Below are positions 1 through 64,000 of a DNA stretch of 64,000 bases, piece by piece. This DNA is from Alphaproteobacteria bacterium. Lineage in GTDB: Bacteria; Pseudomonadota; Alphaproteobacteria; SMXQ01. The stretch spans positions 1 through 64,000 of the forward strand of contig WHSO01000009.1 of NCBI GenBank assembly GCA_009380075.1, in the 5' to 3' direction. The notes beneath the pieces were generated by a model, which saw only the letters and a list, made by a program, of their open reading frames with translations, was not told where the DNA came from and did not search any database. The translations under genes and the position numbers were made by a program. The first letter of the stretch is position 1, and each line of letters opens with the position of its first letter.

Positions 1-173
1 AGCATCAATCCCATGAGGATCAGGTCGATGCCGAGCGTATCCGTTACCCCGGCGGGATGCAGCCGGGTATAGAAATCGGGCATGCGGACGAGGCCGAGTG
101 ATCCAACGATCACCAGGAATGAACCCGTGGCGAGGAGCGCCCAACTCGTGGCGTCGAGGAGCACCTGGATCAT
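1..173 (-). CDS. mrpG: Mrp-type Na+/H+ antiporter subunit G (partial, N-terminal part)
   Basis: This is the smallest membrane subunit of the multisubunit Mrp/Mnh cation/proton antiporter, which exports Na+ using the proton gradient. The visible 57 residues begin MIQVLLDATSWALLATGS and continue into the subunit G signature GSLGLVRMPDFYTRLHPAG, followed by DTLG. The gene runs off the left edge of the window. Its ATG overlaps the stop of mrpF (ATGA), so the two are translationally coupled. The order E-F-G is the normal end of an mrp operon transcribed leftwards. The call is secure from the motif and context; only the C-terminus is unseen. Confidence 0.9.
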   Translation of the reverse strand, partial: MIQVLLDATSWALLATGSFLVIVGSLGLVRMPDFYTRLHPAGVTDTLGIDLILMGLM

Positions 174-460
174 GACTCGCCGCTTCCCTTGCCATGCTCG
201 ATCTCATCGCCGAGCGTGCGGTAACGGAAGAACTTCAGGACGGCGATGGTGGCGATGAAATTGAGCAAGGCATACAACAGGGCGATGTCGAGGAAATCCG
301 GGCGTCCGGCCAGGAATCCCATGACGCCGATCATCAGGACGGTCTTGGTGCCGAAGGAATTGGCGGCGAGGACGCGGTCATACAGGCTCGGGCCCGCATA
401 GAGGCGGAACAGGGCCAGCGCCATGGCGACGAGAAGTGCGGCGGCGGTCACGGTGAACAT
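170..460 (-). CDS. mrpF: Mrp-type Na+/H+ antiporter subunit F
   Basis: A 96-residue inner-membrane protein with three hydrophobic segments (roughly residues 3-20, 33-52 and 58-77), as expected for MrpF/MnhF. The family signature is visible as RLYAGPSLYDRVLAANSFGT followed by a second helix and the FLDIALLYALLNF segment. The C-terminal tail is charged and probably cytoplasmic. It lies 2 bp from mrpE and overlaps mrpG by 4 bp, so it is an internal operon gene. It has no known activity outside the complete antiporter complex. The A-D subunits are not in the window. Confidence 0.92.
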   Translation of the reverse strand: MFTVTAAALLVAMALALFRLYAGPSLYDRVLAANSFGTKTVLMIGVMGFLAGRPDFLDIALLYALLNFIATIAVLKFFRYRTLGDEIEHGKGSGES

Positions 461-462
461 GG

Positions 463-951
463 TCAGCGGCCCTCGATCCGGTCGACGCGCCGGTCCATGT
501 TGCCCGATTCCAGTCCTTCCGCTGCCGCGCGGGTGATGGCGTGCACGAGGATCCGGTCGCTCTCGATCTCGACCGAAACGGTGCCGGGCGTCAGTGTGAT
601 CGAATTGGCGTAGATCACCTTGCCGACGTCAGTGCGTTGCGTCGCCGGAACCCAGACCATGGTCGGGCTGATGGGAAGCTTCGGATCGAGCACGATCATG
701 GCGACATCCCAGTTCGACTTGGTGATCTCCTTCCCCAGCCAGGCGATATAGCCGAACCAGCCGAAGGACAGTTGCAGAGGGACCGCTTCGTGGTCGATGA
801 CGTCGAGACGGGCGGCGATCACGACGACCAGGATGCATGATGCGGCGCCGAAGGCGAGCAGAAGCGGCGTGTAATGACCGGACAGCAGCAGCCACAGCGC
901 ATACATCGCCAAGCCAAGGCCGATGGTGTGCGTCACGGTCTTGAATTTCAT
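463..951 (-). CDS. mrpE: Mrp-type Na+/H+ antiporter subunit E
   Basis: A 162-residue MrpE/MnhE subunit. There are two N-terminal membrane segments (about residues 10-25 and 28-46) and a cytoplasmic C-terminal domain. The conserved stretch YANSITLTPGTVSVEIESD is the hallmark of the family, preceded by a KSNWDVA segment. It is the first mrp gene visible in this leftward operon. The next gene, csp, is divergent across a roughly 250-bp intergenic region. MrpE is needed for assembly and full activity of the antiporter rather than for cation binding itself. The length matches the family. Confidence 0.93.
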   Translation of the reverse strand: MKFKTVTHTIGLGLAMYALWLLLSGHYTPLLLAFGAASCILVVVIAARLDVIDHEAVPLQLSFGWFGYIAWLGKEITKSNWDVAMIVLDPKLPISPTMVWVPATQRTDVGKVIYANSITLTPGTVSVEIESDRILVHAITRAAAEGLESGNMDRRVDRIEGR

Positions 952-1202
952 GAACCGGGTGATCTCGCCTGCTGCGGCCGGTCTCCGTAAGGCGAGCCCG
1001 AGCCCGATGCCTTTGAAACTATTCTTGAAAAAATTGGATACAGGGCCGTCGAAGGGCCGTCAACCCCTTGACGCGCCCCGGCGAGCGGGAATCAAGCCTT
1101 TGAAATCGTGCGGAATTCAAAAACACAAGCGGGTTTGTAAGAAATCCGGAAAGGTGCTAACATCCTGCGATAAAAAAAACGTACAGGGGGCTTACATCTG
1201 TC

Positions 1203-1730
1203 ATGAGTTACAACGGGATAGATGACGAACCGGGTGATCTCCGTGAAATCGAGGGGGTCGTCAAATGGTTCAATACGGTCAAGGGCTTTGGATTCGTGAC
1301 ACCCTCCGATGGATCGAACGATGCCTTCCTGCATCTTTCGGTGCTTCGGGATGCGGGATATTCCACGCTTCAGCCGGGAGTCACGATCAGTTGCATGGTG
1401 TCGTCGCGGTCGAAGGGCCTGCAGGTCACGCGCATCCTGCAGGTCGACGAAAGTACGGCCGAACCGGCGCCGCAGCCATCCAGCCGTAACGCATCCCAAG
1501 TTGCCGAGCCGGTCGGACCGGCCAGCGACTTTGTCGACGCCACCGTCAAGTGGTTCAACGCCGACAAGGGATACGGCTTCGTTTGCCAGGTGGACAAGGA
1601 ACGTGACGTGTTCATCCACATGGTAACGTTGCGTCGATCGGGCGTACGCGAACTGGAAGCGGGCCAGACCGTGAAAGTGCGCATAGCCGAAGGGCCGAAA
1701 GGACCGCAGGCGACGGAAATCTGCACCTAG
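1203..1730 (+). CDS. Two-domain cold-shock protein
   Basis: Two cold-shock domains in one 175-residue chain, predicted to bind single-stranded RNA or DNA. Domain 1 (about residues 19-84) has the RNP1-like motif KGFGFV and the RNP2-like motif DAFLHLS. Domain 2 (about residues 112-175) has KGYGFV and DVFIHM. A Pro/Ser/Ala-rich linker separates them. The start shown gives a short acidic N-terminus before the first domain. The leader is AT-richer and contains a poly-A stretch (about 1171-1180), which may matter for cold induction as in other csp leaders. Tandem cold-shock proteins are common in alphaproteobacteria; whether this one is cold induced cannot be seen. Confidence 0.9.
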   Translation: MSYNGIDDEPGDLREIEGVVKWFNTVKGFGFVTPSDGSNDAFLHLSVLRDAGYSTLQPGVTISCMVSSRSKGLQVTRILQVDESTAEPAPQPSSRNASQVAEPVGPASDFVDATVKWFNADKGYGFVCQVDKERDVFIHMVTLRRSGVRELEAGQTVKVRIAEGPKGPQATEICT

Positions 1731-1832
1731 ACGAGGTTGCAGGTCCGCGTGATGATCGAAGGAGTACGGCAGTCCACCGTGCTGAGGGGAAGGTTACGCG
1801 AGTCCCATTGTCCGTACCGTCGGGTCGTCGTC

Positions 1833-2348
1833 ATGCGGTATGCCGTGTTTCGGTTGATTGGTTGCGTGCTCGTCGCGCTGTGCACGGCGCATGGAACCGG
1901 GAGCTTGCGCCTTCCCGCCGCCGCGGCACAATCCGCGCCCCTTCAGACCTTTTCGACGGCTCCACTCGACGTCGTGACCCGTTCCGGGCGCCATTCCTTC
2001 ACGGTCGAGATCGCCGAAACCGAAGAACAGCGCGCCCAGGGTCTGATGTTCCGCTCGCGCCTCGCGCCCGATGCGGGCATGCTGTTCATCTACCCCGCCG
2101 AGCGCCGCCTGTCGATGTGGATGAAAAATACGCTGATTCCGCTCGATATGCTTTTTGTCGCCTCCGATGGCGCCATTGTCGGCATTCACGAACGCGCCGT
2201 GCCCCGCTCCCTGCGCTCCATCGCTTCGCGCGTGCCGGCCCGCGCCGTGGTCGAGTTCGCGGGCGGCACCGTGGCCCGGCTCGGTATCCGCGTCGGCGAC
2301 CGGGTGATCAGCGCGCCGCTCGGGACGGCGCGGCAGGGGAATCCCTGA
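1833..2348 (+). CDS. Exported DUF192 family protein
   Basis: A 171-residue protein with an N-terminal signal sequence (hydrophobic stretch around residues 5-32, small residues before AAAQ) followed by a DUF192 domain. Family hallmarks are the segments EQRAQGLMFRS, MLFIYP and MWMKNTLIPLDMLF with FVASDGAIVGI downstream. The family is widespread and structurally known, but its function is not established. I chose the ATG at 1833 rather than an in-frame one at 1737, because the upstream stretch would bury the signal peptide. It is followed by a convergent O-methyltransferase gene 27 bp away. Confidence 0.85.
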   Translation: MRYAVFRLIGCVLVALCTAHGTGSLRLPAAAAQSAPLQTFSTAPLDVVTRSGRHSFTVEIAETEEQRAQGLMFRSRLAPDAGMLFIYPAERRLSMWMKNTLIPLDMLFVASDGAIVGIHERAVPRSLRSIASRVPARAVVEFAGGTVARLGIRVGDRVISAPLGTARQGNP

Positions 2349-2375
2349 CCCTCCGAACCCGTGGCGGCCGGCGCC

Positions 2376-3035
2376 CTACTTCTTGATCGCCAGGGTCATG
2401 CCGTCGGCGATGGGTATCATGGCGATATCGAAACGCTCGTCGTCGTGCAGTTGCGCATTGAAAGCCTTCACCCCGTCCACCCTCTGGTCGGTGGTGTCCG
2501 GTTCAAGCACGTCGCCGCGACAGAAGACGTCATCGGCGATCAGCAATCCGCCCGGGCGTAGCAGGCCGGTCGCGAGCTCGAGATACCTTGTGTAGCTCCG
2601 CTTGTCGGCGTCGAGGTAGATCAGGTCGAAACTACCCGCGTCGGTCTCGAGGAGCTCCGTCATGACATCCTCGGCAAGGCCGAGGCGCCGCTCGATCCTG
2701 GCCTCGACCCCGGCGTCGCGCCAGTAATGGATCCCCATTTCGCTCCAGCCCGAGGCCACGTCGCAGGTCACGATGCGGCCGTCCTCCGGCAGCGCGAGCG
2801 CCAGGGCGAGGGTCCCGTATCCGGTATAGGTCCCGATTTCCAGGACGCGCTTGGCGCCGAGGAGGCGGACCAGCAGTTGAAGCAGGGCAATCTGCTCCGG
2901 GCAGGTGGCCCAGTGGCTGTTGGGGAGTTTGAGGGTTTCTTCGCGCAGGGCCTGGAGGAAGGGAGATTCCCGCAGGCCGACGGCCATCATATAATTGTAT
3001 AGCGCGCCGGACATCGGCGTCGTAGATCTGGCCAT
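2376..3035 (-). CDS. Class I SAM-dependent O-methyltransferase (caffeoyl-CoA OMT-like family)
   Basis: A 219-residue methyltransferase of the family-3 O-methyltransferase fold. The SAM-binding motif I is seen as VLEIGTYTGYGTLALALALP, followed by GRIVTCDV. The metal-binding segment FDLIYLDADKRSY and the later LLIADDV match the divalent-metal-dependent catechol/caffeoyl-CoA OMT group. The small-molecule substrate cannot be told. The ATG at 3035 is preferred over one 45 bp upstream: it is preceded by a purine-rich GGGACGGAA, and the extra N-terminus is not family-like. It is monocistronic, convergent with the DUF192 gene. Confidence 0.85.
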   Translation of the reverse strand: MARSTTPMSGALYNYMMAVGLRESPFLQALREETLKLPNSHWATCPEQIALLQLLVRLLGAKRVLEIGTYTGYGTLALALALPEDGRIVTCDVASGWSEMGIHYWRDAGVEARIERRLGLAEDVMTELLETDAGSFDLIYLDADKRSYTRYLELATGLLRPGGLLIADDVFCRGDVLEPDTTDQRVDGVKAFNAQLHDDERFDIAMIPIADGMTLAIKK

Positions 3036-3230
3036 AAGTTCCGTCCCTGCGCAGATTATGAACGTATGCAGGCAGATCATACGTCGAAACAGGCAAATGA
3101 AAATAAGTTTTTTGACGTATTTTCAGAGGCATGGACTCGGTCTTTCGAACTAGACTTTATCCTCGCAACGTCCATTTCCCGGACCGAAGGCCGTTGTGCG
3201 GCGGCGCGAAGGCGATTAGGTTCCCGCGCA

Positions 3231-3307
<77 letters not shown>

Positions 3308-3473
3308 CCCTTCGCCCTTACGGGCTTCGGGTGGCTTACGCCGTCGGAGCGTAAGCGGAGATGGTGTAAGGCAGCCGGAACCGTTAGGCCGAAGGAGTGC
3401 GCTCCGAAGCTTTAGCGAAGGAGGGCCAATAAATCTCGATCAAATTGCCCATTAAGGCCGACCACTCATACCT

Positions 3474-4994
3474 CTAGGGGCGGGCGGTGCCCTTGCCGAG
3501 TCGGAGCCCGCGCGGGACCACCGACCGCTCCGCCCATTCGAATCCGTATTGCACGACGAGCGCCAGCACGGCGGCCGGGATTGCGCCTTCGAGGATCAGC
3601 CCGACGTCGTCGAGCCGGATGCCGGTGAGGATCGCCTGGCCGTAGCCGCCGGCGCCGATCAGCGCACCCAGCGTCGCCGTGCCGACGTTGATGACGGCCG
3701 CCGTCTTGATCCCGGCGAGGATCAGTGGCGCCGCCAGCGGCAGTTCGATCCGCAGGAGCCGGTCCCCGGTGCCGAGCCCCAGCGCCAGCGCCGACTGCCG
3801 GATCGGTTCCGCTATGCCGACGAGCCCGGCATGGGTGTTCCGCGTGATCGGCAACAGCGAATAAAGAAACAGCGCCGCCATCGCCGGCACCGCCCCGATG
3901 CCGAGCAACGGGATCATGAACACCAGCAACGCGAGGGCGGGGATGGTCTGGACGATGCCGACCACGGCCAGCACCCCATGGCCGACGCCGCGGAACAGGT
4001 AGGCGGCGATGCCGAGCGGGATCGCCACGACGATTGCCGCGGCCAGGCTGATGCCGACAAGGACCAGGTGCTCGAGCGTCGCCGGTCCGAGGCGGCGCCA
4101 GAGCTGCATCGGATCGGCGTCATGATCGGGCACCGTACCGACGGTCAACGCAGCGCGCAGGAACGTGGCGGCGACGTCGCGGTCGGACTTTCCTTCCTTC
4201 TTCACCTGCGCGTTGAGCTTCGCCATCGCGGTCGAATCGATACGTCCGGCAAGGCGTTCGAAGGCATGGACCACGGCGGGCGCTCGCCGGACGAGATCGG
4301 CGCGGTAGAGCAGGACCGCGTCATAGGTGGGGAAATACCCGAGGTCGTCCCTGAGGACCCGGATGCCGTAGTAGTCGATCTCCGCGTCGGTGGCATAGAG
4401 GTCCATGACCTCGATATCGCCGGCGACGAGGCCGCGGTAGGCGAGGTCGTGGTCGAGGCCGCGCACGTTGCCTTGCGTCAGTCCGTAGCGCGCTTTCAAC
4501 CCCGGCCAGCCGTCGGCGCGATTCAGGAACTCGCTGCCGAACCCGAGGACGAGGTCCGGATGGCGCCTGAGGTCGGAGACCGTCGCGATCCCGCGCTCCC
4601 GGGCGGTGCGCTCGAGCATGCCGATGGCGTAGCTATTGTTGAAGCCGAGCGGCGGACCCATGACGAGACCGCGGCGGGCCAGTACCGCCGCCAGGGCCCG
4701 GTCGTCGGGAATGTTCTCCCGGGCGAGGATTTCCGCCCGTAGCGTGCCCGTGTACTCGGGATAGACGTCGATATCGCCGCGCACCAGCGCGTTCCACAGG
4801 ATCCGCGTGCCGCCGAGCTCGCGCCGGTGGCGGACCTCGGCCCCGGCCGACCGCGCCAGCAGCGCCGCCATCTCCCCCAGGATCACCGATTCGGTGAACT
4901 TCTTGGAGCCGACCGTGACCTCGGCCGCGGGCGCCGGCGGTGACGCGACGACAACCAGCGCGGCCGCGAGGGCGAGAGGGACGATGATCCTCAT
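3474..4994 (-). CDS. Osmoprotectant/choline-type ABC transporter, fused substrate-binding and permease protein
   Basis: A 506-residue fusion. The signal peptide (residues 1-23, ending APAA) leads into an OpuAC-type substrate-binding domain (about 24-285) with hallmarks VTVGSKKFTESVILGEM, ALVRGDIDVYPEYTGT and AGDIEVMDLYATD. This is followed by a ProW/OpuCB-type permease domain (about 305-490) with several membrane helices and the coupling segment around LALGLGTGDRLLRIELPLA. Such proteins import quaternary amines such as glycine betaine or choline. It overlaps the downstream ATPase gene by 4 bp and precedes the stop-start junction typical of one operon. The exact substrate is inferred from family only. 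Confidence 0.9.
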   Translation of the reverse strand: MRIIVPLALAAALVVVASPPAPAAEVTVGSKKFTESVILGEMAALLARSAGAEVRHRRELGGTRILWNALVRGDIDVYPEYTGTLRAEILARENIPDDRALAAVLARRGLVMGPPLGFNNSYAIGMLERTARERGIATVSDLRRHPDLVLGFGSEFLNRADGWPGLKARYGLTQGNVRGLDHDLAYRGLVAGDIEVMDLYATDAEIDYYGIRVLRDDLGYFPTYDAVLLYRADLVRRAPAVVHAFERLAGRIDSTAMAKLNAQVKKEGKSDRDVAATFLRAALTVGTVPDHDADPMQLWRRLGPATLEHLVLVGISLAAAIVVAIPLGIAAYLFRGVGHGVLAVVGIVQTIPALALLVFMIPLLGIGAVPAMAALFLYSLLPITRNTHAGLVGIAEPIRQSALALGLGTGDRLLRIELPLAAPLILAGIKTAAVINVGTATLGALIGAGGYGQAILTGIRLDDVGLILEGAIPAAVLALVVQYGFEWAERSVVPRGLRLGKGTARP

Positions 4995-5737
4995 GGCGCC
5001 GTGCCGTCGTGCCAGCGCGCGCGCTGGGCGTTGATGAAACGGGTAACGAAGGGATCGGCCGGCCGCTCCATCAGGTCGGCTGTGCTGCCGCGCTGCACCA
5101 CGCTCCCGTCACGCAACAGGATGATGCTGTCGGCGAAGAACGCCGCCTCGCTCATGTCGTGGGTGACGAGGACGACGGTCTTGCCCAGGCTGCGGAAGAT
5201 GTCGCGCAGCTCGTTCTGCAGATCGAACCGGACCAGCGGGTCGAGCGCGCCCAGGGGCTCGTCCAGCAGCAGGATATCGGGGTCCAGCATCAGGGCGCGC
5301 ATCAGGCCGACGCGCTGGCACTGGCCGCCGGACAGTTCCAGCGGATAGCGGTCGAGGCCGTCCTCGGGAAAATGGGTGAGGCGGGCGAGCTCGCGCAGCC
5401 GCGAATCGATTCGGTTACGCGGCCAGCCCAGGACCCGGGCCAGGAGGGCGACGTTGCCGCCGGCGGTCAGGTGCGGGAACAGGCCGCCGTCCTGGATGAC
5501 GTAGCCCATGCGCTGGCGCGCGGCCTTGATCGTCGCCGGGGAGAGGGGCACGCCGTCGAACAGCACCCGGCCCCGGTCCGGCTGCACGAGGCCGTTCATG
5601 AGGCCGAGCAGCGTCGTCTTGCCGCAGCCCGAAGGCCCGATGACGACGAGGGTGTGGCCGGGTTCGAGCTCGAGATCGATGGGGGCGAGGGCGGCAACGA
5701 CGCCGTAATGGCGGGCGGCCTGTTCGAGGCGCAGCAT
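4991..5737 (-). CDS. ABC transporter ATP-binding protein, osmoprotectant family
   Basis: A 248-residue ABC ATPase that should energise the fused binding-protein/permease next to it. Walker A is GPSGCGKTT (residues 34-42), the signature is LSGGQ (about 135-139), Walker B is ILLLDEP (about 155-161) and the switch histidine lies in VLVTHDMSEA. It is the promoter-proximal gene of the pair and overlaps the next gene by 4 bp. It ends soon after the ATPase core and lacks the C-terminal CBS pair found in ProV/OpuAA that senses ionic strength, so osmotic gating may be absent or handled elsewhere. Confidence 0.9.
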   Translation of the reverse strand: MLRLEQAARHYGVVAALAPIDLELEPGHTLVVIGPSGCGKTTLLGLMNGLVQPDRGRVLFDGVPLSPATIKAARQRMGYVIQDGGLFPHLTAGGNVALLARVLGWPRNRIDSRLRELARLTHFPEDGLDRYPLELSGGQCQRVGLMRALMLDPDILLLDEPLGALDPLVRFDLQNELRDIFRSLGKTVVLVTHDMSEAAFFADSIILLRDGSVVQRGSTADLMERPADPFVTRFINAQRARWHDGTAP

Positions 5738-5864
5738 GTCCCGATGATGTCACAGGGAGCCGGGCGCACAAAGGATGGTGGCTCCGGCGTCACGGGCGGC
5801 TTGACGGGAGAGGTCTCCGGCTATACCCATAGGCCGCACATCGGAGACGGCCCCAGAGATAACG

Positions 5865-6161
5865 ATGACCAAGGTTCGCATCTATCAGCCCAGCCGCACC
5901 GCCATGCAGCAGGGCAATGCCGGGACCCGCGACTGGATCGTCGAGTACGAGCCGTCGGCGCGGCGCACCCGCGATCCGTTGATGGGCTGGACGTCGTCCG
6001 CCGATACGCGCGCCCAGTTGTGCCTCCGCTTCCCGAGCCGCGAGGACGCCGTCGCCTACGCCGAACGCAAGGGGCTCGCCTACGAGGTCATCGAGCCCCA
6101 GGCCCGAAGACCGAGGATCAAGAGCTACGCCGACAACTTCCGTTTCGACCGGGTCAACTAG
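5865..6161 (+). CDS. NDUFS4-like NADH dehydrogenase (complex I) accessory subunit
   Basis: A 98-residue protein matching the ETC complex I 18-kDa (NDUFS4/AQDQ) family. The N-terminus MTKVRIYQPSRTAMQQG and the core GWTSSADT, VAYAERKGLAY and the tail SYADNFRFDR are typical. In alphaproteobacteria and mitochondria this subunit stabilises the NADH-oxidising arm of complex I. The gene stands alone, separate from any nuo operon, which is usual. It ends just before tRNA-Arg. It is a useful taxonomic marker, because the family is largely alphaproteobacterial and mitochondrial. Confidence 0.9.
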   Translation: MTKVRIYQPSRTAMQQGNAGTRDWIVEYEPSARRTRDPLMGWTSSADTRAQLCLRFPSREDAVAYAERKGLAYEVIEPQARRPRIKSYADNFRFDRVN

Positions 6162-6183
6162 ACCCGTCCGCTCGTTGGCCAAG

Positions 6184-6260
6184 GCGCCCTTAGCTCAGTT
6201 GGATAGAGCACGAGCCTTCTAAGCTCGGGGTCGCAGGTTCGAATCCTGTAGGGCGCGCCA
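6184..6260 (+). tRNA. tRNA-Arg (UCU anticodon), 3' half supplied by the integrated element
   Basis: The acceptor stem GCGCCCT pairs with AGGGCGC, followed by G and an encoded CCA. The anticodon stem CGAGC/GCTCG encloses the loop CTTCTAA, giving anticodon TCT at 6218-6220. The segment from 6216 onward recurs almost exactly at 25283-25327, so this tRNA was the attachment site and its present 3' end came with the element. The T-stem now contains a G-U pair (T at 6249) where the displaced copy has C (25316). The tRNA should still be functional. Confidence 0.97.
6216..6260 (+). repeat. attL: direct repeat of the tRNA-Arg 3' half
   Basis: Begins with CTTCTAAGCTCGGGG and ends with GGGCGCGCCA. It is identical to 25283-25327 except for T at 6249 versus C at 25316. 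It starts in the anticodon loop, a common crossover site for tRNA-targeting tyrosine integrases. The base before the repeat differs (C at 6215, T at 25282), which fixes the left limit. Confidence 0.93.
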
Positions 6261-6400
6261 GCTTTTCCAAGTACTTAGCCAAAACGGTCTGAACCGGGAT
6301 GATTGCTTTTCTACCACCGGGCTACCACCGTGTGGAATTTCCTTCACTCGTTGCCCCCGTGCTCTACTGGCATACCAATTCCGAACGAGCGGAGGGCGGC

Positions 6401-6754
6401 ATGAGGCGCACGAACCACAACATGGGTCACCGGCGGTCCCCGCACGATCTCCTGGCGCTGCACAAGGCCAGGGAGGACGGCAGGCTGACCTACGTATCCG
6501 ACAGGCCCTGTCCGAAGAACCATGAACCGACATTACGCTACGTCAAGAGCGGGAGGTGCACCGTCTGCAACCGTGACCAGGCAGGCGCGAGCAAGCGGCG
6601 GGCGTACAGTCGGAGGAATGTCGGTGGGCCTGTTTTCGAGCCGCTCAAACTCATTGCGGGCCCGTGGAATCCGGACTGGGGGCAGTTCGAGGACGACCGT
6701 AGGGCATCGAAGAAAGAGTCTAGGTGGCGCGAGTGGCGGAGGGACGCGGCATGA
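6401..6754 (+). CDS. Small zinc-ribbon-like phage protein, function unknown
   Basis: A 117-residue basic protein. A Cys/His pattern CPKNHEP followed by RCTVCNRD (about residues 37-59) looks like the small zinc-binding module at the N-terminus of many phage HNH or homing endonucleases. No HNH catalytic motif follows, so an endonuclease role is not supported. I chose the ATG at 6401 because GGAGG sits just upstream; an in-frame ATG at 6299 lacks a ribosome site. The stop overlaps the next gene (ATGA). It is the first gene inside attL. It may be a DNA-binding regulator, but that is only inference. Confidence 0.6.
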   Translation: MRRTNHNMGHRRSPHDLLALHKAREDGRLTYVSDRPCPKNHEPTLRYVKSGRCTVCNRDQAGASKRRAYSRRNVGGPVFEPLKLIAGPWNPDWGQFEDDRRASKKESRWREWRRDAA

Positions 6755-7065
6755 AGCGGGCGGCAATGAACCGGCTCAAGGGGCATCCCGACAAGGGCCT
6801 GTTCTGCCACTACGACCGATGGCTTGAGGACCGGACGCCCTACCGTGCCCGCCGTGTCCTCCGCTGCCGAGCGCGCACCATCGAGGGGCTATGGCTCAAG
6901 GCCAATGTCGGCTGGTACATGCTGGCCGGGGATGAGTCCTGCGACGGCCGTGACCTGTCCACCCTCGGGCCTGTCAACGTGCTGGGGGCCGTCATGGGCG
7001 ACGTGGGGAGGCTCGCTGCCGCGTCCCTGTCCTCGGTGCCCTACAGTCACAACAGACTGCCCTAG
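6751..7065 (+). CDS. Hypothetical protein, second gene inside attL
   Basis: A 104-residue protein I do not recognise. The N-terminal half is basic (Arg/Lys/Trp rich, containing CHYDRWLEDRTPYRARR) and the C-terminal half is more neutral and Gly/Ser rich. There are no membrane segments. It overlaps the preceding zinc-ribbon-like gene by 4 bp, and a GGAGGGA sits upstream, so the pair is co-translated. A GC-rich hairpin follows 18 bp after the stop. The overlap and ribosome site support it being real. Confidence 0.5.
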   Translation: MKRAAMNRLKGHPDKGLFCHYDRWLEDRTPYRARRVLRCRARTIEGLWLKANVGWYMLAGDESCDGRDLSTLGPVNVLGAVMGDVGRLAAASLSSVPYSHNRLP

Positions 7066-7083
7066 CGCCTTACGCCCTGACTT

Positions 7084-7119
7084 GGGGGCGGTTCCTTCGG
7101 GGGCCGTCCCCTTCCTTTT
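7084..7119 (+). terminator. Probable intrinsic terminator after the first two element genes
   Basis: An 8-bp stem GGGGGCGG/CCGTCCCC with one G-U pair, whose inner bases can extend pairing, is followed by TTCCTTTT. It lies 18 bp after the 6751-7065 gene. The stretch 7120-7327 is extremely C/G-rich and holds no gene I can support. Confidence 0.55.
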
Positions 7120-7327
7120 GCCGCGCCCCCTGCCGCCCTGGGCCTCGGCCTGGCCCCCCCGGGGGGACCCCCTTCGACCGCCCGCCGGCCGGCCCTATCC
7201 CCGACAGTGCTCCAGCCGAAAACATTGGGGTTGCACGCGGTTGCATGGTGCAACAGCGTTGGGTTTCAAAACTCATCGTGAGTGTTGATCCGCTCGCAAC
7301 CTGTACCATGATGGCACGGGTTGCGAC

Positions 7328-7741
7328 CTACCAGCTTAACAGCGCCCTTCGGCCATCTTCCGCGAGACACCGGCCTACCCCGTTGGAAGCGGTGCCCCGG
7401 AATAGACAGTGCATGGAGGTCCCGCGGTCGCCGTTCAGGACACCCTCGAACTGCTGCGAGCTTTCGGAGGTTGTGCCCTGGAGCCAGACGGTTTCCTGTC
7501 CGGTGGTGGCATACCCGGTGGTCAGGCCGGATCTCCGGATTTCGGCAAAGTTGCCCGTCACGCGCTCGCCATCGGGCAGGGTGCCGGTGAGCGTCCCGCC
7601 CCCGAACCCGTTCGACTGGAACGCCAGTTCCATGACACCCAGCGGCTTGCCGTCCGGGGTATGAAGCCCGCCCTTCATGGCCCCCGAACAGGCCGCAAGG
7701 CCGATCAGCAGAAAAACCGGCCAGCGACGAAATCCCCGCAT
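7328..7741 (-). CDS. Small predicted outer-membrane or periplasmic lipoprotein
   Basis: A 137-residue protein starting MRGFRRWPVFLLIGLAACSG. It has a positively charged N-region, a hydrophobic stretch and a lipobox LAAC at residues 15-18, so Cys18 should be lipidated. The rest is Gly/Thr-rich and probably a small beta-structured domain, with two later Cys residues (in MHCLF and GRCLAE) that could form a disulfide. It is transcribed leftwards, opposite to the TerS-like gene. I do not recognise the family. In a prophage setting it could be a superinfection-exclusion or surface-modifying cargo gene, but nothing in the sequence proves that. Confidence 0.6.
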   Translation of the reverse strand: MRGFRRWPVFLLIGLAACSGAMKGGLHTPDGKPLGVMELAFQSNGFGGGTLTGTLPDGERVTGNFAEIRRSGLTTGYATTGQETVWLQGTTSESSQQFEGVLNGDRGTSMHCLFRGTASNGVGRCLAEDGRRALLSW

Positions 7742-7804
7742 CGTGAAGCCCCCCGACCGTGCCGAAATTGGAAGTAAAGCGCCCAAACCGCCTAGATTTT
7801 ACGC

Positions 7805-8284
7805 ATGAAAACGCTGACCGATGAAGGGCTAAAGCCCGCCCACGAGAAATTCGCCGTCCTTCTCGCGAAGGGCCTCAACCAAGCGGACGCCTACCGCGGG
7901 AGCCACAACTGCGACGGTCTGACCAACCAGCGCATAGGCGAGCGCGCCTCGAAACTGGCGGCGAGGGGGCCAATCAAGGCAAGAGTCCGCGCCCTTCTCC
8001 GTCAGGCAAAAGTTTCGGACCTCGATTCGGTCGGTCAGGCATTCAAGGACATCCTCAAGGACATCGAAGAGGCGCGTCAGGCAAAGAACTGGACGGCGGT
8101 GGCGCAAATGTCCCGCCTTCGGGTCCAGTGCCACGGGATGATTCTCGACAAGGGCATGATCCTGTCGCCAACCGCCGACATGACGGACGCCCAACTCATT
8201 ACGAGGATCGCGGGCGGGGATGAGGAATTAGCGGCCCGGATCAAGTTTATCTTGGGGCCGGGCGAAGATGAATTCCGGCAGTAG
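7805..8284 (+). CDS. Phage terminase small subunit-like DNA-binding protein
   Basis: A 159-residue protein whose N-terminal half resembles small terminase subunits: PAHEKFAVLLAKGLNQADAY is the usual helix before a helix-turn-helix, then IGERASKLAARGPIKARV and a long helical segment. Small terminases recognise the packaging site and load DNA onto the large subunit. No large terminase gene follows; the next gene is tail-like, after an 11-bp gap containing TAGGAGG. Lone terS genes are a classic feature of phage-inducible islands that redirect a helper's packaging. Another helix-turn-helix protein of similar shape is possible. Confidence 0.55.
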   Translation: MKTLTDEGLKPAHEKFAVLLAKGLNQADAYRGSHNCDGLTNQRIGERASKLAARGPIKARVRALLRQAKVSDLDSVGQAFKDILKDIEEARQAKNWTAVAQMSRLRVQCHGMILDKGMILSPTADMTDAQLITRIAGGDEELAARIKFILGPGEDEFRQ

Positions 8285-8295
8285 GAGGCCGTTCC

Positions 8296-8703
8296 GTGGA
8301 TAGAAACCTTATGGGGAACATAAACCCGAAATCTCTCAAACCCGCAACGCAAGCGGAAATCGAGGCGGAAACCGAGGAAAAATTTCCCGACGCGGCCGGG
8401 CTCAAATATCACCCCGGCGTGGTGAAGGCATGGGCCAGGTGGACCGAAGTAACCACCACGGCCTTGGCAGATAGCTACGGGGTTACTTCCGTGACCGATA
8501 ACGGGACCGGGGCAACAACTGTCAACCTGTCCATCACGCTCAGTAGCAGCAATGCTTGCGCGGTGTATTCGCACAGCGCGGCTAGCCAAGCCGGCAGGGT
8601 TTCGGCCATTGGAACGACAAGCGTTTCAACCAATCATGGCACCACCGGAGTTACGACGACGGACGCCTCTATCTGCTCTCTGGTTGTCATGGGAGATATC
8701 TGA
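8296..8703 (+). CDS. Phage tail-fibre/receptor-binding-like structural protein
   Basis: A 135-residue protein. After a charged N-terminus comes a motif common in phage tail and virion-associated proteins: PGVVKAWARW, then ADSYGVTSVTDNGTGATTVN, then a Ser/Thr-rich beta-strand-like tail. The GTG at 8296 is the likely start because TAGGAGG lies 7 nt upstream. The stop overlaps the next ATG (TGATG). It is probably a short trimerising fibre tip or a structural appendage. The Ser/Thr/Ala-rich composition contrasts with the neighbours. No chaperone or peptidase domain is present. Confidence 0.55.
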   Translation: MDRNLMGNINPKSLKPATQAEIEAETEEKFPDAAGLKYHPGVVKAWARWTEVTTTALADSYGVTSVTDNGTGATTVNLSITLSSSNACAVYSHSAASQAGRVSAIGTTSVSTNHGTTGVTTTDASICSLVVMGDI

Positions 8704-9125
8704 TGAAGGTTGCATTCAAGCGCGCCGATGGCGGGGTGAGCATCACCGAAGTCACGGACATGGACATGGGCCGTGTCGAGTTCGAGAAGTGGAAAACGTC
8801 AGCGGTCATCGCAAACCCCGAATGGCTCCCGGCAACGGTTGAAACGATTTCCAATCTTCCGTCCGACAAGGAGTTCCGCGACGCTTGGGAACACGTCAAC
8901 GGCGATGTTGTCGAAAATCTTTCCAAGGCGGCGGGGATACAGGCCATCCGAATCAGCGAAGCCAAGGCAGCGAAGGAAAAAGAGTTGCTGGTGCGCGAGG
9001 CAGGCGGAGAGGACGTGACCGCAGAGAAGGCACAGGTGCAGGCCGTTGATCCTCTATCGGTACGCAACGCGAAGAACATTGACGAACTCAAATCTTCTTT
9101 GCCCACCGCTCTGAAACGCTCCTGA
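8703..9125 (+). CDS. Possible tail-fibre assembly chaperone-like protein
   Basis: A 140-residue, largely helical, acidic protein. Its middle (DKEFRDAWEHVNGD, then VENLSKAAGIQAIRISEAKA, then KEKELL) resembles the conserved C-terminal part of phage tail-fibre assembly or tail-chaperone proteins, which read FR.AW followed by an A..IRI.EA-type helix. It starts inside the stop of the tail-fibre-like gene, the usual position for a fibre chaperone. I give the assignment as tentative; a search against known tail chaperone families would settle it. Confidence 0.4.
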   Translation: MKVAFKRADGGVSITEVTDMDMGRVEFEKWKTSAVIANPEWLPATVETISNLPSDKEFRDAWEHVNGDVVENLSKAAGIQAIRISEAKAAKEKELLVREAGGEDVTAEKAQVQAVDPLSVRNAKNIDELKSSLPTALKRS

Positions 9126-9213
9126 ACGCAAGCCACGGCAGGCACATCACCACAAGCGCGATGTGCGCCCATGTAAACCCGTGTTCCCCGAGTACCCTGC
9201 GGAAGCCGTCCAT
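9088..9213 (-). CDS. Possible very small membrane protein
   Basis: A 41-codon reading frame on the minus strand, beginning MDGFRRVLGEHGFTW and containing one hydrophobic stretch (about residues 15-30) with basic residues at both ends. It overlaps the 3' end of the preceding rightward gene by 38 bp and has no clear ribosome site. The membrane-helix pattern makes it worth listing, because phage holins and antiholins can be this short. It could equally be chance. Confidence 0.25.
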   Translation of the reverse strand: MDGFRRVLGEHGFTWAHIALVVMCLPWLAFRSVSERWAKKI

Positions 9214-9348
9214 ATCGCATTCTACCGGCCAAATTGGACGTTTATTCCAGTCAATTCCCGATAATCCCTGTGCAGCGCCCCCGCCCGCTAGTGAGAGGGT
9301 AGCGAGCGGAGGCTGACCCTACGCACCTAACGTGAACGGGAGATGCGC

Positions 9349-9441
9349 ATGGCTGACCGAAGGCTACCCCCGAAGGCCCCCTCATGCCAGCGGACCGTGA
9401 CGATGTGCGACTTGCCCGTCCATAAAACCGGACGGGGGTAG
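9349..9441 (+). CDS. Possible 30-residue Cys-containing peptide
   Basis: A short frame starting MADRRLPPKAPSCQ. GGGAG lies 6 nt upstream of the ATG. The stop is 7 bp before the next gene, whose TAGGAGG ribosome site includes the stop codon. It has two cysteines and one histidine and is basic. Position and spacing suggest co-translation with the gene at 9449. The length makes the call uncertain. The preceding 9214-9348 holds nothing else I can support. Confidence 0.3.
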   Translation: MADRRLPPKAPSCQRTVTMCDLPVHKTGRG

Positions 9442-9448
9442 GAGGACC

Positions 9449-9901
9449 ATGACCGTGGACCGCCACATCCGCATCAACGGCCAGATCACCATCGGCAACG
9501 TGGTGAGCTGGGCTGTCATGCGTGCCGAGCTAGGACAACGCGCGCGTTCCAGGCATGACCGCGCTCTGTGGGGCGATTTTCGGGTAGTGTCTCATTTTGA
9601 AAGGTCTAACAACGTGGTCGAGGTGAGCCCGGACCAGTTGAAACAGGCCGTCGAGCAACAGCACGGCGGCACGGCGATGCTTGCCGACGTAGTGTCTGTG
9701 AAAGAGGAATTTCAGGGCAAGACGGTTTGGGAAGGCATGGTCCACGTCTTCGACCTGGACGGCAACACCCAATCCACCCGCGCCTATGCGTGGTCGTCAC
9801 CTATCGAGGGCAGCACCAAACGCCGTTTCTTCGCCGTGCTGCATTTGGGGGGTATCAGGTCGCCACAGGATGCCGTGAGGGCGGCTATCGTGGCCGAATG
9901 A
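9449..9901 (+). CDS. Hypothetical protein of the element
   Basis: A 150-residue soluble protein with a good ribosome site (TAGGAGG). I do not recognise it. The alternation of short beta-like stretches (VSVKEEFQGKTVWEGMVHVF, then AYAWSSP, then RFFAVLHL) suggests a small mixed fold, and the C-terminus (SPQDAVRAAIVAE) is helical. The stop overlaps the start of a 27-residue membrane peptide (ATGA), so both are made together. It lies in a rightward cluster after the tail-like genes, where lysis or host-interaction genes often sit in phages. Confidence 0.55.
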   Translation: MTVDRHIRINGQITIGNVVSWAVMRAELGQRARSRHDRALWGDFRVVSHFERSNNVVEVSPDQLKQAVEQQHGGTAMLADVVSVKEEFQGKTVWEGMVHVFDLDGNTQSTRAYAWSSPIEGSTKRRFFAVLHLGGIRSPQDAVRAAIVAE

Positions 9902-9981
9902 TCGACAGGGCTCTTGCCGGATGGATCGCTTTCGCCCTGGTCCTGGCCGTGCTGGCCGCCGTGGCCGTTCCTGGTCACTAG
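9898..9981 (+). CDS. 27-residue single-span membrane peptide
   Basis: Starts with ATGA overlapping the stop of the previous gene. The peptide has a short charged start (MIDRALAG) followed by an uninterrupted hydrophobic Ala/Leu/Val stretch of about 17 residues and a PGH end. This is one membrane helix and little else. Translational coupling supports it being expressed. In phages such peptides can be small holins, pinholins or antiholins, but no endolysin is visible here, so the role is open. Confidence 0.45.
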   Translation: MIDRALAGWIAFALVLAVLAAVAVPGH

Positions 9982-9995
9982 ACGGCGGAGTGACC

Positions 9996-10100
9996 CTAGT
10001 AGAAGGACAAGAGCGGCACGCCGCCCTGGGTCAGCAGCACGAGCACTACGGCCACAATAGCGACGATGACGGCAGCGATGAGAAAGCGGCGGTTGAACAT
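9996..10100 (-). CDS. 34-residue single-span membrane peptide with a perfect ribosome site
   Basis: On the minus strand, AAGGAGGG lies a few nucleotides before an ATG that opens a 34-residue frame. It has a basic start (MFNRRF), a hydrophobic helix of about 18 residues (LIAAVIVAIVAVVLVLL) and a short tail ending LLSFY. It is convergent with the other membrane peptide at 9898-9981, the two stops being 15 bp apart. The strong ribosome site makes this the best supported of the tiny frames in the element. Function unknown. Confidence 0.55.
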   Translation of the reverse strand: MFNRRFLIAAVIVAIVAVVLVLLTQGGVPLLSFY

Positions 10101-10379
10101 GGTCCCTCCTTGGCCCACAGGTGGCCTGTCCGTGCCCGAATTCCAAGGCTAGACGGCGGCGGCCGAAGGAGGTAGGCTTCCTCCAGGTGCTAGTAACACC
10201 GTAGCTTACGCGGACCCCGCCCCGACAGTGCGGGTTTGTCATGCCCGCTTCATGCCGGGAGTCCGCCGGATACAACACCCTTCGGGGAAAGAAGGCGGGC
10301 GAGACGTAAGCCTCGTTACTAGCTCCCGGTGCCAGCGCCATTGCTGGCAGGCCGAAAGGCCCAGATGGGGAGCATGACC
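10101..10379. other. Intergenic region between the membrane-peptide cluster and the 10380 gene
   Basis: About 280 bp without a gene I can support. It contains a short hairpin GGAGG/CCTCC near 10170 and several GC-rich short inverted repeats. It probably carries the promoter of the divergent 34-residue peptide and of the rightward genes from 10380. I do not see a clear -35/-10 pair. Confidence 0.4.
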
Positions 10380-10757
10380 ATGAACAACGTCATTCCGTTC
10401 CCGAGGCGAGACGTTCCCGACGCTCCGCAAGCGCTCGAAGAAAACGACGACCCCTGGATGAAAGCGCACGAGGTGCTGGCCAGAGAACGCGCCAAGTTCG
10501 GCCTGCTGCCGAAATTCCAGTATGCCGCCAAGCCCTATGCCGGGATCAGCGCCACCGAGGCCCGCAAGGTCATCTGGAACGCGGTCCCGAACTTCGGCCC
10601 GGACGAAATGGCCCTGGCGGTCGCCTTCAAGGAATACGAGAGGGTGAGAAAGGCATGGGACGCCGCCAACCGCGAGGCCCATGCTCGTGCAGGATATGTG
10701 CGCCAGGGCTCGGGTTGGGGATGGCCGATGGCGGAAGGGGCGGCCGATGATGGCTAG
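10380..10757 (+). CDS. Hypothetical protein, possibly DNA-associated
   Basis: A 125-residue soluble protein starting MNNVIPFPRRD, an N-terminus often seen in small phage and plasmid regulators. It is followed by charged helical segments (LEENDDPWMKAHEVLARERAKF) and an aromatic region (WNAVPNFGPDEMALAVAFKEYERV). I chose the ATG at 10380 because GGGGAG lies 7 nt upstream; the ATG at 10374 would leave almost no spacing. Its end overlaps the next gene. No family is recognised. Confidence 0.5.
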   Translation: MNNVIPFPRRDVPDAPQALEENDDPWMKAHEVLARERAKFGLLPKFQYAAKPYAGISATEARKVIWNAVPNFGPDEMALAVAFKEYERVRKAWDAANREAHARAGYVRQGSGWGWPMAEGAADDG

Positions 10758-10908
10758 GCACGAGCCTGAAATCCTGCTTGCTCAGGCACGGCAACGGCAG
10801 GGCATGATGGACGCCCTTGTCGCGGCCCTTGTGGAGAACGGTACTCTTTCGGAGGTGGACCTGACGCCACGCCTCCGGGCGTCTCTGGAACGGACGCGCA
10901 AAGACTAG
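10747..10908 (+). CDS. Small helical hypothetical protein
   Basis: A 53-residue protein starting MMARHEPEILLAQ and predicted almost entirely helical (RQRQGMMDALVAALVENG, then LTPRLRASLERTRKD). It overlaps the previous gene by 11 bp and has GAAGGGG upstream, so it is likely translated from the same message. A strong terminator follows directly. No family is recognised. Confidence 0.45.
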   Translation: MMARHEPEILLAQARQRQGMMDALVAALVENGTLSEVDLTPRLRASLERTRKD

Positions 10909-10916
10909 GATTCTCG

Positions 10917-10941
10917 CCCCGCCACGCCGGCGGGGCTTTTT
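10917..10941 (+). terminator. Strong intrinsic terminator
   Basis: A perfect 7-bp stem CCCCGCC/GGCGGGG with a 5-nt loop, followed by CTTTTT, 9 bp after the stop of the 10747-10908 gene. It ends the rightward unit, which is followed by a leftward unit. Confidence 0.85.
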
Positions 10942-10963
10942 CACAGACTTCGCGCTTATTGGA

Positions 10964-11224
10964 TTATCGGCACTCGAAGACCTGGACCCGTAAGACGCCT
11001 TCATGATGGTTGGCTGTAGGGACGGCGGATTTCCCACCTTGCCCACAGATTCGGTTCGCTTCGGCGACTGCATGTTCGTAGCCACTCACTACGCTATCGT
11101 ATTCGATAGTCACGGACTTCTCATTGGACGCAATGACGCGGTGGGTTCCGCCCCAACCGACTGGAGCCCCGGGGATTGCGCAGCCAGATAGCACCGCGGC
11201 TGCTACCAGAACCATCTTCCACAC
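10964..11224 (-). CDS. Small predicted lipoprotein
   Basis: An 86-residue protein starting with GTG (or ATG at 11215) as MWKMVLVAAAVLSGC. This is a short signal sequence with lipobox LSGC, so Cys15 should be lipidated. The mature part is small, with two more Cys (in NRICGQ and VFECR) that may form a disulfide. It resembles the many small unnamed lipoproteins of alphaproteobacteria. It lies downstream of the MlaC-like gene on the same strand with a 45-bp gap, so both may be surface or periplasmic cargo. Family not recognised. Confidence 0.6.
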   Translation of the reverse strand: MWKMVLVAAAVLSGCAIPGAPVGWGGTHRVIASNEKSVTIEYDSVVSGYEHAVAEANRICGQGGKSAVPTANHHEGVLRVQVFECR

Positions 11225-11269
11225 GGAAACCCCCGGCTCTATGTTTGGGAAACGTAAAGGAAGATTTTC

Positions 11270-11908
11270 CTACTCAGACGATGGCGCCTGTTGGAGCTTA
11301 TCAACGAGGCGTCGCAAAGCGCTAATAAGCTCTTTAACACTGCCGCCCTGTTGCCGGATGATCGAACTGAATTGTTTGCGGTGAGTGAGTGGCATACTCA
11401 CACCTTCGACGTGGAGGTCCACAGCCTTGAAACTGTCGTCGGTAGGCCGCAACTGCATTTGTAATGCGACTTGAGTTCCATCGGACTGTCGGATCACGCC
11501 ATCAACGATGGTGTCCCCGTTAGGGCGTTTTGTCTGCTTGGTCATCTTCACTTGGACGCTACTGTAACGCATGAAAAGGCCGGCGTAGTTATGGGCGACA
11601 TAGACCCGGTATATACGCTTGAACTCTCTAAATTCTTCGGCTGTGGCCCGTGATGCATAAGGGCCGAGAACAAATCTGCTGACAGCGTTAACGTCGAATG
11701 TCGTATCGATCATCTTCTGCATATGCTCGACGCGCTGGGGGGCTGCTAAGCCCTTATCAGTTAGCTCTTTGATTGCATTGTCGGCAGTGCGTTGCGCAAA
11801 GATGAGCCCATCCGCTTGAGCCATAGCTTGGTTCATGGAGAATCCGAAGACGAACGCCATTCCGAGAATCAAAGACTTGGTAGGGGATACCTTGGTCCAG
11901 TGCATCAA
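11270..11908 (-). CDS. MlaC-like periplasmic phospholipid-binding protein
   Basis: A 212-residue protein with a signal peptide (about residues 10-30, cleavage near AMAQA) and the MlaC/Ttg2D domain. Family features include MIDTTFDVNAVSRFVLGPYA, FREFKRIYRVYVAHNYA and the late segment VDLHVEGVSMPLTHRKQFSSII. MlaC-type proteins shuttle phospholipids between outer and inner membranes as part of the Mla system. No other mla gene is nearby. Its presence inside an integrated phage element is unusual and suggests envelope-modifying cargo or a captured host gene. The length fits the family. Confidence 0.75.
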   Translation of the reverse strand: MMHWTKVSPTKSLILGMAFVFGFSMNQAMAQADGLIFAQRTADNAIKELTDKGLAAPQRVEHMQKMIDTTFDVNAVSRFVLGPYASRATAEEFREFKRIYRVYVAHNYAGLFMRYSSVQVKMTKQTKRPNGDTIVDGVIRQSDGTQVALQMQLRPTDDSFKAVDLHVEGVSMPLTHRKQFSSIIRQQGGSVKELISALRRLVDKLQQAPSSE

Positions 11909-12285
11909 GTGACCTCATCCGTGCAGGCGCCGCCGAACGCCCATGAAGACCAGCAAAGCCTCATTTCACTAAAATTGGGTTACTAGCCGATTATTGGTTG
12001 GCACAAACTCCGCCTGATGCGATCAGCAAGTGACCTTTGGGATCCAAGCAACTAAAATTCGAATTAAAGACAAGCCTACGGCGCGGCACAAGAGCCGGCC
12101 GCAGGCACAGCGCAGAGATTCCATTAACGACTCGCGGCGATACTGTCCCGTGCCGGCGCGCCGGCGGCGGGATGACTGTGACTTGGCCGGTTGCGGTCGT
12201 GCGGATTCCCTGTCCGCGGCTTGGGGTGCTGTCGCGCCCCTGCCCCCGCCGCCCCGCGGGGCGGCGGCTATGGGGTCATTCAGGA
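11909..12285. other. Gene-free region with a large GC-rich hairpin
   Basis: About 377 bp without a supported gene, between the MlaC-like gene and the leftward nuclease operon. It contains a 22-nt perfect palindrome at 12246-12267 centred on CCCCGCGGGG. This lies 18 bp downstream (minus strand) of the small frame ending at 12286 and could act as a transcription stop, though it has no T tract. The left part (about 11960-12080) is AT-richer and may hold the promoter of the MlaC-like gene. Confidence 0.45.
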
Positions 12286-12387
12286 TCACGTTCGGAAGGC
12301 CCGCAGGGCCGCAACGATCTTGGCGTCGCCGCCGTGCTGCTTAATCAGCTCGTTGGCTGTGCGGTAAGTATCAACAGGACTAGGCAT
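12286..12387 (-). CDS. 33-residue helical peptide, last frame of the leftward nuclease operon
   Basis: A short frame starting MPSPVDTYRTANELIKQHGG. It resembles the N-terminus of small alphaproteobacterial proteins with the pattern A..LI.QHG..A....A.RA, but stops early, so it may be a truncated homologue. It lies 42 bp downstream of the 12430-12663 gene on the same strand. The ribosome site is weak. The residue pattern is convincing enough to list, with modest confidence. Confidence 0.4.
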   Translation of the reverse strand: MPSPVDTYRTANELIKQHGGDAKIVAALRAFRT

Positions 12388-12429
12388 CAACAAACCATCG
12401 TGAGCAAGAGGTCATGACGCCGCACGCGC

Positions 12430-12663
12430 TTATTTATCAGGAGCGGAGTGCAGCGGGGGCGGATGGTTGCGCCGGAAGGTCACGCCTGTACGGTGCATGT
12501 GCTCAACGATCTTCTCGGCCGCAGCACGGTACGCCAGGTTGCTGTAACGCTCACCATTGGGGCCGCGATTCGGTAGTGAGACTTTCGCTTTGTGACGCAG
12601 GGCGAACTCTACGATGGTGACGATCTCGGCCCGATCACCATTCAATTCGGACGCGGATTCCAT
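12430..12663 (-). CDS. Hypothetical protein downstream of the thermonuclease-like gene
   Basis: A 77-residue charged protein starting MESASELNGDRAEIVTIVEF and ending HNPPPLH-like (RRNHPPPLHSAPDK). An AAAGGAT precedes the ATG. It lies 13 bp downstream of the thermonuclease-like gene, so it is probably co-transcribed. The middle (RGPNGERYSNLAYRAAAEKIVEHMHRTG, shown here only as part) is helical. I do not recognise the family. Confidence 0.5.
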   Translation of the reverse strand: MESASELNGDRAEIVTIVEFALRHKAKVSLPNRGPNGERYSNLAYRAAAEKIVEHMHRTGVTFRRNHPPPLHSAPDK

Positions 12664-12676
12664 ACTGGTTGATCCT

Positions 12677-13309
12677 TTACCGCCTTGATCGCCTCCACCC
12701 CGCAGCCTGGGCGTCGGCCTCTGTGCAAAACCACCGCTCGCCCTTCGATGGGTCGATGCGAGTTTGACTATAAAATTGACCGCTGGGCAGGTGGTAGATT
12801 CGGTCCCCGCGTGAGCTGATATTGCCCTTAATCCGGCATGCCGTGGAAGCACTTTCAGACTCGGTGGCCCGCTTTTTCGTAGAGGCTTGGTCCTGCCGCC
12901 ACTCCCACGGCTTCTGAAACGTTCCGGCCCACACCCCGCGGATCGCCGCCCGAGCCTCGGCTTCCTCGGCAGCATAGCGCCCCTTGGAATACTGGCGGTA
13001 GTCCAGGGCCCAGCCCTGGCGCACCAGCCAGCCGTTCAGGTCTTCGCCGCCGAGGTAACAGACAGCCACGATCCGGCGGTAACGGTCCCGGTCACGCTCC
13101 TGGCAGTGGATTGGCCGGCGCCTGATCTTGTCGGCTAGGGCAAGCGCCGCCTGCTGGCCGCATCGCCACGCCTTCCCGCCCCGGTCGCACGTCTGCCGGC
13201 TTTCGGGGGTATCGCCGTCGATGATGGAGGCTTGGCCCACAAGCGCCCAAGACGGATTTGCCAGCGTCACGCCGAGCGGGATTAGAAGCGCGACTAGCCT
13301 CTTTCTCAC
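12677..13309 (-). CDS. Thermonuclease (SNase-like) family protein with a deleted active-site segment
   Basis: A 210-residue secreted protein. Signal peptide about residues 1-22 (ending PSWAL), then an SNase-like core: [13 protein letters not shown] (29-41), [17 protein letters not shown] and the [21 protein letters not shown] region. The C-terminal domain with [20 protein letters not shown] and [17 protein letters not shown] is a familiar partner of these nucleases. In the family, about 15 residues carrying the catalytic Arg and a Ca-binding Asp normally separate DGDT from PES; here they are absent without a frameshift. The protein is probably not an active nuclease. Its stop is 13 bp before the next leftward gene. 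Confidence 0.75.
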
Positions 13310-14247
13310 GACGGAGCGGCTCCTGACTCGCCCCCTGCCTTGGCGAGCTGTGTCTCGTTTCTGTCAGTTAGGGTCTTGGCACGGTCAATAATCGATGCAG
13401 CGTGATTCAATGCCTCGTCATCCGCGCTGGCGCCTTCAAGCATTTCTCGCAACTCTCGGAGGATGTTGTCCTCTAACTCGTCCAGCAGGTAGTGATGGCC
13501 GACTGCCCCATGCTGGTCGATATAGCTTGCCTGGTGTGGGAGCGCCGTTTTCAGCAGGTCATTCGCGTACTTGTCATTGAGCAGGTTTTTGGAATCCTCG
13601 AGCCCCATTTCAAGCGCCTTCAACCTCGTGTAAGCGTGGAGCAGCACTGCCAGGTACGCTGAAAAGTACGCCCATGCCATTGGCGACAGAAACGGTCGTT
13701 CCTCTCTAGCCGCAATGTCCGGCAACTTACCGGCGGGTAGAACCTTACCGATAATCTCAAATACTTTACGAAATTGCGGATTCTTTGCCGCCTCATCCGC
13801 GGCGACATCGAACTTGATTACGGCCATTTGCCCTGATATTGCCTTCAGGGCTCCTAGACGGACTACGTCGCGCCACACTCCCAGCATGCCCTCGAATTTG
13901 TCCTCTGGGACGGCGGCCATCTTTTGGGCGCGGCTCGACAGCTTCTTGTCGATACCCGCTTCGGCAAGGGTGGGAGTGCGGTTCTCTTTTGGAACCGCAC
14001 TTGTGCCTATGCCCCGCGCACCGGTATTTAGTCCAACGGTTTCTTTCTGCGCGGTTATAAGCTCCCCCAGCTTGCGCTCGGCTCGCATGCGAATCTCGGC
14101 CGCGTCGATTTCCAGTTGCCGGTTCTTCGCCTGGTGGGCGTAGCAGCGCATAGCGTCCGCCTTGTCGCGAACGTCCTTCACTTCGTCCACCGATTTGGCC
14201 TCGGCTATGGCGCGGCAGGCCGCATCGTATTTGACCAGTTGGCTCAT
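13306..14247 (-). CDS. Phage protein of unknown function with an adenine-methyltransferase-associated N-terminal domain
   Basis: A 313-residue soluble protein. The N-terminal 120 residues ([34 protein letters not shown], then [20 protein letters not shown]) match a helical domain found in many phage and plasmid proteins, often ahead of DNA methyltransferase domains. No methyltransferase motif (DPPW or NPPY) is present here, so it is not itself a methylase. The C-terminal half is helical and unrecognised. It overlaps the thermonuclease-like gene by 4 bp and the VRR-NUC gene by 4 bp, forming a tight leftward operon. A DNA-binding or regulatory role is plausible. Confidence 0.6.
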
Positions 14248-14594
14248 GCCGCCCTCGCTCGAATCTTCACACCCCAGGCCTCAAGGGTTTCCTGAACGTC
14301 GAGGATCGAGCGGCAAACCTCTACTGCGGCCCCGGCGTCAGCTATCTGTTCGATGGTGAGCTTCTGTGCGGGGCTCAGGTATCCACCTTCGGCCTTCAGT
14401 TCGATGAACCTTGCCTGACCGCCGACCACAAAGACCAAATCCGGCACCCCGGCCTTGCCGCCGTACTTGATGAACTGGCCGCGCTCCCATTTCGTGCGCT
14501 TGCCCTCGTTCGCGGGGTGGAACCAATACACGTCATCCGGCAGGGCGACGGTGAGGTATTCGGCTACTGAGCGATGGAGGTCGTGTTCGGTCAT
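14244..14594 (-). CDS. VRR-NUC domain nuclease
   Basis: A 116-residue stand-alone VRR-NUC protein. The PD-(D/E)XK-type catalytic motifs are visible: HPANEGKRT, then GGKAGVPDLVFV (with the catalytic Asp) and ARFIELKAEGGYLSPAQ (Glu-Leu-Lys). Stand-alone VRR-NUC proteins are common in phage early regions and are thought to act on branched or replicating DNA. The frame is the usual length. It is followed by a 4-bp overlap with the 313-residue gene. A degraded frame lies immediately upstream. Confidence 0.85.
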   Translation of the reverse strand: MTEHDLHRSVAEYLTVALPDDVYWFHPANEGKRTKWERGQFIKYGGKAGVPDLVFVVGGQARFIELKAEGGYLSPAQKLTIEQIADAGAAVEVCRSILDVQETLEAWGVKIRARAA

Positions 14595-14618
14595 GCGGCC
14601 ACCGTGTAGGTCTGCGAC

Positions 14619-14858
14619 TCACCAAATAGACCGTCCTGTGCGGCTTTTATGAGGCCGCGATCTTTCGAGTATCGCCGCCTCGACAACCTCCGGCCCAGCG
14701 TCCCGTACCTCGCGCCATTCGGAAACGCGCTGGCTGGAAATGCCCAAGTCTTCGTATGAAGCAAGCTTGTCCGGAGCCTGGACATGCTGATTGTCGGCGC
14801 GGGTGCGAACCTCCCCGCTTTCCTGCCTCCTGTCGATTTCATCCGCATCTCGGCGCGC
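14619..14858 (-). pseudogene. Remnant of a DNA-binding-like early gene
   Basis: The minus-strand frame ending at 14619 reads ASYEDLGISSQRVSEWREVR and DAGPEVVEAAIL, a helix-turn-helix-like pattern seen in phage early proteins and similar to part of the adjacent 313-residue protein ([21 protein letters not shown]). No start codon exists before the upstream stop at 14859-14861. An overlapping frame (14591-14881) has an ATG and an ATGA overlap with the VRR-NUC gene, but its translation is Arg/Ser-rich and unlike a protein. The simplest reading is a frameshifted or truncated gene. The rest of 14622-14994 is the divergent promoter region for this operon and the AlpA-like gene. Confidence 0.35.
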
Positions 14859-14994
14859 CTATGAACGCAACCCGTCCGCACATTCTGTAGAACCGTTCAC
14901 TATTTGCCGGGGGAAATTGGACGGGACGAAAACGCCTGTGAAACACTGAGCATATCAACTCATCCCGGCATAGGCCGGAACAGGAGATATTGAT

Positions 14995-15240
14995 ATGCCC
15001 AACCGCGACACCGCCGCCCCTGGCACCGGCACATTTTTCGACACCGAAGGACTGGCGGAATACCTGAGCCTGTCGGAAAGCTACCTGAACCAGATGAGGG
15101 TGCGGGGGGACGGCCCAAAATACCACAAGATTGGCCGGAAAGTGATTTACCGGCTCGCGGACGTTGAGGAATGGCTTGCCCGGCAGGCCCACCGCTCGAC
15201 ATCCGAATACACCGACCCCGAACAGGCCCCGGCAGCCTGA
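14995..15240 (+). CDS. AlpA/excisionase-type helix-turn-helix protein
   Basis: An 81-residue DNA-binding protein with the MerR-like winged helix of AlpA, Xis and similar proteins: FFDTEGLAEYLSLSESYLNQ, then GDGPKYHKIGRKVIYRLADV and EEWLARQ (about residues 14-65). AGGAG sits 8 nt before the ATG. In P4-like satellites AlpA activates the integrase and controls excision. Here it heads the rightward block, divergent from the VRR-NUC operon, so it may govern the switch. No CI-type repressor was found in the element. The DNA-binding assignment is firm; the role is inferred from position. Confidence 0.8.
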   Translation: MPNRDTAAPGTGTFFDTEGLAEYLSLSESYLNQMRVRGDGPKYHKIGRKVIYRLADVEEWLARQAHRSTSEYTDPEQAPAA

Positions 15241-15326
15241 CAAACGGAAACCGCCCACCGGGGAAGGGAACCCGATGGGCGGCAATCTTACTTTCGCAGG
15301 AACAGCCATCATCGAAGGTGATAGCA

Positions 15327-15821
15327 ATGACCACCGTAGCAAACTACTTGAAAACCGTCAACTTCAGCCTTGCCGTTTCGGTCGTGGCGAAGATCAAGCC
15401 CGACAGCCCGAAGCCGGAACTGTTTGAATTAGAGGGTGGAACCGTCCTGGCGCGGGTGCTCCCGGTCGAGGATGGCGAAGGCAGATTCGTCGATTCCGTC
15501 GCCTATGCCGACGACGACCCTCACACTTGGTATCTCCAGCGCGACAAAGGAATATTCCTCGGCATCCGGCAGCTCATGGGAGCCAGCGGCATCAGCGTTC
15601 CCATTTTCCCCACCCCCGAAAGCTGGTTTCAGGGTCACGGGTGGGGAATCTGCATCATCAACTGGCGCGTAAAACTTCTTCCGTTTCTCGAAGGGGTGAC
15701 GCTCGACACCGGCCACCTTGATCCGCGCGTTGCCGACATCATGGAGAAGCGCCTCGAATCGAATTGCCGGCGTGACTTCCCCATCATTTCCAGAATGAGG
15801 GAGCCGCTCCATGCCGCGTGA
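15327..15821 (+). CDS. Hypothetical protein upstream of the DUF3631 ATPase
   Basis: A 164-residue soluble protein starting MTTVANYLKTVNFSLAVSVV, rich in Trp and acidic residues in the middle (YADDDPHTWYLQRDKGIF). I do not recognise it. It overlaps the DUF3631 gene by 11 bp and has GAAGGTG upstream, so it is probably translated with it. It may be a replication accessory, but this is only from position. Codon use looks like that of its neighbours. Confidence 0.55.
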   Translation: MTTVANYLKTVNFSLAVSVVAKIKPDSPKPELFELEGGTVLARVLPVEDGEGRFVDSVAYADDDPHTWYLQRDKGIFLGIRQLMGASGISVPIFPTPESWFQGHGWGICIINWRVKLLPFLEGVTLDTGHLDPRVADIMEKRLESNCRRDFPIISRMREPLHAA

Positions 15822-17325
15822 AAACATCTTCCCCGTCTTGAAGGGAACGACCGCCACCGATGTTGAAACCAGGGCCGAGGTACTGGCGAAGCTGACGCCG
15901 CTTCAATACGACATAGCGCGGAGAGACGCAGCAAAGGAATTCAGGATTCCCGTGTCGGCTCTTGACCGGGAGGTGTTCAGGCGCCGGCCGCAAGACGAAA
16001 GCGACGGACAGAAGAACTCGTTATTCAGCGAGCCTGAACCCTGGCCCTTTGAGGTGGGCGGCGCGGAAGTCCTGAATGAAATCGTTGCGGAAATCAGAAA
16101 ATACGTTGTGTTGCCCAGCGCCGCTGCCGATGGAATTGCCCTGTGGCTCCTGCACACGCATGCCATAGACGCGAGCGATATTGCCCCGATCCTGTTCGTG
16201 ACCAGCCCGGCGCCGGCGTGCGGAAAAACAACGGTCCTCGCGCTCGTCGAATCCCTGTCCCGCAAGGCGATATATGCCGCTCATGCCACCACCGCCGCCC
16301 TGTTCCGTCTGGTCGAGGAACACCGCCCGACCGTCATTCTGGACGAGTGCGATACCTACCTTCCGGAGGATAAAGACCTGCGCGGCCTGATCGACAGCGG
16401 CCACGCACTGAACGGGAAATTCCTTCGATGCGACGGGGAGGATAACGCCCCAAGAGCCTTTGGCACCTTCAGCCCGAAGGCTCTTGGTGGAATTGGAGGG
16501 GTCCATGCGACTATCAGCAGCCGCGCCATCACCATCAAATTGCAGCGCAAGGGACCGAACCAGAAAACAGAAAAGCTGCGCCTGAACCGGCGAGGGTATC
16601 TGAACGAGACGAAAGCCAGGGCCATGCGGTGGGCTTTGGACAACATCGACGCCCTGCGCGCAATCACCCCGGCCACCCCCGGCACACTGAGCGACCGCGA
16701 CGAGGACAACTGGACCCCGCTTTGCGCCATCGCGGAGCTTGTCGGCGGCGGCTGGGTGGAGAGAGCCCATCATGCGGCAATGGTGCTTGAGGACATCGAA
16801 GCGGCGCAGAGCATCCAGATCAAGCTGCTTGCCGACATTCAGATCGTGTTCGGGACGAGGGACCGCATTTCATCGAAGGCGCTCGCGGAAGACCTCGCGC
16901 AGATCGAAACGTCGCCCTGGTGCGAATGGAAAAACGAGAAGGCCATCACCCCCCGTCAGATCGCCAATCTCCTGAGCGGTTTCGGTATCTCGCCCGGCTC
17001 GGTTCGGATGCCGGACGGCTCCACCCCCAAGGGCTACCACCTCGAAGCCTTCACGGATTCTTTCTCCCGCTACCTGAATCCGCCGGATGGATCAGTTACA
17101 CCGACACAAGTCGCGGAAATCAAGGCTTTCGACCAGTTTTCGATCCGCCACAAGGGGGAGGTTGTGGCGGATAGAAAAGAGCAAAAAACGGCGGATTTGT
17201 TGGGTTGTGTCGGTGTAACCGATCGAAAACCGTCCATCGGCCCGGAAGAAGAAAATATCGACCTTTCCGAGCAGGAGGCGATCCGGTGGGAAGGCGAAGG
17301 CGGCGCGCTTCGGGGTGAGGAATAA
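15811..17325 (+). CDS. DUF3631 domain ATPase (helicase/primase-like), probable replication protein of the element
   Basis: A 504-residue P-loop ATPase. Walker A is SPAPACGKTT (about residues 132-141). Walker B is PTVILDECDTYLPEDKDLRG (173 onwards). The sensor region GGVHATISSRAITIKLQRKG (about 230-250) is typical of DUF3631, a helicase-like domain found in phages and integrative elements, often linked to primase modules. The N-terminus (1-80) is short and no primase motif is visible. It probably unwinds DNA for replication of the excised element. It overlaps the preceding gene by 11 bp and ends in a stop-start overlap with the next. Confidence 0.8.
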   Translation: MPRENIFPVLKGTTATDVETRAEVLAKLTPLQYDIARRDAAKEFRIPVSALDREVFRRRPQDESDGQKNSLFSEPEPWPFEVGGAEVLNEIVAEIRKYVVLPSAAADGIALWLLHTHAIDASDIAPILFVTSPAPACGKTTVLALVESLSRKAIYAAHATTAALFRLVEEHRPTVILDECDTYLPEDKDLRGLIDSGHALNGKFLRCDGEDNAPRAFGTFSPKALGGIGGVHATISSRAITIKLQRKGPNQKTEKLRLNRRGYLNETKARAMRWALDNIDALRAITPATPGTLSDRDEDNWTPLCAIAELVGGGWVERAHHAAMVLEDIEAAQSIQIKLLADIQIVFGTRDRISSKALAEDLAQIETSPWCEWKNEKAITPRQIANLLSGFGISPGSVRMPDGSTPKGYHLEAFTDSFSRYLNPPDGSVTPTQVAEIKAFDQFSIRHKGEVVADRKEQKTADLLGCVGVTDRKPSIGPEEENIDLSEQEAIRWEGEGGALRGEE

Positions 17326-17582
17326 TGGCCGCCTTCATCTACGTTGACGATATCGCCGGGTGCATCGTCTACGGCAACACCCGTAAAGGCAGCCACGAGT
17401 ATAAAAAACTTATCGAGTACCTTCTGCGGTCGGACTGGTGGCTGAAGGACTGGCCGGTTGTCCGCGAGGGCCGGGAACATGACCGGCAGCACCGACAGAT
17501 GAGCCGTCTTTTGGAGACGGGCCAAATTCGGAGTTTCCGGCAGGGTCATGGTACTATCGGCCATGACGGAGAATCGGGTTGA
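17325..17582 (+). CDS. Hypothetical protein between the ATPase and acetyltransferase genes
   Basis: An 85-residue basic protein starting MAAFIYVDDIAGCIVYGN and rich in His, Arg and Trp later (SDWWLKDWPVVREGREHD). The ATG overlaps the stop of the DUF3631 gene (TAATG) and its own end overlaps the next start, so it is in the coupled chain. In a complete podovirus the packaging and capsid genes would often lie around this point, so this gene may mark a junction. No family recognised. Confidence 0.5.
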   Translation: MAAFIYVDDIAGCIVYGNTRKGSHEYKKLIEYLLRSDWWLKDWPVVREGREHDRQHRQMSRLLETGQIRSFRQGHGTIGHDGESG

Positions 17583-18052
17583 CACACGCCATCGAAGCCA
17601 TTGACTCCGAAGTACATATCCGGCCCGCCACGGACGCGGACTTGCCACGGATCATGGCTCTTGGCAGGCAGTTCTACGAGGCGTCGAATACCCCTGAATT
17701 CCCGTGGGACGATGCGACCTGCATCGAACTTTTGAGGCACATGAGGATTGCCGGAATCCTGATTGTTTCCGAGCATGATGGAGAGGTTTCCGGCGTCATC
17801 GGCGGCCTGCTGACCCCATTTCCCTACGATAAAAACACCATCGTCGCTTCTGAAATGTTCTGGTGGGTCACGCCAGCGGCGCGGAGAGTTGGGTTCCCGT
17901 TGCTTGAAGCGTTCGAGGATGAAGCAAAATTGCGCGGTGCAAGGCTCGGGGCGATGAGCCTCGTACAGGACATGCGTGGCGACCTTTTGACAAAGCTTTA
18001 CCAGCGCCGGGGCTATCGCCTCTACGAGCGCAGCTTCCTGAAGGTGCTGTGA
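17579..18052 (+). CDS. GNAT-family acetyltransferase, phage type
   Basis: A 157-residue GNAT acetyltransferase starting with TTG (GGAG upstream). The N-terminal strand VHIRPATDADLPRIMALGRQ is typical, followed by GEVSGVIGGLL, the acetyl-CoA region FWWVTPAARRVGFPLLEAFE and the C-terminal YQRRGYRLYERSFLKV. This FWWV..ARR..G..LL version is common in podovirus structural modules, next to internal virion proteins. The substrate is unknown. It overlaps the following ejection-like gene by one base (TGATG). Confidence 0.8.
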   Translation: MTHAIEAIDSEVHIRPATDADLPRIMALGRQFYEASNTPEFPWDDATCIELLRHMRIAGILIVSEHDGEVSGVIGGLLTPFPYDKNTIVASEMFWWVTPAARRVGFPLLEAFEDEAKLRGARLGAMSLVQDMRGDLLTKLYQRRGYRLYERSFLKVL

Positions 18053-19020
18053 TGGCCGCACTCAGTTCCATCGCCGCCGGTGCGACCATAGCCGCTGCCG
18101 GCGTTGGTATTGCCGGTGGGCTCAAGACCCTGACGAGCAAGCCGAAGGCCCCGTCCGTTTCTGCGGGAGCCAACCCCGGATCGGTCCTCGGGATAGGGTT
18201 CAATCGCGGCCTTTCCACCCCCGGTTTGATGTTCGAGAAGGGCACCCTGACCCCCACCGGATCGGGCATCGACCTTCGTAACCTCCTTGAACTATTCAGC
18301 GCCGGGGGTACTGGCGTTCCCGGCAGCCTCGCCAGCCTCCGGGCAAAACAGGCGGCGCTTGGCGGGAATATCCCCGCGCTCCGCGCAGGAATACAGGGCC
18401 TGAGGGGTGATTTCTCCAATCTCCGCGCCCAGGTCGTCCCCGGCTTCGGTGCGTTGACCGAGGCCCGCGTGAAGTCGATCAGGGATGCGGCGTCGGAGAG
18501 CATCGGGAACCTTCGGGAGACGATGGCCCGCCGGAATGTCCTTGGATCGAGCTTCGCGACGGATACCGAATCGCGCACGCGCCTCGCTTTCGCGCAGGAG
18601 GAATCCAACGTCCGTGCCGAGGCCAAGGTTGCCGAAATCGGCGCGACGCAACAGCTTATCAGCGACGAGCTTAACACCTACGCGCAGGAGCTTGGCCTGA
18701 CGGAATTCGACGCAAGCCTGCACCAGCAGGACATCTCGAACGCCATCACCCAATCGAACCTCATCATCAACGAACTGACCCGCCAGTTGCAGGAACTCAA
18801 TATCGCGGGCTCGGTCGCCAACGGGGTTGCTTCGGCGGTTGCCAATCAGGGCATGGCGGAAGCAAGGTTGCAGCTTCTTTCCTCCGGCTTGGGGGATCAG
18901 AATTTCACCGCCGGGCTCAAAAGCATTCAGGGAAGCATCGAAGGGCTCGGGGCCGCATTCGGTAACACCTTGCAACAGCAGGCGCGCATCGACGTTGCCT
19001 CACGACCGGATATTTTCTGA
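18052..19020 (+). CDS. Internal virion/DNA-ejection protein-like (first of three)
   Basis: A 322-residue protein. A small hydrophobic Ala/Gly segment at the N-terminus (AALSSIAAGATIAAAGVGIA) is followed by long helical regions rich in Ala, Gln and Glu (LAFAQEESNVRAEAKVAEIG; then QLISDELNTYAQELGLTEFD). The combination of a membrane-inserting tip and coiled-coil-like body, right after a phage GNAT gene, fits the smallest podovirus ejection protein. The ATG at 18052 overlaps the GNAT stop. The assignment is from architecture and neighbours; sequence similarity in this class is weak. Confidence 0.5.
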   Translation: MAALSSIAAGATIAAAGVGIAGGLKTLTSKPKAPSVSAGANPGSVLGIGFNRGLSTPGLMFEKGTLTPTGSGIDLRNLLELFSAGGTGVPGSLASLRAKQAALGGNIPALRAGIQGLRGDFSNLRAQVVPGFGALTEARVKSIRDAASESIGNLRETMARRNVLGSSFATDTESRTRLAFAQEESNVRAEAKVAEIGATQQLISDELNTYAQELGLTEFDASLHQQDISNAITQSNLIINELTRQLQELNIAGSVANGVASAVANQGMAEARLQLLSSGLGDQNFTAGLKSIQGSIEGLGAAFGNTLQQQARIDVASRPDIF

Positions 19021-20333
19021 TGGCTGACTCCATTCCTTCCGCCGCCTCCGGTCTCGCGCTTGGCGAGGCCATGCTGACCGCCCAGCGCAAGCAGCGGAAC
19101 GACACCCAGCGCATCACGCTTGAGGGCATGGCGCTGGACGCCAAGGTCGCGGACCAGAACCGGACATTTGGACTCAAGCGGCAGGAAGCGGCGTTCAATG
19201 AACTGAAAGCCTCCTTCGAGCGCATGGGAAAGTACGGCGAGGCCGCGCAGGCGATGGGGCCGAACTTCAAGACCGGCTCCCCCCTGGACAAAGCCATCGA
19301 CCGCGAAAAGAACATCCTCGCGAAAATCGCGCCGCTGGTGGGCTATGACCCCAACGCGGCGCAAGCGGCGGCGGCATGGGCGCGCTCAAGAGCGAACATC
19401 CCGGCGAAGCCCGTTGCGGTCCCCTCGACCTCGCGCCTTGTCGACCCGTTCACCGGGAAAGAAGTCGTTTCCGCGAACGAGGCCCGCATTCTCTCGCCCG
19501 ATGAAGTGAAGGGCCTCGGCCTGCCGACAAACACGGTTGTCCAGCGCAAGGGCAACGGCGATTTTTCGATCCAGTTCGCGCCGGAGAACACCCCGACCCT
19601 GCGGGCGCAGAAAATCGCCTCCCTGACCGGAAGGGGGCTGGATCAGACCACCGCCGAGGACATCGTTGACGGCAACATTGACATCGAAATCGTGCCGACG
19701 ACCGGCAGGGCCAGGTTGGTCAATAAGCTGACGCAACAGGTGACGGAAATTCCCATCGGGGGTGCAAAGGAAACTCCGGCAGCCGGTGAGCAGACGACAC
19801 CCCCGCCGACCGAACAGCAGCCGGGGCCGGGACAGGCTTTCGGGGCGCTGAACTGGCTGAAGGATATTTCCACCGACACGCTGGGACAGGTATTCGAGGA
19901 AATGCAATTCCCCGAGGTGCGGGCGGCGCGGACGCAAATGAAATTCCTTCGGGAAGAAATCATCAATGCGTTGTCAAAGTCGGGCCGTCCCCCCGTTGTG
20001 GAACAGGCCCGCATCCTCGAAACCCTGCCGAGCCTCGGCCCCGTGGAGTCCATCGGCGGCGCGGTTGTCGCGCTCAAGACGACGCGGGGACTTCTGGAAC
20101 AGGTCAAGGCCGACGACGAGGTGTTTTCCGACGACGCCAACCAGCCCGACAAGCTCCGTCTGGAAGCCTTCGAGCGCGTCCGAAGGATCAACCGCGTTCT
20201 CAAGCAGATGGAAGTCCTCGACACGATAGGGACGGCCCCCGCCGGCGAAAACGTGCCCGAGGGTGTTGATCCCGAGTTGTGGAAATTCCTGACGCCCGAG
20301 CAACAGAAGCTATGGCAGACACCTTCACCGTAG
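19020..20333 (+). CDS. Internal virion/DNA-ejection protein-like (second of three)
   Basis: A 437-residue protein starting MADSIPSAASGLALGEAMLT, with a helical charged N-terminal region (LKRQEAAFNELKASFERMGK), a central Pro/Thr-rich linker (about residues 240-275, with ETPAAGEQTTPPPTEQQPGP) and a helical C-terminus. The stop-start overlaps (TGATG before, 22 bp after) keep it in the coupled chain. It has no enzymatic motif I can see. In podoviruses the middle internal virion protein has this sort of elongated, low-complexity architecture. Alternative: a scaffold or tail protein. Confidence 0.45.
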   Translation: MADSIPSAASGLALGEAMLTAQRKQRNDTQRITLEGMALDAKVADQNRTFGLKRQEAAFNELKASFERMGKYGEAAQAMGPNFKTGSPLDKAIDREKNILAKIAPLVGYDPNAAQAAAAWARSRANIPAKPVAVPSTSRLVDPFTGKEVVSANEARILSPDEVKGLGLPTNTVVQRKGNGDFSIQFAPENTPTLRAQKIASLTGRGLDQTTAEDIVDGNIDIEIVPTTGRARLVNKLTQQVTEIPIGGAKETPAAGEQTTPPPTEQQPGPGQAFGALNWLKDISTDTLGQVFEEMQFPEVRAARTQMKFLREEIINALSKSGRPPVVEQARILETLPSLGPVESIGGAVVALKTTRGLLEQVKADDEVFSDDANQPDKLRLEAFERVRRINRVLKQMEVLDTIGTAPAGENVPEGVDPELWKFLTPEQQKLWQTPSP

Positions 20334-22927
20334 AGCAACAGAAGGCGCTCGCGCTTGCCGAAGCGAAGCGGAAGGTTGCGGCGCGTCCCGGTGTCGTGGG
20401 GGAATTCGGGCAGGGCGCGAATGTCGGTATCTCCGAAGTCGCCGGGGCACCCGTTGACCTTGTGAACCTCCTCGGCGGAATTCTCGACGCGGGCCGGGAA
20501 GCCGTTGGTATCCCCTCAACCGGGATCAACGTGAAGATCCCCGGCGGCAGCCAGGACGTGCAAACGCTGTTCTCCAAGATCGGGCTTGCTCCGGAACCGG
20601 GGAAGGAACCCGATACGCTCCCGTTCGAGATCGGGCGCTTCACTGGCTCGACGGCGGCGGCGGTGCTGCCCGTTGGAGCGGCGGCGAAGGGGGCTACGGC
20701 TGTCAAGGCGACGGCAGGCCCCGGCAACGCCCTTACCAATTTCGTGCAGGACGTGGCACGTACCGCCGTCAAGGCACCCGGACGGTTCATCGCCGGGGAA
20801 GTGACGGCGGCGGCGACGGCAGCGACGGGTGGGCATATCGCGCGCGAAAGATTCCCCGACAGTCGCGCGGCGCAGACCATCGGAGAAATCATCGGGGGGT
20901 TGTCACCGGCAGCGGCGGGCGCGGCCGCGCGGGTTTCCCTGACCGTCACCGGGGCGAGGTTCGCCCGGCGCATGGTACGTCCCTTCACGCGCACGGGGGC
21001 GAGGGGACGGGCCGAGGGACGGGTTGCCGACGTGACCCGCGACCCGGAAGCGGCCATGCGGGGATTGACCACGGACGAAACCCTTCCCGGTCTCACTCCC
21101 GCGCAGAAAACCGGCGACGAGGGATTGTTGTCCCTTGAAAGATCGGTGATCGAATCGAGCGAACAGCTTAAAGGGCAGTCGGACGAGCAGATCGCCAACA
21201 TGACACAGGTAATTCGCGAATCGCTTTCCCGTCCCGGCGAGGGCGTGTCCCCGGAACGGACGGCGCAGGCAATGGAAGCCGCGCAGGGGCACTTGCGGGG
21301 CCTGCTGGATACCCGCTTGAGGGTTGCCGCCCGCATCGCGGATGAGAAGATTGCGGCGCTCGGTCCCAATGCGACGCGGGCCGACGCCAACCTGATTGCA
21401 CGGGACGAACTGACCAAGGCCCTGACCGACGCGCGGACGCAGGAACGGGAACTGTGGCGGGCGGTCCCGATGGAGGCCGAAACCTCGACCCGGAAAGCAA
21501 AGTCCGCCTACCAGCGTCTTTTGAAAGAAACGCCTCGGGCGCAGCAAAGCGATATTCCCGCCGTTGCGAGAGAGTTGCTTGAGGCCGAATCGAATACCGC
21601 CCTTGGCGACGTTGACAGGGTGCGGGAGTTGCACGGCCTCCGAAGCAAGCTGCTTGAGGACGCCCGCAACGCCCGTTCGACAGGGCAGCGCAACAAGGCC
21701 CGTATTGCCGATGAGATTGCCGACGCCATCCTTGATGACCTGGGCGCGGCGGCGGGGAACGTGAAGGGCGAGACAGGGGAAACCCTGCGGGCGGCGCTCA
21801 ACTATTCGGCCGACCTCAACGGACGCTTCACGCGCGGCCCAGTGGGAAGGCTTCTCGGCACCGCACGGCAGGGCGGGGCGGCGACACCCCTTGAACTCAC
21901 CCTGGAACGCACGGTAGGGCGCGGCGGTCCCGTGGGCCGTGTCGAATCCCAAGCCCTTCAAGACGCGGTTTCCAGAACGGGCGACCTTCCCGCCCTTCGG
22001 GGTTCGGTAGAGGATTTCCTGAAAGACGAATTCCAGCGCAACGCGGTTCGGAACGGCGAGATCAGCCCGGCGGCGGCAAGGGTGTTCGTCAACAAGTATC
22101 AGGATACCCTTGAGGACTTCCCCGACCTTCGGCGGCAATTCGATCAGGCCATCGAATCGGGCAACGCGGAGACCGTTGCACGGAAACGGGCCGAAGGTGT
22201 TGCCGCGCGGTTGAACGATCCGAAGGTATCGAGATCGGCCATCTTCATTCAGCACCCCCCGGAACAGGTGATCCAGCAGATTGCCAAGGTGCGCCGTCCC
22301 GGCGACGCCATGAAGGAACTGGTCAAGCTGGCGGATCGCGACACAACCGGGGACGCCTTGAAGGGGATCAAGACGACATTCACCGATTACCTGATGAATC
22401 AGGCGTCAACCAAGACCATGACCGCCGAGGGCCAATCCGTAATATCCGGCTTCGCGCTTCGCCGGTTGCTCGAAAGCGGTCCAACCAGGAAGATGGCCGA
22501 TGCGCTGTTTTCCCCCGACGAACGGCGCTTCCTGCAAATCGTCGCCAACACGGCGGAAAAGGTCGAGAAGGCCGTCGCTGTCCGTCCGCGCCCCGAGGGG
22601 ATCATTGCCGACCGTCCCGCGATGCTAACCAATGTGATTGCCGGAGTGACGGGCGCGCAACTCGGGCGCAAGGTTGCCGAAGCCACCGGAGGGGGCACGG
22701 TGCAGACGCCGGGCATCATGGCCGGGATATTCCGCCGCCTGACCGCGAGCCGCATTCAAGACCCGGCCCGCCGGTTGTTGATCGACGCGGTGCAGGATGA
22801 AGATTTGTTCAAGGCGCTGATTGCGAAAACCACGGACCCGAAACAGCAGGAATTCGCACGGCGCAAGCTCAATGCGTGGGCGGTTGCTGTCATCCGTGAC
22901 GCGGGCGGCGAAGACACCGAAGAATGA
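20312..22927 (+). CDS. Large internal virion/DNA-ejection protein-like (third of three)
   Basis: An 871-residue, mostly helical protein starting MADTFTVEQQKALALAEAKR and overlapping the previous gene by 22 bp. Residues 120-220 have Ala/Gly-rich, weakly hydrophobic stretches that could insert in membranes. The segment TPAQKTGDEGLLSLERSV is a motif I associate with large phage ejection-type proteins. Long coiled-coil-like regions follow (EETPRAQQ through the C-terminus). It is the largest gene of the element. I see no transglycosylase motif. Podovirus ejection proteins of 800-1300 residues have this composition and position. Confidence 0.5.
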   Translation: MADTFTVEQQKALALAEAKRKVAARPGVVGEFGQGANVGISEVAGAPVDLVNLLGGILDAGREAVGIPSTGINVKIPGGSQDVQTLFSKIGLAPEPGKEPDTLPFEIGRFTGSTAAAVLPVGAAAKGATAVKATAGPGNALTNFVQDVARTAVKAPGRFIAGEVTAAATAATGGHIARERFPDSRAAQTIGEIIGGLSPAAAGAAARVSLTVTGARFARRMVRPFTRTGARGRAEGRVADVTRDPEAAMRGLTTDETLPGLTPAQKTGDEGLLSLERSVIESSEQLKGQSDEQIANMTQVIRESLSRPGEGVSPERTAQAMEAAQGHLRGLLDTRLRVAARIADEKIAALGPNATRADANLIARDELTKALTDARTQERELWRAVPMEAETSTRKAKSAYQRLLKETPRAQQSDIPAVARELLEAESNTALGDVDRVRELHGLRSKLLEDARNARSTGQRNKARIADEIADAILDDLGAAAGNVKGETGETLRAALNYSADLNGRFTRGPVGRLLGTARQGGAATPLELTLERTVGRGGPVGRVESQALQDAVSRTGDLPALRGSVEDFLKDEFQRNAVRNGEISPAAARVFVNKYQDTLEDFPDLRRQFDQAIESGNAETVARKRAEGVAARLNDPKVSRSAIFIQHPPEQVIQQIAKVRRPGDAMKELVKLADRDTTGDALKGIKTTFTDYLMNQASTKTMTAEGQSVISGFALRRLLESGPTRKMADALFSPDERRFLQIVANTAEKVEKAVAVRPRPEGIIADRPAMLTNVIAGVTGAQLGRKVAEATGGGTVQTPGIMAGIFRRLTASRIQDPARRLLIDAVQDEDLFKALIAKTTDPKQQEFARRKLNAWAVAVIRDAGGEDTEE

Positions 22928-23211
22928 ACCGCGCCGACAAATTCCTGTTGGAAAAATTCGATCAATCCATCAGCCGGTTCATGATCTACGCCCGCGCGAT
23001 GGCGGAATGCCGCAAGGGCGGGGATACTTCCTTGTTGGAATCTACCATCCGGCGCGAACGCGAAATCCTCATGGAAATCGAAAGGCTGCTCGGCCTCCCC
23101 GCTGACGGGGCGCTGGCCGACACGCTCATGGAACAAGCCCTTGCGGGGGAACAGGTCAAATCCATAGCCCCGAGGCTGTCCCCGGTCCCCGAGGACTACA
23201 GGCTCAACTAG
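22924..23211 (+). CDS. Small helical hypothetical protein at the end of the coupled chain
   Basis: A 95-residue helical protein starting MNRADKFLLEKFDQSISRFM, whose ATG overlaps the stop of the large ejection-like gene (ATGA). The C-terminus is Pro-rich (APRLSPVPEDYRLN). It is convergent with the gene at 23208. In phage ejection modules a small accessory protein sometimes follows the large one, but I cannot name it. Confidence 0.55.
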   Translation: MNRADKFLLEKFDQSISRFMIYARAMAECRKGGDTSLLESTIRREREILMEIERLLGLPADGALADTLMEQALAGEQVKSIAPRLSPVPEDYRLN

Positions 23212-23873
23212 TATTCCCCGGCTATCTTCGCCCGCTGGATCACCGATTGCGCCCAGCGCCGGAACGACTTTGGCGGGGATTCCACCCCATCGCGATATTG
23301 GATGACGGCGGCGATTAGGCGGCAGAATTCGCCTTTAGGGGCATGGGTAGGTTTCTTCCCCCTCACGCGGCTGCGATAGAGATCGTAAAGGGCCTCGGTG
23401 AATTTTATATGCGATGGCCCGCGCGTGTTGGCCGACACGCTCTTTGCCGCGCCCTCGGTGTAGGTTTCCCGTCCTATCTCGGCCCGGTCCCTGACCTTCG
23501 CGGCATATTGCAACAGGGAGGGGCGGAGGTTTTCCGAAAGGCTCTGAATCTCCCGTCGCTCCGGGTCGCCTCCGTTGTTCTGGAACGGAACATCGGTGGC
23601 CGAGCCGAGCCATAACGCAGGGGCGCGTCCCGCCATGTATTTCTTGAGATCGGCGGCGAAGCCTTCGGCCTGGTCCGCAATCTTTATCATCGCGTCGTAG
23701 GCGGCGCGGTTGGTCATCGTTTTCTCGTCGCGCTCCAGATCATCCAAGAGTCTGATGGCCGATTTGATCCGCCCGAGGGTGTCGTTTTCCCTTTCGTCGC
23801 CGCCGTTGGACTTGAGGATGAGAAGGGCGGTAGCAAGGCCGCACATTTTCACTTCGTCATTCAGGATCGCCAC
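23208..23873 (-). CDS. Hypothetical protein next to the integrase
   Basis: A 221-residue soluble helical protein, probably starting with GTG (MAILNDEVKMCGLATALLIL). The N-terminus is mildly hydrophobic, the rest charged (KSAIRLLDDLERDEKTMTNR). The C-terminal half (RGPSHIKFTEALYDLYRSRV, then FRRWAQSVIQRAKIAG) looks DNA-binding-like but is not a family I know. It starts 3 bp after the integrase stop on the same strand, so both share a leftward message. It could be a directionality or maintenance factor. Confidence 0.5.
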   Translation of the reverse strand: MAILNDEVKMCGLATALLILKSNGGDERENDTLGRIKSAIRLLDDLERDEKTMTNRAAYDAMIKIADQAEGFAADLKKYMAGRAPALWLGSATDVPFQNNGGDPERREIQSLSENLRPSLLQYAAKVRDRAEIGRETYTEGAAKSVSANTRGPSHIKFTEALYDLYRSRVRGKKPTHAPKGEFCRLIAAVIQYRDGVESPPKSFRRWAQSVIQRAKIAGEY

Positions 23874-23876
23874 GGC

Positions 23877-25145
23877 TCACCCCGCCAGCTTGACCACGTT
23901 ATCGGCCTTGGCCGTCCCGGTGACGACCGCGAGGACGTGCCTTTCCCACGCCTCAAGGGCGCGCCTCATGTCGTCGGCATAGGTAAAGCGGTTATAGATC
24001 GCCGCCACGCCCTTGATGGAGCCCGACTTGTGGTTAAGCACCTTGTCCGCGACGTGGGGCGAGATACCGAGCCGCGCCATTCCGGTTGTCGTCGTCCTCC
24101 GCAAATCGTGCAGGGTCCATGACGGCATTTCCTTTGCCTTCTCGACCTCCTTGCGGCGGGCCTTCAATATCCCGGCATCAATCGCCTTCTTGGCCTTGGA
24201 GAACCCGGAGACGGGGGACGTGCCGCTCGTGGTGAGGATGTAGGGGCAGAACGTCTTGCCCGACTTGATCCGGGGTTGCGCCTCGATCACCGCAAGGGCG
24301 GTTTCCGTCAACGGGACTTCATGGGCCGTCTTGTTCTTCGTCCTGTCGGCCGGCAGGGTCCACAGCTTCTTGTCGCTATCGACCTCGGCCCATTTCATCG
24401 CCGCAACTTCGGTTCGACGCTGGCCGGTAAGGACCAGCAGCTTGACCAGCGCCGCCCAGGGGGTGCCGACCGCTTCCGCCGCCTTCCATACTTCCAACAG
24501 TTCATCATCGCTCAACACGCGCTCGCGTCCCTGTGAGGGGGCGGCGGGGCGTGACAGGCTTTCGCAGGGGTTGGACTCCGCGTGTCCGCGTTCGACGCAC
24601 CACCGAAAGAACATCTTGGCGCAGATCAGGGCGCGGTTGGCGGCGATGGGGGTCTCCCCGGCCATGTCGTCCAGTATCCCCGCTATGTCGGCGCGGGACA
24701 CGTCGCAGGGGCGCTTTGTGCCTATGACGGGGACGAAACGCTGTTTCAGCAGCCGTTCGGTTGACTGCCAGCTTCGCGGGGCCTTCCGCTTGGCGTGAAG
24801 GGTAACGAAACTGTCCACCAGTTCCGAAACCGTCTTGCCGTCCTTCTGGCGCTCGGTCGCCTTGTCGCGGGCGGGATCGTCGCCATCGGCCACCAGCCCA
24901 AGGATGCGCTTGGCTTCGGTGCGGGCCGTGTCGGCGGTCCAAGGGGAACCGTGGGGGCCTATCCCGTACCATCGCTTGGGAGCGGTCCTGCCGCCCGGAA
25001 ACGGGCGATAGACGACGACGTAGTTTTTCCGAAGGGACTTTCCGGTGCCTGACACGCGGACGCCGAAGCCCTTGAGCTGGTCGTCCCAAAGGGGACTTGA
25101 GTTGGCCTTGAGCGCGTCAACGGCCTTTTTTGTGATCCTTGGCAA
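23877..25145 (-). CDS. int: Tyrosine site-specific recombinase (P4-type integrase)
   Basis: A 422-residue integrase. The N-terminal arm-type domain (about 1-100) includes GFGVRVSGTGKSLRKNYVVV, the core-binding domain is about 105-195, and the catalytic domain runs 205-405. Catalytic residues are Arg243 (TGQRRTEVA), the Lys near 270-272, His346 and Arg349 (LHDLRR), His372 (LNHKSG) and Tyr384 (AAIYNRF). It is complete and likely active. It starts about 140 bp from attR, the standard arrangement for tRNA-targeting integrases of this type. It should catalyse integration and excision at the 45-bp repeats. Confidence 0.93.
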   Translation of the reverse strand: MPRITKKAVDALKANSSPLWDDQLKGFGVRVSGTGKSLRKNYVVVYRPFPGGRTAPKRWYGIGPHGSPWTADTARTEAKRILGLVADGDDPARDKATERQKDGKTVSELVDSFVTLHAKRKAPRSWQSTERLLKQRFVPVIGTKRPCDVSRADIAGILDDMAGETPIAANRALICAKMFFRWCVERGHAESNPCESLSRPAAPSQGRERVLSDDELLEVWKAAEAVGTPWAALVKLLVLTGQRRTEVAAMKWAEVDSDKKLWTLPADRTKNKTAHEVPLTETALAVIEAQPRIKSGKTFCPYILTTSGTSPVSGFSKAKKAIDAGILKARRKEVEKAKEMPSWTLHDLRRTTTTGMARLGISPHVADKVLNHKSGSIKGVAAIYNRFTYADDMRRALEAWERHVLAVVTGTAKADNVVKLAG

Positions 25146-25282
25146 TCTCGCCTCCTGCTACCACTGCGCTACCACGGGATGGGAAACCCCGTGCAACAAG
25201 GTACGATCAAAGAGCCTTGGAAAGCAAGGAATTCGGCGCAGGATGAAACACCGTGCAAGCCGGTGAAAGCACGTATCCATAT

Positions 25283-25327
25283 CTTCTAAGCTCGGGGTCG
25301 CAGGTTCGAATCCTGCAGGGCGCGCCA
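25283..25327 (+). repeat. attR: displaced 3' half of tRNA-Arg
   Basis: Matches 6216-6260 at 44 of 45 positions. It carries the anticodon loop, T-arm, acceptor 3' strand and CCA, but no 5' half, so it is not a tRNA gene. Its T-stem (GCAGG/CCTGC) is fully Watson-Crick and is probably the original host sequence. Confidence 0.93.
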
Positions 25328-25509
25328 AATTTCGACCGTTCTGGAACAAAACTGGGTGCTCTTCTCCTGGGTAACGACCTTGGGGATGAGGTGATGAGCG
25401 TCGACGGGGATACGTTTCACGGACGAATAAGTGCAATATTATTAAGATGAGTCAGCCATAGATATTGATCTAGGCAAAATGAAACGCCTTCTTCTTCAGG
25501 AAACCGCAG

Positions 25510-26235
25510 ATGCCTTTGCCCGACAATCTTCAGTCTCTTCACAGTCAGGAGGAACAACTGCGCGGCAAGGCGCTTGAGCTTGTCAGGCAGGATCAGAACC
25601 TCCGGCTGCATGTTGCCGTCATCGAGCAGGCGATGAATCTCGGCGACCTGCTGCGCCAGTGTCCGACCGATGACGAGGACATGAAGGTCATTCAGATTCT
25701 CGGCATGCGGATGTTCAACGCCTTCGGCGCGAGCCTGAAACTGGCGCTCTCCGGCTATGCGCAGAACAGCGCCCTTCTGATGCGCGACGTTCTGGAAACG
25801 GTCTTTCTCGTGGACCTGTTTCGCGGCGACCGCGACTTGATCAAGAAGTGGCGTTTCGCGGACGGCAAGACACTCAAAGCGGACTTCTCGCCGGCGGCGG
25901 TGCGCAAGGCGCTCGACGCCCGCTATGGCCACACGAGCCGCCGCCGCGAGGAAACCTACAAGCTTTTTTCCGAACTCGCAGGACACCCGACCATTAAGTC
26001 CGCCTGGATGATGCGCCCGCAGAAGGACGGTGACGCCGTGATTGGCCCTTTCATCGAGAAGACGAGCCTTGAGATCGTTCTGTCTGAAATGGGCCGTCTC
26101 GCCGTGCAAGCCGGTCAACACCTGGTCGCGTTCTTTCCCGGCGACTGGCAGCAAGGCTTCGGCCAACGGCTTGGCTTTGCAGAGGCGGCGCGGAAATGGC
26201 TTGTGACCTTCTATCCCGAGGCTGATAGTGCCTGA
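25510..26235 (+). CDS. Hypothetical protein just outside attR
   Basis: A 241-residue helical protein starting MPLPDNLQSLHSQEEQLRGK, with a conserved-looking core (GYAQNSALLMRDVLETVFLV) and EETYKLFSELAGHPTIKSAW. It resembles a broad group of bacterial proteins of unknown function in which helical bundles carry ALLR.ALE and S..HP motifs. AGGAA precedes the ATG. It is monocistronic. It lies outside the repeats and so belongs to the chromosome or an older inserted segment. No catalytic motif is evident. Confidence 0.6.
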   Translation: MPLPDNLQSLHSQEEQLRGKALELVRQDQNLRLHVAVIEQAMNLGDLLRQCPTDDEDMKVIQILGMRMFNAFGASLKLALSGYAQNSALLMRDVLETVFLVDLFRGDRDLIKKWRFADGKTLKADFSPAAVRKALDARYGHTSRRREETYKLFSELAGHPTIKSAWMMRPQKDGDAVIGPFIEKTSLEIVLSEMGRLAVQAGQHLVAFFPGDWQQGFGQRLGFAEAARKWLVTFYPEADSA

Positions 26236-26382
26236 GCCGGATTGCTGGGAGAGGGAAGCTAAAAGCGGTTTTGGGTGCAGGATAGCCTCCCTGCCTTTTA
26301 GCCACGGAGGAAATTACAACGCCCCCACAATAACATAACAGTTCCCAGTTTCATTCTCTCCGGCGCGCCAACCCCTTTTTTA

Positions 26383-26784
26383 CTACCTTCGATAGACCAG
26401 GCTCGCGATCACGCCGGAGCCGAGGCCGACGATGAACGAGCCCGCGAACCAGCCGAGCGCGAGGATGCCGGGGATGGGCATGAAGACGTACATGCTCGCC
26501 GCTACGATGCCGAGCAGCCCGCCGATCATGCAGCCGAAGCGAACTCCTTCGCCGATACCCTTGCCTTCGCAATGGCGGGTGAAGAGGAAGACGATCACCA
26601 GCGCAAGCAGAGCCTGGTAGAGCGGGATGAGGGGGAAGTAGGTTCCCATCTCCGCCTGCGGCCGCCACAGGGATTGTGTCGCCTGGTACAGCCCGCCGAG
26701 CAACTGGCCGTGCCACAGGAATTCGAACACGAAGATGAATACGAAAGTTGCCGCCGCTGCGGCGACATAGCGCATCACGTTCAT
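26383..26784 (-). CDS. Small integral membrane protein (four predicted helices)
   Basis: A 133-residue membrane protein starting MNVMRYVAAAAATFVFIFVF, with four hydrophobic segments (about residues 4-22, 50-70, 78-98 and 105-128). The motif FEFLWHGQLLGGLYQATQSL with Trp-Arg-Pro after it resembles an uncharacterised family of small bacterial membrane proteins. The ATG at 26784 has a strong GGGGGAGG upstream and is preferred over one 36 bp further upstream. It is monocistronic and divergent from the heptosyltransferase gene. Function unknown. Confidence 0.7.
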   Translation of the reverse strand: MNVMRYVAAAAATFVFIFVFEFLWHGQLLGGLYQATQSLWRPQAEMGTYFPLIPLYQALLALVIVFLFTRHCEGKGIGEGVRFGCMIGGLLGIVAASMYVFMPIPGILALGWFAGSFIVGLGSGVIASLVYRR

Positions 26785-26869
26785 GGAACCTCCCCCTGGG
26801 TGGCGGCCCGGGCCGGTCATGCCGTCCGCAATCCGCGCGAATTTTCCCGGCTCGTGCTATGGAACGCGG

Positions 26870-27883
26870 ATGACTCCCGATCCATCCTGCCACGGCGAGT
26901 CCCCGCCGCAAAGCCTCCTGGTCTACACCTACGAGGACACGGTGGGCGACGGGCTGGTCAAGCTGCCGTTCCTCCAGGACCTCCGCGCGCGCCTGCCCGC
27001 CACGCGGATCACTTGGTGCGCGGGGGTCGGCCCAACGTCCTATGCCGGCGCGCTGGCACCGCTGACGACGGGGCTGCTCGACGAGGTGATGGGCGAGGCG
27101 GGCATCGGCACCGGCGCGGCGGAGTTGTTACGTCTTTCGCGCCCCCTCGGCGGGCGCCGCTTCGACGTGGTGCTGGATACCCAGCACACCCTGGTGCGCA
27201 CGCTCTGCGTCCGCCGCGTCGCCCACGGTTGCTTCGTGTCGGGCGCCGCCGGGTTCCGTTTCTCCGACCGCCGCCCACCCGCCGGAGCGCCACGCCCGCG
27301 GCACCTGATCGATGACCTCGCGGGGCTGCTCGATCTCCTGACGCCGCGGCCCGCCGCTGTTGCGGCACCGCCCCTGGCTGTCCCCGACGCGTATCGCGCC
27401 GCCGCCTGCGCGGCGCTGCCCGACGGCACGGTCTATGTCGGCCTCGCGCCAGGCGCGGGCGATTCGGAAAAGATATGGCCGCTCGCAGGATTCATCGCGC
27501 TCGCCCGCGAACAACTGGAGCAGGGCCGCGTGCCGGTGTTCTTCCTCGGGCCCGATGAACGCGGCCTGCTGGAGGATATCCGTGCCGCCGTGCCCGGCGC
27601 CCGATTCCCCGAATGGGAAGGGCGGGGCGCCACGGGGCCGATCTTCGCCATCGCGCTGGCCGAGCGCCTCGCCGCCGCGGTCGCCAATGATTCGGGGGCA
27701 GGCCACATGCTGGCGGCTGGCGGCGCGCCGCTGGTGTCGCTGTTCTCCAAGCACGACCCGGAGAAGTACGCGCCGCGGGCGCGACGGCTCGCGGTCGTCG
27801 ATTCGAAATCCTTCGGCGGCACCGATCCGGCGCGCATTCCCGTGGATGCGGTTTCCCGCGCGCTCGCGGAACTGTTGGCGTAG
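26870..27883 (+). CDS. Glycosyltransferase family 9 (heptosyltransferase-like) protein
   Basis: A 337-residue GT-B type protein of the ADP-heptose:LPS heptosyltransferase family. Features: an N-terminal GDGLVKLPFLQDLRARLP, the central VYVGLAPGAGDSEKIWPL (nucleotide-sugar region), and the late segment VANDSGAGHMLAAGGAPLVS. The usual GD.... and D(S/T)G.. motifs are visible. It should transfer a heptose-type sugar to the LPS core or a related glycan. No waa/rfa neighbours are present, so the acceptor is uncertain. It is convergent with the GDPD gene (4 bp apart). Confidence 0.85.
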   Translation: MTPDPSCHGESPPQSLLVYTYEDTVGDGLVKLPFLQDLRARLPATRITWCAGVGPTSYAGALAPLTTGLLDEVMGEAGIGTGAAELLRLSRPLGGRRFDVVLDTQHTLVRTLCVRRVAHGCFVSGAAGFRFSDRRPPAGAPRPRHLIDDLAGLLDLLTPRPAAVAAPPLAVPDAYRAAACAALPDGTVYVGLAPGAGDSEKIWPLAGFIALAREQLEQGRVPVFFLGPDERGLLEDIRAAVPGARFPEWEGRGATGPIFAIALAERLAAAVANDSGAGHMLAAGGAPLVSLFSKHDPEKYAPRARRLAVVDSKSFGGTDPARIPVDAVSRALAELLA

Positions 27884-27887
27884 CGGC

Positions 27888-28634
27888 TCAGGCCGGCGGG
27901 TCGTCGTCCCTGAGCGCGAGAGCGAGGTCGGGACGGTCGGTGATGACGGCGCCGATCCCGGCGGCGAAAGCGCGGCGCAGGCCGGCCCGGGTATCGGCGC
28001 GGTAGACCCAGACGGCAGCCCGGTCGGCGGGGCCAAGGCGCAGGCCCCTCAGGCACTCCGCCGGAAGGCAGAGCCCGTCGAAGCCCAGCGCGCGGGCGCT
28101 GGCGAGGGCACGGGTCGCTCCCCCGGCACCGGCGAGGCCGCGCCGGTCGAGGAGACCGAGCGTCGCGCGCGGCCGGGCAAGGGCGAGGACATTGGCGACA
28201 TACTCCCAGGTGAAGGAGGACACGATGGCGCGTTCGGTCATTCCCGCCCTGGCGAGACTACGAACGACCGCAGCCTCGATCCCGTCGTAGCGTCGCCCGC
28301 GCTGCCCCGTCTTGATTTCGACGTTGAGCAGCAGACCGGTCGGCGCGAGTAGATCAACGACCGCGTCGAGTGTCGGAAGCGGGCCGCCACCGCGGCGCAA
28401 CGCGAGGCGCGCCAGCTCACGCGCCATCAGCGATTCGACCGTGCCGCCGCCGTCGGTGGTGCGGCCGATGGCGGCGTCGTGGATGACGACGGGAACGCCG
28501 TCGGCGCTCAGGTGCACGTCGCATTCGACCCCGTCCGCGCCGAGCGCCACGGCACGTTCGAACCCGGGCAGGCTGTTCTCCGGTGCGAGGCCGGCCGCGC
28601 CGCGATGGCCGAAGATGAGGGGACGGCCGCTCAA
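27888..28634 (-). CDS. Glycerophosphodiester phosphodiesterase
   Basis: A 248-residue GDPD-family enzyme that hydrolyses glycerophosphodiesters to glycerol-3-phosphate and an alcohol. The catalytic His/Arg pair is in IFGHRGAAGLAPENS (residues 7-21), with the metal-binding segment GVECDVHLSADGVPVVIHDA (Glu, Asp and His) and later NVEIKTG. No signal peptide is seen, so it is the cytoplasmic (UgpQ-like) kind. Its start overlaps the stop of the hydroxyacid dehydrogenase gene by 4 bp, so the two are one leftward operon. Confidence 0.92.
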   Translation of the reverse strand: MSGRPLIFGHRGAAGLAPENSLPGFERAVALGADGVECDVHLSADGVPVVIHDAAIGRTTDGGGTVESLMARELARLALRRGGGPLPTLDAVVDLLAPTGLLLNVEIKTGQRGRRYDGIEAAVVRSLARAGMTERAIVSSFTWEYVANVLALARPRATLGLLDRRGLAGAGGATRALASARALGFDGLCLPAECLRGLRLGPADRAAVWVYRADTRAGLRRAFAAGIGAVITDRPDLALALRDDDPPA

Positions 28635-29563
28635 TACCCTTGCGACCGGTCGACGGTGCCGGTCAGCGCCTCGCCCCGGCGCAGCTTGCGGATCGCGTCG
28701 ACGATGCCTTCAGCGCCGAAGACCGCGCGCCCGCTGCAGGAATAGTGCGGCGTGATGGCGATCTTCGGATGATTCCAGAGCGAGCTGTCCTGGGGCAGCG
28801 GCTCGACCTTGAACACGTCGAGCGCCGCGCCCGAGAGATGCCCCGAATCCAGTGCCGCCAGCAGCGCGTCCTCGTCCAGGGTGGTGCCGCGTCCGCAGTT
28901 GATGACATAGGCACCCTTCGGCAGCATGGCGAAGCGCCCGGCGTCGAGCACGTTCTCCGTCTCCGGCGTCCTGGGCAGGATGGAAATCAGGATGTCCGTG
29001 CGCGCGAGAAACGGCTCCAGTTCCGCGGCGCCGGCGAAGCTCTCGATCCCCGGAATGTCCTTGCGCGTCCGCGACCAGCCGGCGACCCGGTACATCAGGC
29101 CGCTGAGCGCGCGGGCGACCGTGGTGCCGAGATTGCCCATCCCCATGATTCCGACGCGGGTCTCTTGGGGCGGACGATACTTGAGGTGCTCCCATGCCTT
29201 GCTGCGCTGGTTGACCGCGTATTCCTCGAAATGCCGGTGATGGCGGATCACTTGATAGAGGACCCAGGCGGTCATGGTGGCGGCGCGTTCCCGGTCGGTG
29301 TTGCGCAGGATGGGAATGTGCGGCGGCAGGGATTCATCATTGAGTAACCCTTCAAGGCCCACCCGCGTGCCGGCGACGAGCTTGAGGTTGGGAAAGGTCG
29401 CGAATTGGCCATCGGGCAATTGGTTGGCGACGACATATTCGATATCGGCGCGGTCACCCACGTCGGGCCAGATGCGGCACTCGACGTCCGGCAACACCTT
29501 GTTGAATACCGCAACCCAGTTCTCCACCGGCTCGCGCCCGGATCTGATCAATACCGCCGCCAT
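28631..29563 (-). CDS. D-2-hydroxyacid dehydrogenase (GhrA-like glyoxylate/hydroxypyruvate reductase)
   Basis: A 310-residue NAD(P)-dependent dehydrogenase. The Rossmann motif is VGIMGMGNLGTTVARALSG; the catalytic Arg is in INCGRGTTLDEDALL, the Glu in VFKVEPLP, and the His in AITPHYS. The residues WSRTRKD following the glycine motif favour NADPH. GhrA-type enzymes reduce glyoxylate, hydroxypyruvate or related 2-oxoacids. It overlaps the downstream GDPD gene by 4 bp. The exact substrate is not visible. Confidence 0.87.
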   Translation of the reverse strand: MAAVLIRSGREPVENWVAVFNKVLPDVECRIWPDVGDRADIEYVVANQLPDGQFATFPNLKLVAGTRVGLEGLLNDESLPPHIPILRNTDRERAATMTAWVLYQVIRHHRHFEEYAVNQRSKAWEHLKYRPPQETRVGIMGMGNLGTTVARALSGLMYRVAGWSRTRKDIPGIESFAGAAELEPFLARTDILISILPRTPETENVLDAGRFAMLPKGAYVINCGRGTTLDEDALLAALDSGHLSGAALDVFKVEPLPQDSSLWNHPKIAITPHYSCSGRAVFGAEGIVDAIRKLRRGEALTGTVDRSQGY

Positions 29564-29656
29564 GGCGTTCCGCTCCCCGATTGTCGTTCCGTTTTTTACC
29601 CCATACGCGGGGATATCTCATCCGCCGCGATCGACGACGGTCCGACGGATGTGTCG

Positions 29657-30094
29657 TCAGGATTTGCCCTTTCCCTTGTTCGATCCCGCGCCATAGAGTG
29701 CCTCGGGCGAGACGCTGACCGGCACGATCTCCGCCAGCGCCCCTTCGCGCGGGGCGCGAAAGAAGCAGGTGTGCCGCCCCGTATGGCAGGCGACGCCGGT
29801 CTGTTCTACGGTGAGCAGGACGGTGTCGCCGTCGCAATCGACGCGGAAGTCGCGCAGCTTCTGCACCTGGCCCGAGGTCTCGCCCTTGCGCCACAGGGCG
29901 CCGCGCGAGCGCGACCAGTAATGCGCCTCGCCGCTTTCGACGGTGGCGATGACCGCGTCGCGGTTCATCCACGCGAGCATCAGAACCTCGCCGGTGCCGG
30001 CTTCCTGGGCAATGGCCGGAACGAGGCCGCGGTCGTCGAAGACGATCGCGTCGAGGATGACCCGGACCCTGGCCGGGATGTCAGCAGAAACCAT
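29657..30094 (-). CDS. hisI: Phosphoribosyl-AMP cyclohydrolase
   Basis: A 145-residue enzyme of histidine synthesis (step 3, opening of the PR-AMP ring). Family motifs: [49 protein letters not shown] and [10 protein letters not shown], which hold the Zn and Mg ligands. The ATG at 30094 gives a usual length; another in-frame ATG at 30148 would add 18 poorly conserved residues. The gene is not next to other his genes here. A Lys/Ser-rich C-terminal tail ([11 protein letters not shown]) is a small oddity. Confidence 0.92.
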
Positions 30095-30203
30095 CTCGTC
30101 ACCTGTGCGTGCCGGTGTGGTGAAAGGGCGGAACCGCGCCTCTCTCATGCCGAAGGGTTAGACCAGCCGCATCGCCCGGATGTCAACGGCTTCCCACTTA
30201 ATT

Positions 30204-30218
30204 TGCAACATTATAACA
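30204..30218 (+). promoter_or_regulatory. Candidate Zur-binding site
   Basis: TGCAACATTATAACA matches the TGTTATAATATAACA-type Zur palindrome at 11 of 15 positions; one half (TATAACA) is perfect. It lies 62 bp before the first gene of the SRPBCC-zur-znuC-znuB cluster, in a short AT-rich stretch, which would suit zinc-dependent repression. Confidence 0.4.
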
Positions 30219-30279
30219 CTTCTATTAGATTGGCGGGTGGGCCTACGCCCATCGTCCCAGCATCCCGTAGGAGTGATCG

Positions 30280-30819
30280 ATGCTCAAGTTCGTCGCCATT
30301 GTGGGATTGCTGCTTGCGGTAGCAGTCGCCGTTGTTCTCGTCCTCGCGGCAAACAGGCCCGACGTCTTTCAAGTCGCACGGGCCACCACCATCAAGGCGC
30401 CGCCGGACAGGATATTTCCGTTGATCAACGACTTTCACAAGTGGGGCGCCTGGTCCCCCTACGAGAAAAAGGATCCGGAGATGAAGAGAACCTACGGCGG
30501 TGCCGGGAGCGGCGCGGGCGCCGTGTACGCGTGGGCAGGCGACAAGAACGTCGGGCACGGACGCATGGAGATCGTGGACAGCGCGCCGCCGTCCAAGATC
30601 GTGCTCAAGCTGGATTTCGTCAAACCATTCGAGGCCCACAACACGGTGGAGTTCACACTGAATCCGGAAGGCGATTCCACCGTGGTCCGCTGGGCCATGC
30701 ACGGTCCCGCGCCCTACATGGCGAAGATCGTGCACCTGTTTTTCGACATGGACAGCATGGTGGGGAAAGACTTCGAGGCTGGGCTGGCCAACCTCAAGAC
30801 CGCCGCCGAATCGAAATAG
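30280..30819 (+). CDS. SRPBCC (START-like) protein, membrane-anchored
   Basis: A 179-residue protein with one N-terminal membrane helix (residues 4-24) and a SRPBCC domain: ATTIKAPPDRIFPLINDFHK, WGAWSPYEKKDPEMKRTYGG, then GAGAVYAWAGDKNVGHGRME. This fold binds small hydrophobic ligands. Most relatives are called polyketide cyclase-like, but the ligand is unknown. It is 20 bp upstream of zur, so it probably shares the zinc-regulated message; a link to zinc physiology is only contextual. Confidence 0.8.
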   Translation: MLKFVAIVGLLLAVAVAVVLVLAANRPDVFQVARATTIKAPPDRIFPLINDFHKWGAWSPYEKKDPEMKRTYGGAGSGAGAVYAWAGDKNVGHGRMEIVDSAPPSKIVLKLDFVKPFEAHNTVEFTLNPEGDSTVVRWAMHGPAPYMAKIVHLFFDMDSMVGKDFEAGLANLKTAAESK

Positions 30820-30839
30820 TCCTTCGACGGAGCTTACTC

Positions 30840-31343
30840 ATGCCGCGTGATGCGACGCCCACCGCCCTCAAGGTCCACCACGACCACGACCGTTGCATCG
30901 CGGACGCGCTCGCCGCCGCGGCCGAAGTGTGCCGCGAGCTGGGAGCCCGTTTCACGCCGCTCCGCCGCCGCGTGCTGGAGATCGTGTGGCAGTCCCACAA
31001 GCCGCTCGGCGCCTACGGCATCCTCGACGTGCTGGCGGCGGAAGGACGTCGACCCATGCCGCCGACGGTATACCGGGCGCTCGACTTCCTGGTCGCCAAG
31101 GGGCTCGTCCACCGCATCCCGTCGCTCAACGCCTTCATCGGCTGCACCCGTCCCGGGCGGCGGCACGACGGCCAGTACCTGATCTGCCACAACTGCGGCA
31201 CCGTCGCCGAGCTTACCGACGAAGGCCTCAACACTGCCCTCGGCAAGGCGGCGCGCGGTCACGGGTTTGCTGTCGAATCGGTGCTGACCGAGGCGGTCGG
31301 ATTGTGCCCGGCCTGCGCCGAACGCAGGAAGACCGCGTCGTGA
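30840..31343 (+). CDS. zur: Zinc uptake regulator Zur (Fur family)
   Basis: A 167-residue Fur-family repressor. It has the winged-helix region (RFTPLRRRVLEIVWQSHKPL, then PMPPTVYRALDFLVAKGLVH) and the structural Zn site Cys pairs CHNCG and CPACAERRK. Zur represses zinc uptake genes when zinc is abundant. It overlaps znuC by 4 bp (GTGA). The gene order zur-znuC-znuB strongly supports the zinc rather than iron identity. A His/Asp patch near the N-terminus (HHDHDRC) is an extra possible metal site. Confidence 0.93.
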   Translation: MPRDATPTALKVHHDHDRCIADALAAAAEVCRELGARFTPLRRRVLEIVWQSHKPLGAYGILDVLAAEGRRPMPPTVYRALDFLVAKGLVHRIPSLNAFIGCTRPGRRHDGQYLICHNCGTVAELTDEGLNTALGKAARGHGFAVESVLTEAVGLCPACAERRKTAS

Positions 31344-32179
31344 CGGTACCGGGCCCCTCTGCGAACACGGTCCTGGTTTCGGCCAGCGCCATCGCCAAAT
31401 CCATCGCCGGGAATCCGGTTCTCTCGGACGTGTCCATCGCTGTTCACGGTGGCGAGGTGGTCACCGTGATCGGCCCCAACGGCGCGGGAAAGTCCACACT
31501 GCTGCGCGTCCTCATGGGTGTCCTCAAGGCCGACGCCGGGACGGTCGTGCGCCGGCCCGGGCTCACCATCGGCTACGTGCCCCAGCGCATGGAAATCGAC
31601 GCTGCGCTGCCGCTCACCGTCACCCGCTTCCTCGGGCTGAGCTGCCGCGACCCGGCGCGCATCCGCGAGGCCCTGAACGAGGTCGGTGTGCCCGGTGCCG
31701 GTCAAATGCCGGTACAGGCGCTGTCAGGTGGCGAGTTTCGCCGGGTCATGCTGGCCCGTGCCATCCTGCGCGCGCCCGAGCTTCTGGTCCTGGATGAGCC
31801 GTTGGCCGGCGTCGATGTCGCCGGGCAGGCGGAGCTCTACGACCTGATCGGCGCGCTGCGCCGGCGTTACGGCGCGGGCGTGCTGATGGTTTCCCACGAC
31901 CTGCATCTGGTGATGGCGGAAACCGACAATGTCGTCTGCCTCAACCACCACGTCTGCTGTGCGGGACATCCCGAGGCGGTCAGCCGCGATCCTGCCTATA
32001 CGCAACTGTTCGGCGCGGCGGTCGCCGTCTATACCCACGATCACGATCACGTTCACGACGGCGCCGGCAGGGTCGTCGCACTGGGCGACGATCATGGTGT
32101 ACCGGATCACAGCCATGAACACGCTCCCGCCACGCCGGTGCCTGAGAGCGAAGCGAAGGAGCGCGTTCGCGGTGGATGA
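31340..32179 (+). CDS. znuC: Zinc ABC transporter ATP-binding protein ZnuC
   Basis: A 279-residue ABC ATPase starting with GTG overlapping the zur stop. Walker A is GPNGAGKST; the signature is LSGGEFRR; Walker B is LLVLDEP; the switch His is in VSHDLHLVM. The C-terminal end is His/Asp-rich (THDHDHVHDGAG; then DDHGVPDHSHEH), a feature of ZnuC proteins thought to bind zinc. It powers ZnuB-mediated zinc import. znuA, the binding protein, is not adjacent. Confidence 0.92.
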   Translation: MTVPGPSANTVLVSASAIAKSIAGNPVLSDVSIAVHGGEVVTVIGPNGAGKSTLLRVLMGVLKADAGTVVRRPGLTIGYVPQRMEIDAALPLTVTRFLGLSCRDPARIREALNEVGVPGAGQMPVQALSGGEFRRVMLARAILRAPELLVLDEPLAGVDVAGQAELYDLIGALRRRYGAGVLMVSHDLHLVMAETDNVVCLNHHVCCAGHPEAVSRDPAYTQLFGAAVAVYTHDHDHVHDGAGRVVALGDDHGVPDHSHEHAPATPVPESEAKERVRGG

Positions 32180-32981
32180 TTTCCTGTTGCGCGCGATCCT
32201 CGCCGGGCTCGGCGTCGCTGTGCTGTCGGGGCCGCTGGGCTGCCTGGTGATCTGGCGGCACATGGCGTTCTTCGGCGCGACCCTCGCCCATTCGGCGCTG
32301 CTCGGCATCGCGCTCGGCCTGCTGCTTGACGTCAATCTGACCCTCGGCCTGATCGCGGTATCCGCCGCCATCGCCGTGCTGCTGGTGAGTGCCGAAGGGC
32401 GCCGCGGAATCGCCACCGATACGCTGCTGTCGATCCTGTCCCACAGCGCGCTGGCCGCGGGCCTCATCGCGCTCGCCTTCGTCCAGGGCGTGCGCGTCGA
32501 CCTGATGGGCTACCTGTTTGGCGATATCCTCGCGGTGGGCCCGGGCGACGTCGCACTGATCGGCGCGGTCGCCGCGCTCGGCCTCGGCGCCCTCGCGTTC
32601 CTCTGGCGCCCGCTCCTGCGCATCGCCGTGCACGAGGAAATGGCCGCGGTCGAGGGCGTGCCGGTGGTCGCGGTGCGGATCGCGTTCATGGTGCTGCTCG
32701 CCGTGGTCGTCGCCATCGCGCTCAAGGTCGTGGGTATCCTGCTGGTGACGGCGCTCCTGGTCATTCCCGCCGCCGCCGCGCGCCGCTTCGCGACCACCCC
32801 GGAAACCATGGCCGCCTTCGCCGCCGTCATCGGCGCGGTGGCGGTGCTGGGCGGCATCGGCGCGTCGTTCGTCTACGACCTGCCCGCGGGTGCGGCCATC
32901 GTCTGCGTCGCGGCGCTGGTCTTCGTGGCGGCGATGGCGGTGCCCGGCGCGCGCGCCCTCAGGCGCGGGCGAGGCGTCTGA
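32172..32981 (+). CDS. znuB: Zinc ABC transporter permease ZnuB
   Basis: A 269-residue membrane permease of the metal ABC-3 family, starting with GTG overlapping znuC by 8 bp. About eight hydrophobic segments are visible, with typical features WRHMAFFGATLAHSALLGIA near the N-terminus and LKVVGILLVTALLVIPAAAA later. The ATPase-coupling loop is around RIAVHEEMAAVEG. With znuC it forms the inner-membrane importer. The 3' end overlaps the convergent metC gene by 23 bp. Confidence 0.92.
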   Translation: MDDFLLRAILAGLGVAVLSGPLGCLVIWRHMAFFGATLAHSALLGIALGLLLDVNLTLGLIAVSAAIAVLLVSAEGRRGIATDTLLSILSHSALAAGLIALAFVQGVRVDLMGYLFGDILAVGPGDVALIGAVAALGLGALAFLWRPLLRIAVHEEMAAVEGVPVVAVRIAFMVLLAVVVAIALKVVGILLVTALLVIPAAAARRFATTPETMAAFAAVIGAVAVLGGIGASFVYDLPAGAAIVCVAALVFVAAMAVPGARALRRGRGV

Positions 32982-34164
32982 ACCCGGCCTCGAGGTCGGC
33001 GATCAGGTCGTCGGGATCCTCGAGCCCGGCGTGGAGCCGGATCAGCGGCCCCGGCGCCTCCCACGGCACGGCGGTGCGGAAATGGGAGGGATCGGCGGGC
33101 AGGATCAGGCTTTCGTACCCGCCCCAGGAATAGCCCATCTTGAACAGCTCCATGCCGTCGAGCATGCGCGCCAGCGCGTCCTTCGTATAGGGCTTGGCGA
33201 GCACGATGGAGAACAGGCCGCTCGCCCCGGAAAAGTCGCGCTTCCAGATGCGGTGGCCGGGGCAATCGGCGAAAGCCGGGTGCAGGACGCGGGCCACCTC
33301 CCTGCGCCGTTTCAGCCATCTGGCGAGGATCAGCCCGGTCTCCTGGTGGCGTGCCAGGCGGACGGGCAGGGTGCGGATGCCGCGCAGCGCGAGGTAGCAG
33401 TCGTCGGGCCCCGGCACCGCGCCGAGGATCGCCGCCGTCGTCTTGACCCGGCGGTAGTGTTCCTCGGTGGTGATGATGGCGCCGATCATGGCGTCGGAAT
33501 GCCCGACGAGGTACTTGGTGCCAGCTTCGATGACGACGTCCACACCGTGGGCGAAGGGCTCGAACAGGAGCGGCGTCGCCCAGCTATTGTCGAGCACCAC
33601 CACCGCGCCGCCGGCGTGGGCCATCCTGGCGATGGCCGGGATGTCCTGGACCTCGAAGGTCAGCGATCCGGGGCTTTCGCAGAATACGACGCGGGTGTCG
33701 GGACGGATGAGCGTGGCGATCTTCGCGCCCATGAGCGGATCGTAATAGGTGGTCTCCACCCCGAATCCGAGGAGCAGCCCGTCGCACAGCTTGCGCGTCG
33801 GGCTGTAGGCACTGTCGACCATCAGGAGATGATCCCCCGCCCGCAGGAAGGCCATCAGCGTCGCCGCGATGGCGGCGAGGCCGGAGCCCGTCGCCACGGC
33901 ACGGTGGCCGCCCTCGAGCTCGGCCACCGCCTTCTCGAAGGCGAAGGTGGTGGGCGTGCCCTGGCGCCCGTAATAGACGTGGTCGAAGGGGGCGCGGGAG
34001 ATGCGCTCCATCTCCGCCACGGTCGGGAACAGGACGGTTGAGGCGTGGTAGACCGGCGGGTTGACGATGCCGAAATTGGCAAAGGGATCGCGACCGGCTT
34101 CGGTCGCGCGGGTGGCCTTGCCGTGTCGGCGTGGTGGCGGGCCGCCGGGGCGCTTCGGCGCCAT
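32959..34164 (-). CDS. metC: Cystathionine beta-lyase
   Basis: A 401-residue PLP enzyme of the Cys/Met metabolism family that splits cystathionine to homocysteine, pyruvate and ammonia. Features: the active-site YGRQGTPTTFAFEKAVAELE, LDNSWATPLLFEPFAHGVDV and the PLP-lysine motif EAGTKYLVGHSDAMIG. The C-terminal signature (SWGGYESLILP) distinguishes MetC-type beta-lyases from gamma-synthases. It starts directly after sseA (1-bp gap), forming a leftward cysK-sseA-metC operon. Confidence 0.9.
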   Translation of the reverse strand: MAPKRPGGPPPRRHGKATRATEAGRDPFANFGIVNPPVYHASTVLFPTVAEMERISRAPFDHVYYGRQGTPTTFAFEKAVAELEGGHRAVATGSGLAAIAATLMAFLRAGDHLLMVDSAYSPTRKLCDGLLLGFGVETTYYDPLMGAKIATLIRPDTRVVFCESPGSLTFEVQDIPAIARMAHAGGAVVVLDNSWATPLLFEPFAHGVDVVIEAGTKYLVGHSDAMIGAIITTEEHYRRVKTTAAILGAVPGPDDCYLALRGIRTLPVRLARHQETGLILARWLKRRREVARVLHPAFADCPGHRIWKRDFSGASGLFSIVLAKPYTKDALARMLDGMELFKMGYSWGGYESLILPADPSHFRTAVPWEAPGPLIRLHAGLEDPDDLIADLEAGFRRLARA

Positions 34165-35028
34165 TCAGGAGCCCGTCTCGACCGGCGTATCCGCCTGCGC
34201 CGCCCATTCCGACCACGACCCGTCATAGACGGCGACATCGTCGCGTCCGATCAGGTGCAGCCCGAGCGCCAGCGCGCAGGCGGTGAGGCCCGACCCGCAG
34301 GTGCAGATCACGCCCTTGTCGTCGCTGACACCGGCTTCCGCGTACAGGCGTTCCAGGGCTTCGGCATCCTTGAGCAGCCCCGTCTCCGGGTCCATCAACC
34401 GCGCGTAATGGAGGTTGCGGCTGCCGGGGATGTGGCCGGAGCGGAGCCCGGCGCGCGGCTCGGGCTCGGCACCGCTGAAGCGATCGGGACTGCGGGCGTC
34501 GAGCACGACTTCCTCACTCGCGGCGAGGTTGTCGCGGACCTGGGGCAGGATGCGCATCATCTTCGGGCGGAATCCCACCTCGAACGGGACCGAGGGCACC
34601 GGCATCTCGGGATTGCCGGTCTCGATCTCGCGCCCCTCGGCCTTCCACTTGGGAAAGCCGCCGTTGAGAACGGAGACCTTGTCGTAGCCGAAGATGCGGA
34701 ACATCCACCACACGCGGGCGGCGGAAAACAGGCCCATGCCGTCATAGACGACGACGTGGTCGCCACGCTCGATGCCGAGCGCCGTGACCTCGTCGGAAAA
34801 GGTCATCGGGTCGACGATGGCATGAGGGTAGGGCGAGGTCCGGTCGGAGATCAGGTCGATGTCGATGAACTGCGCCCCGGGAATGCGCGCAGCGCGGAAT
34901 TCGGCGCGGGGGTTGCGCCCGGCGTCCGGCAGGTACCATGACGCGTCGAGAACCTTGACGTTGGCCATCCGGAGCCGGGGCTCCAGCCAGGCCGTCTCGA
35001 CGATCGATCCCTGATTTTTGTAAGACAT
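34165..35028 (-). CDS. sseA: 3-mercaptopyruvate sulfurtransferase
   Basis: A 287-residue two-rhodanese-domain enzyme. The inactive N-terminal rhodanese domain contains VKVLDASWYLPDAGRNPRAE and the active domain ends with CTCGSGLTACALALG, where the first Cys of CGSG carries the persulfide; CGSG (not CRxGxR) marks a mercaptopyruvate rather than thiosulfate enzyme. It transfers sulfur from mercaptopyruvate, derived from cysteine. It sits between cysK and metC, in line with a sulfur amino-acid operon. Confidence 0.9.
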   Translation of the reverse strand: MSYKNQGSIVETAWLEPRLRMANVKVLDASWYLPDAGRNPRAEFRAARIPGAQFIDIDLISDRTSPYPHAIVDPMTFSDEVTALGIERGDHVVVYDGMGLFSAARVWWMFRIFGYDKVSVLNGGFPKWKAEGREIETGNPEMPVPSVPFEVGFRPKMMRILPQVRDNLAASEEVVLDARSPDRFSGAEPEPRAGLRSGHIPGSRNLHYARLMDPETGLLKDAEALERLYAEAGVSDDKGVICTCGSGLTACALALGLHLIGRDDVAVYDGSWSEWAAQADTPVETGS

Positions 35029-35054
35029 TAATAATCGCCCATAAGTAAATGAAT

Positions 35055-36074
35055 TTACTTACGATCCATCCATTCCGGGACGGGAAGATTACGGGCGCGC
35101 AGGAACTCCGGATTGAACAGCTTGGACTGGTAGCGCTGGCCGTAGTCGGCGAGCACCGTGACGATGGTATGGCCCGGTCCCATCTGCTGGGCGAGGCGGA
35201 TCGCGCCGGCGACGTTGATACCGGTCGACCCGCCCATGCACAGCCCCTCGTGCTTGAGCAGGTCGAAGACCACCGGCAGGGCTTCCTCGTCGGGAATGCG
35301 AAAGGCGTCGTCGATGGGCGCGCCTTCGAGGTTCTTGGTGACGCGGCCCTGGCCGATGCCTTCGGTGATGGACGTGCCTTCGGCCTTGAGCTCGCCCGAC
35401 TTGATCCAGTTGTACATCGCCGCCCCGCCCGGATCGGCGCAGGCGATGACCACGTCGTGCCTGCGCTCCTTGAGCGCCATACCGACGCCCGCCAGCGTGC
35501 CGCCGGTGCCGATGGCGCAGATGAATCCGTCGACCTTGCCGCCGGTCTGTTCCCAGATCTCGGGGCCGGTGGTCTCGACATGGGCCCTGCGGTTGGCGAC
35601 GTTGTCGAACTGGTTGGCCCAGACTGCGCCGTGAGCCTCCTTCTCGTTCAGCTCCTTGGCGAGGCGCTCCGAGACCTTGACGTAATTGTTGGGGTCGGCA
35701 TAGGGCACCGCCGGCACCTCGACCAGTTCCGCGCCGCACAGGCGCAGCATCTGCTTCTTTTCGTCGCTCTGTGTTTCCGGGATGACGATCACGGAACGGT
35801 AGCCGCGCGCGTTGCCGACGAGGGCGAGGCCGATGCCGGTGTTGCCGGCGGTGCCCTCGACGACGACGCCCCCCGGCTCCAGCTGCCCCCTGGCCTCGGC
35901 ATCCTCGATGATGAACAGGGCCGCGCGGTCCTTGACCGAGCCGCCGGGATTGAGGAACTCCGCCTTGGCCAGGATGTCGCAGCCGGTCAGCTCCGACGCC
36001 TGGCGCAGGCGGATGAGGGGGGTCCGTCCGATCGCATCGACGAACCCGTCACGAATATCCATGGAAAAGCTCAT
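35055..36074 (-). CDS. cysK: Cysteine synthase A (O-acetylserine sulfhydrylase)
   Basis: A 339-residue PLP enzyme making cysteine from O-acetylserine and sulfide. The PLP-binding lysine is in NPGGSVKDRAALFII. The substrate loop is EGTAGNTGIGLALVGNA and the phosphate loop is CAIGTGGTLAGVGMALKER. It also contains GSTGINVAGAIRLA near the C-terminus. It heads the leftward operon cysK-sseA-metC. A TTGACA (minus strand, about 36135) upstream could be its -35 box. The length suits CysK; a cystathionine beta-synthase is unlikely, because no CBS-pair domain follows. Confidence 0.9.
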   Translation of the reverse strand: MSFSMDIRDGFVDAIGRTPLIRLRQASELTGCDILAKAEFLNPGGSVKDRAALFIIEDAEARGQLEPGGVVVEGTAGNTGIGLALVGNARGYRSVIVIPETQSDEKKQMLRLCGAELVEVPAVPYADPNNYVKVSERLAKELNEKEAHGAVWANQFDNVANRRAHVETTGPEIWEQTGGKVDGFICAIGTGGTLAGVGMALKERRHDVVIACADPGGAAMYNWIKSGELKAEGTSITEGIGQGRVTKNLEGAPIDDAFRIPDEEALPVVFDLLKHEGLCMGGSTGINVAGAIRLAQQMGPGHTIVTVLADYGQRYQSKLFNPEFLRARNLPVPEWMDRK

Positions 36075-36217
36075 TGCCCGGCGGTGACGTCCCTAAATGT
36101 ACTCGAAATTATCGTTGTTTTGCGCGCTTTTACAATGTCAACGCGCAGTTTGGTCGCTGCTAACCTAACGGCCCGGCTGCCGCGGATCAAGGCCGGTACG
36201 CGGGGGAGAGGACGGCT

Positions 36218-36832
36218 CTAGACGGGCTCGAAGCCCCAGCGCGCCCGCGCCCTGTTCTCGTGGAGTGCGAGCCACTGCAGGGCGATCAGGGCCTGGGCGT
36301 TGTCGGGGCGCCCGTCGTCGAGCAGCGCCAGCGCGTCGGGCACCGCCATGGGGACGACGCGGATGTCCTCATCCTCGTGGTCGAGGCCGTGGATGCCGCC
36401 GGCGCCCGACGCATCCACCCAGGCGACGAAATGCGTCACCGATTCCGACGTGCCGCCGGGGCTGGCGAGGTAGCGGGCCGCCAGGAACAGGTCGCGGACC
36501 TCAAGCCCGGTTTCCTCCTTCACCTCGCGCCGGGCGACCTCCTCGACGGTTTCGCCCTCGCCGATGATGCCGGCGACGACCTCCATCAGCCACGGGTCCG
36601 TCCCCGCGGCATAGGCGCCGACACGGAACTGCTCCAGCATCACCACCTCGCGCCGCGCCGGGTCGTAGGGCAGGACCGAGACCGCATGGCCGCGCTCGAA
36701 CACCTCGCGCCGGATCTCGCCGCTCATGCCGCCGCGATGCAGGCTGTGGCGCAGCCGGTAGGCGTCCACCCGGAAGTATCCCTGGAAGACGGTCTTCGCC
36801 TCGATGATCTCGACCTTGCGGGCGGGCTTCAT
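36218..36832 (-). CDS. Nudix hydrolase, ADP-ribose pyrophosphatase-like
   Basis: A 204-residue Nudix enzyme. The Nudix box is GEGETVEEVARREVKEETGL (here reading GIIGEGETVEEVA...EVKEETG), with the extended YLASPGGTSESVTHF downstream that is typical of NudF-like ADP-ribose pyrophosphatases. It hydrolyses ADP-ribose or related nucleotide sugars to remove reactive compounds. Its ATG overlaps the stop of the MFS gene by 4 bp, so both are in one leftward operon. Confidence 0.88.
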   Translation of the reverse strand: MKPARKVEIIEAKTVFQGYFRVDAYRLRHSLHRGGMSGEIRREVFERGHAVSVLPYDPARREVVMLEQFRVGAYAAGTDPWLMEVVAGIIGEGETVEEVARREVKEETGLEVRDLFLAARYLASPGGTSESVTHFVAWVDASGAGGIHGLDHEDEDIRVVPMAVPDALALLDDGRPDNAQALIALQWLALHENRARARWGFEPV

Positions 36833-38085
36833 GTGTTTCCGCTTTCGATCGCGTGTTCGATGCTGCGGTTGACGGCTCTGAGGCGGCCGCTCACCCACAG
36901 CCAGGCCAGGATGCAGATCACGCCGCCGCCGGCGATCGGCCAGCCGAGGCCGGTGAATTCCGCGATCTGTCCCATGATCAGGCCGCCCAGCGCCGGACCG
37001 CCGCGGAAAATGATGCCATAGATCGACAGGGCGCGCCCGCGCATCTCCCCCTTGACAACGGTCTGGACGATGGAAAGCACGCCGACGGCGGAGACCGACA
37101 AGCCGCAGCCGACGAAATAAAGATTGATCACCGCCGGCCAGAACGACGTCTGCAGCGTGAACACGATGAGGGCCGCGCCGACCCACATGGACGCGAACAT
37201 CGAAATGGTGGCGAGCCCGACGACCGAAGTACGCAGCATCAGGTAGATGGCGCCGGTGAGCGCGCCGAGGGCGACGGCTCCGGTCATGGTCGCCAGAGCT
37301 TCGGGGCCGCGGCCGAACACGCCGCCGACGAAGCCGGGCAAAAGGTCGATGAAGGCGCGGGTGCCGAGAGAGCTCGCGAGCAGGACGATAAGCAGCGGGC
37401 CCACCGCCGCGTGGGTGAGGGCGTAGTGGAAGCCGTCCCAGATGTCGCCGGCCAGCCCGCGGCCCCGGCGGCGGTTAACGGGCTCCTCCCGCGGCGTGAT
37501 GCGGAAGAGGATCCAGAGATAGGCGAGGTAGGCGACAAGGTTCGCGATCATCGCGTAGCCCGGATCGGACAGAGAGGCGATGATGCCGAAGAGAGCGGGA
37601 CCCGCAAAGCGCGCGAGGTTGAAGCTGATCGAACTGAGCGGGGCGGCGCGGGCGATGTCCTTCTCCCCGACCAGCAGCGGCACCAGGGCAAGACGTGCCG
37701 TCTGCCCGAACGCATTGATGACGCCAAGATAGATCGTCGCGGCGAGGAGAACCCAGATGTTCAGCAGTCCGGTAAAATACAGGATCGCGAGAACCGCCGG
37801 CTGGACGGCGGACAGCGCGATGGTCAGACGTGCCAACGCCATGCGGTCGAGGCGATCGACAACAGCGCCGCCGATGGGTGAGATCAGCAGCGTCGGCGCC
37901 AGGTCGAAAAACAGGATGACCCCGAGCCAGCCCGGCGATTGTGTGAGTTGCCACGCGATCCAGCCAATCGCGAGTCGCTGCGCCCAGTCGCCCACGTGGG
38001 ACAGGAAATTTCCGCCGATGTAGAGCCCGTAGGGACCCTGGGTAAGCATCCTGCGTGTTTCGGCGAGGGACAGGTTGCCGCTCAT
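36829..38085 (-). CDS. Major facilitator superfamily transporter
   Basis: A 418-residue protein with about 12 hydrophobic segments. The conserved N-domain motif is visible as WLGVILFFDLAPTLLISPIG and GAVVDRLDRM (MFS loop 2-3). It resembles the EntS/ MFS_3 exporters in size and loops, but the substrate cannot be read. The ATG at 38085 gives a shorter, more usual N-terminus than the one at 38100. It is followed by the Nudix gene with a 4-bp overlap. The pair could respond to a shared stress, but this is inferred. Confidence 0.8.
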   Translation of the reverse strand: MSGNLSLAETRRMLTQGPYGLYIGGNFLSHVGDWAQRLAIGWIAWQLTQSPGWLGVILFFDLAPTLLISPIGGAVVDRLDRMALARLTIALSAVQPAVLAILYFTGLLNIWVLLAATIYLGVINAFGQTARLALVPLLVGEKDIARAAPLSSISFNLARFAGPALFGIIASLSDPGYAMIANLVAYLAYLWILFRITPREEPVNRRRGRGLAGDIWDGFHYALTHAAVGPLLIVLLASSLGTRAFIDLLPGFVGGVFGRGPEALATMTGAVALGALTGAIYLMLRTSVVGLATISMFASMWVGAALIVFTLQTSFWPAVINLYFVGCGLSVSAVGVLSIVQTVVKGEMRGRALSIYGIIFRGGPALGGLIMGQIAEFTGLGWPIAGGGVICILAWLWVSGRLRAVNRSIEHAIESGNT

Positions 38086-38286
38086 CGACCGGCGATCCAC
38101 GCTATGGGTACGGTGTAACGGGGCATCCTCTGCCTTTGCGCGAAACCGCGCGGACAGCCATCGTCCGGATGACCGTGTCCCTCGCGCTTTTTTGAATGGT
38201 TTTCGTCACGGAACCTTGTCCTTATAGGCGCCTCGCTTCGATGATGAAAAGCGGAAAGTCGTCCCCATGTCCGGAGTACGCACATC

Positions 38287-39516
38287 ATGAGCACCACAAG
38301 TGAAAAGGTCGAATTCATCGGCCATGACGGTGCGAGCCGTCTCGCCGCCCGCCTCGACACGCCGGAAGGAGGCGCCAGGGCGGTCGCGCTGTTTGCCCAT
38401 TGCTTCACCTGTTCGAAGGATATCCGCGCCGCGTCGCGCATCGCCGGCGCCCTGGCGGCGCGCGGCTTCGCCGTCCTGCGCTTCGATTTCACCGGGCTCG
38501 GTGCTTCGGAGGGCGAGTTCGCCAACACCAACTTCACCTCCAACGTCCAGGATCTTGTCGCCGCCGCGGAATTCCTCGGTTCCCGTGGCCAGCCGCCCCA
38601 GATCCTGGTCGGCCATTCGCTGGGCGGTGCCGCGGTGCTGGCGGCTGCGGGGCACATCCCTTCGGTCAAGGCCGTGGCCACCATCGGCGCGCCCGCCGAT
38701 CCCGCCCATGTCGCCCACCTGGTCGGCGGCACGGACAAGGAGAAGGCGATCCGCGACCACGGTTCGGCCGAGATCGAGATCGCCGGGCGCACATTCACGA
38801 TCTCCAGCCAGTTCCTCGACGACATCGCTGTGCAGAACGTCGCCCGCAATCTCGCCAATCTGAAGCGCGCGCTGCTGATCTTTCACGCGCCGCGCGACAA
38901 CGTGGTCGGGATCGACAACGCCGCCGCCATCTTCGCCGCGGCGAAGCACCCCAAGAGCTTCGTCTCCCTCGACGATGCCGATCACCTGCTGTCCCGGTCG
39001 GCGGATGCGACCTATGTCGCCGACGTGCTCGCCGCCTGGGCCGGCCGTTATATCGACGGGGAAGAAGCTACGGCACCAGCCCCCGTTTCGGCGCCGCCGG
39101 TACCGGAAGGTTATTCCGTCATGGTGGCCGAGACGGGGACGGGCGCCTTCACCCAGTCGGTGCGGGCCGGCCGGCATCTGCTGACCGCCGACGAGCCCGA
39201 ACGGGTTGGTGGCAACGACCGGGGTCCGGGGCCCCATGCGTACCTGCTGGCGGGCCTCGGGGCCTGCACCTCGATGACGCTCAGGATGTACGCCCGGCGC
39301 AAGGAATGGGACATCGGCCGCATCTCCGTCGCCCTCGCTATTGCGGTGATCGACAGGGACAATCCGAAGGCAGGTTCCCGGATTACGCGCCGGATCGTGG
39401 TGGCGGGGCCGCTCGATGCTGAACAGCGGGAGAAACTCCTTGAAATCGCGAATAAATGCCCGGTGCACCGGACGCTGTCGAATCCGCTTGAAATCGCTAC
39501 GGAACTTGAGGGCTAG
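38287..39516 (+). CDS. Bifunctional alpha/beta hydrolase-OsmC fusion protein
   Basis: A 409-residue fusion. Residues 1-260 are an alpha/beta hydrolase with the nucleophile elbow GHSLGGAA and a catalytic His near DADHLLSR. Residues 275-409 are an OsmC/Ohr-type domain with LLAGLGACTSMTLRMYA (containing the conserved Cys) and the C-terminal IANKCPVHRTL, whose Cys is the second peroxidatic/resolving-type residue. OsmC domains reduce organic peroxides through these cysteines. The fused design is widespread, but the substrate is unknown. It is followed by ubiD-like gene in the same direction, 68 bp away. Confidence 0.9.
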   Translation: MSTTSEKVEFIGHDGASRLAARLDTPEGGARAVALFAHCFTCSKDIRAASRIAGALAARGFAVLRFDFTGLGASEGEFANTNFTSNVQDLVAAAEFLGSRGQPPQILVGHSLGGAAVLAAAGHIPSVKAVATIGAPADPAHVAHLVGGTDKEKAIRDHGSAEIEIAGRTFTISSQFLDDIAVQNVARNLANLKRALLIFHAPRDNVVGIDNAAAIFAAAKHPKSFVSLDDADHLLSRSADATYVADVLAAWAGRYIDGEEATAPAPVSAPPVPEGYSVMVAETGTGAFTQSVRAGRHLLTADEPERVGGNDRGPGPHAYLLAGLGACTSMTLRMYARRKEWDIGRISVALAIAVIDRDNPKAGSRITRRIVVAGPLDAEQREKLLEIANKCPVHRTLSNPLEIATELEG

Positions 39517-39584
39517 GCGCGCGACGCCGGGCACCGCTATAATTGCGGCGCATTTCGTAAATCGTTTGGGCAGAGAGGAAAGTC

Positions 39585-41060
39585 ATGGCGGACGGTAGCG
39601 GCCGTAACGAAGTCAACGTTCCGTTCGACGACCTGCGCGGCTGGATCGAGGAAGCCGACCGGCTCGGCGAGCTCAAGCGCGCCAATGGCTACAACTGGGA
39701 GGAACAGATCGGCTGGGCGGCCGAAATCCTCCAGCACGATGATGTCGCGCCGGTCGCGCTGTTCGACGACATTCCGGGCGTGCCCAAGGGCTGGCGGGTG
39801 CTGACCAATTTCTTCGCCGCCAAGCGCAAGAACATGACGCTGGGCTTCCCGACCGACCTCAGCAAGGTGGAGCTCTCGGAAGCGTTCCTCCAGCATTACC
39901 GTGAGATCGCCAAGAAGCCGATGCCCTACGAGGTCGTGAAGTCCGGCCCGGTGATGGAAAACGTCATGGAAGGGGACGACATCGACGTCACCAAGTTCCC
40001 GACCCCGGTCTGGCACGACCAGGATGAGGGGCGCCGCTATATCGGTACCGGTTCCTTCAACGTCACCATCGATCCCGATGAAGGCTGGGTCAACGTCGGC
40101 ACCTACCGGGTGATGATCCAGGACAAGAACCACGTCGCCTTCTATATCTCGCCGGGCAAGCACGGGCGCATCCACCGCGACAAGTACGAGGCCCAGGGCA
40201 AAGCCATGCCGGTCTGCATCGTCGTTGGCGGCGATCCGCTGACTTTCCTCATGGGCTGCACCGAGATCCCCTATGGCGTCTGCGAATTCGATGTCGCCGG
40301 TGCCTATCGCGGCCGCCCAATGAAGGTGGTCAAGGGCAAGCACACCGGCCTGCCGTTCCCCGCCAACGCCGAAATCGTGATCGAGGGCTTCGTCGAGCCT
40401 GGCGACAAGGCACCCGAAGGCCCGTTCGGCGAATGGACGGGGTACTACGGCTCCAAGATGCGGGCCGAACCGGTCCTCACCATCAAGGCCATCTACCATC
40501 GCAATGATCCGATCATCCTCGGCTGCCCGCCGCAGCGTCCGCCGGAGGAGCAGGCGCGCTACCGCGCCGTGATGCGGTCGGCGCTGCTGAAGGACGAGCT
40601 GTCCAAGTCCGGCGTGCCCGACGTGGTGGCAACCTGGTGCCATGAGGTCGGCGGCTCGCGTCAGCTCACGGCGGTCTCCATCAAGCAGCGCTACCCCGGT
40701 CATGCGCGGCAGGTGGGTCACATGGCGGCGATGTGCCGCTCCGTCGCCTATGCCGGCAAGTACGTGATCGTAGTCGACGACGACATCGACGTCGCCAACC
40801 TGGAGGAGCTGATGTGGGCGGTGTGCTCGCGCTCCGATCCCATCAAGTCCATCGACTTCATCCAGAACGCGTGGTCGACGCCGCTCGACCCCTGCATCAC
40901 GCCGTGGGACAAGGCCAAGGGCAATTTCACCAATTCGCGCGCCATCATCGATGCCTGCCGGCCCTTCCACTGGAAGGACCAGTACCCCGTCGTCAACATG
41001 CCGACACCGGAGACCACCAGGAAGGCCTGGGAAACCTTCGGCTGGATGTTCGAGAAGTAA
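39585..41060 (+). CDS. UbiD family decarboxylase
   Basis: A 491-residue prenylated-FMN-dependent (de)carboxylase of the UbiD family. It contains the family cores KFPTPVWHDQDEGRRYIGTG, EIPYGVCEFDVAGAYRGRPM, FVEPGDKAPEGPFGEWTG (with the conserved Glu-Pro..) and ECCP-like LGCPPQRPPEE. UbiD enzymes act on aromatic and conjugated carboxylic acids. No ubiX gene is visible nearby to supply the cofactor. The size matches UbiD. It is monocistronic and ends at a strong terminator. The substrate is not known. Confidence 0.88.
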   Translation: MADGSGRNEVNVPFDDLRGWIEEADRLGELKRANGYNWEEQIGWAAEILQHDDVAPVALFDDIPGVPKGWRVLTNFFAAKRKNMTLGFPTDLSKVELSEAFLQHYREIAKKPMPYEVVKSGPVMENVMEGDDIDVTKFPTPVWHDQDEGRRYIGTGSFNVTIDPDEGWVNVGTYRVMIQDKNHVAFYISPGKHGRIHRDKYEAQGKAMPVCIVVGGDPLTFLMGCTEIPYGVCEFDVAGAYRGRPMKVVKGKHTGLPFPANAEIVIEGFVEPGDKAPEGPFGEWTGYYGSKMRAEPVLTIKAIYHRNDPIILGCPPQRPPEEQARYRAVMRSALLKDELSKSGVPDVVATWCHEVGGSRQLTAVSIKQRYPGHARQVGHMAAMCRSVAYAGKYVIVVDDDIDVANLEELMWAVCSRSDPIKSIDFIQNAWSTPLDPCITPWDKAKGNFTNSRAIIDACRPFHWKDQYPVVNMPTPETTRKAWETFGWMFEK

Positions 41061-41104
41061 TCTCTTCGCAGAGCGGCGGTCGGGGGTTACCGTCCGCCCA
41101 TTTG

Positions 41105-41130
41105 GCGGGGGCCATTGCCCCCGCTTTTTT
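41105..41130 (+). terminator. Strong intrinsic terminator after the UbiD gene
   Basis: A perfect 8-bp stem GCGGGGGC/GCCCCCGC with a CATT loop followed by TTTTTT, 44 bp after the UbiD stop codon. Confidence 0.92.
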
Positions 41131-41245
41131 CGTGTCACGTTCGTGAAACGGTCGGGGGATATCCTCTGCCCTCACCAACGAGAAAGCGTCGTGGGTCGCT
41201 AATTCGGATGTTTGCGATCCTATATAATTCGATTATTCTGGAAAT

Positions 41246-41596
41246 ATGGAAATCGAAAACGCGGCCGTCAGCTTCCAGGCCCTGGCCAACGAGACGCGCC
41301 TCAAGGCCTTTCGCCTGATCATTTCGGCCGGCAAGGACGGACTGCCGGCCGGTGAAATCGCCCGGCTGCTGGAAGTGCCGGCGTCAACCCTGTCGAGCCA
41401 CCTTGGCGTACTCGAGCGTTCCGGACTCATCCAGTCGTGGCGGGTCCAGCGTTCCATCTACTACGCCGTGCAGGAAGAAGGCGTCCGCGGCATCGTGAGC
41501 TTCCTGACGCGCAACTGCTGCCGCGGCGAACCCGAACTTTGCGGCTTCCATGTACGGGAGCCTGCGCCGCGCAGGAAGGCAAGGAAAAGCGCATGA
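41246..41596 (+). CDS. arsR: ArsR-family metalloregulator
   Basis: A 116-residue winged-helix repressor. The DNA-binding segment is DGLPAGEIARLLEVPASTLS and SHLGVLERSGLIQSWRVQRS. Arsenite-type ligands are suggested by three C-terminal Cys (NCCRGEPELC), a placement seen in some alternative ArsR groups rather than the classical CVC motif. The gene is first in the arsR-arsC-aqpS operon, with its stop overlapping the arsC ATG (ATGA). It probably derepresses the operon when arsenite binds. Confidence 0.88.
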   Translation: MEIENAAVSFQALANETRLKAFRLIISAGKDGLPAGEIARLLEVPASTLSSHLGVLERSGLIQSWRVQRSIYYAVQEEGVRGIVSFLTRNCCRGEPELCGFHVREPAPRRKARKSA

Positions 41597-42105
41597 CCGA
41601 CCCGAAAAAATTCAACGTCCTGTTCCTCTGCACCGGCAACTCGGCCCGCTCGGTCATGGCGGAATCGATCCTCAACCGCGAGGGGCTCGGCAGGTTCCAG
41701 GCCTACAGCGCAGGCAGTCATCCCGCCGGACGACTGAATCCGTATACCGTCGACCTGCTGCGGCGCAACAACTACCCGGTGGAACAGCTTCGGTCCAAGG
41801 ACTGGGAGGAATTCGCCCGTCCCGGCGCGCCGGAGCTGGATTTCGTCTTCACCGTCTGCGACAAGGCCGCGGGGGAGGTGTGTCCCGTTTGGCCGGGCCA
41901 GCCGATGACGGCCCATTGGGGCTTCCCCGATCCGGCAACCTTCGAGGGATCGGAAGCCGAAACCCGCGCCATCTTCGCCGAAGTCTTCCGCCAGATCTAT
42001 ACCCGCATCACCTTGTTCATCGCCCTGCCCATGCAGAGCCTCGATCGGCTCAGCCTGCAGAAGAGGCTCGACGATCTCGGCAAGGCACCGGCACCGACGG
42101 CCTGA
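41593..42105 (+). CDS. arsC: Arsenate reductase ArsC (low-molecular-weight phosphatase type)
   Basis: A 170-residue arsenate reductase of the LMW-PTP fold. The active-site loop is VLFLCTGNSARSVMAES (residues 9-25), equivalent to CX5R(S), with later Cys (FTVCDKAAGEVCPVWPG) for disulfide relay. It reduces arsenate to arsenite. It overlaps arsR by 4 bp and is followed by aqpS, 6 bp away. The thioredoxin or glutathione partner is not seen. Confidence 0.92.
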   Translation: MTDPKKFNVLFLCTGNSARSVMAESILNREGLGRFQAYSAGSHPAGRLNPYTVDLLRRNNYPVEQLRSKDWEEFARPGAPELDFVFTVCDKAAGEVCPVWPGQPMTAHWGFPDPATFEGSEAETRAIFAEVFRQIYTRITLFIALPMQSLDRLSLQKRLDDLGKAPAPTA

Positions 42106-42111
42106 CCCGTC

Positions 42112-42840
42112 ATGCCGCCCTTTACCCTGTCCCGGCGCCTCGCGGCGGAACTGCTCGGCACGGCCCTGCTGCTGGCGGTCGTGGTCGGCTCGGGCATCAT
42201 GGCCGAGCGCCTGGCGGGCGGAAACGTCGCCATCGCGCTGATCGGCAATACCCTTGCGACCGGCGCCGGACTCGTCGTCCTCATCCTCATCTTCGGGCCG
42301 GTCTCGGGCTGCCACATCAATCCGGCGGTCACCCTGTCCTTTCTGATGCAGGGCAAGATTCTCCGTAGCGAAGCCGCGCTTTACGTGCTGGTCCAGGTGA
42401 TCGGTGCCGTGGCGGGGGTGATCGTCGCGCATCTGATGTTCGACCATGCGCCCGTCGTCGCCGGCATCAAGGTCCGTAGCGGCGGCGGCCAGTGGCTGGG
42501 CGAAGCGGTGGCTAGCTTCGGTCTCATTCTCACAATCATGGGATGCCTCCGGTTTCGCACAACCGCAGTGCCCTATGCGGTCGGCCTCTACATCACTGCG
42601 GGCTACTGGTTCACCTCGTCCACGTCGTTCGCGAATCCGGCGGTGACGGTGGCGCGGGCGCTCACGGACACGTTCACCGGCATCCGCCCCCTCGATGCGC
42701 CGTTCTTCATCGTCGCCGAGATCGGCGGCGCGATCCTCGCCACCGCCTTGGGGCTGTGGCTGTTCTCCGGCGCTCCAGAAAGCGTCGCGGAAGGCGAGCC
42801 GCAACAGGCGCGAACCGTTCCCGCCGACGAGGCCACCTAA
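42112..42840 (+). CDS. aqpS: Aquaglyceroporin-type channel (AqpS-like) for arsenite
   Basis: A 242-residue MIP-family channel with six membrane helices and the two half-helix motifs, seen as HINPAVT and FANPAVT. Found in the arsR-arsC operon, it fits AqpS, which lets arsenite leave the cell down its gradient, as known in Sinorhizobium meliloti. No ArsB or Acr3 pump is in the operon. The Asn-Pro-Ala residues are intact. Its 3' end is only 1 bp from the convergent sulfatase pseudogene. Confidence 0.9.
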   Translation: MPPFTLSRRLAAELLGTALLLAVVVGSGIMAERLAGGNVAIALIGNTLATGAGLVVLILIFGPVSGCHINPAVTLSFLMQGKILRSEAALYVLVQVIGAVAGVIVAHLMFDHAPVVAGIKVRSGGGQWLGEAVASFGLILTIMGCLRFRTTAVPYAVGLYITAGYWFTSSTSFANPAVTVARALTDTFTGIRPLDAPFFIVAEIGGAILATALGLWLFSGAPESVAEGEPQQARTVPADEAT

Positions 42841-42841
42841 G

Positions 42842-44454
42842 CTAAGGCCCGTGATGGGTGGCGAGCGGGCTCGTCTCCGCGAGCTGCATCATCCGGTGTA
42901 GGAGCTCTTCCGTCAGCGCCGCGCGTAGCGCGGCATGGCCCGGATCGTCGTAGAGGTTGTGCAGTTCCTGCGGGTCGGAGTCGAGGTCGTAGAGCTCCCC
43001 GAAGCTGCGCCCGTCGTCGTAGACGGAGAACCGCCAGCGCCGTCCCATCAGCGTGCGGACCCGGAAGCCGTGACGGAACCCCATGTAGCCGTAGCGCTGG
43101 TGCTCCTCGATCACCATTGGCGCGTCGCTATCCCGTTCGCCCATCAGGTCACGGCCCTGGATTCCGTTATGGGGCGCGAGCCCGGCGCGGGCGAGGACCG
43201 TGCGGGCGATGTCGAGGGTCCCGGCCGGGTCGTCCCGGACCTCGCTGATTGCCGGAGCCGTCGGTCTGCCCAGATGAAGGGGACGCGGACGAGGCCCTGG
43301 TAGTGCAACGCCCCTTTCAGCAAGAGCTGGTGGTCGCCCAGGAAGTCGCCATGATCGGTGGTGAAAATCACGACGGTGTTGTCAGCAAGGCCGAGCGCGT
43401 CGAGCTTGCGTAGCACCTGGCCGATGCGGTCGTCGATATTGGCGATCATGCCGTGGGTCAGCGCCCCGGCCTCGCGCGCCTCGTGCTCGGTGACCGCGAT
43501 GACGCGCTGGCCGTTGCGGTTCTGCTTGCCGGCGTCGCGTGCCTCGCACAACGCCGCGACATGGGGCGGAAGCGCGGCACCCTTTCCATTGAAGCTTTTC
43601 GGCAGTTCCATATCGGCGGGGTCGAACATGTCCCAATACTTTCCCGGCGGCGTGAACGGGTGATGCGGATCGGGGAAGGAGCACTGGATGAAGAAGGGCT
43701 CTGCCCCGCCGCCGCGGACATGGGCGTCCAGATACTCGCAGGTTTTGTCGGCGATATAGGCGGTGGGATAGAGCTCCTCCGGCACAGCCGTTCGCCAAGC
43801 CTGCGGGCAGGTGGTGGCGTTGCCGGGCAACTGGTTCTCTGGCCCGACGAGGTCGCTGCTGCCGGGATGATGCGCCTCGAGCCAGCGGGCGTAATGGCCG
43901 ACCACTTTGTCGCCGTGGCCGACGCACAGGTCCACATGGCGGAAGCCGTAGTAGGGCAGGTCGAGTTCGTGGCTCGAATCGGCGAGCCACTTTGGCCGAA
44001 GCTCCTGGTCGTAGCGGCCGTGGCCGAGGATCGTCTTGTCCGCCTCCCTCAGTTCATCGGGAGGCAGCACCAGCGCCGGGTCCACCTCGGGCATGCCGAG
44101 GGTCGGCTTGTTGGGCGACATGCTCTGCAGGTGACATTTGCCGATCAGTGCCGTGCGCCAGCCCGCGGCGGTGAGCAGGTCGACGAAGGTCGTGGCCGAC
44201 AGCGACAGCGGTATGCCGTTGTGGCGCGCGCCGTGGAGCGACGGCATGCGCCCGGTCATCAGGGTGGCGCGATTGGGCATGCAGATCGGCGTCGCGACAT
44301 AGAAGCGCGAGAACCGCGTGCCGCGCGCGGCGATGGAATCGATCGCCGGCGTGGCGATGGCATTGCCGTAGCAACCGAGGTGATCGGCCCGGTGCTGGTC
44401 GGTGATGAACAGCAGGAAATTGGGCCGGACTCCGGCCCCGGACAAAGCAGGCAC
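42842..44454 (-). pseudogene. Sulfatase family gene broken by a single-base frameshift
   Basis: The first part reads as a sulfatase: VRPNFLLFITDQHRADHLG, then the modification site PICMPNRATLMTGR (Cys to formylglycine) and later NTVVIFTTDHGDFLGDHQ. Near 43265 one base appears missing (a GACC run where GACCC would keep frame), and the C-terminal part continues in another frame to 42842 (RDSDAPMVIEEHQRYGY...). Read together the gene would be about 530 residues, the usual length. This is either a true pseudogene or a sequencing error. A GTG at 44454 is the likely start, just after the cupin gene stop at 44468 on the same strand. Confidence 0.8.
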
Positions 44455-44467
44455 TGAACGTTCCGCC

Positions 44468-44884
44468 TCAGCCCTTGCTTGCCGGAACCTTGATCTTGTC
44501 GGGATTCTCGAACACGTAGTTGTTGTCGCCGACGACCTCGTTCTTGGCACCACGGCGCGGATTGCCCGCCGGTTCCGCCCGCGCGCCGAGGAGGATCATG
44601 TATTCATTCCCCGTATTGTCGAGCTGGTACAGATGCTCCTTGGGGACGAGCATGAGCTGCCCCGGCCCGATCACCTGCTCCTTGCCGCCGGGGAAGTGGA
44701 AGGTGCATTCGCCCTGGACGCAGTAGAAGAACTGGTCCGCCGTATGTTTGTGCATCGGTCCCTTGGTGCCGGGGTAGTCGCCGTGCACCCAGGTATGGAA
44801 GTGGTCGGACGAGAACAGCACTTCCTTGGAGTGGCCGAGCTCGAGCTCGGGTTGCTTGAGCAGATCGATGAACTTGACCGCCAT
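44468..44884 (-). CDS. Cupin domain protein
   Basis: A 138-residue protein with a single cupin barrel. The two motifs are recognisable: HTWVHGDYPGTKGPMHKHTA with metal-binding His, and the later PGQLMLVPKEHLYQL. GGGAGGAAACC precedes the ATG at 44884. Small cupins often bind a metal and act as isomerases, dioxygenases or sensors; none is indicated. It is 13 bp upstream of the sulfatase pseudogene, so the two formed an operon. Its C-terminal end is Asn/Lys-rich. Confidence 0.8.
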   Translation of the reverse strand: MAVKFIDLLKQPELELGHSKEVLFSSDHFHTWVHGDYPGTKGPMHKHTADQFFYCVQGECTFHFPGGKEQVIGPGQLMLVPKEHLYQLDNTGNEYMILLGARAEPAGNPRRGAKNEVVGDNNYVFENPDKIKVPASKG

Positions 44885-45077
44885 GGTTTCCTCCCGTTCG
44901 GGTTGCCGGACCGTATGCCCTTTGTGCCAACGACTGTGGCAAATCGACCGGCCGCGGTCAACGCGGGGTGGGGCTGGAGCGGGGATTATTTTTCCCGGGA
45001 AAAGACGCGGCACAGGCCGTTCCGCGGTGCTAAAGTCCGGCCCACGTCACGACCAAATGGCCGGGGAGGGCCGACCC

Positions 45078-46013
45078 ATGACCGATTTCACGCTTCTCAA
45101 CTTCGCCGGCGCCAACGGCGCTGCCGTTCCGGGCATCAAGGTGGGGGACAGTGTCATCCCCATCGCCGAGGGCCTCGCGGCCATCGGCCGCAAGAACGTC
45201 GCCTGGGCGGGCTCGACCAAGGCCGCGCTTGGCGCCTGGGGCGACGCGGAGAAGCGGCTCAGCGAGCTCGCCGGCAAGTCCGGCGATGCGGCGGTGAAGG
45301 CCGTTGCGAAACCGCTTTCCTCCGTGCGTCTGCTCGCCCCTGTCATCTACCCGGACGCCATCTTCTGCGCCTTCGCCAATTTCACCGACCACATGAAGGA
45401 AATGTCGGATCGCTCGCCGCCGGACAAGGCGACCGTGCAGCCGCTGCACTTCGTCAAGCTCGGCGCCCATTGCGTCATCGGGCCGGAGGAGACCATCCAG
45501 CTCCCGGCGATTTCCAAGCAGGTGGACTGGGAAGGGGAGCTCGCCGTCGTCATCGGCAAGCCCGCCCGCAACGTCGCGGCGAAGGATGCGATGAACTACG
45601 TCGCCGGCTACACCATCATGAACGACCTCAGCCTGCGCGACCGCGGCACGCGCAAGGACTGGAACGTCCGCCACGACTTCCTCCTGGGCAAGAGCTTCGA
45701 CACCGGCGCGCCCATGGGGCCGTGGATCGTCCCGGCGAAGCAGGTGAAGGACGTGTACAAGCTCACCATGAAGCAATGGGTAACCGGCGAGCTGATGCAG
45801 GACTCCGACACCAGCTACATGCATTTCACCATCGCCGAACAGATCGAAGCGCTCTCGCGCCAGTTCACGCTTCGGCCCGGCGATGTCATCGCCACCGGCT
45901 CGCCGTCGGGCAACGGGCGGCCGCGCGGCATCTACCTCAAGCCCGGTGACGACCTGCTGGTGGAGATTCAGGATATCGGCCGCCTGCATAATCCGATCGT
46001 GCAGGGGGAATAG
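45078..46013 (+). CDS. Fumarylacetoacetate hydrolase (FAH) family protein
   Basis: A 311-residue FAH-superfamily enzyme that likely hydrolyses or decarboxylates a beta-keto acid-type intermediate. Conserved elements: AFANFTDHMKEM, the metal ligands in VDWEGELAVVIGKPARNV (Glu) and GYTIMNDLSLRDRG (Asp), and the C-terminal GDVIATGSPSGNGRPRGIYL. GGGGAGGG is upstream. It is monocistronic, next to a repeat element. Aromatic catabolism is plausible but not proven. Confidence 0.88.
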   Translation: MTDFTLLNFAGANGAAVPGIKVGDSVIPIAEGLAAIGRKNVAWAGSTKAALGAWGDAEKRLSELAGKSGDAAVKAVAKPLSSVRLLAPVIYPDAIFCAFANFTDHMKEMSDRSPPDKATVQPLHFVKLGAHCVIGPEETIQLPAISKQVDWEGELAVVIGKPARNVAAKDAMNYVAGYTIMNDLSLRDRGTRKDWNVRHDFLLGKSFDTGAPMGPWIVPAKQVKDVYKLTMKQWVTGELMQDSDTSYMHFTIAEQIEALSRQFTLRPGDVIATGSPSGNGRPRGIYLKPGDDLLVEIQDIGRLHNPIVQGE

Positions 46014-46043
46014 CTGCAGACCGAGCGCACCATTCCAGAGGGT

Positions 46044-46160
46044 GAATCAATTTACCCTTCGTCATCGCCCGGTTTATCCGGGCGATCCATCTGGATGCCC
46101 CGGACGTGAAGCTTGTCCTTGGGCCGCGCTGCGCGCGGGCCCGAGGGCCGGGGCATGACG
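46044..46160. repeat. Intergenic palindromic repeat, copy 1
   Basis: Begins GAATCAA; contains the hairpin GTCATCGCCCGGTTTATCCG with its mirror GGGCGATCC and a second arm TGGATGCCCC...GGGGCATGACG. A shorter copy lies at 53475-53551. This resembles alphaproteobacterial REP-type elements between converging or diverging genes. Confidence 0.8.
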
Positions 46161-46183
46161 TTTTAACGTTAGGGCAACACGCC

Positions 46184-46609
46184 CTAGTCCGCCTCCACGA
46201 TCGCCGCCTCGATCAGGCGGCGGTAGTTCTCCGGCATGGCGACGGAGGTGCGCGCTTTCAGGTCGAAGCACACCTCGGTCACCTCCTGACGGGCATGGAC
46301 GACGCCGGTCTCTATGTTGACGAGGCGCTGGCGGTGGGTCGCGCTCTTGGTGCCGACCTTCACGAATCCCGTCTCGACCCTGAGCATGTCGCCGGCCCGC
46401 GCCTCGCGCAGGAAGTCGGTCGCCGTGCGCGCCACCACGGTGACGACTCCGGTGTCCTGCATCAGCCGGTTGGTGATGCCGATCAGCGGCCAGATCTGGA
46501 AGCTGCCGTCGTCGAAGACATGGGCGTACCAGCGCACGTTCATGTGTCCCAGGTGATCGCAGTGGGTGGGGAAGACGACCATGCGGGCGGTATCGATCCA
46601 TTCGGCCAT
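46184..46609 (-). CDS. Acyl-CoA thioesterase (4-hydroxybenzoyl-CoA thioesterase-like hot-dog fold)
   Basis: A 141-residue hot-dog protein starting MAEWIDTARMVVFPTHCDHL. The active-site motif FPTHCDHLGHMNVRWYAHVF (Asp at the usual catalytic position) and the central helix FQIWPLIGITN fit the 4HBT family. It would hydrolyse small aromatic or short-chain acyl-CoA. A C-terminal tail (PENYRRLIEAAIVEAD) closes the domain. It is monocistronic, divergent from the SYLF gene. Confidence 0.85.
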   Translation of the reverse strand: MAEWIDTARMVVFPTHCDHLGHMNVRWYAHVFDDGSFQIWPLIGITNRLMQDTGVVTVVARTATDFLREARAGDMLRVETGFVKVGTKSATHRQRLVNIETGVVHARQEVTEVCFDLKARTSVAMPENYRRLIEAAIVEAD

Positions 46610-46789
46610 GGGGGGCTCCAGTTGCGGCTACGGCCCGCAGCATAGTTAGGGGCGGGTTAAAGGAAAAGGAAACGCCGCGTCTTTCCGCGGCAAACCCCTG
46701 CATTTGGGGCGATTTCAACGCGACCTTCGTTGACCCCGGTGGACCGATCACGGACAACAGCGGGCTTTGTTCACTGGAGGGAAACGCCC

Positions 46790-47383
46790 ATGACCAGGAT
46801 TTGCTCTTTCGCCATCCGTCGCGGGACCCTGATTTCCGTCGCGGCGGCGATGTGTCTTGCGCTCGCAAGCTGCATGAGCCCGGACGGCGCCGATACCGCT
46901 TCCCAGCGCCGCTCGGTCCAGGACATGCGGGCCAAGACCATGGCGCGGCTCGATGAGGTTCATCCCGGCGCGTGCGAGCGCATCGCCAAGGCGGCGGGCC
47001 ATGCCGTGTTCAGCAACGTTAACGTCAACCTCATCCTGCTGTCGGCGGGCGGGGGCTGGGGCGTCGTCCGCGACAAGGCCACCGGCAAGGACACCTACAT
47101 GCGCATGGCGTCCGGCGGGATCGGCCTCGGCCTCGGCGTGAAGGATTTCCGCGGCGTTTTCGTCTTCGATACCAAGGAAAGGCTCGACTGGTTCGTGAAC
47201 GAAGGCTGGGACGCCTCGGGCCAGGCCGATGCCGCGGCCAAGGCCTCCGACAAGGGCGGCGCCTGGGCCGGCGCGGTGGACGTGGCGCCGGGGGTGCACC
47301 TCTACCAGATCACCGAGAACGGCCTCGCGCTCCAGGCGACGGTGCAGGGCACCAAGTTCTGGAAGGACAGCGAGCTGAACTGA
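46790..47383 (+). CDS. SYLF/YSC84-domain lipoprotein
   Basis: A 197-residue secreted lipoprotein. The signal sequence (ISVAAAMCLALASC) has the lipobox LASC, with Cys at about residue 29. The mature domain is SYLF/YSC84-like: LSAGGGWGVVRDKATGKDTY, GGIGLGLGVKDFRGVFVFDT and AGAVDVAPGVHLYQITENGL. This lipid-binding domain is best known in eukaryotic actin-patch proteins; bacterial function is unclear. ATG at 46790 with CTGGAGGG upstream. Convergent with the Dph6-like gene. Confidence 0.85.
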   Translation: MTRICSFAIRRGTLISVAAAMCLALASCMSPDGADTASQRRSVQDMRAKTMARLDEVHPGACERIAKAAGHAVFSNVNVNLILLSAGGGWGVVRDKATGKDTYMRMASGGIGLGLGVKDFRGVFVFDTKERLDWFVNEGWDASGQADAAAKASDKGGAWAGAVDVAPGVHLYQITENGLALQATVQGTKFWKDSELN

Positions 47384-47389
47384 ACGCCG

Positions 47390-48094
47390 CTACGGCACCG
47401 CGTCCAGCGCGCGCGGCTCGACATGGGCGAAATGCGCCTTCCGGCGCACGGCGCCCATGTCGATCGCGAGCGGCGCCGTGAACATCGGCCCGGCGTAGCA
47501 GAAGCTGTGGAACTCGCCGCGCTCGCCGCAGGGATCGCAGGACGGCGGCAGGTCGTCGAGGAGCGCCGTGTCGAACTCCCGCCCGAGGAAACGTTCGTCG
47601 AGCTGTTGCAGATCCACGCTGACGATGCGCGCGTGCAACCCGGCGGCGATCATCTCCCCGGAGAGCGCGCGCGTATCCTTTCCCCATAGCGGAAACACCG
47701 GCGTGATGCCCGTGCCCGCCAGCTTTTCCTCCCGGTAGCGGCGAACGTCTTCGAGGAACAGATCGCCGAAGGCTATATGCGTAATGCCGTCTGCCCGCGC
47801 CTGCGCGACGAAGGCGCTCATGGCGCGTTCGTAGGCGTCGTTGGGGCAGGGATCGGGGAGGTGCACCTCGGTCACCGGCAGGCCCACCGCGCGCGCCTGG
47901 GCATGCAGGGTGGTGAGGCCGATGCCGTGAATGGTGACACGAGACTGGTCCGCCTCGCCGGTGGTGGTGCTCATCAGTCCGGCGATCTCGAAGTCACCCG
48001 ACCGGCGCAGTCCGTGCAGCGCCCACGCGCTGTCCTTGCCGGTGCTCCAACTGAGGAGGAGGCGCGGGCGCGCGCCGCTCATGTCCCCGTTCAT
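47390..48094 (-). CDS. Dph6-like PP-loop ATP pyrophosphatase
   Basis: A 234-residue protein of the ATP-PPase/diphthine-ammonia ligase family. The PP-loop is SWSTGKDSAWALHGL (SxSxGKDS pattern). It also has GDLFLEDVRRYREEKL, GTGITPVFPLWGKDT and a C-terminal LPPSCDPCGERGEFHSFCYA, the EFHS motif and Cys residues typical of the family. Bacteria lack diphthamide, so the bacterial substrate is unknown. GGGGAGG lies before the ATG at 48094. A second in-frame ATG follows at 48082. Confidence 0.82.
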   Translation of the reverse strand: MNGDMSGARPRLLLSWSTGKDSAWALHGLRRSGDFEIAGLMSTTTGEADQSRVTIHGIGLTTLHAQARAVGLPVTEVHLPDPCPNDAYERAMSAFVAQARADGITHIAFGDLFLEDVRRYREEKLAGTGITPVFPLWGKDTRALSGEMIAAGLHARIVSVDLQQLDERFLGREFDTALLDDLPPSCDPCGERGEFHSFCYAGPMFTAPLAIDMGAVRRKAHFAHVEPRALDAVP

Positions 48095-48332
48095 CCGTCG
48101 TTTCCTCCCCGGAATATCGCCGTTGCGGCCACCGATATTATGGCCGGTCAGTCCCCGTTCACAAAAGTGAAAGCATCGCGGCACCGCCAAACGCCTTGTG
48201 CCTAAGGCGGCTTCGTTATTTAATCAATGCGATGGGTGCGTGATTGAAGGTTGTGCTGCACCATCCAATCAACAAGGCGTTGATCGCACGTTTAGGCGGT
48301 CGGCTCGGAAAATTTCGGAAGGAAGGTCACCC

Positions 48333-49568
48333 ATGCTTTCGCGCGAAGACAACGAACGCCTGACCCGGGTCGGCCCCGGCACGCCCATGGGAGAGCTCAT
48401 GCGCCGCTACTGGGTGCCGGTGGTGTTCTCGCACCAGATTCCGAAGCCCGACTGCCCGCCGGTGCGGGCGAAGCTGCTGGGCGAGAACCTGGTGGCGTTC
48501 CGCGACACCTCCGGCAAGCCCGGACTGGTCGCCGAGGCCTGTCCCCACAGGCTCGCCTCCCTGTTCTACGGCCGCAACGAGGAAGGCGGCCTGCGCTGCG
48601 TCTATCACGGCATCAAGTTCGACCGCGACGGCAATTGCATGGACGTGCCCTGCATCGCGCCGGGCACCACCACCGAAACCCAGATAAACGCCATCAAGCG
48701 CCAGATGCGCATCAACGCCTATCCGTGCGAGGAGAGGGGCGGGGTGGTCTTCGCCTATATGGGACCGCCCGAACTCAAACCCGCGTTTCCCGATCTCGAA
48801 TGGGTCCGCGTCGATGACGACCAGCGTTATGCCACCCGCCATATCCAGGAATGCAATTGGCTGCAGGGACTCGAGGGCGGCTTTGACGCAACGCATCTGA
48901 CTTTCCTGCACGGCGGTGCGGCGGAACCGAGCCGGAAATTCGTCCCGTCGCTTTACGAAGTGGTGCCGACCGACTTCGGTTTCGTCGTCGGCACCGCGCG
49001 CGATCTCGGCGGACCGGTCTTCCACTGGAACATCAACGTCATGCTGATGCCCTTCCACAAGATCATCTCGTCGGTGCCGCACGCCGCGCACATGTGGATG
49101 CCGATCGACGACGAAAACACCATGCTCTACAGCATCGACTTCAAGCCCGAGGGTTCGGGCCCGTTCACGGAGGAGGAGCTCGAACGCTCCCGGGCCTACA
49201 ACGGCATCCACACCGAGAACATCCCCGGCACCGACCACGCCGTCCGCAACAAGTCGAACGACTACATGATCGACCGCGAGCTGCAGGCGAGCGGCGAATC
49301 CTTCACCGGCATGAAGGGGCTCGGTATCCAGGATTGCGGCATCCAGGAATCCATGGGCCCGGTCGTCAACCGCCAGGGTGAACACCTGCTGGTGGGCGAC
49401 ACCGCCATCGTCAAGATCCGCGATCTCTTGCTCAAGACCTTGCGCGACATGGAAGATGGCAAGCCGCTGCCGGGCCTCGACCCCAGAACCCATCGCGTGC
49501 GTTCAACGCGCTACGAGGCGCCGAAGGACACCCCGTTCAAGTTCGACCGTGCCAGCATAGACGCCTGA
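48333..49568 (+). CDS. Rieske non-haem iron aromatic-ring oxygenase (phthalate dioxygenase type)
   Basis: A 411-residue oxygenase alpha-type subunit. The Rieske cluster ligands are ACPHR (Cys, His) and RCVYHG (Cys, His). The mononuclear iron site is GFDATHLTFLHGG (Asp, His, His), with bridging Asp in the same helix region. Such enzymes hydroxylate or demethylate aromatic or heterocyclic rings and need a reductase, which is not seen nearby. Start ATG at 48333 chosen for the Rieske N-terminus (LSREDNERLTRVGPGTPMGE). It starts the operon with the TPP enzyme and binding protein genes. Confidence 0.88.
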   Translation: MLSREDNERLTRVGPGTPMGELMRRYWVPVVFSHQIPKPDCPPVRAKLLGENLVAFRDTSGKPGLVAEACPHRLASLFYGRNEEGGLRCVYHGIKFDRDGNCMDVPCIAPGTTTETQINAIKRQMRINAYPCEERGGVVFAYMGPPELKPAFPDLEWVRVDDDQRYATRHIQECNWLQGLEGGFDATHLTFLHGGAAEPSRKFVPSLYEVVPTDFGFVVGTARDLGGPVFHWNINVMLMPFHKIISSVPHAAHMWMPIDDENTMLYSIDFKPEGSGPFTEEELERSRAYNGIHTENIPGTDHAVRNKSNDYMIDRELQASGESFTGMKGLGIQDCGIQESMGPVVNRQGEHLLVGDTAIVKIRDLLLKTLRDMEDGKPLPGLDPRTHRVRSTRYEAPKDTPFKFDRASIDA

Positions 49569-49615
49569 TCCAAGAACACGATCAAATCCAGTACCAACAG
49601 GGAGTACACCGCCCG

Positions 49616-51256
49616 ATGAACGGCGCCGAAGTCATTGCCCGTATCCTCAAGACCGAGGGCACGGAATTCCTGGCCTGCTATCCCCGCAACGCCCTGATCG
49701 ACGCCTGCGCGGCGCTCGACATCCGCACCATCCTGTGCCGGCAGGAACGCATCGGCGTCGGCATGGCCGACGGTTTCTCGCGCATCCGCCACGGCCGCCA
49801 GAACGGCGTCTTTGCCGCCCAGCATGGCCCGGGAATCGAAAACGCCTTCGCCGGTGTCGCCCAGGCCTATTCCGAGAACGTGCCCGTTCTGGTGATCCCG
49901 GCAGGGTTTTCCGGCGAGCGCCAGACCGTCCATCCGACCTTCCGCGCCGCCGAGGTCTACCGCCCCGTCACCAAATGGTCCGCCTGCGCCCATACGGTGC
50001 AGGAATTGCCAGAGATCATGCGCCGGGCCTATCAGGCGCTGCGTTCGGGCAAGCCGGGACCGGTGCTGGTCGAGGTTCCGGTCCAGGTCATGGAGCGCGA
50101 CGAATTCAAGGGCGAGCTCGACTACAAGCCGGTGCCGGTCATGCGCTCGGGCCCCGATCCCGTCGCCATCGAGCAGGCGGTGAAACTGCTCCTCGAAGCC
50201 AAATGCCCCGTCATCTGGGCCGGGCAGGGCGTGATCTATGCCGAGGCGAGCGACCGCCTGCTGGCGCTGGCGGAGATGATCGCCGCACCGGTCGCCTGCA
50301 CCAACCCGGGCAAGAGCGCGGTGCCCGACGCCCATCCGCTGGCGCTCGGCGGTTCGACCCGCTCGCGTTCCAAGATGTACGCCGAGTACATGCGCCGCTG
50401 CGACCTCATCCTCGCCATCGGCTCGAGCCTGACCAGGACCTCCTTCGGCCCACCGATGCCCAAGGGCAAGACCATCATCCACTCGACTAACGATCCTTCC
50501 GACATCAACAAGGATCACCGCGCCGATATCGGCATTCCTGGCGACGCGGCGCTCGTTATCGACGCGCTGATCGCCGAGGTCGCGCGCCGGAACAAGGGCA
50601 GCCGGGCGAACCAGCTTGCCGCGCTGAAGGAAGACATTGCCGCGATCAAGAAGGACTGGAAGGCCGAATGGGCCAAGCACTTCGAATCCGACGAGGTGCC
50701 GATCAACCAGTACCGTGTGATCGGCGAGATGCTGAAGCTGGTGGACCGCGACAATGCCATCGTCACCCACGACTCCGGCAGCCCGCGCGAACAGACCCTG
50801 CCGTGGTGGGAGACGACGAAGCCCGGCAGCTATCTCGGCTGGGGCAAGTCGACGCAACTCGGCTACGGCCTCGCGCTGGCGCTCGGCGCCAAGCTCGCCG
50901 CGCCCAAGAAGACCTGTATCAACGTCATGGGCGATTGTTCTTTCGGCATGACCGGCATGGACATCGAGACGGCTTCGCGCAACGACATCGGCATCTTCAC
51001 CGTGGTCTTCAACAACCAGGTCATGGCCTGCGAGCGCGCGGTGCTGACCGAGGCCACGGCCAGGTTCGGCGCGCTCAGCGTCGGAGGGACCTATGCCAAG
51101 GTGGCCGAAGGGCTGAACGTTGCGGCGCGGCGGGTGGACAAGCCCGCTGACCTCGCCGGCGCAATCAAGGAAGGGCTCGACACCAACGCCAATGACAAGC
51201 CGTTCCTGCTCGAGGTGGTGGCCAAGGAAGGCTACGACTTCTCGCGTTACGAATGA
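49616..51256 (+). CDS. Thiamine pyrophosphate-dependent enzyme (acetolactate synthase/decarboxylase-like)
   Basis: A 546-residue TPP enzyme with the three-domain fold. The catalytic Glu lies in CRQERIGVGMADGFSRIRHG (residues 42-61). The middle (TH3-like) domain follows, and the TPP motif is NVMGDCSFGMTGMDIETASR with VVFNNQ. The Gly-Asp-Cys (not GDG) is still a recognised variation. It could be a decarboxylase or acyloin-forming lyase of a 2-oxo acid. Gap to the Rieske gene is 47 bp, so they are likely one operon. Substrate unknown. Confidence 0.85.
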   Translation: MNGAEVIARILKTEGTEFLACYPRNALIDACAALDIRTILCRQERIGVGMADGFSRIRHGRQNGVFAAQHGPGIENAFAGVAQAYSENVPVLVIPAGFSGERQTVHPTFRAAEVYRPVTKWSACAHTVQELPEIMRRAYQALRSGKPGPVLVEVPVQVMERDEFKGELDYKPVPVMRSGPDPVAIEQAVKLLLEAKCPVIWAGQGVIYAEASDRLLALAEMIAAPVACTNPGKSAVPDAHPLALGGSTRSRSKMYAEYMRRCDLILAIGSSLTRTSFGPPMPKGKTIIHSTNDPSDINKDHRADIGIPGDAALVIDALIAEVARRNKGSRANQLAALKEDIAAIKKDWKAEWAKHFESDEVPINQYRVIGEMLKLVDRDNAIVTHDSGSPREQTLPWWETTKPGSYLGWGKSTQLGYGLALALGAKLAAPKKTCINVMGDCSFGMTGMDIETASRNDIGIFTVVFNNQVMACERAVLTEATARFGALSVGGTYAKVAEGLNVAARRVDKPADLAGAIKEGLDTNANDKPFLLEVVAKEGYDFSRYE

Positions 51257-51312
51257 ACCGAATACCGCGCGGAGGGCATCGCCTTCCGTGCGCAAGACAG
51301 GGGGAGAGCAAC

Positions 51313-52362
51313 ATGAACCTACGTATGCTGATGATGTATTCCGTGGCCGTGACAACGGCGGGAGCGGCGCCGGCATGGGCGGCCGATCCGTTCTACAAGG
51401 ACAAGACCGTCACCATCGTGACCTCGACCGGCGCCGGCGGCCAGTACGACACCATCGCCCGTGCCGTGGCGCGCCACATGCGCAGCAAGCTCGACGGCAA
51501 CCCGACCATCATCGTCCAGAACATGCCGGGCGGCGGTAACCTGCTGGCCACCAACTACATGTTCAACATCGCGCCCAAGGACGGCACGGCCTTCGCCACC
51601 CTGCACAATTCCCAGCCGATGCAGCAGGCGCTGGGCGTCGGTGGCGTGCGGTTCGATGCACGGAAGTTCAACTGGCTCGGCTCCACCGGGTCCGAGAATT
51701 CAAGCTTCATCGTCTGGCACACGGCGGGCGTGAAGAGCTTCGACGATCTCCTGAACAAGGAGGTCACGGTCGGCGCGACCGGCGCCGGTTCCAGCCTCAC
51801 CACCTTCCCCGCGGTGATGAACAACGTCCTCGGCACCAAGCTGAAGATCGTCAGCGGATACCGGTCCTCGCCCGAGATCAACATCGCCATCGAGCGCGGC
51901 GAGGTGCAGTCGCGCGCCTTCGGCCTCGGCTCGCTGTTCGCCGAATACGGCGACCGTTGGGTCAAGGGGAAGAAGATCGTGTTCGCCGCCCAGATCGGTC
52001 TCAAGCGCGACAAGCGTATCCCCGAGGTGCCGACCCTGGTCGAACTGGCCAAGACCCAGGAAGCCCGTGATATCCTGAAGTTCATTGCGGCGCCGACGGC
52101 GCTGGGCAAACCTTACACCGCGCCGCCGGACCTGCCCGCCGAGCGGGTCAAGACCCTGCGCGCGGCCTTTGCGGCAACCATGGCCGACAAGGCCTTCAAC
52201 GCGGAGATGACCAAGCTCCATATCGACCTCGACCCGATGTCGGCCGAGGAGACCACCCAGGTCGTGATGGGCACGGTCAACGCCGCGCCCGCGGTCGTGG
52301 CCGAGGCCAAAAAGGTCCTGCCCAAGAAGAGCAAGAAGAAGAAGAAGAAGAAAAAGGAATGA
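51313..52362 (+). CDS. TctC/Bug-family periplasmic solute-binding protein with a Lys-rich tail
   Basis: A 349-residue binding protein. Signal peptide about residues 1-23 (ending AWAA), then the TctC domain: TSTGAGGQYDTIARAVARHM, NMPGGGNLLATNYMFNIAPK, NVLGTKLKIVSGYRSSPEIN and the C-terminal region. Such proteins deliver carboxylates to tripartite tricarboxylate transporters. The C-terminus ends in a run of about eight lysines (KKSKKKKKKKKE), unusual for an exported protein. Gap to the TPP gene is 56 bp, same direction. Confidence 0.88.
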   Translation: MNLRMLMMYSVAVTTAGAAPAWAADPFYKDKTVTIVTSTGAGGQYDTIARAVARHMRSKLDGNPTIIVQNMPGGGNLLATNYMFNIAPKDGTAFATLHNSQPMQQALGVGGVRFDARKFNWLGSTGSENSSFIVWHTAGVKSFDDLLNKEVTVGATGAGSSLTTFPAVMNNVLGTKLKIVSGYRSSPEINIAIERGEVQSRAFGLGSLFAEYGDRWVKGKKIVFAAQIGLKRDKRIPEVPTLVELAKTQEARDILKFIAAPTALGKPYTAPPDLPAERVKTLRAAFAATMADKAFNAEMTKLHIDLDPMSAEETTQVVMGTVNAAPAVVAEAKKVLPKKSKKKKKKKKE

Positions 52363-52420
52363 CCCGCGAGGCTGCGCGATCCGCGCAACGGATCATGGTT
52401 GCAATGCAACAGGAGACTGC

Positions 52421-53455
52421 ATGATGTATCGGACATTGCTAATGGCAGCCGTCGCCATAATGGCGGCGTCGCCGATCCTGGCGGACGACTTCTACAAGGG
52501 CAAGACGGTCACCATCATCACCTCGACCGGCCCCGGCGGGTCCTATGACACCATCGCCCGCGCGATCTCGCGATACATGCCCCGCCATCTCGAGGGCAGG
52601 CCCACCATGATCGTGCAGAACATGCCGGGCGGCGGCAACCTTCTGGCCACCAACCACATGTACAACATCGCGGCCAAGGACGGTACGGCGCTCGCTACCA
52701 TCAACAACGCGGTGCCGCTGCACCAGATTCTGGATGGGCGCGGCGTGCGGTTCGACGCGCGCAAGTTCAACTGGATCGGCTCGACCGGGAACTCCAACTC
52801 GGTCACCTTCGCCTGGCACACGACGGGCGTGAAAAGCATCAAGGACCTGATGACCAAGGAAGTCATCCTCGGCGGCACCGGCCCGGCATCCAGCATCGTC
52901 ATCTTTCCGGCGGTGATGAACAACCTGCTCGGCACCAGGTTCAAGATCGTCACCGGCTACAAGAGCTCGGCCGCGGTGGACATCGCGCTCGAGCGTGGCG
53001 AGGTCCAGTCCCGCTCCGGCAGCTACGAATCCGCCGCCACCCAGCATCCCGACTGGATCACCGGCAAGAAGGTGGTGTTTTTGGTGCAGGTCGGCGCCCG
53101 GCGCGAAAAGACACTGCCCGACGTGCCGCTGCTGACCGAGCTCGCGCGCAACGACCAGGAGCGTGAGGTGCTGAAGCTGGTTTCGGCGCCGATCCTGCTG
53201 GGGCGGCCCTATCTGGCGCCACCCGGCGTCAACGCGGCCCGCGTCGCCCAGCTTCGCAAGGGTTTCGCCGACACCATGGCCGATGCCGTTTTCCTGGCCG
53301 AGACCAGGAGGCTCGGCCTCGATATCGCCGCGATGACAGGCGAGGAGGTCGCCAAGGTGGTGGACGACACCATCAACGCCGCCCCCGAGGTGGTGGCGCA
53401 GGCCAAGAAGGTAATGCCGAAGCGCAAGGCGAAGAAGAAAAAGAAATCCGGATAG
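52421..53455 (+). CDS. TctC/Bug-family periplasmic solute-binding protein with a Lys-rich tail (second copy)
   Basis: A 344-residue paralogue of the preceding gene. Signal peptide about 1-20 (MAASPILAD), followed by TSTGPGGSYDTIARAISRYM, NMPGGGNLLATNHMYNIAAK and NLLGTRFKIVTGYKSSAAVD. The C-terminus is again lysine-rich (MPKRKAKKKKKSG). AGGAG sits before the first ATG of an ATGATG pair. The strong similarity implies a tandem duplication. It ends 20 bp before a palindromic repeat. Confidence 0.88.
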   Translation: MMYRTLLMAAVAIMAASPILADDFYKGKTVTIITSTGPGGSYDTIARAISRYMPRHLEGRPTMIVQNMPGGGNLLATNHMYNIAAKDGTALATINNAVPLHQILDGRGVRFDARKFNWIGSTGNSNSVTFAWHTTGVKSIKDLMTKEVILGGTGPASSIVIFPAVMNNLLGTRFKIVTGYKSSAAVDIALERGEVQSRSGSYESAATQHPDWITGKKVVFLVQVGARREKTLPDVPLLTELARNDQEREVLKLVSAPILLGRPYLAPPGVNAARVAQLRKGFADTMADAVFLAETRRLGLDIAAMTGEEVAKVVDDTINAAPEVVAQAKKVMPKRKAKKKKKSG

Positions 53456-53474
53456 AGCATTTTTCCGGAGGACT

Positions 53475-53551
53475 GAATCAATTGATTCGTCATCACCCGG
53501 TTTATCCGGGCGATCCATTACGTGGATGCCCCGCATGCGCGGGGCATGACG
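53475..53551. repeat. Intergenic palindromic repeat, copy 2
   Basis: A shorter version of 46044-46160. It shares GAATCAATTGATTCGTCATC, the CCCGG/CCGGG hairpin around GTTTATC, and the final TGGATGCCCC with GGGGCATGACG. It lies between the binding-protein gene and a convergent gene. Confidence 0.8.
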
Positions 53552-53581
53552 GTTCAGAATTATCGCCGTCTCGCACCCGTC

Positions 53582-54331
53582 TCACGACGGGCCCGGAACA
53601 GCTTCCATCAAATCGGTGAGCACGCCCTTCCAGGTGCGGTCGATGGCCCAGCTTTCGTTCAGGCCCGTGAGCACGAGGTCGAGCTTTTCCGGCGTGTCGC
53701 AGTGCCGCTCGACCACCTGGGTCAGGATGCCGGAATGGGCGACATCGACCTCGGCATGCTCCTTGGCGTTGACCTGCTTGTCGAAAGGGATGCCGAGCTC
53801 GCGCTCCTGTTTCTTGCCCCAGCGGTAGGAGATTCCGCCGCCGTCGACCCATTCCGAGGAATTGGACACTTCGAGCGCGGCGCTGGCGGCGAACGACTTG
53901 AGCCACGGGCCCGAGCGCGACAGGTGCAGCCAGGCGTAGAGGCAGGTGAGGGTTTCGTCGGCCAGGGTCTCGCGCTCGAAATCCTCGCGAGTCAGGCCCA
54001 CGGTCGCCGCCTGGCGGACCTGGAGGTCGTAATGGTTCTCCACCCCGCGCTCGGGATTGCCGGAAAGCTCGTCGAGCTCGTGCTCCCAGATCAGCGCCTT
54101 GACGTCCATGGGCGACAGCGCCTGGGCGAAGGCCCAGCAGTCGCGCCGGTTGAGCTGCCAGAAGCCCTTCTGCAGCGCATACTTGCCCGCCCGCGCCTTG
54201 TTCAGCAGCAGCGCCAGCATGCGCCGGTACTGGGGGGATTCGAACTGGGCGTTGGCGAGGCGCCGCACCTCGGCGTAGAAAGCATGTTTGCGGTCGGTCA
54301 TGTCGATGGCCGGGGCCATAGTCATGGTCAT
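53582..54331 (-). CDS. Iron-containing redox enzyme-like (haem-oxygenase-like fold, PqqC/TenA superfamily)
   Basis: A 249-residue helical protein. The N-terminal MTDRKHAFYAEVRRLANAQF, the helix IWEHELDELSGNPERGVENH (carrying Glu/His candidates) and the late HAEVDVAHSGILTQVVERHC resemble the haem-oxygenase-like diiron oxidase superfamily, with His/Glu ligands visible as EH, AEVDVAH and VVERHC. Related enzymes perform oxidative ring or C-C reactions. I would not name a substrate. It is convergent with the second binding-protein gene. An alternative start is the ATG at 54301. Confidence 0.65.
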   Translation of the reverse strand: MTMTMAPAIDMTDRKHAFYAEVRRLANAQFESPQYRRMLALLLNKARAGKYALQKGFWQLNRRDCWAFAQALSPMDVKALIWEHELDELSGNPERGVENHYDLQVRQAATVGLTREDFERETLADETLTCLYAWLHLSRSGPWLKSFAASAALEVSNSSEWVDGGGISYRWGKKQERELGIPFDKQVNAKEHAEVDVAHSGILTQVVERHCDTPEKLDLVLTGLNESWAIDRTWKGVLTDLMEAVPGPS

Positions 54332-54872
54332 GGTGAAGGGCTCCCCCCTGATCCGTTTGCGTTATTCTGGCATCGCCGCCGGGCGATGGCAAACCGTGCC
54401 GGGCGTCCCTTCCGCCGGGCCCGGTTTGGGACTAACATGCCGACAAACAACAATATCAACGCGCCAGGCAACCGGCGCCACGCCCTGGGAAGCCCCTGAT
54501 GACCATCACCTTCGCGCGTCCGCAGAATGCCCGGTTTTTCGGCCTGGCCGTTGCCGCCGTTGGAATCGCGGTGTCGTACGGCCCGGCTGTTGTTCGAGCT
54601 CCGCCTGCAGAGCCTGGCGGTGCTGGTCGAGACAGACCATTTCAACGGTCATGGCGGCGTGGAGCAGCCCCTCCTTGACCGCGTCGCGTGGACAATCTCA
54701 AAATTTCGCAATAGACATGAAATGGGACTGACTTGGGAGGCGTCAGGGGGGGCGCATTCGGGCGGCTGCCCGTCTTGCCGCCTCCTGCCATCGAGGTTGG
54801 GCGATAAGGGGCTTCAGTCAAATCGGCACCACGTGCATATCGCGGACAGCTTCGGAAACAGGGAGAACTCGC
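54332..54872. other. Gene-poor junction with a possible truncated gene
   Basis: About 540 bp between the haem-oxygenase-like gene and the dehydrogenase gene. A plus-strand frame at 54499-54678 starts MTITFARPQNARFFGLAVAA, with one hydrophobic segment, but then turns Pro/Arg-rich and stops, so it is probably the cut 5' end of a gene. On the minus strand a short frame near 54580-54670 reads LLHAAMTVEMVCLDQHRQAL, with helix-like but isolated character. By eye the base composition becomes more AT-rich from about 54690 onward. This looks like an insertion junction. Confidence 0.4.
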
Positions 54873-55712
54873 ATGTTCAAGTCGGTAGGTCTCGTCGGCG
54901 TCGGAGCGATGGGGCAGGCGCTGCTCCAGCGCCTTGTCCTCGCGGGTGTCAAGGTCCGGGCCTATGACATCTCGGAAGAAAGCATGGCTGCGGCCCGCAA
55001 ATTGGGCGCGGAAACGGTGGATTCTCCGGCCGAGGCTTCGCGCGGCGTCGAAGCTGTTCATCTATTCGTACGTACGGATCAGGAAGAAATCCAATCGGCC
55101 ACAGGTCCGGGCGGCCTACTTGAAGGTGCGGTCCCCGGCACGATCCTGTTGTTGCATAGTACTGTGATGCCCGAGACCACACTGCAGGTCGCTGCGGCCG
55201 CAAAGAAAAAGAACGTGGATGTTGTGGACGCCCCCGTGACGTCAGTGCCGCGGCATGTCAGCGGGGGAGAGGGCGTATTCCTCGTCGGAGGAGACCCCGA
55301 TGTCGTGGCTCTCGTACGTCCTCATCTCAAAGTGCTCGGCAAACACCTTTACTATTTCGGCCCCCTCGGTTCCGGCAACATCGCCAAAATTGCGAAGAAC
55401 TCCATCAACGCCATGGAACGCGTCATGCTGGCCGAGGTATTGGCGGTCGTAGAGGCGGGAGGCCTCGATTTGAACAACTTCATGGAGATGTCAGTGGTGA
55501 CCGACCAGGGTTCTACGGTCGCTCGATGGGAACGTGCTTTTTCGATCGACCAGAATCACGCTTCGCCACGCCCGGCGAGTAATATTCTCAACAAGGATAT
55601 TGGCCATGCGGCGGATCTGGCGGATTCCCTCGGGGTTAGCGCACCGATCATGCGGTCATCCGCCGACATGGCGAAGGTCTGGGTCGCGGCCTGGCAAGAG
55701 TCAGATAAGTAA
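54873..55712 (+). CDS. NAD(P)-dependent dehydrogenase, 3-hydroxyisobutyrate dehydrogenase family
   Basis: A 279-residue beta-hydroxyacid dehydrogenase. The Rossmann motif is VGLVGVGAMGQALLQRLVLA; the substrate segment is DAPVTSVPRHVSGGEGVFLV, and the catalytic Lys is in IAKIAKNSINAMERVM. GGGAG precedes the ATG. Family members oxidise or reduce 3-hydroxyacids, tartronate semialdehyde and similar. It is the first gene of the more AT-rich segment. The substrate is open. Confidence 0.85.
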   Translation: MFKSVGLVGVGAMGQALLQRLVLAGVKVRAYDISEESMAAARKLGAETVDSPAEASRGVEAVHLFVRTDQEEIQSATGPGGLLEGAVPGTILLLHSTVMPETTLQVAAAAKKKNVDVVDAPVTSVPRHVSGGEGVFLVGGDPDVVALVRPHLKVLGKHLYYFGPLGSGNIAKIAKNSINAMERVMLAEVLAVVEAGGLDLNNFMEMSVVTDQGSTVARWERAFSIDQNHASPRPASNILNKDIGHAADLADSLGVSAPIMRSSADMAKVWVAAWQESDK

Positions 55713-55767
55713 TGTCTCATGACCTGCCGGCGTGGCTAGCTGCGTATGACACAAGACTGCCGCACAG

Positions 55768-56724
55768 TTACGTCGCAAGAGTTTTTTTCTTAACAGGTGG
55801 TGTTTCGTTACCGCTTGAAAGGTCCATGGAAAAGGCCTTCATTTGTTTCACCAGAAAATCGATGAAGACGCGCGTGCGAAGCGGCAGATAGGAATCCTTT
55901 TGGTAGAGGACATGGAGCTTGCGTGGTTCGGGGCGATAACGCTCCAGAACTCTGACAAAGCGACCCGAATTGAGTTCCTTGATTGCCAGGTACTCAATCA
56001 TTGATGCAATGCCGAGATGATTGCGCGCGGCATGCCGAATTGCAAATGAACTGTTCGCCCGCGGGGACCCGGAAACTCTCACGCTTTCGTGTCCGTTTGG
56101 GCCATCGAACTCCCACGTGGCGCTCGAACTGGCCCGCGGATAGAGGCAGTTGTAATTGGTAAGGTCTTTGGGGGATTGGGGACAGCCATGCTTTTCGAGA
56201 TACTCTGGCGTTGCAACCAGCACACGCGGGAGCGTCACAATCTCCCGGGCAACCAGTGCCGAGTCTCGGTCACGGAGTGTCCGGATAATGACGTCGTAGC
56301 CTGAGGTAACTAGGTCCCCATGTGTACCCATGTCCCAGTGGCTCAGCATCATTTGCACGGATATTTTCGGATACAGATGGCAAAATTCAGCCACAACCCG
56401 TGCCAGAATTGCTTCGCCAAATGTTTTTGTCACCAGGATTTTCAGGAGACCGCGCGGGTCGGCTCTGCGCGCCTGCATTCGGTCGTCAAGTGCAGCATGC
56501 TGGGCCAGCAAGGCTCTGCAGTTCTCGAAATAATCTGCCCCAGCGGCAGTCACGCTGAGTGAGTGCGTATTGCGATTGAGAAGCTTGATCCCAAGGTCGT
56601 CTTCAAGTTCCTGGATGCGCTTGCTGACGATGGCGCGCGAAACACCCAGTTCTTCCGCCGTTCGCGTATAGCTTCCAAACTGGACGACGGCCGCAAAGGT
56701 TTCCATTAGCTTGAGCCGATCCAA
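55768..56724 (-). CDS. LysR-family transcriptional regulator
   Basis: A 318-residue LysR protein. The helix-turn-helix is in AAVVQFGSYTRTAEELGVSR and AIVSKRIQELEDDLGIKLLN (residues 10-50), followed by the effector-binding domain. It is divergent from the amidohydrolase gene 301 bp away, the usual arrangement for a regulator and its target. The C-terminal Lys-rich end (PPVKKKTLAT) is a minor oddity. The inducer is unknown. It shares the lower-GC codon use of this segment. Confidence 0.9.
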   Translation of the reverse strand: MDRLKLMETFAAVVQFGSYTRTAEELGVSRAIVSKRIQELEDDLGIKLLNRNTHSLSVTAAGADYFENCRALLAQHAALDDRMQARRADPRGLLKILVTKTFGEAILARVVAEFCHLYPKISVQMMLSHWDMGTHGDLVTSGYDVIIRTLRDRDSALVAREIVTLPRVLVATPEYLEKHGCPQSPKDLTNYNCLYPRASSSATWEFDGPNGHESVRVSGSPRANSSFAIRHAARNHLGIASMIEYLAIKELNSGRFVRVLERYRPEPRKLHVLYQKDSYLPLRTRVFIDFLVKQMKAFSMDLSSGNETPPVKKKTLAT

Positions 56725-57025
56725 TTTAGCCCCCCTGTGTCAATATTTTAGAAACACAGTTGCAACCGGCCTCAGCATTGTCAAGCGATCGGAATGAAGG
56801 CTATGCATGATATTAAAGCGTAGGGTACGGCCCATCACGACTGCCAGCAAGGCAAATAAAAATTTCTAGTGTGATATAAAATATAATTATTTGCTCTTTG
56901 AATATTTGTATTTATCGAACAATAGAGTGTTTTTTAATTTCCCTCTGCTTAGTGCGTGTAACCTTAAAAATGATATGTATTAGCGTAGGCTGCGTGTTGG
57001 CGCTGATAACACTGGGAGGTGCTTG
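56725..57025. promoter_or_regulatory. Divergent control region between the LysR and amidohydrolase genes
   Basis: A 301-bp AT-rich stretch. It contains CTGTGT-N13-ACACAG at 56735-56759, 11 bp before the LysR start, a candidate autoregulatory LysR operator. Poly-A/T runs near 56850-56940 may hold the amidohydrolase promoter. GGGAGG sits before the ATG at 57026. Confidence 0.55.
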
Positions 57026-58069
57026 ATGGGAAGCGTCGATGCTGACGCCCATGTCTATGAGACCGAAGTGACGTGGAGCTTCATTGAGGAGAAGTACAAG
57101 AAGTTCACGCCGCAAGTGACGACCCGAACAGGGGGCGCTGAACGGGTCGGCGATGACGGCGAACAGATGCAGTATTGGTTGGTCGACAACCGTTGGCATC
57201 CCAAGAACAACAACCTCATGCCGGGCACCACCGTGGAACAGCGCGAGATGCGAAATATCTCCGCAAGGCTGGCGCACATGGATGAACTCGGCGTCGACGT
57301 ACAGGTGATTTACACCAGCCTATTCCTGCGCCCGGCCGTGCGTACGCCGGAAGCCGAACTCGCGCTCACCCGCGCCTACAACCGCTGGATCGGCTCGGTC
57401 TGCGCCGAAGCGCCCGACCGGCTTCACTGGGCCATGGTGCCCGCCATCCAATCGATGGACAAAAATCGCGAGGAAGTGGAGTGGGCGAAGGCGCACGGTG
57501 CATCTGCCATCATGCTGCGCGGCACCGAATGGGAGCGTCACCTTTGCGATCCGTATTTCTTCCCACTCTATGAACTGGCGGGCGAATTCGGCCTGCCGAT
57601 CTGCATCCATTCCGGTAATGGTTCGATCTCGCAACACGATTTCTGCCTCGAAGATTCGTCCTTCACGAAATTCTTTCAGCCTTGTGTCGGAGCGTTCCAT
57701 TCGCTGGTTTTCAAGAACATTCCTGGGAAGTTTCCGAATGTACGCTGGGGATTCGTTGAATTGGGTGCGCAATGGCTGCCCCAGGTCTACATGGATCTCA
57801 AGCGGCGGTTGCCGCGCTTCGGTCGGCGTGTCTCCGAGAATTTTTTGGGCGACAACAACATGTTTGTCGCAGCAAATATCTACGACGACATTTCCTACAT
57901 CACGCAGTTCGTTGGTGAGGACAACCTCGTGATCGGCACCGACTACGGCCATAACGATCAATCGAGCCGCGTAGATGCATTCGAAGTGTTTCGCAACCGC
58001 AACGACATTGATCCGGCAGTCATCAAGAAGATTACGGACGAGAATCCGCGCCGGCTATACGGCCTGTAA
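57026..58069 (+). CDS. Amidohydrolase 2 family metal-dependent hydrolase/decarboxylase
   Basis: A 347-residue enzyme of the ACMSD-like amidohydrolase family. The N-terminal DADAHVYE motif (metal ligands) is followed by ARLAHMDELGVDVQVIYTSL, the core FPLYELAGEFGLPICIHSGN (with His), and the C-terminal GTDYGHND and ENPRRLYGL. Members decarboxylate or hydrolyse aromatic and heterocyclic acids. It is the presumed target of the LysR gene and is followed by a binding-protein gene. Substrate unknown. Confidence 0.87.
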   Translation: MGSVDADAHVYETEVTWSFIEEKYKKFTPQVTTRTGGAERVGDDGEQMQYWLVDNRWHPKNNNLMPGTTVEQREMRNISARLAHMDELGVDVQVIYTSLFLRPAVRTPEAELALTRAYNRWIGSVCAEAPDRLHWAMVPAIQSMDKNREEVEWAKAHGASAIMLRGTEWERHLCDPYFFPLYELAGEFGLPICIHSGNGSISQHDFCLEDSSFTKFFQPCVGAFHSLVFKNIPGKFPNVRWGFVELGAQWLPQVYMDLKRRLPRFGRRVSENFLGDNNMFVAANIYDDISYITQFVGEDNLVIGTDYGHNDQSSRVDAFEVFRNRNDIDPAVIKKITDENPRRLYGL

Positions 58070-58151
58070 CGTTCTGCTCCGATCGATGGGTGTGCAAGCT
58101 CACCCATCGGCCAAACGCAGGAGAGGAAGGCGAGCAAAGGGAGGCTCAAAA

Positions 58152-59534
58152 ATGGCCATTTCATATACGCGTGCGCTTACGCATACCCGTTCAATTAAGC
58201 GGTTGTCTGCTGTCTTGGCGTTGTCCGCTGCTGTGATGGCGGTATGCCTTACATCAGGCATTCAGAAAGCCTCGGCTGAAGAAAAGGTGGATTTCACAGG
58301 CAAGCGGATAAACGCGATCATCGGCTATCCCCCGGGTGGCGGAACAGACGCTGTAACGCGGTTGCTGGGCCGTTACATGCGCGAGCATATGCCGGGCAAG
58401 CCCACTATGATTTACCGAAACATACCTGCAGGTCGTGGCACGGGAGGCGCGGAGTATGTGGCGCACAAGACTCCGAAGAATGGTCTTTATTGGTACGCAG
58501 GGGCAAATAACGTGGTCGACGGGGAGATGCTGCGTCGAAAAGAGGTCAACTACGATCCGCGTACATTCAATTTCTTTGGCGCCTTTGACAGAAGTGGCTC
58601 GCTTATACTCATACGCAAGGAAAAGCGCGCGAACTTTAGAAACAGCACCCTGCCGCCGGTCATCGTTGGAACGGCAGATGGATCGGACACATGGGGCGAA
58701 CTGCTGGTATGGGGCAAGCTATACCTTGGCTGGAATATTAAATTCGTGATCGGTTATCCTGGCACAGCATCGCTCTTGCTTGCGATCCAGCGAGGTGAGA
58801 TCGAGGCTTTCGGTACTTCGGTCGTGCGTATCATCGATGAACTACTTGTAAAGGAGAAAGGCTATGCCGCGGTTTCCCAAATTGGTAGTCTGCGCGGAGG
58901 AAAAGTAGTTTCGCGTATCGGCTTCGAAAATGTGCCGACGCTGGCATCTGAGATCGAGGGCAAGCTCCCCGACGACCTCTCGAAGCAGGCGTTTCGATAC
59001 TGGACGAAGTCGAATGAGATCGACAAGTTTTTCTTCATTGCGCCAGGCACTCCGAATTCGATCGTAGCCGTCTATCGGGATGCTTTCGAAAAGACCGCCA
59101 AGGACCCGAATTTCATGAAAGTGGCCCGGAAACAGTTCGGTCCGGATTTCGGGGTGCAAAGTCATATTGATATTACGGATATGGTGAGTGAGACGGCCTA
59201 TCCGGACGAAAAAGTGCTAACTTTCCTGCGAAACATGAAGGTGAAAGTGGGATTGCCGACTGAGCCGCTGACTCAGGAGGAAAAGAACCGGCTTATCGCT
59301 AAGCTCGGTCTAGGCAAGAAAGTCACGACCACCCTTACGGACGTCAAGAACGGGGGAAGGGTGATCGAGTTCATGACCGGCAAGAATAAAGAAAGCGCAA
59401 GGGTCAGTAGCAGCGACACCAAAGTGATGATCGGTGGCAAGTCGGCCCAGCGCGGTGAACTGAAGCCCGGAATGGCGTGCGAGGTTGAATACGCTGCCAG
59501 CGGCGGCGCGGCAATGTCGATTCTTTGCAAGTAG
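58152..59534 (+). CDS. TctC-like periplasmic binding protein with an extra C-terminal domain
   Basis: A 460-residue exported protein. Signal peptide about residues 1-42 (ending KASAE), TctC-like domain with IGYPPGGGTDAVTRLLGRYM and NIPAGRGTGGAEYVAHKTPK, to about residue 365. A further 90 residues (KVTTTLTDVKNGGRVIEFMT, TKVMIGGKSAQRGELKPGMA, then CEVEYAASGG and a final Cys) form a separate domain not found in ordinary TctC proteins. AAGGGAGGC precedes the ATG. No transporter membrane genes follow. It likely supplies the substrate of the amidohydrolase. Confidence 0.8.
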   Translation: MAISYTRALTHTRSIKRLSAVLALSAAVMAVCLTSGIQKASAEEKVDFTGKRINAIIGYPPGGGTDAVTRLLGRYMREHMPGKPTMIYRNIPAGRGTGGAEYVAHKTPKNGLYWYAGANNVVDGEMLRRKEVNYDPRTFNFFGAFDRSGSLILIRKEKRANFRNSTLPPVIVGTADGSDTWGELLVWGKLYLGWNIKFVIGYPGTASLLLAIQRGEIEAFGTSVVRIIDELLVKEKGYAAVSQIGSLRGGKVVSRIGFENVPTLASEIEGKLPDDLSKQAFRYWTKSNEIDKFFFIAPGTPNSIVAVYRDAFEKTAKDPNFMKVARKQFGPDFGVQSHIDITDMVSETAYPDEKVLTFLRNMKVKVGLPTEPLTQEEKNRLIAKLGLGKKVTTTLTDVKNGGRVIEFMTGKNKESARVSSSDTKVMIGGKSAQRGELKPGMACEVEYAASGGAAMSILCK

Positions 59535-59602
59535 TTTCGCGGTGGCCATGCTCGGGCAGAATCTGGAATGGGTCTGCCCGAGCGAAGGCTAAGGCGTACC
59601 CT

Positions 59603-60217
59603 TCATCTTGCTTTGCCCGCCGCTTGGCCTGAGCCAACATAGGTTTCCACCATTGCGGGACAGGCTCTGTAGGTTTCCCACCAGCGGGGCAGCCCTATCC
59701 GGCCCGTGCGCCAGTCGTAGTCGGGAAAGTCACGATCAAGGTATCCCAACAGGCAACCCAGTTCGACCGGGATGATGGTCGAGGTGTCCGTATATTCTTG
59801 AATGTGCGCCTCGATGAGGTCGAGCCCGTGCTGGATTTTGAGTCTCTGCCTTTCATCCCACTGCTCGGAACGTTGGGCTTCAGGACGCCGCATTTCCATC
59901 TTACGAAGTACGGCCGCATCCAGCACGCCAAGTACCACGGCTTCGCGTTGGAGCACGGCACGACGCGCTTTGGAATTCGAAGGATATAGACGCGCACCGC
60001 CACCAATCTCGTCGAGGTATTGTGCGATGAGGCGTGACTCGATCAGCGTCTCGCCGTCGTTGGTAACCAGTGTCGGAACCTTGTTCAGGGGATTTTGGGT
60101 TTGAATTCCGGCGTCAGTGCGGTTGATCAGCTCGAGGCGTCCAGTGAGCCCCTTCAAATAAGCAGTAGCCTTGGCAATGCGGACGAACGGTGAGCCAGGT
60201 ATCTGATAAAGCTTCAT
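59603..60217 (-). CDS. Glutathione S-transferase family protein
   Basis: A 204-residue GST. The N-terminal thioredoxin-like domain begins MKLYQIPGSPFVRIAKATAY and contains NPLNKVPTLVTNDGETLIES, the cis-Pro and glutathione-binding signature. The helical C-terminal domain follows (EAHIQEYTDTSTIIPVELGC). ATG at 60217 is preferred; GGAGA is upstream. It may detoxify an intermediate or isomerise a ring-cleavage product in this catabolic segment. Convergent with the binding-protein gene. Confidence 0.85.
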   Translation of the reverse strand: MKLYQIPGSPFVRIAKATAYLKGLTGRLELINRTDAGIQTQNPLNKVPTLVTNDGETLIESRLIAQYLDEIGGGARLYPSNSKARRAVLQREAVVLGVLDAAVLRKMEMRRPEAQRSEQWDERQRLKIQHGLDLIEAHIQEYTDTSTIIPVELGCLLGYLDRDFPDYDWRTGRIGLPRWWETYRACPAMVETYVGSGQAAGKAR

Positions 60218-60420
60218 TGGCGTGTCTCCGGATTGGGACTGTGTTCCGCCGGTGATGGAAGTTCGGGGCGGAAGCGGCCGAATCACGGGCAAGGTTGATA
60301 TTTCATGGGAGAGGAGCGTGCCTGCTGCCGGTCGCTCCCCCCCTTGCTGATCTATACTGTAGGATATTGGCTATCTGCTCGTTTCGGGCGCGAGATGGCA
60401 CTCTGTCAGACGGGATCACT

Positions 60421-61365
60421 CTACTGGTCGTAAAGGAGTTCCCGGGGATCGAGTGTGAAGTCGCTGCGCGTCTTACCCTGATAGCCGTTGAGGCACAGCA
60501 GCTCCAGCATGTTGCCGCTGGGATCACGGAAATAGAGTCGGGCATCCGTGCCGTCTTCGGTCACGACGTCACTGGTGGGAATGCCGAACGAATCCAGATG
60601 GCGGCGCATCGGGTCCATTTCGTCCGGTTTCACCGTGAAGGTGAAGCGAGGACTTACGCATTCCGGCAATGTCCAGCCTTCAGCCTGCGGCGCTACGCCA
60701 TAGGCGAAACCGCCGACCCAAGCGGTGACGTGAGCGGGCTCGTTATGGAAGACGTCGCCACCCAGAACATGGACCACGAAATGCTTCGCTTCGGCCAATT
60801 CGCGAACCGCCGACGTGTTGTGGTTGTACCCCGTGGGCGGGGTGAATGGCAGATCCTTGCCGCCATTTGCGGGGTCCTTCAGCCCGTCATAGGCCAGAGC
60901 CGGAAAATCGATCACGTAGTCCCCACCGCGCCGGCCGCCGTAGACCTTTTCAAGCGTGGTCCCCTCGGGACTGAAGAATTCGTACTGGTTACCTGAAGGA
61001 TCGCGAAAATAGGTCAGCGCATAGGGTTTTCCCATGCGGCCCCAGGGCTTGGTCGTGGGTACGCCGTGGGCATGCAGGCGCTCGCGCAATCCGGCATAGG
61101 CTTCCGGCGTCACGTCGAAGGCGATATGTGGCTGTTCCAGATGGGGCTTGATCACCCCGCCTTCTTGAGGCTCTGCGGTAATAATGAAGTTCGTAAAGTC
61201 GACTCGCACCCGCCTGGCATTTTCTTCCAGCAGTTTGCCGCACAGCACGTCGACCAAGAAACGCTTCGACTGCTGAAGATCCGAAGACGGAACGGTGATG
61301 CCATAGAAACCTGAGGGGCGGGGTGAATCCGACTGAACGCGTTCTTCGGTGTGGATCTCACTCAT
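60421..61365 (-). CDS. Two-domain VOC family protein (extradiol dioxygenase/glyoxalase fold)
   Basis: A 314-residue protein with two vicinal-oxygen-chelate domains. Domain 1 includes SGFYGITVPSSDLQQSKRFL and HIAFDVTPEAYAGLRERLHA with DPSGNQYEFFSPEG. Domain 2 includes GYNHNTSAVRELAEAKHFVV and DARLYFRDPSGNMLELLCLN. Possible metal ligands are His and Glu in these motifs. GAGGAGGAA precedes the ATG at 61365. It may be an extradiol-type dioxygenase or isomerase of this pathway, but ring-cleavage activity is not shown. Confidence 0.78.
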   Translation of the reverse strand: MSEIHTEERVQSDSPRPSGFYGITVPSSDLQQSKRFLVDVLCGKLLEENARRVRVDFTNFIITAEPQEGGVIKPHLEQPHIAFDVTPEAYAGLRERLHAHGVPTTKPWGRMGKPYALTYFRDPSGNQYEFFSPEGTTLEKVYGGRRGGDYVIDFPALAYDGLKDPANGGKDLPFTPPTGYNHNTSAVRELAEAKHFVVHVLGGDVFHNEPAHVTAWVGGFAYGVAPQAEGWTLPECVSPRFTFTVKPDEMDPMRRHLDSFGIPTSDVVTEDGTDARLYFRDPSGNMLELLCLNGYQGKTRSDFTLDPRELLYDQ

Positions 61366-61764
61366 CGATTCCTCCTCAGTCTCAAGTAATCTTGCTGTTT
61401 TTTGCCGCAGATTAAATAATAAATACACTCACATAATCAGAAGCACTGCGCTCTATTACAGTAACTGCCACAGAATCCTTCATATCGTGCAATGTAAGCG
61501 GCTCCGGGCAAATCCAGTCAAGCGACCCTTGCGAATTACGGTGTCAATGAAAAGTGAACAGATTGCCGACCCATTGGGAATTCGAGCGGTTCCGGGGATC
61601 GGCATGAACCATAAGGCTTCCGGTTGCGCGGTCCCTGCCTCCGTGACGCCGCCCCGAATCAAAAGCGGACGCAGTTTTTCCGGAAATTCATGCCGGGCGA
61701 CGCGCTGGTTATCTGCGTCAGCCCGTTCCGGGGATGGCCGGCGATCACCGGATCGCCGCCGTGT
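61366..61764. other. Gene-free region between two VOC genes
   Basis: About 400 bp. The first 100 bp are AT-rich and probably hold the promoter of the leftward two-domain VOC gene. From about 61600 the sequence returns to high GC. Short frames exist on both strands but none has a ribosome site or a recognisable pattern. Confidence 0.45.
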
Positions 61765-62166
61765 TCAGTTGGCCGGGGCGCCGATACGGTAGGGGGCCAG
61801 CACCTCGATATGCTCGCCGTCCGGACCGGTGAAAATGGCTCGATAGCGCGCATTTGTATTGCCATTCGCCGAGCGCGGCGCGGTGGGGGGCAGGGCCATC
61901 TCCACCCCCTTTGCCGTTAGGTACGCGACCACAGCTGCCATGTCTTCGGCTTCGACCGCGAAATGCATACCGGACATGGGCTCCTTTCGGCCCGGACGCT
62001 GCGTCAACTCCAGCGCCATACCGCCAAGGCGCACGAACGCAATCCCGCTGCCGTCCGGGCGATCACGCCTGGAACTGACATTGAAACCGAAGCACTCCGT
62101 ATAAAATTGCACGGACCGGTTGAGGTCCGAGCAATGCACCGCGACGTGGTGAATGGTCGTGAACAT
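61765..62166 (-). CDS. VOC family (glyoxalase-like) protein
   Basis: A 133-residue single VOC domain starting MFTTIHHVAVHCSDLNRSVQ, with YTECFGFNVSSRRDRPDGSG, HFAVEAEDMAAVVAYLTAKG and FTGPDGEHIEVLAPYRIG. The His and Glu positions for a metal are present. It could be a glyoxalase or a small dioxygenase subunit. High-GC codon use, unlike the AT-richer genes before it. An inverted repeat lies upstream of its start. Confidence 0.82.
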   Translation of the reverse strand: MFTTIHHVAVHCSDLNRSVQFYTECFGFNVSSRRDRPDGSGIAFVRLGGMALELTQRPGRKEPMSGMHFAVEAEDMAAVVAYLTAKGVEMALPPTAPRSANGNTNARYRAIFTGPDGEHIEVLAPYRIGAPAN

Positions 62167-62383
62167 GGCGGGTCTCCCTGTGCCGAAGCATCCAGTTTTT
62201 TAATTATGGATCAACTTCACGTGCGACGCTATGGCACGTGGCACCGCTGGTGTTTCAAAGCCTCACTTCCATCACTTCGGTGCGGTGAGGCGCAGACGGA
62301 TGTCGGCCGGCCAGGCGAGGCAGCTCGGTGCCACGTGTCAGACCGGGTTGCCCTCGCCCACCAGCACCACGCCCTGCCAGATC
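62167..62383. promoter_or_regulatory. Upstream region of the VOC gene with inverted repeats
   Basis: It contains CACGTGC-N9-GCACGTG (62218-62240) and a pair of perfect 12-nt inverted repeats CACGTGGCACCG (62235-62246) and CGGTGCCACGTG (62326-62337) with about 80 bp between. These may be operator-like or the ends of a small insertion. No gene is supported here. Confidence 0.4.
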
Positions 62384-62482
62384 GAGGCACTCCGGCGCCT
62401 GGCGACCGAGGGAGGCATCCCCGCCGAATCGGCGCGCCGCATCCTCGAGGACAACCCGGGGCGCCTCTACGGCATCGCCTGA
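62384..62482 (+). pseudogene. C-terminal fragment of an amidohydrolase-2 family gene
   Basis: A short frame ends with IEALRRLATEGGIPAESARR followed by ILEDNPGRLYGIA, the unmistakable C-terminus of amidohydrolase-2 proteins (compare ENPRRLYGL at 58069). The remainder of the gene is missing; upstream sequence in this frame is not protein-like. It marks a deletion or insertion breakpoint. The following 62483-62649 holds no gene. Confidence 0.7.
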
Positions 62483-62649
62483 ACCGCGCAAAGGCGTATG
62501 GGATGACGCCCGCGGCCTGGCCCTGTTCACGGACGCCAATTTGTTTATAGTCGACGGATCGGCGGAAACCGGTTCGACCGGCGTCATCCGCTCAAGCTCC
62601 GACGACAAGGGGCCGCAAGTTACGCAGATCAAGGACCAAGGAGGACGGC

Positions 62650-63069
62650 ATGACCCAGGAATCCAATCGTCAGATGCGGCTCAGGCATCTCGCCATCGTC
62701 ACCCTCGATCCCGATCGGCTGGCGAAGTTCTATTGCGACGTGTTCGGGATGCGCGAGCTTTACCGCAAAGAAGAATCCGGCAACGTCTTCCTGACCGACG
62801 GGACCATCACGCTGGCGATCCTGCGCAACAAGGCCGAAGGCAAGCCCAACGGCCTCAACCACATCGGCTTTCATATCGACGACCGCGAGGAGATCGAGAA
62901 GAAGCTGCAGGAATGGAACATGGCGCCGCCGGCCAAGCGCCCGGACGACCGTCCCTATGCGGAGGTGCGGATGACCGACCCCGACGGTAACAACATCGAC
63001 CTCTCGCTCCACGGCTTCGACCAGGTGGAAACGAACGTCGACCGGGACAAGGTCAAGGAAACCAACTGA
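62650..63069 (+). CDS. VOC family (glyoxalase-like) protein
   Basis: A 139-residue VOC protein starting MTQESNRQMRLRHLAIVTLD, with FYCDVFGMRELYRKEESGNV, LNHIGFHIDDREEIEKKLQE and VRMTDPDGNNIDLSLHGFD. Metal-site His and Asp/Glu positions are present. It lies 43 bp upstream of another TctC-type gene in the same direction, so it probably belongs to a catabolic operon continuing past the window. The specific reaction is unknown. Confidence 0.85.
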   Translation: MTQESNRQMRLRHLAIVTLDPDRLAKFYCDVFGMRELYRKEESGNVFLTDGTITLAILRNKAEGKPNGLNHIGFHIDDREEIEKKLQEWNMAPPAKRPDDRPYAEVRMTDPDGNNIDLSLHGFDQVETNVDRDKVKETN

Positions 63070-63112
63070 CGACCGGCGCCGGGAAAAACGGCACGGCCAT
63101 AGGGAGACATTC

Positions 63113-64000
63113 ATGAAGATTTACGTTCTGCGGGCCATCGGCGCTGGCGCCGTCATGGCCGGAGTCGCCGTCGCGCCCGTCCCGGTACACGCGGCCGAGG
63201 CCTTCTTCAAGGACAAGCGTATCGAATTCATCATCGGCCAGGCGTCGGGCGGCACCTACGACCAGTGGGCGCGGGTCATCAGCCGCCACATGGGCCGCCA
63301 CATTCCGGGAAGTCCGGGGTTCCTGCCGAAGAACATGCCGGGAGCCGGCCACATCAAGGCGACCAACTACCTGTTCAACGTCGCCCCCAAGGACGGTACC
63401 ACCATCGGCATCTTCTCGCGCAATATCCCGACCCAGGCGCTCCTCAAGCATCCGGCCGTGCAGTTCAAGACCGAGACGTTCAACTGGCTCGGCTCGCCGG
63501 AGCTGACCAACCGCGTCTGCGTCGCCAAGAAGGGCGCGCCCGTCCAGACGGGCGAAGACCTGTTTGCGAAGGAGCTCGTGGTCGGCGGCGCCGGGTCGGG
63601 CAGCGCCCCCAGCACTACGCCGAAGGTGCTGAAAGGCGCGCTCGGCATGAACTTCAAGCTGATCGAGGGCTACGACGGCCCGCCCGCGGTGCTCCTCGCG
63701 GTCGAGCGCGGCGAGGTGCAGGGCATCTGCCAGACCGTCGCCGGCCTCGACCAGATCCAGCCCGGCTGGTTCGAGAAGGGCGGCTTCAAGGTCCTGTTCA
63801 GCCTGGAGAAGAAGCCCGTAGCGCGGTTCGGCGCGCCGACGATCTACAAATTCGTCAAGACGAAGGAGCAGCGCCAGATCGTCAGCTTCTTCTCATCGAG
63901 CACCGAACTGGGCCGGCCCATCGCCGCGCCCCCGGGCGTGCCGGCCGACCGGGTCACCGCCCTGCGCCGCGCCTTCGACGCCACGATGGCGGATCCGAAG
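63113..64000 (+). CDS. TctC/Bug-family periplasmic solute-binding protein (partial)
   Basis: At least 296 residues, running off the right edge. Signal peptide about 1-26 (ending VHAAE), then the TctC domain: IIGQASGGTYDQWARVISRH, NMPGAGHIKATNYLFNVAPK, and the late PAAPPGVPADRVTALRRAF. AGGGAGA precedes the ATG. It is the fourth binding protein of this class in 13 kb and is closest to the pair at 51-53 kb. Whether it too ends in a Lys-rich tail cannot be seen. Confidence 0.88.
   Translation, partial: MKIYVLRAIGAGAVMAGVAVAPVPVHAAEAFFKDKRIEFIIGQASGGTYDQWARVISRHMGRHIPGSPGFLPKNMPGAGHIKATNYLFNVAPKDGTTIGIFSRNIPTQALLKHPAVQFKTETFNWLGSPELTNRVCVAKKGAPVQTGEDLFAKELVVGGAGSGSAPSTTPKVLKGALGMNFKLIEGYDGPPAVLLAVERGEVQGICQTVAGLDQIQPGWFEKGGFKVLFSLEKKPVARFGAPTIYKFVKTKEQRQIVSFFSSSTELGRPIAAPPGVPADRVTALRRAFDATMADPK

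Follow-up and report, generated by a model that had tools for sequence, protein, structure and literature searches.

Introduction

Satellites are known to reshape the heads of their helper phages, to redirect packaging, or to build heads of their own. The closest described systems to the element considered here are the PICIs, whose core genes are listed in PMC11773190. PICIs resemble it in their integrase, their AlpA-type regulator, their size of 10–20 kb, and in being mostly head-less; a primase/helicase-type replication gene and a TerS or other packaging-redirection gene, the latter not universal among PICIs, are probable further parallels. They differ in that the replication gene of the present element is of the DUF3631 type and its phage source is podoviral, while podovirus ejection proteins are not described for PICIs in the literature searched. 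The cf-PICIs build a head and steal tails, as the title of Alqurainy 2023 (cited in PMC11773190) states, and are similar in that a satellite with its own structural genes steals the remainder from a helper; the present element, in contrast, is without head and tail tube genes and carries only an ejection cassette. PICMIs, the satellites of Vibrionaceae, are likewise small and marine, with an integrase, AlpA, and primase, but leave the particle unaltered apart from its DNA (PMC10803314), whereas the present element has genes for proteins that would be expected within the virion. Charybdis elements (PMC12324425), with a length of ~4.6 kb, an archaeal host, and other genes, were set aside. On the phage side, alphaproteobacterial podoviruses resembling phiGT1 and KLEP18-1 have the same GNAT-A-B-C cluster after the nozzle gene, but their genomes are those of complete phages and include TerL, portal, and capsid genes.

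The element lies in a 64,000-nucleotide stretch of an Alphaproteobacteria genome (contig WHSO01000009.1), called the window below. A preliminary description weighed a gutted prophage against a satellite bringing its own injection machinery, and considered the latter new. In the open-access literature searched, no satellite carrying podovirus ejection proteins was found, PICIs included. The element is probably a PICI-like satellite that would use the head and tail of an infecting podovirus and supply its own putative ejection proteins, of a kind repeatedly taken from phages.

Borders, Integrase, and Replication Backbone

The element is 19,067 bp long and is flanked by 50-bp direct repeats of a tRNA-Arg 3′ end, the two copies being 94% identical. 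The left attachment-type repeat (6216–6265, + strand) lies within the 3′ end of the tRNA-Arg(tct) gene at 6184–6260, and the right copy (25283–25332, +) is recognized by its match to the left. The proposed bounding by tRNA repeats therefore holds, with the right end corrected from 25327 to 25332. Beside the right repeat, the tyrosine integrase (23877–25145, −; 422 aa) is intact, as first described, and matches phrog_1 (6e-63), PF00589, PF13356, and PF22022; it is adjoined by a 221-aa protein (23208–23873, −) with no family match. As in PICIs, an own integrase thus accompanies attachment repeats, and an AlpA-type regulator is present, by similarity only (HTH_17/AlpA-like excisionase-regulator, 14995–15240, +; phrog_66 6e-9; PF12728). 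The DUF3631 primase/helicase-like replication protein (15811–17325, +; PF12307 2.6e-39) is partly homologous to the “DNA primase” of one record and is not of the usual PICI pri-rep type.

Further genes, which add to the preliminary description, lie in the middle of the element. An MlaC-like protein (11270–11908, −; PF05494 2.6e-31) is probably host-derived cargo, and its gene has 84% DNA identity to a second locus in the same genome. It is followed by an SNase-domain thermonuclease (12677–13309, −; PF00565), a 313-aa protein (13306–14247, −) matching phrog_33995, and a VRR-NUC nuclease (14244–14594, −; family match). SNase cargo is also found near several Rhodobacteraceae satellites, L102 (48% identity), L111, and L106.

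The Putative Ejection Cassette

Downstream of the replication gene is a cassette of the order GNAT-A-B-C, as in podoviruses, with B and C assigned by homology and A by position alone. The GNAT (17579–18052, +), an enzyme already named in the preliminary description, belongs to the podovirus assembly/ejection cluster, with matches to the podovirus family phrog_1249 (1.5e-16) and to Pam1 gp11 (37%); in the phiGT1 record, the GNAT at the matching position is annotated as a head assembly protein. Gene A (18049–19020, +) is placed first in the ejection cassette on position, as no sequence relative was detected; the profiles of A and of KLEP18-1 gp19 did not match. Gene B (19020–20333, +) has homologues just 5′ of C in phages and satellites; its counterpart at the corresponding position in a complete prophage (G019) is weakly yet significantly homologous (27%, E ~1e-10). 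Gene C (20312–22927, +) encodes a large protein of 871 aa, predicted to be mostly helical, and is homologous to genes that occupy the DNA-ejection slot in podoviruses; in the Paracoccus podovirus KLEP18-1 the homologue is gp21, annotated as a “structural protein” (30%, E 4e-42). The gene order of that phage, GNAT-gp19-gp20-gp21, matches phiGT1, whose record calls these genes internal virion/injection proteins. Homologues of C, which are podovirus structural/DNA-transfer proteins, occur in 3 phage records and ~35 IMG/VR contigs. In phages they are mostly directly 3′ of B, with a nozzle gene and often a GNAT upstream where the contig extends that far, and in the IMG/VR phage L069 a phrog_598 “DNA ejection” gene sits two genes upstream of B. 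Three coupled ejection-like genes had been proposed; homology bears this out for C and, weakly, for B. Homology and position suggest that B and C function as ejection proteins.

The cassette is tightly joined to its surroundings. An 85-aa linker gene (17325–17582, +) is coupled to the DUF3631 and GNAT genes by TAATG and TTGA overlaps, and a 95-aa gene (22924–23211, +) is coupled to C by ORF overlap. From DUF3631 through the linker, GNAT, A, B, and C to the 95-aa gene, every junction overlaps or abuts, which indicates that cassette and replication gene form one translationally coupled operon.

Detection of C required alignments, with single-sequence scans of the genome and of viral contigs giving nothing. 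A class-wide profile search of 385 genomes found no further C gene and also missed the distant G019 copy. The structural comparison recommended earlier, run for C, gave no significant PDB match by sequence or by fold; viral fold matches have low TM-scores and are mostly uncharacterized phage proteins, two of which carry an LT_GEWL domain.

The TerS-Like Gene and the Lack of Recognized Head Genes

The TerS-like packaging gene (7805–8284, +; 159 aa) agrees with the preliminary description in matching the TerS families phrog_51 (4e-5) and phrog_1595 (3e-4). It also matches phage TerS genes (NrS-1, 1N2-2, PSTCR3) and genes of Streptococcus satellite phages at E 6e-4 to 1e-2, and its best PDB match is the Pam5 small terminase at E 0.13, which alone is not significant; the assignment draws on matches that are weak but consistent. 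Next to it is a tail-fibre-like protein (8296–8703, +; phrog_11355 1.6e-8) of a family that also comes next after C in phage L069. A 140-aa protein (8703–9125, +) that starts at the stop of the fibre-like gene is a possible fibre partner. Of the tail-fibre-like genes first proposed, the former is upheld and the latter has a weak PHROG match only (0.09).

The reported lack of TerL, portal, and capsid is confirmed, with no match among the 20 element proteins scanned. Models of the podovirus portal (phrog_156) and capsid (phrog_334) found nothing in the whole genome of the window, and both families are also absent from the whole genomes of five satellite-bearing relatives; positive controls were recovered in each case. 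As in PICIs, there is no complete virion gene set. The element has neither the own capsid and packaging module of a cf-PICI nor the TerL, portal, capsid, and tail tube of a complete temperate podovirus. These absences also bear on the idea of a cassette with no satellite link that the host has domesticated or that belongs to something like a gene-transfer agent. The portal and capsid models found no head genes for such an agent genome-wide; tRNA repeats, the integrase, and the AlpA-like regulator border or accompany the cassette, and the element carrying it is absent from the genomes of relatives. Even with cassette genes that are intact and kept by the host, this explanation is very improbable.

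Related Elements in Rhodobacteraceae

Eight other elements, from Rhodobacteraceae genomes of marine bacteria, have a common integrase-AlpA-replication-TerS-like backbone and no recognized head genes, and the podovirus ejection genes they carry are of at least three kinds. At least seven genomes of the family contain capsid-less elements with a podovirus-type ejection cassette. An INT-HTH-small gene-Rep-B-C layout without head genes is common to five elements, with DUF5681 in four of them. A PHROG scan of 63 proteins from these five elements found integrases, excisionases, a primase, and a topoisomerase, with no head family among the 25 families listed of 32. In G518, a host-type alkaline phosphatase gene lies directly 3′ of B/C.

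Three further elements with the backbone marker hold other cassettes. That of L108 comprises a phrog_4287 “DNA ejection protein”, a lytic-domain protein, and an RHph_I3_18-type protein, while L101 and L102 have a phiGT1_19-type injection protein. L101 shares a Histidinibacterium genome with L046, and the two have common flanks, one of 2418 bp at 83% DNA identity and the other of 396 bp at 80%, between which the ejection cassettes are different and non-homologous, a clean swap. Most relatives yielded no attachment repeats, and a clear case is seen only in L106 (18-bp tRNA-Thr repeat). A tRNA-like 3′ end was read by eye left of the integrase of L046.

The window element and the Rhodobacteraceae set have C, DUF3631, SNase, and the integrase superfamily in common, and the DUF3631 protein has a homologue in the backbone element L106 (36%, 4e-86). 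The Rhodobacteraceae marker gene (“PVYCASPVRISD”) and DUF5681 had no tblastn match from window proteins, and the marker was not found in IMG/VR. DUF5681, considered as a possible TerS, gave no PDB sequence match and a poor predicted model (pLDDT 63). An 8.7-kb “Bacteriophage sp.” record matched DUF5681, but none of the remaining library proteins, and was rejected. The window element thus matches only part of the backbone, and the comparison supports the satellite reading for it partly by analogy.

Ejection genes were not seen in the backbone elements L103, L106, and L107, so the cassette is not always required for mobility. This counts against the favored reading and would suit a satellite or island whose ejection proteins, made in the host, get into the virions of the helper to sabotage or shut out rival phages, with no delivery role. 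Because ejection proteins are packed into the head and work at the envelope, foreign versions could poison particles, and repeated cassette swapping would suit an arms race. Whole cassettes are nevertheless retained at full length, including the lytic-domain protein in L108 and the GNAT in the window, which is beyond the needs of interference and makes this role improbable.

Origin of the Cassette

In the tree of C, the window copy groups with phage L076 (100/100). Satellite copies are scattered among phage copies, and a single satellite clade is rejected (AU p = 9e-7), which means that the satellite copies have no single origin. The C genes of satellites were gained several times from phages, as the sequences indicate.

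The main alternative is a temperate podovirus from which head and packaging genes were deleted and in which the ejection genes survived by chance. In the comparison of genomes proposed at the outset, the capsid-less layout recurs. A complete podovirus prophage with the same B-C genes exists (G019), as deletion would have it; by tblastn, however, that prophage has none of the non-cassette genes of the window in common. Deletion would also fit an element known from one copy only, with no second copy in the genomes of its own genus and family, and a helper not seen in the window genome by portal and capsid models. Against it, all genes of the element are intact, the replication gene and cassette are joined by perfect translational coupling, and the head-less outcome recurs in other elements, where the backbone is conserved and the cassettes are exchanged, a pattern not expected from deletion. 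Deletion is therefore unlikely. A satellite with its own injection machinery is favored owing to recurrence on a common backbone, the clean cassette swap, and the repeated acquisition of C from phages, evidence that comes from other genomes.

Proposed Mechanism and Implications

The satellite would be excised by its own integrase with the AlpA-like regulator and replicated through the DUF3631 protein. Upon infection by a podovirus, the TerS-like protein would steer the helper TerL to package element DNA in a helper head. GNAT, A, B, and C, made by the satellite, would be loaded into the head alongside its DNA, and on delivery the cassette proteins would form a periplasm-spanning channel. Carrying its own ejection proteins may make the satellite independent of the ejection set of the helper, or may retarget or mark the particles. 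On balance, we lean slightly toward a class of satellites that supplies an exchangeable ejection cassette and thereby chooses the cells into which a helper head delivers satellite DNA.

If so, DNA entry, and perhaps host range, would be controlled by a parasite through ejection proteins. The elements would also form a natural series in which the backbone stays constant and the ejection cassette changes, two of them in one bacterium, and with this series the determinants of podovirus ejection specificity would become directly testable.

Bounds and Gene Content of the Element

Two 50-bp repeats (6216-6265 and 25283-25332) enclose the 19,067-bp element, the left one lying within the 3′ end of a tRNA-Arg(tct) gene and the right one adjoined by an intact integrase. 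PHROGs and Pfam scans of 20 element proteins identified an HTH_17/AlpA-like regulator, a VRR-NUC nuclease, an SNase, and a DUF3631 protein; TerS-like, fibre-like, and MlaC-like proteins; and the GNAT-A-B-C set, with no TerL, portal, or capsid among them. GNAT (17579-18052), A (18049-19020), B (19020-20333), and C (20312-22927) are consecutive on the forward strand and are coupled by overlapping start and stop codons to the DUF3631 gene and a linker gene. GC is highest at third codon positions in all 20 genes measured, which agrees with coding sequence.

A second locus in this genome (C158) matches the MlaC-like gene (11270-11983) at 84% DNA identity over ~700 bp, a pattern resembling capture from the host. 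Outside the element, a fall in GC to ~0.54 at 55000-60000, against 0.65 in the surroundings, suggests another acquired region.

Identity of the Putative Ejection Genes

C resembles gp21 of Paracoccus podovirus KLEP18-1 (30% identity, 4e-42), whose genes run nozzle, gp17, acetyltransferase gp18, gp19, gp20, and gp21, the last three labeled structural proteins in the phage record. B matches a syntenic gene in the complete podovirus prophage of genome G019, where TerL, portal, and major head genes lie upstream. GNAT relatives are present in 56 phage records, including Pam1, in which GNAT directly precedes the needle gene. Sulfitobacter podovirus phiGT1 keeps this slot order, with tubular tail B, GNAT (named a head assembly protein in the record), a structural protein, and two internal virion/injection proteins; the record notes a weak resemblance of the second of these to P22 gp16. 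The order nozzle, GNAT, (A), B, C is also seen in several IMG/VR phage contigs. No sequence relative of A was detectable, and its role in the ejection set is argued by gene position.

Relatives Sharing C

Profile scans located copies of C in Histidinibacterium (L046), Citreimonas (L047), and Shimia (L048). Among 395 genomes sampled around Histidinibacterium aquaticum (G391), five carry C, two of them already found by the profile scans. L046, L047, L048, and the loci of genomes G518 (L057/L058) and G533 (L059/L060) share the order integrase, HTH regulator, small conserved gene ('PVYCASPVRISD', alignment A5), replication/prim-pol gene, B, and C, with B and C on the opposite strand in G518, and four of the five have a DUF5681 gene. 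A host-type alkaline phosphatase gene immediately follows B in G518. The 63 proteins scanned from these loci include integrases, excisionases, primase, and topoisomerase, with no head family among the best 25 of 32 PHROG families matched; L046 and L048 sit close to the ends of their contigs, and their far boundary falls outside them, a gap partly covered by whole-genome head-gene searches.

One of the 63 proteins (alignment A10) matches phrog_6287, BstA abortive infection (1.9e-20), and some satellite may thus carry a defence gene. Two more integrase genes just past the G533 satellite (L060, 3090-6627) perhaps mark a tandem array of elements. At 435-872 of L113 (MT836812.1), an 8.7-kb 'Bacteriophage sp.' record from human faeces that lacks annotation, lies a DUF5681 gene with 52% identity to those of the satellites.

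Maximum-likelihood analysis of C places the window copy as sister to that of IMG/VR phage L076 (36% identity, support 100/100); in this phage the genes run tail protein, GNAT, A, B, and C. Satellite copies are interspersed with phage copies, requiring at least four changes. With the satellite group fixed in advance from gene content, a single clade is rejected (AU p 9e-7), and the cassettes were thus acquired from phages on several occasions. Pairwise divergence of C falls mostly at third codon positions (0.34, 0.32, and 0.64 for L047-L048), which fits a gene under selection.

Different Cassettes on One Backbone

Sixteen of the 395 genomes contain the small marker gene. Of eight further loci retrieved, seven (L101-L103 and L105-L108) are described here. 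In L108, a KLEP18-1 gp19-type protein (phrog_4287, 'DNA ejection protein') is encoded together with a 640-aa protein that has a lytic domain and a 747-aa protein resembling the product of the syntenic gene in Rhizobium phage RHph_I3_18. L101 and L102 encode large proteins homologous to phiGT1_19; L103, L106, and L107 have no recognised ejection gene, and L105 stops at a contig edge. The protein at 10952-12886 of L102 matches phrog_21712, 'major head protein', yet aligns with injection protein phiGT1_19; its annotation as a head protein may be wrong.

Histidinibacterium aquaticum carries two related satellites, L046 and L101. The two agree at 83% identity across 2418 bp of small gene, PC4, replication gene, and DUF5681, and at 80% across 396 bp past the cassette. 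Between these flanks, L046 has B and C and L101 a phiGT1_19-type protein, with no cross-match. The cassette has been exchanged and its flanks conserved.

Possible Helper Phage and Origin of the Window Element

Portal phrog_156 and major head phrog_334, two families rather than all phage heads, are absent from the window's whole genome and from satellite-bearing G391, G392, G393, G518, and G533. The same searches recover the portal in G019 and G394 and the head in G019. These results argue against a resident helper podovirus of that type, and the helper would therefore have to be an infecting phage.

The window element shares with the Rhodobacteraceae set C, DUF3631 (36% with L106), SNase (48% with L102), and a same-superfamily integrase, and lacks the small marker gene and DUF5681. 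Small SNase-domain nucleases recur in or near L102, L103, L106, L111, and L047, and at 12677-13309 of the window. No second window-like element appeared in a class-wide sample of 385 genomes. Decay of a prophage is an unlikely account of the single window copy.

Published sources (PMC11773190, PMC10803314) supplied the PICI core genes and the satellite families. In the open-access papers searched, no satellite encoding proteins for ejection or injection, or internal virion proteins, was found. The window element is best regarded as an independent satellite that follows the strategy of the Rhodobacteraceae elements. What the sequences show directly is homology, gene content, cassette exchange, and recurrence. 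The element is probably a PICI-like satellite, a parasite of an infecting podovirus by which it would be packaged and delivered after excision, while supplying its own ejection proteins.
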